Shown here one piece after another: positions 1-26,082 of a DNA stretch of 26,082 bases. Location of the stretch: IMG/VR virus record IMGVR_UViG_3300042516_002159, positions 1-26,082 of that record. One strand, given 5' to 3'. The stretch is from a virus. The notes under the pieces were generated by a model. The model ran no database searches. It worked only from the letters and a program-made list of their open reading frames with translations, and was not told the origin of the DNA. Each line of letters opens with the position of its first letter. Position 1 is the stretch's first letter. Both the position numbers and the translations under genes were made by a program.

Positions 1-302
1 GTGTCTAAAACACCACCGTTTAATTCCTTAATCAATGTATTAAGGGCATTAATGGTATATAATGTATTTGATTCTTTTTTGCGATGTACCAATATTGTAT
101 TTGGTAGAGGTGTTTCTGATGAATTGCCCGCATCGATATTGTAAGTACAAATTAATTCATCGCTTTGAGGTGACTCAAGGATGAATATTTTATTGTATAA
201 TATCGCGTAACGACGGTTTATTGTGGAAACGATAGTTTCTAAATCGTCAGGCTTTGTAAATGTACAGAATAGTTTGTTCAAATCGTCAAATGTATTGTCC
301 AT
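1..302 (-). CDS. Unrecognised phage protein, N-terminal part (cut by left edge)
   Basis: The reading frame opens with ATG at 302-300 and stays open to the window edge, giving about 100 residues with no stop. The N-terminus reads MDNTFDDLNKLFCTFTKP. Further on are an L-V-H-R-K-K-E segment and an L-Y-T-I-N-A-L-N segment, which look like the conserved blocks of an uncharacterised family I associate with T4-like aquatic phages; I cannot confirm that without a search. No enzyme motif, signal peptide or membrane segment is visible. The start sits 9 bases downstream of the polymerase stop codon, and the candidate promoter octamer at 304-311 lies directly in that gap. The gene continues the same minus-strand run as the baseplate and polymerase genes. 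Function unknown; the C-terminus lies outside the window. Confidence 0.75.
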   Translation of the reverse strand, partial: MDNTFDDLNKLFCTFTKPDDLETIVSTINRRYAILYNKIFILESPQSDELICTYNIDAGNSSETPLPNTILVHRKKESNTLYTINALNTLIKELNGGVLD

Positions 303-303
303 C

Positions 304-311
304 ATAAATAT
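304..311 (-). promoter_or_regulatory. ATATTTAT octamer, candidate late promoter
   Basis: In transcription direction the gap reads aaATATTTATg followed by ATG. This is the same octamer found ahead of eight other genes here. Only one base separates it from the start codon, so a transcript begun here would be leaderless or start inside the gene. This is the weakest positional match of the set. Confidence 0.3.
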
Positions 312-1595
312 TTATATTTTAGTTAAACCGTGGTATGTATTACCTTGTTTAATTGTTACGGGATATTCGAGTAGGTCTACTATATCTTGCAATATGTCGC
401 CATCCTCTTTACTATAATCGAATAAAAACGCATCGTAAGTATACAATACGATTTTTGTTTTCTTACCCTTTAAATAATCAAGTACTTTTTCTAATAACAT
501 AACATTAGTTGATGTTTCAGTACTTTGAATTATGTAGTTGAATAATTTTGCTGGTGTTATTTCAGTGGTATTTGGAAATATTTTGTTTGTTGTTGAATAT
601 GATTTGCCATATTGATACGTAATCCACATATCATCAATAAACATATTTACATTTTTAAAGAATGGTTTGGATTGATATTCACTCCACACACCACCATACA
701 ACTGTTTGAATGTTAATTCCTTAGCTGCTTGTTTATCTACGCCTAATAGTTCACCCAATACATCATATGTGTTTTTATCTTTAGGAAAATTAAAACCAAT
801 TAATTCACCAATTAATCGTGGGTGATATCCCTGAAAATCCATCTCAATAAACATATCATTTTCTGGCTGATAGCACATACGCTCGCCATCATCTTTATTC
901 AACGCTGCAAAATTAACGCTATTAAATGTGTTAGAGGGACGCGACGTTGTTGTATACAAGTTATAATGAGTGTATATTTTTCCGCGTTTTAAGTTGAATT
1001 CTGGGTGGGGTATCTTACCTTGGTAATAATCGATGAAACAGTCTTTATTGAGCTTTACACCGTTTGATTCGAGCTGATAGAATACATTAGATGTATGGTC
1101 ATTATTAAAATCAAATTGGATACTTGGTGTAAATGATTGTATCAATGGTAATACCTCACTAAATGTGTTTTCCCACTCTTCATAATGTTTGCTAATTGGT
1201 ATTAGGCAATTAACATTAGGTAAAGCGTAATGTTTGCTGTTGTAAAATTCACTACAGTTGGTGGGTACCTTATGTGTGTGTTGAATGAAATTTACATCAA
1301 ATAATTTTTGTGGTTGGTTGAAATAATACAATGCTTTTTTCTTATCTAATACCCACATCTTCTGTGTGTTGTTAAGTAACCACCACTCAACATCTTTTTT
1401 ATCTAAACCAAACGATTCGTTATGATTAATACACAACATAAATCCTTTAGTTCTTATAAGATCCCTAACATAAACTAAACTTAATTCAGTTAATGCAGGG
1501 TGGTAATTATCGTTTTTGGGAATGAAACTAACGAAACAGTCTCTAAAGCTACCTAGCTTCTCTAGCTGGTCTAAGCGTTCAATAATGTAAAACAT
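312..1595 (-). CDS. Divergent family A DNA polymerase (polymerase domain only)
   Basis: A 427-residue protein whose C-terminal half matches the palm and fingers of family A (Pol I-type) DNA polymerases, which extend primers using dNTPs and two metal ions. The Pol I TxTxR...NxQN region appears as T215-R219 and N228. Motif A is EMDFQGYHPRL with the metal-binding aspartate D253, where the usual E of DYSQIE is H258. Motif B is KQAAKELTFKQLYGG, keeping K292, F296 and Y300 with K in place of the usual first R. Motif C is LYTYDAFLF with D388, so the usual HDE is YDA. The two catalytic aspartates are therefore kept. The first 170 residues show no recognisable 3'-5' or 5'-3' exonuclease motifs, so proofreading, if any, must come from another gene. 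It lies directly downstream of the baseplate genes, an unusual place for a replication enzyme. The leader carries a degenerate copy of the promoter octamer (ATATTTCG, 1611-1618). Family A assignment is firm; activity is inferred. Confidence 0.85.
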   Translation of the reverse strand: MFYIIERLDQLEKLGSFRDCFVSFIPKNDNYHPALTELSLVYVRDLIRTKGFMLCINHNESFGLDKKDVEWWLLNNTQKMWVLDKKKALYYFNQPQKLFDVNFIQHTHKVPTNCSEFYNSKHYALPNVNCLIPISKHYEEWENTFSEVLPLIQSFTPSIQFDFNNDHTSNVFYQLESNGVKLNKDCFIDYYQGKIPHPEFNLKRGKIYTHYNLYTTTSRPSNTFNSVNFAALNKDDGERMCYQPENDMFIEMDFQGYHPRLIGELIGFNFPKDKNTYDVLGELLGVDKQAAKELTFKQLYGGVWSEYQSKPFFKNVNMFIDDMWITYQYGKSYSTTNKIFPNTTEITPAKLFNYIIQSTETSTNVMLLEKVLDYLKGKKTKIVLYTYDAFLFDYSKEDGDILQDIVDLLEYPVTIKQGNTYHGLTKI

Positions 1596-1629
1596 AACCT
1601 TTTTATTTGACGAAATATAAGACCAAATT

Positions 1630-2106
1630 TTAGCCTTCCAAAAAAGATTTTAAACCTGGAAGTTGTTTTTCTGCCTGGTCTGTGCTTTGTGTTGGTCCAA
1701 TAAAAGTAGTTTGATATAAAGCATTTCCTTGTAATGAATCATAAGTATCCTTACTAATTTCCTTTATAGTAGTTGGCTTGATATTAACCTGACTTGAAAA
1801 ATATCTTTCTGGTATTGAATTGCTTTCTGTGTTTGGTTGTATCGATGTTACTTTTGGACTTTGCAATGCTTGAGAAGTTACTCCAGATATTGCACTAAAT
1901 ATGGCTAATGATGGATTAAATAACATAGTATTAGCCTGTTCTATTTTGATTATTTCAGGTGCTTTATCACTATATTCCTTACCAGCATAATAAGAATCAT
2001 TAAGTATATAATATGGTCCTTTATAAGATACTTGTTGATCTTTAGTATAGAACTCTCCCCCAGATGTATACTTGCCTGTTTGTATTATATTTTTAGGTAC
2101 TTTCAT
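1630..2106 (-). CDS. Unrecognised protein in the baseplate cluster
   Basis: A 158-residue protein starting with ATG 2 nt after the TAA of the hub gene (TAATTATG), so it is almost certainly co-translated with it. The N-terminal half is rich in Y, K and G (segments such as YKGPYYILNDSYYAGKEYSD). The middle holds a short hydrophobic stretch (LFNPSLAIFSAISGVTSQAL) and the C-terminal part is polar. No signal peptide, Cys cluster or catalytic motif is visible. The position between the hub/peptidase gene and the polymerase suggests a minor structural or assembly protein of the baseplate, but this rests on context alone. Confidence 0.8.
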   Translation of the reverse strand: MKVPKNIIQTGKYTSGGEFYTKDQQVSYKGPYYILNDSYYAGKEYSDKAPEIIKIEQANTMLFNPSLAIFSAISGVTSQALQSPKVTSIQPNTESNSIPERYFSSQVNIKPTTIKEISKDTYDSLQGNALYQTTFIGPTQSTDQAEKQLPGLKSFLEG

Positions 2107-2108
2107 AA

Positions 2109-5100
2109 TTATGCTCCTTTAGTATCTACATCCCATGAAATGTGGAAGTGACCTCCTGTGGCTTTGGCTGTTGGATTAGTATACTCATCTATAAATCTAA
2201 ATGTTGGAGGATTACCACCAATTGTTGTTTGATATTGTTTTAAAATAGCATTTACTTTATTTATATTAGCTTGAGTACTTGGTGAAATTGCAAAGTCAAC
2301 TGCTTTACCAACTTTATGGTTACTAAACCCAGCATTTTTCTGGTGGAACTCATCATTACCTGCAGTAACAGTTAAATTAATATCTGGGTGTGTGGTTTTA
2401 ATTAAAGATAAAACAGCAAAGGTGGATGCTGCTATACCTTGTGTTATTTCACCTCCATTTTTTAATTCATTACCTTTTACAGTTGCTATTTTAAATGTTT
2501 CTAAGTTGGTTTTTAAACTATCAGCATTAGGTTGATTTAAAGCAGGAGGAACAAAATTAGAATTAGCTGATGTATTGGATGTACTAATATCAATTGTTAA
2601 TATTTTGTTTAAGTCTAATTCTGAGAATGGAATAGAAGATTGGTTGTCGCTCAATACTATATTTAATGTATCTATTTTAGTTACCCAATCACCATTAGCT
2701 ATAGTATGTCCAATAGAGGTAATAGCGTTACCTAATTGAGAGCCTATATTTTCACCTCTATATCCTTTAGGTAAAATGTTTTTTGGTAATCTAAACATAT
2801 GTCCTATTACTAAACCTCCTATACCATCCATCTCAATAGATAATTTTGTTGGAATTAGATTTCTATTGCTACCGGGGGATGATGTGATTGATTGAAAATA
2901 AACTATTACATCTTTTAATGCTGTTTTAGCATTAGATGCTAAATCATCATAGCTTACTTTATTGTTAGGGTCTACAGCTGGGTTTTTAAATGCAGCGAAT
3001 GCTTTAACTATCTGAGCTATACCATTAGTGATTGTAGAAGTTTTATTGTCTATTTTGATATCGCTTAATAGTCCATCTACTTTTTCAGGAATGATTCTAT
3101 CTGTTAGATTTCTATTGAAATCAATCATTGTGTTTGTTTGCATTCCCATTTGACCACCTTTTGCCTGAGAACCAATAGCTATTAAAGCTGATTGTTCTGG
3201 AAATATTTGGGATTGTAAAGAATAGTTTCTTACTACTGATTCTAAGTTATGTACTTGTAGTTCAAATAATTTACTATATGTTGCCTTTTCAGGTTCTGTA
3301 TAGTTAATATCTATTACTCTAGCAATTTTATTATCAACAGGATCAACATGAAGTTCAAATGTACTTACATTACCTATAGCAGACTGGATGTCGCGCATTG
3401 TTGTTTTTATGTAATTATATAGATTTATTTCGTTTTTTTCTTTAGTATCACCCGCTTCAATATTTACATCTACTGCTTTTTGGTAAAGATAATCAACGTT
3501 TACGTATATATTTTTTATAACTCCTATTTCACTATACTCCTTACCGTCATAAAAATAATCAGCTTTCAAATCTTTTAAAAACGATATAGAATCGATAGCT
3601 TGGCCTGCTTGTGCAACAATAGTCGCTTGTGCTGTTCCTGCTGTTTGATCAACAGTAAATGAAGTAGTAATAGTAATAGTATCTACATCTACTGAGGGTA
3701 ATGTTGTTCCTGTTGATTGTTGAATAACCGGTACTGGGGTTACCTTAACTTTTACTCCTGCTATTGATTCTAAAGAAGGTTTTATTTGTTTTTCTGCTAA
3801 ATCATAATCACCCCTACCTAATTCTCCTTGAAGTACTTCTTGTAAATTTGAATAACCAAATCCATCTTTTGAGTTTGTTAATAAAACCTCAACAGCACTA
3901 TATATTTCTATATTCTTAATTTTTTCAATACCTGCTAAAAGAGAAGCTTCATCTGTTCCTCCAAATGTTCCTCCTTTATATCCTATTTGAATTAATCTAA
4001 AGGCTTCTTGAGCTATAACAGTAGTAGGATCAGCAGCTACAGCGGCTTGTGTTTGTTGAATAATAGTTGGCTGAGATCCTTTATTAGACCATAATGGACT
4101 TTTAATTAAACATACACTAGGATCTACTGATACTTGTAGTGGATGTGCAGTGCAATATAAAGGTAATTTTCCATTTCCATCATATTCAGTTGAATATAAT
4201 GATAATTCTACTAATGGTTTACCATCTGATTTAGATTTTGCAATGACATATTTGTTTAATATATCAAACATACACTCTAAAGTAATATATACTTGATAAT
4301 TACCGTTTGATATGCTATTTGCATCATTAGTATTAGTAGAAGAGGCATATGGAATCTTAGGCATAACTGCTCTATCTTTAAAGATTGAATCTGTGCTATA
4401 TTTTGCATTTTGATCTTTAATTTTAAATAAAGCTTCAGCCCATACCCCTGCTAATATGTTTTTTTGATATTTTTCAATCCATTCTGTAGTATCACCTTGA
4501 GTAGCAAATTCTTTACTTAATACCCCTTGATCTGGTTTTTCTACTTTAGTTGGAAGAATATAATTTATCTTTAATGATTCAATTATTTCACCTGTAGAAA
4601 TTATTGTTGTTGAACAATCATATCCTCCATCTGGTCTAGCTGACCATTGGTAGTTTTTAACATATCCAAACATAGCATCATAGTTACCATAATATTTTAC
4701 AGATTTATCATATAATTCTTTGAATAATATTGTTCTATCTGTTTGAGGTTTATTTAAAATATCATAATAATCATTAAAATTAGGTTGATATTGACCTGCA
4801 TTATCTAAATAAGGAACCCATCCCCACTCTATTAATGCTGTATAACCCGGACGCATATAAAGTAATTCTAAATCTTCTAGTTGTTGTATATCCCAGCATT
4901 GGAAGTTTATTATTACTTCTCTTAATGAACCATATGCTGATTTTGATTTAATATCAGCTGAAGTAATACCTGGCATTGGTCTGATACCTCTTTGGTATGG
5001 GTTTTTTGGTACAAGACCTGAAGGGCTATAAGCGTTTGTATTGAAATTATTTCCAATTCCTGATTTTAGGTTATTTCCTAAAACTCCTGTACTTAAAGTA

Positions 5101-5291
5101 CCACCTTGTAAAATATATTGTTTAGCTAATTCTGATGATCCATTCACATTGACACTAGAGGTCATTCTAATCCACGCATTGCGTGAATTAATGTATTGTA
5201 TGCTTTGAGGCTTGCGGTCAAGCATAGCATCTTGCCTTACCTTTAATTGGCCTTGAACTGTTGGTGAAAATGAACTTTTGAATATAGACAT
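2109..5291 (-). CDS. Baseplate hub protein with C-terminal M15-type peptidoglycan peptidase
   Basis: A 1060-residue structural protein. The long N-terminal part contains an ALIEWGWVPYLDN segment of the sort I associate with hub or tail-tip proteins of T4-like aquatic phages. The last roughly 110 residues look like an M15-family D,D/L,D-peptidase: SNHKVGKAVD around residues 990-999 fits the SxHxxGxAxD zinc signature (H992, D999), and GGHFHISW around 1046-1053 supplies the final His ligand. The inferred role is a central spike or hub whose tip opens peptidoglycan during DNA injection, replacing the lysozyme domain of T4 gp5 by a peptidase. It follows the gp53-like gene by 5 nt and precedes the 158-residue gene by 2 nt, so it is part of the baseplate operon. 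The middle region, about residues 400-900, has no domain I can name. Hub role and peptidase assignment rest on motif and context. Confidence 0.8.
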   Translation of the reverse strand: MSIFKSSFSPTVQGQLKVRQDAMLDRKPQSIQYINSRNAWIRMTSSVNVNGSSELAKQYILQGGTLSTGVLGNNLKSGIGNNFNTNAYSPSGLVPKNPYQRGIRPMPGITSADIKSKSAYGSLREVIINFQCWDIQQLEDLELLYMRPGYTALIEWGWVPYLDNAGQYQPNFNDYYDILNKPQTDRTILFKELYDKSVKYYGNYDAMFGYVKNYQWSARPDGGYDCSTTIISTGEIIESLKINYILPTKVEKPDQGVLSKEFATQGDTTEWIEKYQKNILAGVWAEALFKIKDQNAKYSTDSIFKDRAVMPKIPYASSTNTNDANSISNGNYQVYITLECMFDILNKYVIAKSKSDGKPLVELSLYSTEYDGNGKLPLYCTAHPLQVSVDPSVCLIKSPLWSNKGSQPTIIQQTQAAVAADPTTVIAQEAFRLIQIGYKGGTFGGTDEASLLAGIEKIKNIEIYSAVEVLLTNSKDGFGYSNLQEVLQGELGRGDYDLAEKQIKPSLESIAGVKVKVTPVPVIQQSTGTTLPSVDVDTITITTSFTVDQTAGTAQATIVAQAGQAIDSISFLKDLKADYFYDGKEYSEIGVIKNIYVNVDYLYQKAVDVNIEAGDTKEKNEINLYNYIKTTMRDIQSAIGNVSTFELHVDPVDNKIARVIDINYTEPEKATYSKLFELQVHNLESVVRNYSLQSQIFPEQSALIAIGSQAKGGQMGMQTNTMIDFNRNLTDRIIPEKVDGLLSDIKIDNKTSTITNGIAQIVKAFAAFKNPAVDPNNKVSYDDLASNAKTALKDVIVYFQSITSSPGSNRNLIPTKLSIEMDGIGGLVIGHMFRLPKNILPKGYRGENIGSQLGNAITSIGHTIANGDWVTKIDTLNIVLSDNQSSIPFSELDLNKILTIDISTSNTSANSNFVPPALNQPNADSLKTNLETFKIATVKGNELKNGGEITQGIAASTFAVLSLIKTTHPDINLTVTAGNDEFHQKNAGFSNHKVGKAVDFAISPSTQANINKVNAILKQYQTTIGGNPPTFRFIDEYTNPTAKATGGHFHISWDVDTKGA

Positions 5292-5296
5292 AACAT

Positions 5297-5605
5297 TTAT
5301 CTAGCTTGATTAAATTGTTCAAATAAATTTAAAACTGTATTTAAATCAGTTGGTATTCTTAATTGAGTACCTGGTTCTGGAAATAAAGCTCCTTTAGTTG
5401 CATTGTTATTTGCCATAGCAATTACCCACCATAAAGTAGCGTCATTATAATAAGAAAAAGCTAAACTATCAAGTCTATCTCCAACTGTAGTGATAACATA
5501 CACATCAGATTCTGACAAAGGAATATTTGGATAGAACTTCATCTTACGATAAGGGCGATTCGTATATTCCGTGGTTAATATAGTTGTATTATTGTAACGA
5601 TCCAT
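5297..5605 (-). CDS. Baseplate wedge protein, gp53/LysM-like
   Basis: A 102-residue protein with a compact LysM-like fold signature. The order is YVITTVGDRLDSLAFSYYND (about residues 36-55), then ATLWWVIAMANN (56-67) and PGTQLRIPTD (78-87). The 'yy-n-da-lWWvIa-aN' core is typical of T4 gp53-type baseplate wedge proteins and related LysM baseplate proteins, which link wedges in the assembled baseplate. It begins with ATG 2 nt after the stop of the 665-residue baseplate gene and ends 5 nt before the hub start, which fits coupled expression in one operon. It is shorter than T4 gp53 (about 196 residues), as is common in minimal contractile tails. Confidence 0.8.
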   Translation of the reverse strand: MDRYNNTTILTTEYTNRPYRKMKFYPNIPLSESDVYVITTVGDRLDSLAFSYYNDATLWWVIAMANNNATKGALFPEPGTQLRIPTDLNTVLNLFEQFNQAR

Positions 5606-5607
5606 CT

Positions 5608-7605
5608 TTATGGTTTAATATAGTTTGGTTCTCCGTTATTAGCTCCATTGTAGTTTTGAGCAATATTAGATGTTTGTTGTGATTTTGAAGGAACTTTATT
5701 AGTATTTTGTGTTTGTGATCCAATTGGAGTAAATGTCATACTTACTTCTAAAACGTGAGGTAGAATTAACTGTCTATCTGCTAATCCTATTTCCCAAGGT
5801 GAATCTTGTGGCACCGTATAAGATATATTATTTAAAATTCCAGGTTGACCATCAATCCAGTTACCAACAGTCATTTTTACTAATGGACCTCTCATTAAAT
5901 TATTATTATAATCAGGCATTAAATTACCCATTAAAAAATTTAATTTTTGATACATTGGTTCCATTTCAACAGCAGATAATGCTGCTACCTTAAATCCAAT
6001 GCTTATTTTACGTGTAAACCCATCATATACATAAAATCTATCTCCACGACCAGCATATTTAATTTCATTCCAAGTAGCATCTGTATTGTCTGTAAATTGA
6101 GTAATATATGCTCTAAATATCATCCATTCTGATTTATTAGGATCGGTGCTATCTATTGCTTGTATTCTAAATTTAACTAGGTCATTTATAGTTTGAACAT
6201 CAGCATTTGGTATATTAATAGGAGGTGTATCCCCTATTGTACCTGTATTTGTGCTAAATATAGGTGTTAAGTTGATTGAATCTGTTCTACCACTACCAAC
6301 TCTATTTTCACGATTATTTTTAGACCAGCTTCCTGAAATTTTAACAGTTATTTCATTGTTATTTTTATCTTTTAATCCATTTTTATAAACTATTTCTGAG
6401 TTAGTTGTAATATATGAATTAATATTTCCATTATAAGTATCTGATCCTGATACTCCTAATCCAGTGAATTTATTATCATTATAAGTAAAAATAATTGGTT
6501 TAGTTTGTTTATCTATTTTCTTTTTTAAATCGGCATATTGTTTAGAAGCAGGTGTTGTGTAGTTTACTACATTTTGACCTATCTGAGAAGGAATTGATGT
6601 TGGGCTATCTTTATCAATACCTACTTTACTAGCAAATTGTTGATTTGATGTTTCTACAGTGTATGAAACGTCTGTTATTCCTCTTATAGCATTTGGTCTA
6701 CCAAAAGTTAATGCTGGGTTAGGAGGATTAGGAGTACTTTTAGTTTCAAACTGAAAATACTGAGATGATACTCCTAACAAACCTAAATAATTAACATTTC
6801 CTGGATTGCCTCCTATTGATGAATGATTTTGTGGTTGTTGTTTATTAATACCGTTAGATGTATAATCATAACGTCTAATAGTTGTTAAACCTATACCATA
6901 AACAGATCCAGGACCTCCTAAATATCGGTCTATTACTTGTTGTTGTGGTTTTATAAATAAAGAAGCGCCTGGTATTATTGATACCAAATTTCTAATAGCA
7001 CCTAATATTCTAGAGTTTTCTGGGTTTTTGCGTGGAAGTAGATCAGCAACATAGTTTACTAATCTATTATTTTTACCGTTATCCTTATTGTTAGCTCGAG
7101 CTACAGCTAAATACTTAGTACTATCATCTTGTACAGGTAATAAACCATGTCTATTAAAATGTATACCAAATGCATTTGCAGGTACTTGAGCTAATGTGTT
7201 TATACCTAAGTTGTAAAGACGTGTTGGTTGTAATAATCCTCCTGTTACAGGGCCTAAATCGCCTGTTAATAAACTACTTACTAATCCACCTAATCCTTTT
7301 TTTACTTCTAATTTTGGATTTGATAACTGCAAACCAACTTGCTTAACAACCCATAATGGACCCTTTGGTAAATCTGTTAAGAATTTACCTATACGAAGTG
7401 TATCAACAACAGCAGCGTTAGTAGCACCTATAATCCCACCTCTAACAAAACCATCATCGAATTTAGTCATTCGAAAACGGTTAAAGCCGCTATCAACTGT
7501 ATTGATATCGACTTTTTGGTATGGTTGACCGCTGTCACCTCCGCCTGGTCGATCATTTCCGTACTTAAGTGATTTTAAGTTGGTTTTCAGATCAATTAAT
7601 GGCAT
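5608..7605 (-). CDS. Baseplate/tail-tube-cap structural protein
   Basis: A 665-residue protein. The C-terminal third (about residues 475-635) shows a conserved block with FRAYITQFTDN, YAGRGDRFYVYDGFTRKI, a MEPMYQKLNFLMG helix, GPLVKMTVGNW and MTFTPIG. I recognise this arrangement from baseplate proteins of T4-like aquatic phages that sit where T4 has gp48/gp54 (tail tube initiator or cap). The N-terminal two thirds are rich in G, N and P with no identifiable fold. The start ATG overlaps the stop of the preceding 78-residue gene (TAATG), indicating translational coupling. Its place between the tape measure and gp53/hub genes supports a baseplate role; the exact T4 counterpart is uncertain. Confidence 0.7.
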   Translation of the reverse strand: MPLIDLKTNLKSLKYGNDRPGGGDSGQPYQKVDINTVDSGFNRFRMTKFDDGFVRGGIIGATNAAVVDTLRIGKFLTDLPKGPLWVVKQVGLQLSNPKLEVKKGLGGLVSSLLTGDLGPVTGGLLQPTRLYNLGINTLAQVPANAFGIHFNRHGLLPVQDDSTKYLAVARANNKDNGKNNRLVNYVADLLPRKNPENSRILGAIRNLVSIIPGASLFIKPQQQVIDRYLGGPGSVYGIGLTTIRRYDYTSNGINKQQPQNHSSIGGNPGNVNYLGLLGVSSQYFQFETKSTPNPPNPALTFGRPNAIRGITDVSYTVETSNQQFASKVGIDKDSPTSIPSQIGQNVVNYTTPASKQYADLKKKIDKQTKPIIFTYNDNKFTGLGVSGSDTYNGNINSYITTNSEIVYKNGLKDKNNNEITVKISGSWSKNNRENRVGSGRTDSINLTPIFSTNTGTIGDTPPINIPNADVQTINDLVKFRIQAIDSTDPNKSEWMIFRAYITQFTDNTDATWNEIKYAGRGDRFYVYDGFTRKISIGFKVAALSAVEMEPMYQKLNFLMGNLMPDYNNNLMRGPLVKMTVGNWIDGQPGILNNISYTVPQDSPWEIGLADRQLILPHVLEVSMTFTPIGSQTQNTNKVPSKSQQTSNIAQNYNGANNGEPNYIKP

Positions 7606-7841
7606 TACCCGTTATATTTTTTCTTTGGAGTGTATTTGTCTTTACTATCACCAATGTCTAAACGAGATGGTGTTGGTTTTTGACCAGTACCGCTAATAGT
7701 TCTCCAAGTTACATCAGGTTTACCGTCTGTTGAATAATTCAAATGTAATGAATCTGGTGGAACTGGGTTAACGCCGAATTGTTGAGGTCTAGTACCTTTT
7801 AGTCCTAAAATACCTGTTTTTAATTTGTCTAATAATCCCAT
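7605..7841 (-). CDS. Small unrecognised protein between tape measure and baseplate genes
   Basis: A 78-residue, basic, P/G/T-rich protein with no hydrophobic segment beyond a short amphipathic N-terminus (MGLLDKLKTGILGLKG). A central segment reads PPDSLHLNYS. Its stop codon overlaps the start of the 665-residue baseplate gene (TAATG), so the two are probably made in linked amounts. The upstream gap carries an ATATTTAT octamer (7857-7864), so this gene may head the baseplate transcription unit. It may be a minor baseplate component or an assembly factor; no family is recognised. Confidence 0.7.
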   Translation of the reverse strand: MGLLDKLKTGILGLKGTRPQQFGVNPVPPDSLHLNYSTDGKPDVTWRTISGTGQKPTPSRLDIGDSKDKYTPKKKYNG

Positions 7842-7856
7842 GATTGTATGTTTAAT

Positions 7857-7864
7857 ATAAATAT
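7857..7864 (-). promoter_or_regulatory. ATATTTAT octamer, candidate late promoter
   Basis: In transcription direction the gap reads aaATATTTATatt. The start codon of the 78-residue gene lies about 15 nt beyond the octamer. It fills most of the 30-nt gap between the tape measure stop and this gene. Candidate head of the baseplate operon. Confidence 0.45.
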
Positions 7865-7871
7865 TTAATTG

Positions 7872-10043
7872 TTATGCTAATTTGTATGTATTTTGTACTG
7901 ATGTAGTACTTACATCTCTAGAAAATGCATCTTTGCCATTAATGTATGCTACGGATGGGCGTGATCCTAATTGAGTAATAGCCGCTTTAACTTCATTGAT
8001 AGCTGCTATCATTGGTGTTAAATCAACTGATGTTCCTCCACCTAATATTTTGTCTGCTTTAGGTGAATTTAAAGGGATAATAGCTTCAGGACCGGCTTCA
8101 CCAACAGTTGCATTATTAATTTCACTTGTTATAATACCACCTGATGCGAATTTAGGGCCGCTATTAATTAAAGCATATACTCCTGCTACAGCGGCAGCGG
8201 CTGCTGCTAAACCTGCTAAAGCTTTAAATGGATTTGCAACAGCCCAAGCTGCTGCTATTCCTATCTGGGTTGCTAATTCTTCACCTTTCATTAAATTCAT
8301 AGCACCTTGTGCTGTTAATGCTGAAGTTGAAGCGGCAGCTTGAGCTACCTGAAATCCTAATTTTAATGATTCAAATGCTACTATTCCTTTTTGTACAGCA
8401 TATATACCAGCAAAAACAGAAGCTATACTTGTTATAAGAGGTAAAGCTTTTGTTAACATGTCTAAGAATCCTCCTAAAGGTCCTGCTACTAAATTACCAA
8501 AGAAATCTTGTAATTTTAAAACAGCTTGGTTGAATTTATCTTGTATTGCTTGTCTTTCAATTGCTACTTTAGCTTCTTCTTCAGTTATTTGAGCTAATGA
8601 TTTTCCTTGTTTTATAGCTTCCTCTCTTTTTCTTAAAGTTTCAGCTAATTCATCAGAAGTCATTCCAACAGCTTCCGCTAAGGATTTCTGTTGTATAACA
8701 TTCATTTGGGAAAATTCAGCTGCACTTCCTACATTTGCTGCTAATTCTTCTGCTAATGCTACTTGATCTCCTATTAAGGCTGCTGCTCTTGCTCTTTCTA
8801 AATTAATCTGTTTGCCTGTTATTAATTCAGCTTTTAATTCACTTTCAATTGATGATTCAAAATTTAAAAGTGATTCACCTGATTTGGCTACTTGATCTAA
8901 AGTCATACCAAATGCTTTAGCGGCAACAACGGCTTTAGCTATTCTTTCTGGGTTGTATCCTAAATTTGCAGCTAATTGGCCTGATACTTTAACAGCTTCA
9001 GCTAATGTAGCTTTAAAATTAATTCCTACTTTAAATTGGTTTCTTGCTGCTACTAATCCTTTAACAAACCCTTGATATGTTTGTTCAGATGATTTACCTG
9101 TTAATACAGATAAACGTTGTATCTGAGCTGCTTCATCTGCTTGTAATCCAACTTGTTTAGTTAATTTAATTTGAGTTTCAAGTTGATCAGTTGTAAATTC
9201 ATAAACATATCCTGTAGATGTAGCTAATTCACTAAAAGCATTTACTAAATTTTCAGTAGTAACATTTATATTATTACTGGATCGAGCAGCGGCTGCTAGA
9301 TTTTCTCTATAGGTATAAGAATCTTTTCCTAGTTGTTTTCCTAATTCTACAATCTGTTGATTTGCTTTTAAAGCTTGGTTTAAAAAGAAGGTAAGTAAAG
9401 TAAGAGGATCTGTTAATCCTTTTCCTAATTGTTTTCCTATTTCACCAGCTGCAACTCCCATTGTTCTAAAAGTACCACCACCTTTAGCAGCGACAACTCT
9501 CATTTTTCTTTCAATCTCTTCAGTATTGAAGAATTTACCTATAAATGGAACTTTATTTAATCCACTAACTAATTTACCAGTTAGACCTAATCTTCTTTCT
9601 ACTAATTCAAGTTGTTTTTCATCTTTTTTAAGAAGTTGTTCTTGAATATCTAATGATTTTAGAGCAGCAGCATAATCTTCTTCACTATATTGTAAACCTA
9701 ACAATTTAGCATGCTGCATCTTTCTATCTAGTTCCGCTCTTTTTTCCCCTAATGATTGTAATTGTTTAGCTATATCTTTTTCTTTGATAATACCGCTATT
9801 TATTCTGCCTTGGTTATGGGCAAATTCATCAGACATTTTAGCTAACCTAGTAAAAGTTCTAGTTAAGTCTTTACCCACAGCAGCCATAGTACTAGCTTCA
9901 GCTGAATCAAATGCTCCTTCAACAGCATCTCTTAATACATTAGCATAATTAGAAGCAACGGACATTAATGTGTCTCTTATATACACATTTTGTTCGTCTA
10001 TTGCTTTTTGAGCAGCTGCAGTATTTGATGTTGATGTAGCCAT
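7872..10043 (-). CDS. Tail tape measure protein
   Basis: A 723-residue protein with the usual build of tape measure proteins, which set tail length and leave the tube ahead of the DNA. Residues 1 to about 170 are charged and helical (coiled coil, many K/E/L). The middle is Ala-rich helical. The last third has hydrophobic stretches (LITSIASVFAGIYAVQKGIV and an Ala-rich segment ending in VAGVYALINSG). The segment FASGGIITSE...GEAGPEAIIPL (ending near residue 658) is a classic tape-measure C-terminal signature. At about 1.5 angstrom per residue the length would predict a tail near 100 nm. It sits after the gp26/gp51-like chaperone-type genes and before baseplate genes, the expected place. A terminator-like hairpin and a promoter octamer lie just upstream. 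Confidence 0.93.
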   Translation of the reverse strand: MATSTSNTAAAQKAIDEQNVYIRDTLMSVASNYANVLRDAVEGAFDSAEASTMAAVGKDLTRTFTRLAKMSDEFAHNQGRINSGIIKEKDIAKQLQSLGEKRAELDRKMQHAKLLGLQYSEEDYAAALKSLDIQEQLLKKDEKQLELVERRLGLTGKLVSGLNKVPFIGKFFNTEEIERKMRVVAAKGGGTFRTMGVAAGEIGKQLGKGLTDPLTLLTFFLNQALKANQQIVELGKQLGKDSYTYRENLAAAARSSNNINVTTENLVNAFSELATSTGYVYEFTTDQLETQIKLTKQVGLQADEAAQIQRLSVLTGKSSEQTYQGFVKGLVAARNQFKVGINFKATLAEAVKVSGQLAANLGYNPERIAKAVVAAKAFGMTLDQVAKSGESLLNFESSIESELKAELITGKQINLERARAAALIGDQVALAEELAANVGSAAEFSQMNVIQQKSLAEAVGMTSDELAETLRKREEAIKQGKSLAQITEEEAKVAIERQAIQDKFNQAVLKLQDFFGNLVAGPLGGFLDMLTKALPLITSIASVFAGIYAVQKGIVAFESLKLGFQVAQAAASTSALTAQGAMNLMKGEELATQIGIAAAWAVANPFKALAGLAAAAAAVAGVYALINSGPKFASGGIITSEINNATVGEAGPEAIIPLNSPKADKILGGGTSVDLTPMIAAINEVKAAITQLGSRPSVAYINGKDAFSRDVSTTSVQNTYKLA

Positions 10044-10061
10044 ATTGTATTATTGCACCGT

Positions 10062-10069
10062 ATAAATAT
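10062..10069 (-). promoter_or_regulatory. ATATTTAT octamer, candidate late promoter of the tape measure gene
   Basis: In transcription direction, the hairpin at 10071-10093 and its T run are followed by taATATTTATacgg, and the tape measure ATG comes 18 nt beyond the octamer. The order terminator, promoter octamer, short leader, gene suggests a separate transcription unit. Confidence 0.5.
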
Positions 10070-10070
10070 T

Positions 10071-10093
10071 AAAAGCGCCTATTTCTTAGGCGC
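10071..10093 (-). terminator. Intrinsic terminator overlapping the end of the gp51-like frame
   Basis: On the minus strand GCGCCTA - AGAAA - TAGGCGC forms a perfect 7-bp GC-rich stem with a 5-nt loop, followed by TTTT then AATATT. The stop codon TAG of the small upstream frame lies at the edge of the loop. The U-tract is short, so termination may be partial. Confidence 0.6.
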
Positions 10094-10330
10094 CTTTGCT
10101 GTATATGTTGGTTGTTTAGGAGCTATGTTTGGACGTGATATATCTTTGTTAGATTTATTTTTTAGCATATTTTGTTGTTTTTCAGCTTCTTCCTTTTGTT
10201 TTTCATAATGCTCACGCAATGTTTCAAAGGTAAAACGTCGCAACCAAATAGGCATGTTATAAACGGTATTCCAATCATAACCACCCTGTCCGTTAAATAC
10301 AATTTCGTGTATTGTTTTAAATAAATGTAT
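10079..10330 (-). CDS. gp51-like baseplate assembly protein; overlapping frame without a standard start
   Basis: This frame is open from 10378 to the TAG at 10079-10081 and encodes a strikingly conserved-looking segment, GGYDWNTVYNMPIWLRRFTF, followed by a charged helix (EHYEKQKEEAEKQQ) and a basic P/K-rich tail. The MPIWLRRF core resembles the small hub-assembly proteins (T4 gp51 type) that follow gp26 in T4-like phages. No ATG, GTG or TTG precedes the conserved core. The first ATG (10255) would cut it, leaving 58 residues. Three routes are possible: an ATA start at 10330 (with AGGAG 6 nt upstream, used here for the coordinates, 83 residues), frameshifting from the gp26-type gene at the T7 run 10352-10358, or the short 58-residue form. 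That the frame is coding seems likely; the start is unresolved. Confidence 0.6.
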   Translation of the reverse strand: MHLFKTIHEIVFNGQGGYDWNTVYNMPIWLRRFTFETLREHYEKQKEEAEKQQNMLKNKSNKDISRPNIAPKQPTYTAKAPKK

Positions 10331-10331
10331 C

Positions 10332-11072
10332 CTATACTCCTGAGTCAGGCCAAAAAAAGTTAAGTCCTGGAGTAAACTCTATGCCCTCCCCAACATAGCT
10401 TTTATCTTTAGGGATAAATCTCATATCAACATCTGGGGTGATTTTAGCGTAGTATTGGCGTAATGCTCTAGCATCTTGTGCTAACATAGAATCAGAAAAT
10501 TCACGTATTGCTTTTGTATCACGGTTACCATTAATAGATGTTATGATATATTTTAAGCGTGTTGTAACATCTGTTGTAGCATTTGGATTTACTTTTTGCA
10601 AACCTTTAATTTCAGCATCAATTTTCTGTTCATCACTATGTGTTAACAGTTTAAACGTTACTGTATTACCTGTTTGAGGTAAAGTAAATGAAAAATCATT
10701 TATACCAGATTCAAACAATGTGTAATCAACTTTTTTATCTTCTAGCTGTGATAAATCAACTGTGTGGTTTTCATTACCGTAGAAAACATTATAATCTTTA
10801 CCATAACCTAAAACACGAGCAGCAATTAATATTGCATTTTTATCACCAACTAATAATTCATTATAGTCGATTGGTGTTACAATCATTGATTGTAATAATT
10901 TGTCAATTACTGTGTTGTTTCTGATGTAATTAGCATTAGTAAGAATGTCTTCTTCTTTTGCTGTCATGTATTTCATTTCTACTTCACCCTTAGATAGTGG
11001 TGATTCTTTTGGGTATAATAAACCCTTAGATGGTAGTTTTACCGTTTCAGTTGGAACTTTAAATTCGCTCAT
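10332..11072 (-). CDS. T4 gp26-type baseplate hub assembly protein
   Basis: A 246-residue protein. The N-terminus (PTETVKLPSKGLLYPKESPL, then EMKYMTAKEEDIL) is the hallmark of the T4 gp26-type baseplate family (PF12322-like), which acts in assembly of the baseplate hub. The rest is mixed polar sequence and ends in GLNFFWPDSGV. It is a little longer than T4 gp26 (208 residues). The gene has its own promoter octamer (11096-11103) just downstream of a strong terminator. Its 3' end contains a run of seven T (aac ttt ttt tgg) and overlaps the gp51-like frame in the +1 (equivalently -2) register. Its position just before the tape measure is also where other tailed phages keep their tail assembly chaperones. 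Confidence 0.85.
   Translation of the reverse strand: MSEFKVPTETVKLPSKGLLYPKESPLSKGEVEMKYMTAKEEDILTNANYIRNNTVIDKLLQSMIVTPIDYNELLVGDKNAILIAARVLGYGKDYNVFYGNENHTVDLSQLEDKKVDYTLFESGINDFSFTLPQTGNTVTFKLLTHSDEQKIDAEIKGLQKVNPNATTDVTTRLKYIITSINGNRDTKAIREFSDSMLAQDARALRQYYAKITPDVDMRFIPKDKSYVGEGIEFTPGLNFFWPDSGV
10352..10358 (-). other. T7 run, possible ribosomal slippery site
   Basis: In transcript direction: aac ttt ttt tgg cct gac. Seven consecutive T let FF codons re-pair in any register. A +1 or -2 slip here would fuse the gp26-type protein (through NFF) to the gp51-like frame (GLTQEYR...). The run may equally be a by-product of the conserved Phe-Phe-Trp ending. Confidence 0.3.
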
Positions 11073-11095
11073 ATAACATTTTTATTTGTGTATAT

Positions 11096-11103
11096 ATAAA
11101 TAT
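11096..11103 (-). promoter_or_regulatory. ATATTTAT octamer, candidate late promoter of the gp26-type gene
   Basis: In transcription direction, the terminator at 11107-11137 is followed by cgtATATTTATatatac, and the ATG lies 23 nt beyond the octamer. Immediate terminator-to-promoter succession is good evidence for a transcription-unit boundary. Confidence 0.5.
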
Positions 11104-11106
11104 ACG

Positions 11107-11137
11107 AAAAAAAAAGACGTTTGCCAAAGCAAACGTC
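11107..11137 (-). terminator. Strong intrinsic terminator after the tail tube gene
   Basis: On the minus strand GACGTTTGC - TTTG - GCAAACGTC forms a perfect 9-bp stem with a 4-nt loop, followed at once by nine T. It begins 24 nt after the tube stop codon. This textbook rho-independent terminator ends the sheath-tube transcript and would keep these very abundant products separate from low-copy baseplate assembly genes downstream. Confidence 0.92.
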
Positions 11138-11161
11138 CTTAGAAAAGAAATATTGTAATTT

Positions 11162-11647
11162 TTAGAAATTCAATACGCAGTAATCCATAGCTACAGTTAC
11201 TGATAAGTTAATAGCTGCGTCGTTAGCCCAATCGTATTCACCGAATGTAGCTGTTTTAACGTAAGCACCTTTAACTATCCACTCACCTACTACGTCGCCT
11301 ACTGGTCCTAAGATATTTAAAGTTAAGTCTTTCTTATAAAAATCAGAATAACCATCACGGCCAGTTACTGATTCATGAGCCAAACGAGCCCATTCCATTA
11401 CTGATTGAGCACCAGATGGAGTTACTGGGTCGTATAAATTCAAAGTCATGTCATTCCAACGTACTTTTCCTTTAATTTTACGGTATACGTTGATATGGTC
11501 TAAAATAATTTCACCAGCTTCGAATCCAGGTGCAGTAGCTGATTTAATCAAGTATGATGGAATACCATCGATATACATGATAAAACGGTTCTGAACTTTT
11601 GGTTCAAATGCTGTAAACATTATTTCGTTAGCGTCTAATACAGGCAT
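11162..11647 (-). CDS. Tail tube protein (gp19-like)
   Basis: A 161-residue protein, essentially the length of T4 gp19 (163). It begins MPVLDANEIMFTAFEPKVQN and contains the typical tube-protein blocks RFIMYIDGIPSYLIKSATAP, VRWNDMTLNLYDP and GEWIVKGAYVKTATFGEYDW. Tube proteins stack as hexameric rings inside the sheath to form the DNA channel. It lies directly downstream of the sheath gene with its own promoter octamer, and is followed by a strong terminator, consistent with very high expression. Start chosen at the ATG after ACATAAA; no Shine-Dalgarno motif is present. Confidence 0.95.
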   Translation of the reverse strand: MPVLDANEIMFTAFEPKVQNRFIMYIDGIPSYLIKSATAPGFEAGEIILDHINVYRKIKGKVRWNDMTLNLYDPVTPSGAQSVMEWARLAHESVTGRDGYSDFYKKDLTLNILGPVGDVVGEWIVKGAYVKTATFGEYDWANDAAINLSVTVAMDYCVLNF

Positions 11648-11671
11648 TTTATGTTAATTTAATTGCTATTA

Positions 11672-11679
11672 ATAAATAT
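11672..11679 (-). promoter_or_regulatory. ATATTTAT octamer, candidate late promoter of the tail tube gene
   Basis: In transcription direction: cctaATATTTATtaatagc, with the tube ATG 24 nt beyond the octamer. It lies in the 48-nt gap after the sheath stop codon, with no terminator between, so the tube could be made from both the sheath transcript and this start. Confidence 0.5.
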
Positions 11680-11695
11680 TAGGAACCACATCCCC

Positions 11696-13420
11696 TTATG
11701 CAGGGAACGTAGCGCCAGTTGGTAATACATTGAAGTTTAAGATAATAAATTCAGCAGTCTTAGTTGGTTGGATATAAATCTGACCTACTAATTGGTTTCT
11801 ATCAATTACATCAGCTGTATTGTTTGTTTCATCCATTACAACTTTGTAAGCAAATAAACCTTGACGTTGTACTACTGATTCCATGTATGGATTAACTTGA
11901 GCTAAGAATCTATTACGAGTGATGTTGGTATTTTGTTCAAATACTAAGTTATTAGCTACTTGACCAATAAATCCTTTTAACGCAATCAATAAACGACGAA
12001 CGTTTACGCGATCTAAAGCTGTTGCTTTACGTTGTAATGTCTTTTGACCAAATACTACAACACCTTCTCCAGGGAATGTAGCTAATGGGTTAACATTACC
12101 ATTGTATAATACATCACGATCGTTTTGAGATAATTTTCTTTCAGCTTTTAATACTGATGGAACACCACCACGATTTAAACCTGCAGGAGCAAACCATTCA
12201 GCACCAACTTGATCGTTGAATGCTAAAACACCAGCCATTACTGTTGATGCTGGAGCCCAAACTGCTTTACCTAAACCGCTTGAGTATAATTGAATCCAAG
12301 GCCAGTAAGCAGCAGCGTAGTTGCTAGATTGACCAGCAGCAGCTGTTGTAGCGGCTGTTACAACTTGACCATATAATGTAGTATCTACAATTGCAATAGC
12401 ATCGCCTCTGTTCTCACAAGTTGAGATCATAGTTGATACTGCACTGTTACCTAAAGTAACACCTGGAGCAATTAATACATTAAATTGATATTCGTCTTTA
12501 TTATTTAGTAAAGTAAAAGCAGCATTGTAAGAAGCTGAATCAAATCCTTGAATGTTGTTGTTTGTAATAACTTCGTTCATTGCTTGTCTAATTGACGTTG
12601 CAGCTACACCACCAGTAAATGAACCTTCAGAAGAACCACTACCTAAAGCAGGTAATGAACCACTATATAAAGTTGATTTATATAAACCATTGTTATCGAT
12701 TGAATCAACTTGTGGAGTTGTAACTGATGCTACACGAATATATTGAGAAGCATTAGCATAAGAACCAGTTTGATCAATGAATGGAAAACCTGCAATATCT
12801 AAACGATAAACTGGTTTAATATCACCAATTACTCTAGAGATAAAGTTAGGTAAAGCTGGGTCTAATGATAAATTAGGCCATGTTTCTATATAGTTAGGTT
12901 GATTAGCGTTGTCATTACCTTGACGAACTGCTAAACTAAATGTACCGCTACCTGTATTTACGCTTGTAATTTCCCAACGAACGTTAGTTGCACTACCGCT
13001 TGCTAAAGCACCACTTACTGCACTAGAAGTGTTGTTCATTATATCACCCCAAGCTAACGTTTCGATAGTAAATGAACTACCCGTTAAACTTAAAGCCCCA
13101 ACAGTAGCACTAGCGTAAGTACTCATACTAGTACTGCCACTAGATACAACTCTAGTAACTAACAATGTTTGACCACCGTTGTTAAAGTAATCTTTAGCAG
13201 CTAATGAAGTAAGATATTCGTAGTAGTAACTACCACTTTTGAATGTTTCTCCAAATTTAGACACATACTCAGTATAAGAAGTAACGTATGTAGGAACGAA
13301 TGGTTGACCTAATACTGTAGGACCAACGATTGCCGTTGAAGTTCCTTGAATACCTCTTTGAACTAATGATTGGTCAGACTCATTTTGGAATACACCAGGA
13401 GATAAAATTTTTTCTGCCAT
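11696..13420 (-). CDS. Contractile tail sheath protein (gp18-like)
   Basis: A 574-residue protein that forms the contractile outer layer of the tail. The N-terminus (MAEKILSPGVFQNESDQSLV) followed by GTSTAIVGPTVLGQPFVPTY is the standard sheath opening, with the SPGV motif. Further marks are KFG...YYYEYLTSLAAKDYFNNGG early on. The C-terminal domain around ERKLSQNDRDVLYNGNVNPL, KALDRVNVRRLLIALKGFI-type sequence and the ending FIILNFNVLPTGATFPA also fit. It is somewhat shorter than T4 gp18 (659). The central region is Ser/Thr/Gly-rich, as expected of the variable surface insertion. The gene is immediately upstream of the tube gene, the conserved order. Its 5' leader is unusually long for this window (about 78 nt) and contains a dyad and a promoter octamer. 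Confidence 0.96.
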   Translation of the reverse strand: MAEKILSPGVFQNESDQSLVQRGIQGTSTAIVGPTVLGQPFVPTYVTSYTEYVSKFGETFKSGSYYYEYLTSLAAKDYFNNGGQTLLVTRVVSSGSTSMSTYASATVGALSLTGSSFTIETLAWGDIMNNTSSAVSGALASGSATNVRWEITSVNTGSGTFSLAVRQGNDNANQPNYIETWPNLSLDPALPNFISRVIGDIKPVYRLDIAGFPFIDQTGSYANASQYIRVASVTTPQVDSIDNNGLYKSTLYSGSLPALGSGSSEGSFTGGVAATSIRQAMNEVITNNNIQGFDSASYNAAFTLLNNKDEYQFNVLIAPGVTLGNSAVSTMISTCENRGDAIAIVDTTLYGQVVTAATTAAAGQSSNYAAAYWPWIQLYSSGLGKAVWAPASTVMAGVLAFNDQVGAEWFAPAGLNRGGVPSVLKAERKLSQNDRDVLYNGNVNPLATFPGEGVVVFGQKTLQRKATALDRVNVRRLLIALKGFIGQVANNLVFEQNTNITRNRFLAQVNPYMESVVQRQGLFAYKVVMDETNNTADVIDRNQLVGQIYIQPTKTAEFIILNFNVLPTGATFPA

Positions 13421-13431
13421 TTTATATTATT

Positions 13432-13479
13432 GTTTTTGAAAATTTAATAGGATTGACCTAATAATAAATATTCAAAAAC
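13432..13479 (-). promoter_or_regulatory. Nested inverted repeat in the sheath gene leader
   Basis: Outer arms gtttttgaa (13432-13440) and ttcaaaaac (13471-13479) are perfect 9-bp complements. Inside them TAGG (13448-13451) and CCTA (13457-13460) form a second pair around a 5-nt loop. The promoter octamer 13464-13471 lies within. It could be an operator-like dyad or an mRNA leader structure. Confidence 0.4.
13464..13471 (-). promoter_or_regulatory. ATATTTAT octamer, candidate late promoter of the sheath gene
   Basis: In transcription direction: ttgaATATTTATtattagg. The sheath ATG is about 43 nt beyond the octamer, the longest leader of the set. It shares one base with the outer arm of the inverted repeat. 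Confidence 0.5.
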
Positions 13480-13498
13480 CAGTGTAAACCGCAGATTA

Positions 13499-13765
13499 CT
13501 ATTGAATAGGTGTGATTTCTCCCGTTTCGATATTTATATTACCTTCATTATATTTTTCTTGCAAGGTTTTAGTTAGTTCCGATTCTTTCTGTTCAATTGT
13601 TTTAAGATCAGATACTAAACCCTTTTTAGCAGCTACTAATTTTTCAATTTGTTCGTTAAATACGATCAATTGTGCTTCAGCAGCGCCAATTTCAAATATA
13701 GTTTGGTTATATTTTGATTGTAAATCTTTAATAGATTGTAATTCTTCAGGTGTTAACTGTGCCAT
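13499..13765 (-). CDS. Small coiled-coil protein
   Basis: An 88-residue, almost entirely helical protein. After MAQLTPEELQSIKDLQSKYN the sequence runs in heptads rich in L, I, E, K and Q to about residue 72, then ends in GNINIETGEITPIQ. No Cys, membrane segment or enzyme motif. It lies 9 nt downstream of the zinc-ribbon-like gene and directly ahead of the sheath leader. Short coiled-coil proteins at this position are common in aquatic T4-like phages but, as far as I know, have no assigned role. An oligomeric assembly or scaffold function would fit the shape, without proof. Confidence 0.8.
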   Translation of the reverse strand: MAQLTPEELQSIKDLQSKYNQTIFEIGAAEAQLIVFNEQIEKLVAAKKGLVSDLKTIEQKESELTKTLQEKYNEGNINIETGEITPIQ

Positions 13766-13774
13766 AACGTTATT

Positions 13775-14005
13775 TTATTGTGCCCATCTTTTATCAGGAC
13801 AGGCGTCTGGTCCCGCAGGACTAAATATTTTTTTAGATAGTGGACATCCACATAAACTACAATAGTGTAAATCTATTGTTTCATTATGGGCTTTGTGCGG
13901 ACAAGCGTCACAAACGCTTGCCCTGCTTTCAGCCAATAATTTTTGCTCTGGATTCGGATTAGCCGCAATTATCCAGGCCTTAGCAATTTCTACTAATTTA
14001 TTCAC
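13775..14005 (-). CDS. Small Cys-rich zinc-ribbon-like protein (GTG start)
   Basis: A 76-residue protein with a helical N-terminus and two paired cysteine knuckles, C32-D-A-C35 and C49-S-L-C52-G-C54, plus C69-P and H37/H40/H47. The layout CxxC...CxxCGCPL...CP..RW suggests a structural zinc site. The start is GTG at 14005, inside the 3' end of the upstream 153-residue gene (8-nt overlap, GTGAATAA), so translation is likely coupled; no ATG start lies near. No family name can be given. Possible roles include nucleic-acid binding or protein-protein contact. The same-operon neighbours are also of unknown function. Confidence 0.8.
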   Translation of the reverse strand: MNKLVEIAKAWIIAANPNPEQKLLAESRASVCDACPHKAHNETIDLHYCSLCGCPLSKKIFSPAGPDACPDKRWAQ

Positions 14006-14459
14006 CTACTTCTATCAGTTTAAAGAATGTAGGATAGTTGCCATCTGACTCAATGTTTTCTAGTGCACTAAGTTGGAATGGTTTGTATTCTAATTCCTTT
14101 TCTTCTTGTAATAATAGGTTGAATTCATTTTGGAACTCGATGAACTTTGGGTTGTTTTTACCATCAACAATGTTACCTTCTTCATCTTTAACGATGTCGA
14201 TGTACATTGGGATACTGATGTTACCTGTCTCGTCAGCTTCGCCATGCTTCTTGATTAATTCTTCTTTCAAAGACTCAACAGTAGCTTTTTCAGCAGCTGC
14301 TTTCTTAGACAATTCTGTTAACCAATATTTGTCAGCTAACTTTAATTTTTCAGCTAATAAACCAGCTGAAACTTTTTCACCGGTTTGTTGATTCGTAACA
14401 CCGTTTAATTCTGAATCTAGATTGTAGAATTCATACAATTTTAAACTAATTTTTTCCAT
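13998..14459 (-). CDS. Unrecognised 153-residue acidic helical protein
   Basis: A soluble, E/K/L-rich protein. The N-terminus is MEKISLKLYEFYNLDSELNG, then NQQTGEKVSAGLLAEKL (about residues 23-39), a helical stretch, an ELIKKHGEADETGNISIP segment near the middle, and an acidic C-terminus. The build loosely recalls DUF1617-like phage proteins, but I cannot confirm this. It starts 2 nt after the stop of the membrane protein gene (TAATTATG) and overlaps the zinc-ribbon-like gene by 8 nt, so all three are one operon. Nothing indicates an enzyme. Confidence 0.75.
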   Translation of the reverse strand: MEKISLKLYEFYNLDSELNGVTNQQTGEKVSAGLLAEKLKLADKYWLTELSKKAAAEKATVESLKEELIKKHGEADETGNISIPMYIDIVKDEEGNIVDGKNNPKFIEFQNEFNLLLQEEKELEYKPFQLSALENIESDGNYPTFFKLIEVGE

Positions 14460-14461
14460 AA

Positions 14462-14698
14462 TTACTTCTTAGTTGTTTTTTTAACTGTTGGTTTTGCTTT
14501 AGGAGCTGGTTGTGCTTTAGGAGCTTTAGCTGCTTTAGCAACTACTGCTTTTACGTCAGCAACGATTTCTTTAACTTCTTCAACTTTAGTTTCAATAGCG
14601 TCAGGAATGTTGTTGTTGTTTGCATCTTTTACTTTACCAGTTTTCATAGCAACGAATACGGCTACGGCAACGATGATTAAGATTACTAATACTGTCAT
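14462..14698 (-). CDS. Small membrane-anchored protein with a calcium-loop-like motif
   Basis: A 78-residue protein. Residues 2-18 (TVLVILIIVAVAVFVAM) form one clear transmembrane helix or uncleaved signal anchor. Right after it, D25-A-N-N-N-N-I31-P-D33-A-I-E36 matches the DxNxNxIPDxxE calcium-binding loop of thrombospondin type 3/EF-hand-like repeats, widespread in Bacteroidota surface proteins. Then come an acidic helix (KVEEVKEIVADVK) and an Ala/Pro/Lys-rich basic tail ending in VKKTTKK. It has its own promoter octamer upstream. Topology is probably N-terminus anchored with the polar tail outside or inside; I cannot tell which. It could be a lysis-related or envelope-binding protein, but no holin or spanin signature is definite. 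Confidence 0.75.
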   Translation of the reverse strand: MTVLVILIIVAVAVFVAMKTGKVKDANNNNIPDAIETKVEEVKEIVADVKAVVAKAAKAPKAQPAPKAKPTVKKTTKK

Positions 14699-14725
14699 GT
14701 TTTTTATTTTTTTTGTTTACTGTAT

Positions 14726-14733
14726 ATAAATAT
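14726..14733 (-). promoter_or_regulatory. ATATTTAT octamer, candidate late promoter
   Basis: In transcription direction: attatATATTTATatacagt. The ATG of the membrane-anchored protein gene lies 27 nt beyond the octamer, after an A-rich leader. It would drive the four-gene small-protein operon 14698-13499. Confidence 0.45.
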
Positions 14734-14777
14734 ATAATAGAGATAGGAAATAACCAAGCTTAATTTAAAATATTTTA

Positions 14778-15362
14778 TTATCTTTTTATATAAACGCTAT
14801 GGAACCCATCAACTTCACACTCAAAGCCCTTTTCTAATAATAAATTTGTTAATTTTGAATATTCAAAGCTCTCAGGTCTATCCACTTCAAACATAACAAG
14901 TCTAAGTTGATCGAAGAATTCTTGATATTGATGATAAATTGTAGATATACATCCCTCGCAATCAGCAATCAATACATTAAAGGTTAAATTAAAATCTTTC
15001 TGCAATTGCCACAAGTCATGTATCTGAACAGTTCCGTTTTCATCTTCAATGGTATATGAAGAGAAATCCCATGGTTGGAATCTTTGTTTTGTTTTTGATA
15101 TTATTCCTTTAACAATAGTAAAATCGCAATCATTGATTTTTCTGTTGTTTTCAAGAGATTCCCATACACTTTCATCTGGTTCAAGGCAAATAACATTTTT
15201 CCCTTCAACAATTTTATTAACCGTAACTGATGTGCAGCCGTATCTAGCTCCAAGCTCAAGCACCATGTCATCACTTTTGATATATTTTTGTGCCTGTTGC
15301 CATTCTGTTACTTCGTAGTAATTGTGGTCAATAATTCCACCATTAGGATGATAAATAATCAT
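14778..15362 (-). CDS. FkbM-like SAM-dependent methyltransferase
   Basis: A 194-residue class I methyltransferase. The SAM-binding motif I is VLELGARYGCTS (residues 34-45). The acidic end of beta 2 is CLEPD (59-63, E61). The FkbM-type mark is IADCEGC (132-138), followed by VMFEVD (156-161) and the C-terminal strand. FkbM enzymes usually O-methylate sugars or small metabolites. In phages they are often found beside tail fibre genes, where modification of a glycan or of a virion protein has been proposed. It follows the fibre/adhesin cluster, from which it is separated by a 54-nt gap holding a promoter octamer. The substrate cannot be read from sequence. Confidence 0.82.
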   Translation of the reverse strand: MIIYHPNGGIIDHNYYEVTEWQQAQKYIKSDDMVLELGARYGCTSVTVNKIVEGKNVICLEPDESVWESLENNRKINDCDFTIVKGIISKTKQRFQPWDFSSYTIEDENGTVQIHDLWQLQKDFNLTFNVLIADCEGCISTIYHQYQEFFDQLRLVMFEVDRPESFEYSKLTNLLLEKGFECEVDGFHSVYIKR

Positions 15363-15382
15363 TTATAATTTGTTTATTTGAT

Positions 15383-15390
15383 ATAAATAT
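15383..15390 (-). promoter_or_regulatory. ATATTTAT octamer, candidate late promoter of the methyltransferase gene
   Basis: In transcription direction: gtatATATTTATatcaaat, with the ATG 20 nt beyond the octamer. It separates the fibre cluster from the accessory gene block. Confidence 0.45.
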
Positions 15391-15416
15391 ATACAAAAAA
15401 CTAAGAACAACCAAAT

Positions 15417-15584
15417 TTATTTTGAATAATAATCTGGAGCTGCCGTGGATGTGTCTTCTGAACTGAATTTCATTATAATAGGTGCATTATAACTGCTTGT
15501 AATACTAAATAGTAAATACGTTAATGTAGCCAATAATGCCAATTTTAATGTGGTTTTTACTGCGTTTAAATTAATTGTTATCAT
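15417..15584 (-). CDS. Small single-helix membrane or secreted protein (55 residues)
   Basis: An ATG at 15584-15582 overlaps the TAA of the LamG adhesin gene (TAATG), and the frame runs 55 codons to a TAA at 15417-15419. The protein begins MITINLNAVKTT and has one hydrophobic segment, LKLALLATLTYLLFSIT (about residues 13-29), preceded by a lysine. A short polar tail ends in APDYYSK. This is the shape of a signal peptide or a single transmembrane anchor. The TAATG junction is the same as that seen at 7605, supporting real coupled translation. It could be a small envelope protein, a lysis accessory or a spurious hydrophobic frame; no family is recognised. Confidence 0.6.
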   Translation of the reverse strand: MITINLNAVKTTLKLALLATLTYLLFSITSSYNAPIIMKFSSEDTSTAAPDYYSK

Positions 15585-16459
15585 TATAGTCCGAATTTAG
15601 CTTTAGTTGCGTTATAATTTTGTAATACCTCAGCGTCGCTTAATGCTCTATTGTAAATCAGATAGTGACCAAGTGCTGCGTTTAAAAATATTTGTGGATT
15701 TCCATTTCCAGTATATGATGCTCCTATTGCATAAGACCTGTTTGGTTTATTTTGAACTCCTGATTTAGATGTACTGGTGTCTAGTGATCCATTTATATAC
15801 ATTTTTTGGGTTGTTCCATCGAATGTTTGGGTAAGTTGATACCACTGGTTGTAGTTATAAACTTCGTGTAAATCACTGTTTGACGTATTTGCACCAGTAG
15901 TAATTCTTGTACTCATATAGCCAATTGCTAAACCATTTAAATAAAGTTCAACACCTTGGTATTGACTATTTTCCCATCCTGTACTACCTAATGCCATTAC
16001 TTTTGGAGAAAATGTATTATTATTAAACCAAGCAGATGTTGTTGAATAATCTGTTGCTGGTGTTACATTTAATACATGGAAACCTCCTCCTAAAAAGGCA
16101 GCAGCAGGCGCTGTTGTTCCAGTATATTGATAATATCTAATTCCTCCAGATGTTGTAATAACGGGATTAGACCCACCATTAAATGTGGTTGGTGTTCCAT
16201 ATTGTCCAGAGTTAACTTTATTAGTCCATTGAGAGTTAGTTGCCGTTCCTGTATCAGAAGCATCTAAATGCCAAGTTAATCCGGATTGTACTACACCAGA
16301 AGCATCATATCCATAAAATTCACTAATGGCATCTGGGGATGATTTTCCAGCGTTAGCACTAAGTTGTCTTAGGCTATATGATGATGCAAAACCACCATTA
16401 TTTACTTGTTCATTTCTAATATCTGCTATACTTAAAGGTCCACTACTTGGTAAGGCCAT
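15584..16459 (-). CDS. LamG/concanavalin-like tail fibre adhesin
   Basis: A 291-residue protein. The N-terminus, ALPSSGPLSIADIRNEQ followed by SLRQLSANAG and PDAISEFYGY (to about residue 50), is a short module that often opens phage adhesins of aquatic viruses. The rest, about residues 58-291, has the LamG/ConA-like beta-sandwich pattern: GLTWHLDASD at the start, WYQLTQTFDGTTQKMYINGS in the middle, and YNRALSDAEVLQNYNATKAK at the end. Such domains bind carbohydrates, so this is a likely receptor-binding tip or accessory fibre. Its start overlaps the end of the upstream S74 fibre gene by 17 nt in a different frame, so the two are probably made together. Confidence 0.82.
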   Translation of the reverse strand: MALPSSGPLSIADIRNEQVNNGGFASSYSLRQLSANAGKSSPDAISEFYGYDASGVVQSGLTWHLDASDTGTATNSQWTNKVNSGQYGTPTTFNGGSNPVITTSGGIRYYQYTGTTAPAAAFLGGGFHVLNVTPATDYSTTSAWFNNNTFSPKVMALGSTGWENSQYQGVELYLNGLAIGYMSTRITTGANTSNSDLHEVYNYNQWYQLTQTFDGTTQKMYINGSLDTSTSKSGVQNKPNRSYAIGASYTGNGNPQIFLNAALGHYLIYNRALSDAEVLQNYNATKAKFGL

Positions 16460-18584
16460 TGATTATGGATTTAAGTTCTTCAATTTGTGTTTGTTGTTCT
16501 TTGATTGCTTCAACTAATAATGCTGTTACGTTGCCATAAGATACACCGTATTTATCTGCTTCTTCATTATATGTTACTACTTCTGGAACTGTTTCTTTAA
16601 CTTCTTGAGCTATGAAACCTATCTTTTTTGTTTTATCTTCTAAATCAGTTCTGTTATATGAAACACCTCTTAAATTCATCACCTTGCTTAAGGGGTTAGT
16701 TATAGTCAATACATTTTCTTTAAGTCTAAAATCTGAGAAAGCTGTTATATCTCCTACTGCTGTTATAGCTCCACCAAAAGTAGCTAAACCATCACTATTT
16801 ATAGTTAAATTATGTCTAGCTGCTGTGTTGTCATAACACATATAAAATCTACTATCACCAACACCCATTGAGAATTTTCTTGTTGTACCACCATTAGCAC
16901 CTTCTAAATTAATTACAGCATACCCACTACCATACATTGATAGTTGTTTTGTAACTGAATCATTACCCCAAGCAGTATTTAATGGGCTTGTTGTGTTTAT
17001 ACCTACTATACCACCGCTTGTTATAGTAAAAAAGGATGTAGCATTTCTTCCTATTGAAAATTTATCAGTACCAACACCAGAAGTTCCAGGTCCAATATCC
17101 CAATAATGTGTTGCAGCTGTATCAGAAGCCATTCTTATAGTAGCACCTGTCATACTACCTCCAAAACCGTTTACACCATTCGCAGTATATGAAATATGCA
17201 TGTTCATATGCATAACCCATCTATCTACAGTACTTCCATATAATGTTGGATAAGTACTGTTTCCACCCCATGATGATGCAATTGTTCCTAAGGTTGCAGA
17301 ATAAGAACCACCACTGTTTGCTGTAATAGCTCCTGTGCTAGTTAAAGTACTAAAAGTAGTTTGAGATGTTGTTGCTGAATTACCACTAATATTTGTTTGG
17401 TCACCTGTGTTTGTTCCACTTAAGTTAGTTGCACTTAAAGATCCAGGAAAACTTGTATTACCAGATCCATCTAATAATGTAGCTGTTCTTGTTAATGATG
17501 CAAATTCACCTGTATATTGTCTAACATAGATAGGTTCTGTACCATCATCTGCTGTTGCAATTTCAACAAAACCAGCATTTGAACCACCACCAGCTCTAAT
17601 TCTAAAAAAATCATTAGTACCTATGGTAGCAAAGACTAGGTTGCCCTCAGACCCTGCTGTTATTGTTTGATTAATAGCGGCTGCAGTACCTGTAGATGTT
17701 ATATAACCAGCACCATTCGTTAGCTGGTTGTTATTTGTAATTGTGTTTGCAATAGTAATTCCAGTAGAACCATTGTATGAAGTTCCACTTAATCCAGTTC
17801 CTATAGTTAATGTAGCTAAATTGCTACCTAAAGCAATTCCTGAAATTGTACTATTAGTTAATTTAGCATTAGAAACAGTTGCATCTGTGATTTGAGATCC
17901 ATTAATAGATCCTGTTAATGAATTTGCTGTTATAGATCCTGTAACACTTACAGATCCTGTAAACACGTGTGTGTTAGCACTTATAGACCCAAATCTAGTA
18001 GATCCAGTTACAAAATCAACACTTGATGTTATCGTTTGTACAACTAACGTTTGTGCCGTTATAGTTCCTGTTGCTGTAATAGATCCTGAAGTTAAAAGAG
18101 ATCCAGATAATGTTTGAGTACCTACAAATGTATTTGAACCTGTTGTAGCAAAAGTACCATTTAATGCTGTTTGTGATGCAGTATAACTTAATAAAGATGC
18201 TGTTGCAGCATTTAATGATGTAATAGAGCTATTTAAACTAGATGTTGCTGTGTTTAAAGATGCAGTTGCATTGTTTAACGATCCTATAGATGAGCTAAAT
18301 GAGGCAGTTGCCGTATTTAAAGATGCAGTTGCTGCATTTAAAGATGTAACAGAGGCATTTAAAGAAGATGAAGCTGTAAATAGAGTATTAATATTTGTTG
18401 TATTGCTACTAGTGTAGTTATACAAAGAAGCAGTTGATGCATTTAAAGATGCAGTTGCTGAGTTTAAACTATTAATGCTTGAAGCTACAGATCCAGACCA
18501 TATGCTAGATGATTGTAGGGTGTTTGTTACATCTACTCCATTTAATATAAATGAGCCTGTTACGTTGGCGCCTATTATTTTCAT
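16443..18584 (-). CDS. Long tail fibre with C-terminal S74 intramolecular chaperone
   Basis: A 713-residue fibre. The N-terminal part (about residues 37-131) is built of seven-residue SLNxATA units. The shared fibre hinge follows at about residues 174-210, then repetitive S/T/G/N-rich shaft. The last roughly 99 residues form a peptidase S74 (endosialidase-type) chaperone: FSDFRLKENV with the Ser617-Lys622 pair, then KKIGFIAQEVKETVPEVV and ALLVEAIKEQQTQIEEL. S74 domains trimerise the fibre and then cut themselves off. The gene is the last long fibre in the cluster and overlaps the LamG adhesin gene. A promoter octamer lies in its short leader, unlike the two fibre genes just upstream of it. 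Confidence 0.9.
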   Translation of the reverse strand: MKIIGANVTGSFILNGVDVTNTLQSSSIWSGSVASSINSLNSATASLNASTASLYNYTSSNTTNINTLFTASSSLNASVTSLNAATASLNTATASFSSSIGSLNNATASLNTATSSLNSSITSLNAATASLLSYTASQTALNGTFATTGSNTFVGTQTLSGSLLTSGSITATGTITAQTLVVQTITSSVDFVTGSTRFGSISANTHVFTGSVSVTGSITANSLTGSINGSQITDATVSNAKLTNSTISGIALGSNLATLTIGTGLSGTSYNGSTGITIANTITNNNQLTNGAGYITSTGTAAAINQTITAGSEGNLVFATIGTNDFFRIRAGGGSNAGFVEIATADDGTEPIYVRQYTGEFASLTRTATLLDGSGNTSFPGSLSATNLSGTNTGDQTNISGNSATTSQTTFSTLTSTGAITANSGGSYSATLGTIASSWGGNSTYPTLYGSTVDRWVMHMNMHISYTANGVNGFGGSMTGATIRMASDTAATHYWDIGPGTSGVGTDKFSIGRNATSFFTITSGGIVGINTTSPLNTAWGNDSVTKQLSMYGSGYAVINLEGANGGTTRKFSMGVGDSRFYMCYDNTAARHNLTINSDGLATFGGAITAVGDITAFSDFRLKENVLTITNPLSKVMNLRGVSYNRTDLEDKTKKIGFIAQEVKETVPEVVTYNEEADKYGVSYGNVTALLVEAIKEQQTQIEELKSIINGLTK
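17955..18065 (-). repeat. Shared fibre hinge module, copy 1
   Basis: Encodes about 37 residues (core TITAQTLVVQTITSS, then VDFVTGSTRFGS, NTHVFTG) present in all four long fibres. Nucleotides differ mainly at third positions between copies. Confidence 0.85.
18192..18476 (-). repeat. Heptad-like SLNxATA repeats in fibre coding sequence
   Basis: About residues 37-131 of the S74 fibre repeat a seven-residue unit (SLNSATA, SLNAATA, SLNTATA, SLNNATA and variants), interrupted near residues 54-73 by an Asn/Thr-rich stretch. The period of seven suggests a trimeric helical shaft. At DNA level the units are imperfect 21-mers. Confidence 0.75.
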
Positions 18585-18597
18585 TATTGTATTTTAT

Positions 18598-18605
18598 ATA
18601 AATAT
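18598..18605 (-). promoter_or_regulatory. ATATTTAT octamer, candidate late promoter of the S74 fibre gene
   Basis: In transcription direction: aaaATATTTATataaaatac, with the ATG 13 nt beyond the octamer. It is the only octamer inside the fibre cluster between long fibre genes. Confidence 0.45.
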
Positions 18606-18612
18606 TTTTATT

Positions 18613-20574
18613 TTACCCTACTAAATATCCTGTAAAGTAACAATAGTTTTGGTTTCCATGGATTGTTAAATTAAATCGATTGTATACTTCTACATACTGT
18701 CCTGCTGTTAAATTTAAAAGAACAGTTGCATTATCAACATAATATCCTCCATTACCTGTAGTACCAGCAACATATTCTGCTCTATTAAATGAATATGCTG
18801 CTGTAGAACCATTTACTCTTATCTCAAAAGCATCATCCATTTGTTGTCCATCAGGTACACTTTCCCAAATAATACATGCTGTAAAATTATATATTCCTGT
18901 TACAGGTGCTGTAAATCTTCCAGTTGATGCACTATAATGCCCTCCAACATTAAATCCAAACCCACTAGTAGAATTGAATGCGATGATAGTACCAGCTCCC
19001 GGAGTGTATGATGTACTTCTTCCTGCTCTAAATGCTGGTTGATATTGTTTTGTAACTGTACCTGAAGATGAGATACGCATGCTTTCAATAACAGTTCCTG
19101 CAGTAGCTGTATAAAATCTTAATTCAATATTATTTCCAGAAGCAGGAGTATTTCTATAAGCTGCTATTTCTGCTGTAGGTATACTATTACCGCTATACCA
19201 AGTAATTGAACCCATATTATGAGCAACATTAATGTCTCCTCCTGTTCCTGAGTTATTAATGTTTATTATTCTGTTAGTAGTAGTACCCCATGTTGTTTGT
19301 TTTGAAAAATGAAGCATTGAAGAAGGGGATGTTTCATTTACACCAATATTACCTGCACTACTTATACGCATTCTTTCAGTATCTGATGTTCCAAATCTGA
19401 CATCTAATCCATTTAACATTATTGGTTGGTAACTTCCAACTAATGCAGAGTCAGTACCATGGATTGTAGACATGTTGGGACTATTAGTTCCACCATTATC
19501 AAAACGAATACCATAAGTAGCTCCAGAAATACCTGCTGTTTGGCCTTCAGAATTACTTTTTACTTGAAGCATTCTACTTGGATTATTAATACCAATACCA
19601 ACACTTCCTGAATTAGTAATAGTTATTCTTGGAGTATCGTTAGTAACAATTCTTAAATCAGTATTTGTTTGTGTTCCAATGGATATTGTAGAGGCTCCAT
19701 TAGCCACAGCAAATATACCTCTTAAAGTATTTGCACCATTTGTAACATATAATGTTGTATAACCAACACCACCATCACTTAAATGTATTGTTCTTTCTGT
19801 TGCACTTCCTAATGGAGAGGTTGTACTTATACCAACATTACCACTACCATCTATTCTTAATCTTTCAACTATATCAAATGGAGATGCAGATTGTCTAGCT
19901 TCAATAGCAAAATAAGGATTTGATCCTGATATTACTCCTGAAACTAAATTAACTCTTGAACTGATACTAGCTGCTTGAGTTATTCTTATTCTTGTTTGTT
20001 GAGAAGTTCCAGCTACTTCAGGGCTAAATACTTCAAATACTTCATTAGGACTTGTAGTTCCTATACCAACTCTTCCACTTGAACTAACAAACAATCCTCC
20101 AGGATTCATAGTAACAGAACCACTAAATACATGTGTGTTGTCTAACAACGATCCAAATCTAGTACTACCAGTCACGAAATCTACAGACGAAGTAATAGTT
20201 TGTACTACTAACGTTTGTGCAGTTAATGTTCCAGCAACAGTAAATGCATTTGCAAAAGACGCTGTTTGAGCAGCAACGGCATTTGATGCAGATTGAGCAT
20301 TTGCTACAAATGAAGCTGTTTGTGCTGTAAGCACATAAGATGCACTTTGTGCATTTTGAACAAATGATGCTGTTTGAGCAGCTAAAGCATTAGATGCACT
20401 TACTGCATACGATGCAGATAGGGCATTAGAACCACTAATCACACCAGTGGTTGTGATAGCACCTGATGAACTAATGTATAGTAAAGTGGTTGAACCACTT
20501 ACTAGTGAGATATTACCTGCGGTATCGTATTGTACTATATTGGTTAAGCCTGATGCTGATTGATTTTTACCCAT
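18613..20574 (-). CDS. Long tail fibre with C1q-like tip
   Basis: A 653-residue fibre. Residues 1-70 closely match the N-terminus of the 785-residue fibre (SGSTTLL, ISSSGAI, ISGSNALSASYAVSASN). Residues 53-106 are ASxxxNAQSxSYVL-type repeats. The shared hinge lies at 116-152. The shaft contains repeated SSGRVGIGTTSP-like turns (VGIGTTSP, VGISTTSP, VGIGINNP) typical of beta-helical phage fibres. The last roughly 140 residues look like a C1q/TNF-like jelly-roll: PAFRAGRSTSYTP, then NVGGHYSASTGRFTAPVTGI, GIYNFTACIIW and a final YFTGYLVG. C1q folds are trimeric binding heads. There is no S74 chaperone. The tail-fibre-assembly-like gene lies 12 nt upstream. Confidence 0.87.
   Translation of the reverse strand: MGKNQSASGLTNIVQYDTAGNISLVSGSTTLLYISSSGAITTTGVISGSNALSASYAVSASNALAAQTASFVQNAQSASYVLTAQTASFVANAQSASNAVAAQTASFANAFTVAGTLTAQTLVVQTITSSVDFVTGSTRFGSLLDNTHVFSGSVTMNPGGLFVSSSGRVGIGTTSPNEVFEVFSPEVAGTSQQTRIRITQAASISSRVNLVSGVISGSNPYFAIEARQSASPFDIVERLRIDGSGNVGISTTSPLGSATERTIHLSDGGVGYTTLYVTNGANTLRGIFAVANGASTISIGTQTNTDLRIVTNDTPRITITNSGSVGIGINNPSRMLQVKSNSEGQTAGISGATYGIRFDNGGTNSPNMSTIHGTDSALVGSYQPIMLNGLDVRFGTSDTERMRISSAGNIGVNETSPSSMLHFSKQTTWGTTTNRIININNSGTGGDINVAHNMGSITWYSGNSIPTAEIAAYRNTPASGNNIELRFYTATAGTVIESMRISSSGTVTKQYQPAFRAGRSTSYTPGAGTIIAFNSTSGFGFNVGGHYSASTGRFTAPVTGIYNFTACIIWESVPDGQQMDDAFEIRVNGSTAAYSFNRAEYVAGTTGNGGYYVDNATVLLNLTAGQYVEVYNRFNLTIHGNQNYCYFTGYLVG
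20119..20229 (-). repeat. Shared fibre hinge module, copy 2
   Basis: Encodes GTLTAQTLVVQTITSS, VDFVTGSTRFGS and NTHVFSG, residues 116-152 of the C1q-tipped fibre. Nearly the same protein as the other copies. Confidence 0.85.
20257..20418 (-). repeat. Nonapeptide NAQSASYVL-type repeats in fibre coding sequence
   Basis: Residues 53-106 of the C1q-tipped fibre consist of nine-residue units of the type A-S-F/Y-V-x-N/T-A-Q-S/T, giving imperfect 27-bp tandem repeats. Confidence 0.75.
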
Positions 20575-20586
20575 TTATTATTGCTT

Positions 20587-20886
20587 TTAATTGCTAGCGT
20601 CAATTCTAGCTTGTGCTCTTTTTAATAATACTTCTTCTGGAATTGGTGTTCCTGTTTCTGATTGGCGTGTTATATACCAATCTGTCTCTGCTAAATATTG
20701 TTTAGCATTTAATCTTTTTTGAATTGCTTCATACTGTTGAATTTCTTCTTCAGTTGGTGGGGTAAATAAAGGATTTACAGTATGTACTTCTTCACTTACC
20801 TCTGTACCATCTAAAATTTTTTCAAATTTTGGATTGATGTAATGTGTAATTCCATTTTCATCTACTTTTTTTATAAATTCACTCAT
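20587..20886 (-). CDS. Tail fibre assembly-like protein
   Basis: A 99-residue protein. The C-terminal half (AKQYLAETDWYITRQSETGT, then PIPEEVLLKRAQARI) carries the pattern 'yL-eTDWy-iR--E-G--iP--v--kR---R' of phage tail fibre assembly (Tfa-like) and related proteins, which help fold or attach fibres. The N-terminal half is a small polar region with VDENGITHYINPKFE. It sits between two long fibre genes, 12 nt downstream of one and 12 nt upstream of the next, which matches this role. Family-level call only; which fibre it serves is not shown. Confidence 0.7.
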   Translation of the reverse strand: MSEFIKKVDENGITHYINPKFEKILDGTEVSEEVHTVNPLFTPPTEEEIQQYEAIQKRLNAKQYLAETDWYITRQSETGTPIPEEVLLKRAQARIDASN

Positions 20887-20898
20887 ATAATAATTTTA

Positions 20899-23256
20899 TT
20901 AATAAACTCTAGTTGTTGTTGATGTCCAAGAATAAGTCATTATTTCAAGAGCTTGAACTGTTGTAATAGTATCAGTACCACCAAAAAATGTAATACTACC
21001 CCATCTGTTTGATGTATTAGTATTAATAGTATCTACTACAATTTCTAAATAGTTACTGTTTTGGTACATTGCAACTATTGATCCACTTAGATATCCTTGA
21101 GATACACCTCCAGTTCCACCATCAATATACCCACCACCAAGACCTTCTATAACTCCTGCTATATATTGGTATCCTAATACTTTAATCCAATACATCATAG
21201 TACCAATTGTATTAATTTTAACATGAAGATATCTATCAGCAACGTTAACTGCAGATACTGTTCCTATAATAGAATACCCTCCAGTTATACTAGATCCAAA
21301 CCACTGTTTATAAAATATAGTTCCTCCACTTGTAATACGCATTCTTTCGGCAAAAGATACAGTATTACCTGCTGTTCCAGAGGATGCATTTGCAAATGAC
21401 ATTTCACCACCTTCTATTCCTAAAAAAGAAGCAGGAGTACTACTAAATCTATATGTAAAAGCTGTACTACCTGCAGTGATTGTTGCATTCGTAGTTAAGT
21501 ATAAATTTGATTTCCAAGGAGCTCCAGCAATAGTATTTCCCTGTCTACCTATTTCAAAACTTCTATAGTCAGCAGTTGGTGTACCACTTGGTGAAAAGTT
21601 ACCCATTGCAATACTTCCATCACTACCAATATTAAATCTTAATAAAGCAGAAGTATTTGCTGCATTACTTGTATTTGCATAAAATCTAACGGAGCCATCA
21701 TTTGCATATCCATAACCTGATATAGTTCCTGTTGAGTTGTGAATAGGACTTCCGTTATTCCAATTTAAATTGTAACCACCACCAAATCCACCACCATTAT
21801 CTAATGTTGCTATTCTAGCAAATGGTGCTCCTAATCTAAATTCAGTATCAGATGAAATAAAGTTTGGTGTATATATAGTGCTTGAAAAGGTAGCTGCTCC
21901 GCCGTCAGCAATAGTAAATCTATCAGATGTACCTAATGGGTCTTGTCCTATTTTAAATTTATCACTATCACTATTGTCAATTCCAACATACCAAGAACTA
22001 CCCGGAACTCTATATTCACTTACTGCATCTCCAGTTCCTGCATTTTCTATTTTAACTATTGGTGTTGTTGTTGATGTATTATCATTAATATGGAATAGTC
22101 GGTTAGGGGTTGTAGTTCCAATACCAACAGCCCCACTACTACTAATAAACATTCTAGTTGTATAACTAGAGCTTGTATTTAAATAAATATTTTCAATTGC
22201 ACTTATGTAAATTTCACCTTCACCAACTCCATTACCTGATTTTAATGTTAAACTTCTCCAGGCAAGCAATCCTAAATCTCTACCAGCAGCTGTATTTGGT
22301 GTGGTAGATACTAAATAATGACTTCTAGCTTCAGAACCTAAAGTTAATTGAATACCGGTTGATGAAGTTGAAGATGATGATAGATGAAGAAGTTGTGTTG
22401 GGTTATTAGTGTTTATACCAACATAACCACTACTATTAATATACATAGCAGAACCACCACCTATAATAAAATTGTACGGATTATTACTATAGAGAACATT
22501 ATCGTAAGCTTTACTACCATTAAAAAAGGCACCTGCACTACTTCCTTCTTGGCCTACATATAAATTACCACCCGTATTTGTAAATCGGATATAATTTGGA
22601 TTTGCACCTATTGATGATGGAGTGGTATTTATTCCTATTCCTATAAATTTACTATATCCATTAACATCTAAAGCAACTCCTGGGTTTGTAACTCCAATAC
22701 CAACACTTCCTGCAAAAGCAGCTATGGAACCTGTTTGGTAAATACTACCAGTAAACACGTGAGTGTTTGAGCCTGTAGAACCAAACTGAGTAGAACCAGT
22801 AATTGTACTTACTGATGAAGTAATAGTTTGTACCACCAAAGTCTGCGCAGTTAAAGTACCAGCAACAGTCAAATTATTAGCATAAGATGCTGTTTGAGCA
22901 GCAACTGCATTTGATGCAGATTGAGCATTAGCAACAAATGACGCTGTTTGAGCATTTAAAACATAACTTGCACTTTGAGCATTTAACACATATGAAGCAC
23001 TTTGTGCATTTAACACGTAGCTAGCAGATTGTGCATTCAACACATAACTAGCCGTTTGTGCAGCTAATGAATTAGATGCAGACACTGCATATGATGCAGA
23101 TAAAGCATTTGATCCTGAAATTATACCTGTTGTAATAATAGCACCTGAGGAGCTAATAAATAATAGTGTAGTAGAACCACTTACAACACTAACGTTGCCG
23201 TTGTTGTCGTATTTTAGTATATTATTTATAAAGCCGGTGTCGCGTGTTTTGCTCAT
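20899..23256 (-). CDS. Long tail fibre with unrecognised tip
   Basis: A 785-residue fibre. The N-terminus matches that of the C1q-tipped fibre (NGNVSVVSGSTTLLFISSSG). Residues 53-124 hold the longest run of NAQSASYVL units, and the shared hinge is at 134-170. The shaft has VGIGVTNPG, VGINTNNP and VGIGTTTP turns. The last roughly 140 residues, beginning near FYKQWFGSSITGGYSIIG and ending TYSWTSTTTRVY, are Gly/Tyr/Ile-rich beta sequence including GVIEGLGGGYIDGGTGG. I do not recognise this tip and it lacks S74 and C1q signatures. It is probably a receptor-binding head. The gene ends 12 nt before the Tfa-like gene and starts 1 base after the stop of the neighbouring S74 fibre. Confidence 0.87.
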   Translation of the reverse strand: MSKTRDTGFINNILKYDNNGNVSVVSGSTTLLFISSSGAIITTGIISGSNALSASYAVSASNSLAAQTASYVLNAQSASYVLNAQSASYVLNAQSASYVLNAQTASFVANAQSASNAVAAQTASYANNLTVAGTLTAQTLVVQTITSSVSTITGSTQFGSTGSNTHVFTGSIYQTGSIAAFAGSVGIGVTNPGVALDVNGYSKFIGIGINTTPSSIGANPNYIRFTNTGGNLYVGQEGSSAGAFFNGSKAYDNVLYSNNPYNFIIGGGSAMYINSSGYVGINTNNPTQLLHLSSSSTSSTGIQLTLGSEARSHYLVSTTPNTAAGRDLGLLAWRSLTLKSGNGVGEGEIYISAIENIYLNTSSSYTTRMFISSSGAVGIGTTTPNRLFHINDNTSTTTPIVKIENAGTGDAVSEYRVPGSSWYVGIDNSDSDKFKIGQDPLGTSDRFTIADGGAATFSSTIYTPNFISSDTEFRLGAPFARIATLDNGGGFGGGYNLNWNNGSPIHNSTGTISGYGYANDGSVRFYANTSNAANTSALLRFNIGSDGSIAMGNFSPSGTPTADYRSFEIGRQGNTIAGAPWKSNLYLTTNATITAGSTAFTYRFSSTPASFLGIEGGEMSFANASSGTAGNTVSFAERMRITSGGTIFYKQWFGSSITGGYSIIGTVSAVNVADRYLHVKINTIGTMMYWIKVLGYQYIAGVIEGLGGGYIDGGTGGVSQGYLSGSIVAMYQNSNYLEIVVDTINTNTSNRWGSITFFGGTDTITTVQALEIMTYSWTSTTTRVY
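22747..22857 (-). repeat. Shared fibre hinge module, copy 3 (most divergent)
   Basis: Encodes GTLTAQTLVVQTITSS followed by VSTITGSTQFGS and NTHVFTG, residues 134-170. The core is identical; the middle differs from the other three copies. Confidence 0.85.
22885..23100 (-). repeat. Tandem 27-bp repeats encoding NAQSASYVL nonapeptides
   Basis: Residues 53-124 of the 785-residue fibre. Four consecutive YVLNAQ units are almost identical in protein but vary at synonymous sites. A natural place for copy-number change. Confidence 0.8.
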
Positions 23257-23257
23257 A

Positions 23258-26082
23258 TTATATTATATTGTTGCGTTCTAATTTTTCTTGTAGTGCTGTG
23301 ATTAGTGTTTGTTGTTCTTGGATTGCTTTTACTAAATAAGGTATTAAGTCGGCATCTATAGATTTCATCATTTCACCTTCTTCAAAATATTGTTTAAATT
23401 CACCAGAAGGAATATTTTCATTAACATGACCAGCAAATACCTCTTCAAATTCTTGAGCAATAAAACCTGTTTTAGTTTTTCCTAAATTATTCTTATATTC
23501 AAAATGAGAAGGTTTTAATGCACATAATTTCCCAATAGCATCATTTATTGGTCGAATATTATCTTTTATTTTAATGTCTGAGGTTTGTTGCCAAGTAGTG
23601 CTGTTATTGTAGTTAAATACGCTACCATCTCCGTTAAAGAAAGCAGCTGTTCTTGGTGATCCTGAACCACCCCCACTATATACTTTAAAATACATTACAT
23701 TACCAGATCCACCACCTGCAGTAACAGTAGCATCTATACCAATCCATCTATCTAATTGCTGGCCTGTTGCATTAATATCTTGTTGAGCTCCGTATTTTAT
23801 CATATTGTCTACAGCACCATCATAACCAAATGTAGTTGCTTTAGCAATGTTTCCTCCTTGAACTAGTAATCTATTGTTTGGTGAACCACTCGTTCCTGAT
23901 CCTATTCCTACATTACCAGTAGGATTTATAGTTAAAGCAGTATTAGTAATACCTGTTGCATATGAATTAGAAGTACCAAATGTTATATAAGTTCCATCAC
24001 CAAATATTCCTACACCCATTCTTGCTAAGGGAACACCGTAAGAAGTAGAACCAAAATCAATAGTGTTATATCCATCACCTGTATAACCTTGACTTTGTAA
24101 ATATAATTGGTTTGGTGTTTGTGTTGTAAAAGAAGCTAATCTTGTTTTATATACAGTTAAAGTTGCTGCAGGGCCAGTAGTTCCGATTCCAACGTTACCA
24201 CCATCGTAAGCTAATGATATATTAGCTGCCTGACCAGTATCATAATTTTGAATACGAGCTACTGTGCCCGATCTATCAATTCGCATCTGAGACGTTCCAG
24301 CAGCAGAAGCTACCGCAGTTGTACCACTAAATGTAGCACCTACTGCCGTTACACTACTTGAGAATGTAGCAGCACCAGTATAAGCTATTTTTAACCCACC
24401 CGTACCATTGGGGTAAATATTAATGTCTGTATCTGTACCAATGGCTGCTGTTTGGAATGTCCAAGCAGGAGTTCCACCTGCTGTTAATCTAAAGTATAAT
24501 TCTTTTGCTTGTGCAGATGCGTTTTGTCCACCTAAAGTAAATATTGTTTGAATAGCATCTTGCGTAGCACCATAAATCGTACTTGGTGCGTTTGCTCTAA
24601 TGCTACTTGAGAATATAGCACTTGAACCAGTCAAGGGACTTGCAAATGTAGTAGCACCATTAAAGGTTTGAGAACCGCTCAGTAATGCAAGTGTACCTGA
24701 GTTGTCAGGCAGTGTGTATGTTCTTCTTGTGTTGTCTGTTAATCCATCAAACCTTAATATAAAGTTTTTATATGTAGATACTCCTGTATAACCAAAAAAA
24801 TCAAACGCATTAAAAGAGGCAGCTATACTAGAATAACCATTACCTTTTGCCAAATAAGCTGCATCTTGTCTTATGCTTATAACACCACCTAATCCTGCTG
24901 ATCCATCACTTATTAGGTATCTAGATGTTAAATCAAAATTACCTAAGTTAACGTTAGCTGTAGTTGAAAATCCTGAACCTGTGATAGGGCTTGAAGATAT
25001 AATAGAACCACTTACACTAACACTTCCAGTAAACTGATGAGTATTTTCACTTATAGATCCAAATCTAGTCGACCCAGTTACAAAATCAACACTTGAAGTT
25101 ATTGTTTGTACTACAAGCGTTTGTGCTGTTAAAGTACCCCTAACAAGTAAATCGTCAGCTGAAGATGCTGTTGAAGCAAAAGATGAAGAAACAGCATTTA
25201 AAACATAGGAAGCAGTTTGTGCTGTAAGTACATAGCTAGCAGTTTGTGCTGTAAGTACATAAGATGCTGTTGTAGCACTAGGTGTTGAATTAGCGAATGA
25301 AGCAGTTCCTAATAATGAACCTGTTATAATAGCATTAGCACCACTAATAGTAATAACATTACTACTTGTAATGCTGCTTGAAGTATTAAAGTATGCAAAT
25401 TGATTTGCAGTACCTATGCCTCCAATACCGCTAAAAGCGCCTACTTGGTATGAATAAACGAATACATCTAAAATATCATCAGCTGCACTTGCTGTAGCTA
25501 AAGTAAAGAAAGTACCGTTGTTTGCGGTATATTCTCCATTTGATAATCTAGAACCATTATAGAAAATATCTATTAATCCTGGTGTATATGATGCTGAGAA
25601 TACTGTTTGGCCTGCGCTTGCTGTAAATGTAGTTAATGCTCTTAAAGCATTGTTTGTAACACCACTTGCTGGTTGATAAACAACAAATTCAACTATATCA
25701 CCTGCAAATGATCCTGTTGTAAGAATAATTTGTGTACCTGAAAGGTCTGTGTATTCTACTCCACGAATTAATTTAGTACCATTGATAAAGGTATCAATTA
25801 ATCCTGTAGTGTAACCACTAGGAATGTTAAATGTATTTTGACCTGCAGATGCAGTTACTACCTGATTTAATTTAATTGCAGTTAATGGAGTTTGAGCTAA
25901 AAGAGATCCAGTTGCATCAGCAACAATATATCTCACTCCAGTTCCTGATAAGTTAGAAACTAATAATGAACCTGTAATTTCAGCAGATCCAGAATATGGA
26001 AATCCACCTCCAGATAAACTGTAAGATGAAGTTAAAGAGAATGAAGCTGTTGCAGCGTTATTAGCGTATGATGCTGTAACAG
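23258..26082 (-). CDS. Long tail fibre with duplicated domain and S74 chaperone (cut by right edge)
   Basis: The frame is open from the stop at 23258 to the window edge. A GTG at 25936 is only an internal Val codon, because upstream codons continue fibre-like sequence (AATASFSLTSSYSLSGGG, then ITGSLLVSNLSGTGVRYIV). At least 940 residues are therefore encoded here and the true N-terminus lies outside. Visible order: S/T/G-rich start, two copies of a roughly 60-residue TASAGQ...GLID.F.NG..L domain (25855-25673 and 25624-25448), a few SYVLTAQTA units, the shared hinge (25138-25028), a repetitive shaft, and a C-terminal S74 chaperone. The S74 part has SDIKIKDNI with the Ser/Lys pair, KTKTGFIAQEFEEVF, and LIPYLVKAIQEQQTLITALQ. 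The S74 domain should trimerise and self-cleave the fibre. Confidence 0.9.
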   Translation of the reverse strand, partial: VTASYANNAATASFSLTSSYSLSGGGFPYSGSAEITGSLLVSNLSGTGVRYIVADATGSLLAQTPLTAIKLNQVVTASAGQNTFNIPSGYTTGLIDTFINGTKLIRGVEYTDLSGTQIILTTGSFAGDIVEFVVYQPASGVTNNALRALTTFTASAGQTVFSASYTPGLIDIFYNGSRLSNGEYTANNGTFFTLATASAADDILDVFVYSYQVGAFSGIGGIGTANQFAYFNTSSSITSSNVITISGANAIITGSLLGTASFANSTPSATTASYVLTAQTASYVLTAQTASYVLNAVSSSFASTASSADDLLVRGTLTAQTLVVQTITSSVDFVTGSTRFGSISENTHQFTGSVSVSGSIISSSPITGSGFSTTANVNLGNFDLTSRYLISDGSAGLGGVISIRQDAAYLAKGNGYSSIAASFNAFDFFGYTGVSTYKNFILRFDGLTDNTRRTYTLPDNSGTLALLSGSQTFNGATTFASPLTGSSAIFSSSIRANAPSTIYGATQDAIQTIFTLGGQNASAQAKELYFRLTAGGTPAWTFQTAAIGTDTDINIYPNGTGGLKIAYTGAATFSSSVTAVGATFSGTTAVASAAGTSQMRIDRSGTVARIQNYDTGQAANISLAYDGGNVGIGTTGPAATLTVYKTRLASFTTQTPNQLYLQSQGYTGDGYNTIDFGSTSYGVPLARMGVGIFGDGTYITFGTSNSYATGITNTALTINPTGNVGIGSGTSGSPNNRLLVQGGNIAKATTFGYDGAVDNMIKYGAQQDINATGQQLDRWIGIDATVTAGGGSGNVMYFKVYSGGGSGSPRTAAFFNGDGSVFNYNNSTTWQQTSDIKIKDNIRPINDAIGKLCALKPSHFEYKNNLGKTKTGFIAQEFEEVFAGHVNENIPSGEFKQYFEEGEMMKSIDADLIPYLVKAIQEQQTLITALQEKLERNNII
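25028..25138 (-). repeat. Shared fibre hinge module, copy 4
   Basis: Encodes GTLTAQTLVVQTITSS, VDFVTGSTRFGS and NTHQFTG. Nucleotide sequence is closest to copy 1 (both read caaaatcaacacttga on the plus strand). Confidence 0.85.
25448..25855 (-). repeat. Internal duplication of a ~60-residue fibre domain
   Basis: Copy one (25855-25673) and copy two (25624-25448) both run TASAGQ-x-x-F, GLIDxFxNGxxL, GEYT or GVEYT, then GTxxxLxT and a final D-I/D-x-V-F/V-Y. This is a common tandem domain in phage fibres; the two copies have diverged considerably. Confidence 0.75.

Follow-up and report, generated by a model that had tools for sequence, protein, structure and literature searches.

A conserved octamer as a candidate late promoter, with a phage-encoded sigma factor as its likely reader, in a large group of T4-like Bacteroidota phages

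A stretch of viral DNA 26,082 nucleotides long (IMG/VR record IMGVR_UViG_3300042516_002159; hereafter the window) repeats one octamer, ATATTTAT, ahead of many of its genes, which raises the question of what this word does and what reads it. The original prediction took it for a candidate phage late promoter, and this is upheld by the bias of the octamer towards gaps and towards one strand, by its conservation in many relatives and by its placement before structural genes. Judged from sequence, ATATTTAT is very probably a late-gene switch read by a phage-encoded sigma factor in a large group of T4-like Bacteroidota phages.

Placement of the octamer in the window

All nine copies of ATATTTAT originally listed were recovered at their coordinates, on the minus strand of the window. 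The one further copy that had been noted, within a fibre gene at 22183-22190, was likewise confirmed on the minus strand, and the plus strand has two more (308-315 and 13530-13537). The resulting raw count for the whole window, 12 against 6.3 expected, is only mildly unusual and too weak to serve as evidence, and tests of gaps, strand and relatives were used in its place. The signal is the placement of the octamer and not its raw count in the window. Sense ATATTTAT occurs in 8 of the 13 window gaps of at least 8 nt (and in 8 of the 10 of at least 28 nt), and its reverse complement in 0 of the 13, whereas 5,000 dinucleotide-preserving shuffles of the window gaps placed a sense octamer in 4 gaps at most. 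The features concerned, including places shared with two large relatives designated G001 and G002, are as follows.

304..311, minus strand: ATATTTAT after the polymerase stop codon, overlapping the ATG of gene 3-305; same place in G001 and G002
1611..1619, minus strand: TATATTTCG, host-type -7 box, rather than a late box, of polymerase gene 312-1595; same in G002
1639..1641, minus strand: TTG 19 nt upstream of TATATTTCG, host-type -33 box of the polymerase gene
7857..7864, minus strand: candidate late box, single-box class (AATATTTATA), before gene 7605-7841; present before 27/27 homologous genes with a gap
10062..10069, minus strand: candidate late box, single-box class, before gene 7872-10043; behind a terminator-like hairpin
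10071..10097, minus strand: terminator-like hairpin just before the box at 10062
11096..11103, minus strand: candidate late box, composite class (TATATTTATA), before hub gene 10332-11072; behind a terminator-like hairpin
11113..11140, minus strand: terminator-like hairpin just before the box at 11096
11125..11127, minus strand: TTG 20 nt upstream of TATATTTAT, at the host -33 position, hub gene promoter
11672..11679, minus strand: candidate late box before tail tube gene 11162-11647; present before 71/71 homologous tube genes with a gap
13464..13471, minus strand: candidate late box before tail sheath gene 11696-13420; present before 56/56 homologous sheath genes with a gap
14726..14733, minus strand: candidate late box, composite class, before gene 14462-14698
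14755..14757, minus strand: TTG 20 nt upstream of TATATTTAT, at the host -33 position, gene 14462-14698
15383..15390, minus strand: candidate late box, composite class, before gene 14778-15362 (methyltransferase-like)
15412..15414, minus strand: TTG 20 nt upstream of TATATTTAT, at the host -33 position, gene 14778-15362
18598..18605, minus strand: candidate late box, single-box class, before structural gene 16443-18584
22183..22190, minus strand: ATATTTAT inside a fibre-like gene

Several of these entries refine earlier statements. The copy at 304-311, described as lying ahead of a gene, starts right behind the stop codon of the polymerase gene and its final two bases double as the AT of the following ATG, so that it leaves no leader and only a leaderless message is possible from it; its place is nevertheless conserved in G001 and G002, and a copy of ATATTTAT also follows the same gene in Flavobacterium phage immuto and 'Microcystis phage' Mel-JY01. 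A supposed degenerate copy before the polymerase gene, ATATTTCG, is more plausibly a host-type promoter, TTG-N19-TATATTTCG, which lies in gap 1596-1629 and recurs in G002. The two copies said to follow terminators do stand behind terminator-like hairpins (10071-10097 and 11113-11140). The host -33 element is missing at most copies but not at all of them: those before genes 10332, 14462 and 14778 have a TTG exactly 20 nt upstream. A sigma-70 promoter scan found sites no more numerous than in shuffles. Gene 7872-10043 is tape-measure-like and occupies the position of the immuto tape measure. The one long gap with neither box nor host-type signal, 10256-10331, has an open frame running through it and is probably coding.

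Conservation and orientation

A search with the sheath protein yielded 80 viral contigs and cultured relatives, namely immuto (51% identity) and Mel-JY01. In the window and the 80 contigs (81 in all), the predicted gap and strand bias is pronounced: ATATTTAT stands upstream of genes 405 times in sense and 3 times in antisense orientation, and its density is 11.7/kb upstream against 0.056/kb in genes, a difference of about 200-fold. At such a coding density, the copy at 22183-22190 is probably due to chance. The octamer occurs in 396 of the 476 gaps of at least 25 nt, at a median of 24 nt from the ATG, and this distance varies from about 15 to 45 nt among the relatives. An AT-rich stretch follows the box downstream, and a conserved -35 element is absent in the single-box class. 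These pooled counts are not independent, as the 81 contigs are homologous, a difficulty that per-genome counts over many different genes escape.

For such counts, all 8-mers upstream of genes were ranked in each genome with no prior motif. ATATTTAT was the top upstream word in the window, in G001 (182.8 kb; 27 gaps in sense, 0 in reverse) and in G002 (28 against 2), and took second place in Mel-JY01 (16 against 0). The core TATTTATA ranked second in immuto (25 against 7), with ATATTTAT itself at 18 against 1. In the pooled relatives, the high-ranked upstream words GGGGATGT and GGTCAATCC were rejected as general signals and mark single conserved gene neighbourhoods instead.

The original prediction had found the motif to be reversed relative to the late word of T4. 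The same enumeration returned TATAAATA in sense orientation both for T4 (rank 12; 16 against 7) and for Pelagibacter phage Mosig (rank 1; 18 against 4), and sense TATAAATA was not enriched, either in the 81 contigs or in the per-genome enumeration, in the Bacteroidota phage group, where ATATTTAT and TATTTATA are the sense words. A reversed T4 promoter is rejected on these results and there is no inversion. Set in the same orientation, TATTTATA and TATAAATA are identical at 6 of 8 positions, and the seeming reversal is a coincidence, TATTTATA being TATAAATA when read on the opposite strand.

Genes that carry the box

The genes of G001 and G002 were named by homology to immuto. As expected of a promoter for structural genes, boxes in G001 precede those for terminase, portal, head completion, sheath, tube, hub and tape measure, and G002 has the box before the same seven virion genes and a fibre-like gene. 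No box was found before the genes for sigma, primase, polymerase, SSB and DUF932 in G001, nor before those for sigma, primase, polymerase, SSB, DnaB and PhoH in G002. Neither genome has the exact octamer before its major capsid gene, and genes inside operons that have no gap carry no box. A one-sided hypergeometric test calculated by hand, restricted to the named genes and two box-less virion genes per genome, gives probabilities of about 0.011 in G001 and 0.0035 in G002 for this bias towards the late class. By its placement, the octamer appears to mark late (head and tail) genes.

Single-box, composite and host-type promoters

The host sigma-A recognizes a -7 box of the form TAnnTTTG (PMC9723704), with which the early boxes of immuto agree. 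The early genes of this phage have the host-type promoter TTG-N20-TATATTTAGG, and among its host-like boxes (TAnnTTT[A/G]G or TAnnTTTG), which mostly precede small genes at 60-77 kb, 25 of 26 have TTG exactly 20 nt upstream; among its 30 late boxes, a TTG at any distance from 17 to 23 nt occurs in just 6. Across the group, host-type promoters (TTG-N19/20-TAnnTTT) stand before early genes, the sigma gene and the polymerase gene of the window.

As a class, the late box does not match TTG, about 20 nt, TAnnTTTG, and a composite subset matches it in part. Among the copies in relatives with enough flanking sequence (n=390), 145 are preceded by T and 245 by A, G or C, and a TTG lies exactly 20 nt upstream in 79/145 of the former and 0/245 of the latter. 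The composites of a host -33 element and a late box belong to two late gene families, those of the hub and of gene 14462-14698; the window holds three, before genes 10332, 14462 and 14778. Promoters in which early and late elements overlap are known from RB49 and have been suggested for cyanophages (PMC2984593).

A candidate late sigma factor and its link to the box

The immuto protein gp118 and one protein each in G001 and G002 give weak matches to gp55 and sigma-70 region 2 profiles. They form one family of about 236-270 aa, with 40-94% identity to the G002 member, for which the two cultured relatives examined carry no annotation beyond "hypothetical protein". At least 600 stretches encoding this sigma turned up in one scan of viral contigs, and in a phage collection it was confined to four immuto records, Mel-JY01 and LR756508, which also head the list of sheath matches. 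The sigma gene falls outside the window, itself a fragment.

Several comparisons bear on the identity of this family. A profile of the sigma aligned with a profile of seven gp55 proteins over 97 columns (E 6.7e-4, 27% probability), and hmmscan with phrog_234 gave a weak match (E 0.62); a sequence search of solved structures (PDB) with the sigma profile gave no match. An AlphaFold model (pLDDT 73.5, pTM 0.43) retrieved mostly sigma factors from the PDB with Foldseek, including T4 gp55 (7d7c; TM 0.51 on the target), all of them weak at E of at least 0.03, and from viral models a Bacillus phage sigma (E 7e-3) and the gp55-type factor of Klebsiella phage KPV15. The single values are weak and it is their agreement that persuades: the gp118 family is likely a divergent gp55/sigma-region-2 protein. 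The open complex of gp55 has Y97 stacked on A(-12), A(-9) in contact with N13 and H95, and A(-8) in contact with T99 (PMC7892883). In the profile alignment, Y97 corresponds to a tyrosine that is invariant in 45/45 group sigmas, while N13 is replaced by T, H95 by F or Y and T99 by G. Weak as this alignment is, such changes in reader residues would fit a box that keeps A(-12) and has T for A(-9).

The sigma and the box also occur together. Another 80 contigs, fetched by the sigma alone and chosen without regard to late genes, again had ATATTTAT as their top upstream word (151 sense, 13 reverse). The box preceded 0 of the 50 sigma genes with enough upstream sequence, and 13 of these 50 have TTTG-N20-TATATTG-like promoters; a sigma gene that is free of the box and often has a host-type promoter is what a cascade needs. 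The jumbo phage LR756508 has the sigma (44% identity) and gave no clear ATATTTAT signal, which a recoded stop codon does not explain. The box with its strand, place and conservation, its absence before the sigma gene and the presence of the sigma in the same phages are features read directly from the genomes, and the link between sigma and box is correlative, one of co-occurrence.

As for the rest of the late apparatus, Pfam PF02916 proved too insensitive for clamps, missing a cyanophage control, and phrog_223 and a clamp profile of the group itself were used instead. These detected a gp45-related clamp in G001, Mel-JY01 and four further sigma-bearing phages (G013-G016), and no gp45-like clamp in immuto. 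The RNA polymerase beta' domain (PF00623) was found in 0/14 phage records and in 14/14 cellular controls, which rules out a phage-encoded multisubunit polymerase in those records; insofar as they lack this domain, the core of the host RNA polymerase would be used.

Proposed mechanism and alternative explanations

On present evidence the core TATTTAT[A/T] is quite probably a -10-like late promoter box, read by a gp55-like sigma of the gp118 type that redirects the host RNA polymerase. Replication genes would be expressed first from host-type promoters; the gp55-like sigma (immuto gp118 and its relatives) would then redirect the host enzyme to head and tail genes by reading TATTTAT[A/T] as the -10-like box of late promoters, with clamp-assisted activation as in T4. 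That the box starts transcription, that a gp118-type sigma reads it and that a clamp activates it as in T4 is what we infer from the combined observations.

The primary sigma of the host might instead read the box as a version of its own -7 element, TAnnTTTG, with no phage sigma involved. The sequence TATATTTAT fits TAnnTTTa, and 79 of the 145 T-preceded copies have the exact 20-nt spacing to TTG of immuto early promoters, as do three copies in the window. However, the A, G or C before the octamer in 245/390 copies breaks the host TA, and none of these copies has TTG at 20 nt; in immuto, that TTG distinguishes host-like boxes from late boxes (25/26 against 6/30), and the genes bearing the box differ in class from those with host promoters. 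The host element by itself is an unlikely explanation. Quite unlikely, too, is a late promoter whose reader is a sigma or activator outside the gp118 family, such as an unrecognised phage factor. The correlative nature of the link to gp118 and the case of LR756508, with its sigma and no clear box signal, would allow for such a reader, yet contigs recruited solely by gp118-type proteins have the box as their top word, and gp118 resembles gp55, which reads the related box of T4.

It is very improbable that the octamer is no promoter at all and serves translation, mRNA processing or 5'-end stability. Its median position 24 nt before the ATG would suit such a role, and A/T-rich leaders would be expected of Bacteroidota, which, according to PMC6847099, lack Shine-Dalgarno leaders. 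Against this stand the variable distances to the ATG (about 15-45 nt), the lack of a box at operon-internal genes with no gap, the two copies directly behind terminator-like hairpins, the association of the box with late genes, and the -10 box that T4-like phages have at the same place. Within the preferred reading of a late box read by a phage sigma, a more tentative proposal, of which we are rather doubtful, concerns origin: the late box would have been built onto the host -7 box, composites of the form TTG-N20-TATATTTATA offering overlapping elements to host sigma-A and to the phage gp55-like sigma. A few virion genes would then pass from control by the host sigma to control by the phage sigma within a single promoter, and the phage sigma would have acquired new base readers (A-9 to T) together with an additional C-terminal domain.

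Significance and comparison with known systems

These findings outline a concrete early-to-late switch for abundant, little-studied phages whose hosts use an unusual promoter type, and name an unannotated gene as the likely late sigma. They also supply an example of a T4-type late system that differs where the host -7 box differs, and a natural experiment on the change of DNA word in gp55-type sigmas. A literature search, with most subscription journals outside its reach, found no paper on the motif.

The late promoters of T4 (TATAAATA, served by gp55, gp33 and gp45) are followed by an AT-rich stretch and lack a conserved -35 element (PMC2988020, PMC7892883). The group resembles them in its 8-bp A/T box at the -10 place, in a main class with no -35 element, in AT-rich downstream sequence, in the virion genes concerned, in a putative gp55-like sigma and, in several members, in a gp45-related clamp. 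It differs in the box itself, TATTTAT[A/T], with AA changed to TT at -10/-9 (T4 numbering); in a longer sigma with a conserved C-terminal helical part not present in T4 gp55 and with other residues at the A(-9) contacts, although the equivalent of Y97 is invariant; and in that some of its promoters are composites with a host -33 box. The NATAAATA late promoters of S-PM2 and other cyanophages (PMC2984593) are likewise T4-type late boxes in phages distantly related to T4, at times combined with early promoters, but the box and the host phylum are different. With the sigma-A promoters of Bacteroidota (TTG and TAnnTTTG, PMC9723704), the composite class shares a -33 TTG and TATATTT, and the immuto early promoters, TTG-N20-TATATTTAGG, are of the sigma-A kind, whereas the main late class lacks both the -33 element and the leading T and ends in AT rather than G. 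The best reading of these comparisons is a late promoter that would work like that of T4 but, with its different box, is not classed as a TATAAATA promoter: a T4-type system with a new box.

Promoter Elements in Related Phages

The gp55-like sigma factor proposed to read the late box, the octamer that precedes virion genes in Bacteroidota T4-like phages, is also encoded by the 484-kb phage LR756508.1 (44% identity). No enrichment of ATATTTAT was found in this genome, and a weak TATTTAA signal is present that, judged from sequence, may represent its late box. In the 60-77 kb region of NC_055915.1, small early genes are preceded by near-identical promoter modules, GTTG-N20-TATATTTAGGTATCAATAATTAAAA, numbering approximately two dozen. 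In Mel-JY01 (PP395634.1), a relative recorded as a 'Microcystis phage', a TTG lies exactly 20 nt upstream in 17 of 24 TAnnTTTG-like boxes, compared with 0/7 in the cyanophage S-RIM44. By their sequence, the promoters of Mel-JY01 are thus of the Bacteroidota type, and its stated host is therefore doubtful.

Leader Regions and the Hub Gene

The late box at 304-311 of the window overlaps a start codon, an arrangement kept in the large relatives G001 and G002; transcription beginning from this box would yield a leaderless transcript. In the sheath and tube leaders (e.g., 13421-13463 and 11648-11695), high conservation is not confined to the late box: it extends to TTATTAGGTCAATCC in the leader of the sheath gene and to GGGGATGT, which follows the sheath stop codon.

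Two features mark the 3' end of the hub gene:

10332-10378: overlap with an open frame (+1/-2) that continues to 10079
10352-10358: run of exactly seven T, CTTTTTTTGG

The retention of exactly seven T in 57/57 matching relatives suggests a programmed frameshift, of the kind that occurs in other phages' tail assembly genes.

Follow-up and report, generated by a model that had tools for sequence, protein, structure and literature searches.

T-even phages possess a single distal fibre/adhesin locus, in which, as Tetart and colleagues are said to have described in 1998, recombination between conserved motifs swaps the adhesin. The locus described here is comparable in that a conserved motif serves as the seam, a different adhesin lies beyond it and the backbone is inherited. 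However, the seam recurs in all the paralogous fibres of an array, and tips move from one slot (a fibre group defined by its N-terminus) to another. The T-even arrangement, with a gp37 tip and a separate gp38 adhesin, also differs from the locus in our window (the whole 26,082-base stretch of DNA that was analysed), where no gp38-like gene was detected among the array ORFs with Pfam and PHROG.

In the Ackermannviridae (CBA120, S117), the tips of the branched tail-spike complex are exchanged via homologous recombination at conserved 5' ends, and up to four spikes are present, with recognised XD (gp10-like) docking domains (PMC11414711). The present array is similar in having several receptor-binding proteins per locus, each with its own conserved N-terminus, but it contains 4 to 12 long fibres, one universal ~55-aa module, and S74 or G2 chaperones. 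No gp10-like match was obtained in Pfam or PHROG for the fibres or for the long first gene of a related contig (G001), such domains being of a kind that often needs profile-profile comparison. Since gp10-like domains were not recognised by these searches, the array is provisionally not assigned to the branched-spike family.

For the jumbo Klebsiella phages, the published excerpts give 10-11 depolymerases in PhiK64-1/RaK2, whose corresponding genes differ in their middle and C-terminal parts (PMC6872550), and 14 fibres, hyperbranched, in phiKp24 (PMC9700779). These phages, as portrayed in the excerpts, resemble the present one in their large receptor-binding protein sets with standard N-terminal units; they differ in that theirs are enzymatic anti-capsule spikes docking by gp10-like domains, and the excerpts describe no universal internal module of the present kind. 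Marine phage metaviromic islands contain tail-fibre C-termini and C1q domains that under-recruit reads and vary among co-occurring phages (PMC3909814), but these pelagiphage islands involve single fibre and C1q genes, unlike the ordered array with a shared seam found here. The large Vibrio phages of Schizotequatrovirus have seven tail fibres and recombination hotspots at the fibre genes, according to an excerpt of their description (PMC12028318), which, unlike what is seen here, does not present these fibres as tandem slots joined by one module.

The window is a low G+C stretch of a T4-like myovirus, from a record cut at both ends. Pfam and PHROG placed the sheath (11696-13420), the tube (11162-11647) and baseplate genes on the minus strand. 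The best named relative by sheath is Flavobacterium phage immuto (51%), and a megablast of positions 5600-26082 against named phages gave zero matches; the source phage is uncultured, T4-like and aquatic. Upstream of the tail genes, positions 15584-26082 are filled by four fibre genes (f1 to f4), a Tfa-like gene and a LamG adhesin, closely packed. Our main reading, to which we assign a probability of about 0.75, is that several fibres form an ordered apparatus and that ordinary homologous recombination exchanges their tips, which would make it a variant of the multi-fibre and tip-swap systems already known. The features are as follows:

23258-26080, minus strand: fibre f1, at least 940 aa, slot MIIDSP; its 5' end lies past the window end
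25442-25855, minus strand: pair of tandem beta-type repeats within the f1 anchor; limits read from the sequence
25004-25171, minus strand: shared module (seam) in f1, aa 304-359; module HMM
23423-23581, minus strand: S74 intramolecular chaperone of f1, dyad SDIKIK; Pfam PF13884 and motif
20899-23256, minus strand: fibre f2, 785 aa, slot MSKTRD; ORF and N-terminus
22726-22893, minus strand: shared module in f2, aa 122-177; module comparison and HMM
20902-21339, minus strand: orphan tip of f2, aa 640-785; no relatives and no Pfam match
20587-20886, minus strand: Tfa-like gene, 99 aa; PHROG 4912
18613-20574, minus strand: fibre f3, 653 aa, slot MGKNQ; ORF and N-terminus
20098-20265, minus strand: shared module in f3, aa 104-159; module HMM
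18619-19035, minus strand: C1q-like tip of f3, aa 514-652; Pfam PF00386
16443-18584, minus strand: fibre f4, 713 aa, slot MKIIG; ORF and N-terminus
17934-18101, minus strand: shared module in f4, aa 162-217; module HMM
16575-16736, minus strand: S74 chaperone of f4, dyad SDFRLK; Pfam and motif
15584-16459, minus strand: LamG adhesin, 291 aa, last slot of the array; Pfam Laminin_G_3 (1e-14) and slot order
16295-16459, minus strand: N-terminus of the LamG gene, LPSSGPLS
15626-16054, minus strand: LamG domain of the adhesin; Pfam Laminin_G_3

The original prediction had named four successive fibre genes with an internal Tfa-like gene and a LamG adhesin, and all six are present on the minus strand. 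Four fibres is the count for the window, but this is only a minimum, as f1 is cut by the contig end; the array probably holds more than four, because G011, the closest relative with an array (sheath 90% identical in aa), has three additional fibres upstream of its f1. Since the 5' end of f1 is cut, its slot was taken from homology to L152/G011 and L157/G003; its beta-type repeats are kept in all aligned members of that slot (alignment A3, mean column identity 75%). The start of the LamG gene overlaps the end of f4. Fibres f2 and f3 also have a common N-terminus, and f1 and f4 each have their own.

Outside the array, a methyltransferase-like gene (PHROG 8156, 4e-8) was found at 14778-15362, between the LamG adhesin and the tail genes; G011 lacks it and has a DUF7936 gene in that place. 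Window positions 2109-10043 correspond to 1720-9838 of G011 (L153), where three long genes (1060, 665 and 723 aa) are just 32-42% identical, while the genes flanking the block on both sides are 71-93% identical. Judged by these identities, the tail/baseplate region has a putative second block that is mosaic or changes fast.

Pfam S74 (PF13884) matched the C-termini of f1 (1.1e-11) and f4 (1.6e-13), both above the cut-off, and in both copies the Ser-Lys dyad, five residues apart, is intact. This serine-lysine dyad belongs to the self-cleaving intramolecular chaperone (PMC3742443), and self-cleavage is predicted for f1 and f4 from their motifs. The S74 of f4 also matches the corresponding region of a long-tail-fibre distal subunit of solved structure (6f45). 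The predicted succession of heads (S74, unknown, C1q-like, S74) stands as domain assignments by Pfam, but S74 is a self-cleaving chaperone and not a head; with the dyad kept, the binding tips of f1 and f4 would be the parts just before S74. The tip of f3 is a C1q domain (PF00386, 1.5e-11) and shares 52% identity with a tip of Synechococcus phage S-SRM01. For f2, no significant Pfam match was obtained, and its tip had no relatives among IMG/VR or phage records and no convincing relative among solved structures; a single-sequence AlphaFold model of this tip was too poor for use (pLDDT 37). The Tfa-like gene, located between f2 and f3, matched PHROG 4912 (tail fiber assembly, 3e-8) over profile positions 110-183 of 226, that is, the C-terminal Tfa region alone; the N-terminal half of the profile is missing, so it is not a full-length Tfa. 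It is missing from this position in relatives, including G011.

A hinge common to f1-f4 had also been proposed, and one module of ~55 residues, 'GTLTAQTLVVQTITSSVDFVTGSTRFGS..NTHVFTGSVSVTGS', was indeed found in each of the four, as four 137-nt copies of which the other three are 66-81% identical to the reference copy. Its HMM detected 234 copies, distributed over 155 ORFs, in the window and IMG/VR contigs. In IMG/VR the module occurs once per gene in tandem arrays, which reach up to 12 fibre genes in related contigs (the 52-kb G001 has 12 consecutive fibre genes, each with the module), and several times per giant fibre, up to six. A module query against named phages gave a sole, weak match, in Microcystis phage Mel-JY01 (3e-4), and the string VVQTITSS was absent from the literature searched. 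The AlphaFold model of the module (41 sequences) was weak (pLDDT 68.5, pTM 0.29), as expected when one chain of a presumed trimer is modelled.

Synonymous identity between slots within the module is ~0.42, which is background and within the range on both flanks, indicating that the module is kept by protein-level selection and not by recent copying. On the same grounds, gene conversion among the modules of one genome was rejected as the general explanation for their similarity; L078, whose three modules share exact stretches of up to 47 nt, may depart from this rule. Within a genome, exact DNA matches from module to module had medians of mostly 11-14 nt, and the longest, that of L078, compares with at most 36 nt in other genomes. 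These short matches suggest that a slot more likely exchanges with its counterpart in a co-infecting relative than with the phage's own other slots.

Giant fibre ORFs of ~2600-3250 aa with 3-6 module copies were observed in L090 (6086-15847), L104 (8081-17602), L115 (4496-13288) and L109 (5480-13357), and several giant fibre ORFs have an N-terminus of the type LKRSAVPGK..LGELAINT or MPxWKK. A 2357-aa fibre with equal length and module positions was present in L144, L145, L146 and L148, on contigs from four different samples, which shows that tips can also be stable.

Grouping by N-terminus gave about ten slot types, in the order MANEF, MILNSP, MIIHNP, MISYFP, MNLYQP, MIIDSP, MSKTRD, MGKNQ, MKIIG and LamG (LPSSG start), of which the window contains the last five. 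This order, counted by eye on maps, was constant on the ten contigs bearing two or more slots, with gaps and zero inversions, and these contigs carry many different sample numbers. In L103 (contig 3300028027_000399), the f1 and f2 slots are separated by two additional LamG genes, which suggests that whole adhesin genes are also gained.

Distinct conserved anchors in a fixed order would favour the presence of several fibres per virion. The strongest alternative, although an unlikely one, is that a virion holds no more than one or two of the fibres at a time, the others acting as donors. The shared module allows such donation, and f2 and f3, given their common N-terminus, might compete for one docking place; against this, anchors that vary from slot to slot are conserved across phages in any given slot, the order is fixed and the genes are all open, as expected if each fibre has its own docking place.

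The multi-fibre apparatus with exchangeable tips is best seen by comparing the same slot in different phages. In f1, f2 and f3 of G011 the anchor and module are kept, and the tips are unrelated to those of the window; f4, the LamG adhesin and the Tfa-like gene are absent from its array. The f3 proteins are 93.6% identical over aa 1-156 (97% in the anchor) with nothing alignable after, the DNA match stops at position 20113, in the last codons of the module, and a C1q tip in the window is replaced by an S74-type tip in G011. The f1 proteins are 78.7% identical up to aa 360, one residue beyond the module. Contigs G001 and G002 have collinear slots with anchor DNA 87-98% identical and nearly all tips replaced. 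Across the 68 same-slot pairs (each taken from two contigs with anchors of 60% identity or more; pairs not mutually independent), 56 had no alignable tip, and S74 was present in just one member of 37. For the predicted tip exchange at the hinge, the pattern set beforehand as speaking against it was identical tips with no hinge exchange; the opposite was obtained, with a tip common to both members in only two of the 68 pairs.

Synonymous sites locate the seam. In same-slot pairs, synonymous identity is ~0.81 ahead of the module and falls to ~0.6-0.67, starting at the module's first codons; past the module, protein similarity declines. With gapped alignment, synonymous identity was lower in the module for 29 of 30 pairs and 11 of 12 slots (0.84 to 0.64). 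Pairs with unrelated downstream parts fell from 0.80 to 0.62 (lower in 23 of 24), whereas those with a conserved downstream part showed no drop (0.63 to 0.75; 17 pairs from 12 contigs, some redundant). Between the window and G011, the synonymous identity of f3 is 0.84 in the anchor and 0.65 in the module, compared with 0.85 in the sheath, suggesting that the anchor was inherited with the backbone and that the gene is of other origin from a point inside the module onward. Not every seam coincides with the module end: some pairs remain similar up to ~100 aa downstream.

Rapid point-mutation divergence of the tips under selection, without exchange, the module being merely the last conserved domain, could be expected to give alignments that tend to stop there, as the module is conserved whatever tip follows. 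This explanation is nevertheless very improbable: one slot can hold a different fold or chaperone (C1q versus S74-type in f3; S74 in the window versus a self-cleaving Peptidase_G2 in G003 as the terminal domain of the f1 slot), synonymous identity drops within the module in pairs with differing tips but not in pairs that retain them, and near-identical tips occur on unrelated anchors. The latter include tips 93% identical between L086 (MIIHNP) and L039 (another slot), and 89% identical between G003 (MILNSP) and L039 (MLIHN). The change from S74 to Peptidase_G2 also indicates that tip and chaperone move together.

An equally poor prospect is a programmed switch, in which a dedicated recombinase or diversity-generating retroelement determines which single fibre is expressed or moves one tip. 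Several tips behind a common sequence do resemble cassette systems, but neither reverse transcriptase (RVT_1), serine recombinase nor tyrosine integrase was found in 18 relatives, several of them larger than 130 kb. Every fibre is on one strand with its start intact and tight spacing, and the module offers no conserved DNA site, its between-slot synonymous sites being at background. The array thus differs from the invertible fibre cassette of Mu/P1, with no serine recombinase in those relatives and no inverted copies, and from diversity-generating retroelements in the lack of RVT_1. Homing endonucleases were rejected as a general driver, because most arrays have no GIY-YIG/NUMOD3 gene and HNH_3 was found nowhere; one GIY-YIG/NUMOD3 gene lies inside the G003 array, adjoining the f1 slot (L157 8598-9320), and may help exchange there.

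Least probable of all is that, at the repeated module, assemblers jumped from one fibre gene or strain to another: all comparison loci are metagenome assemblies and the module is repeated within genomes, but exact module matches within genomes are shorter than the usual large assembly k-mers, one slot order recurs on ten contigs with many different sample numbers, and the module DNA of exchanged pairs has diverged (synonymous identity 0.62), unlike a false join at an exact repeat.

Under the preferred reading, of an ordered apparatus with recombining tips, each fibre gene would have a slot-specific N-terminal anchor and a linker, followed by the universal ~55-aa module, a beta shaft and a tip, in many cases with a self-cleaving chaperone as well. 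The fibres would be trimers docking at distinct places, several per virion, and S74 would be removed once they have trimerised. The module would act as a fold-neutral joint under purifying selection on the protein. In co-infected cells, homologous recombination via phage RecA/UvsX could join a new tip to an old anchor, and since the module is common to all fibres, the anchor-tip chimera could work; attachment specificity would be rapidly changed or widened. RecA/UvsX-like genes were found in 8 of the 15 relatives searched.

A broader proposal, which we hold tentatively and at somewhat less than even odds, is that the ~55-aa joint is the interchange standard of a widespread aquatic T4-like lineage. 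Any tip starting with the joint would fit any anchor, drawn from a common tip pool, and ordered arrays of up to a dozen or more slots, together with giant multi-joint fibres, would give many specificities per virion at once.

What appears to be new is that one universal module is common both to all slots and to the giant fibres in a large uncultured lineage. The long-held idea of swapping at a conserved seam while the remainder of the virion is inherited becomes measurable for each slot separately in a common uncultured phage group, the anchors marking vertical descent and the tips being the mobile parts. With tips replaced beyond the joint, the phage should be able to attach to different bacteria. 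Should a single virion carry several of the fibres, these phages would be natural generalists using multiple receptors, and the module would provide a ready-made boundary for predicting tip-phage pairing in metagenomes.
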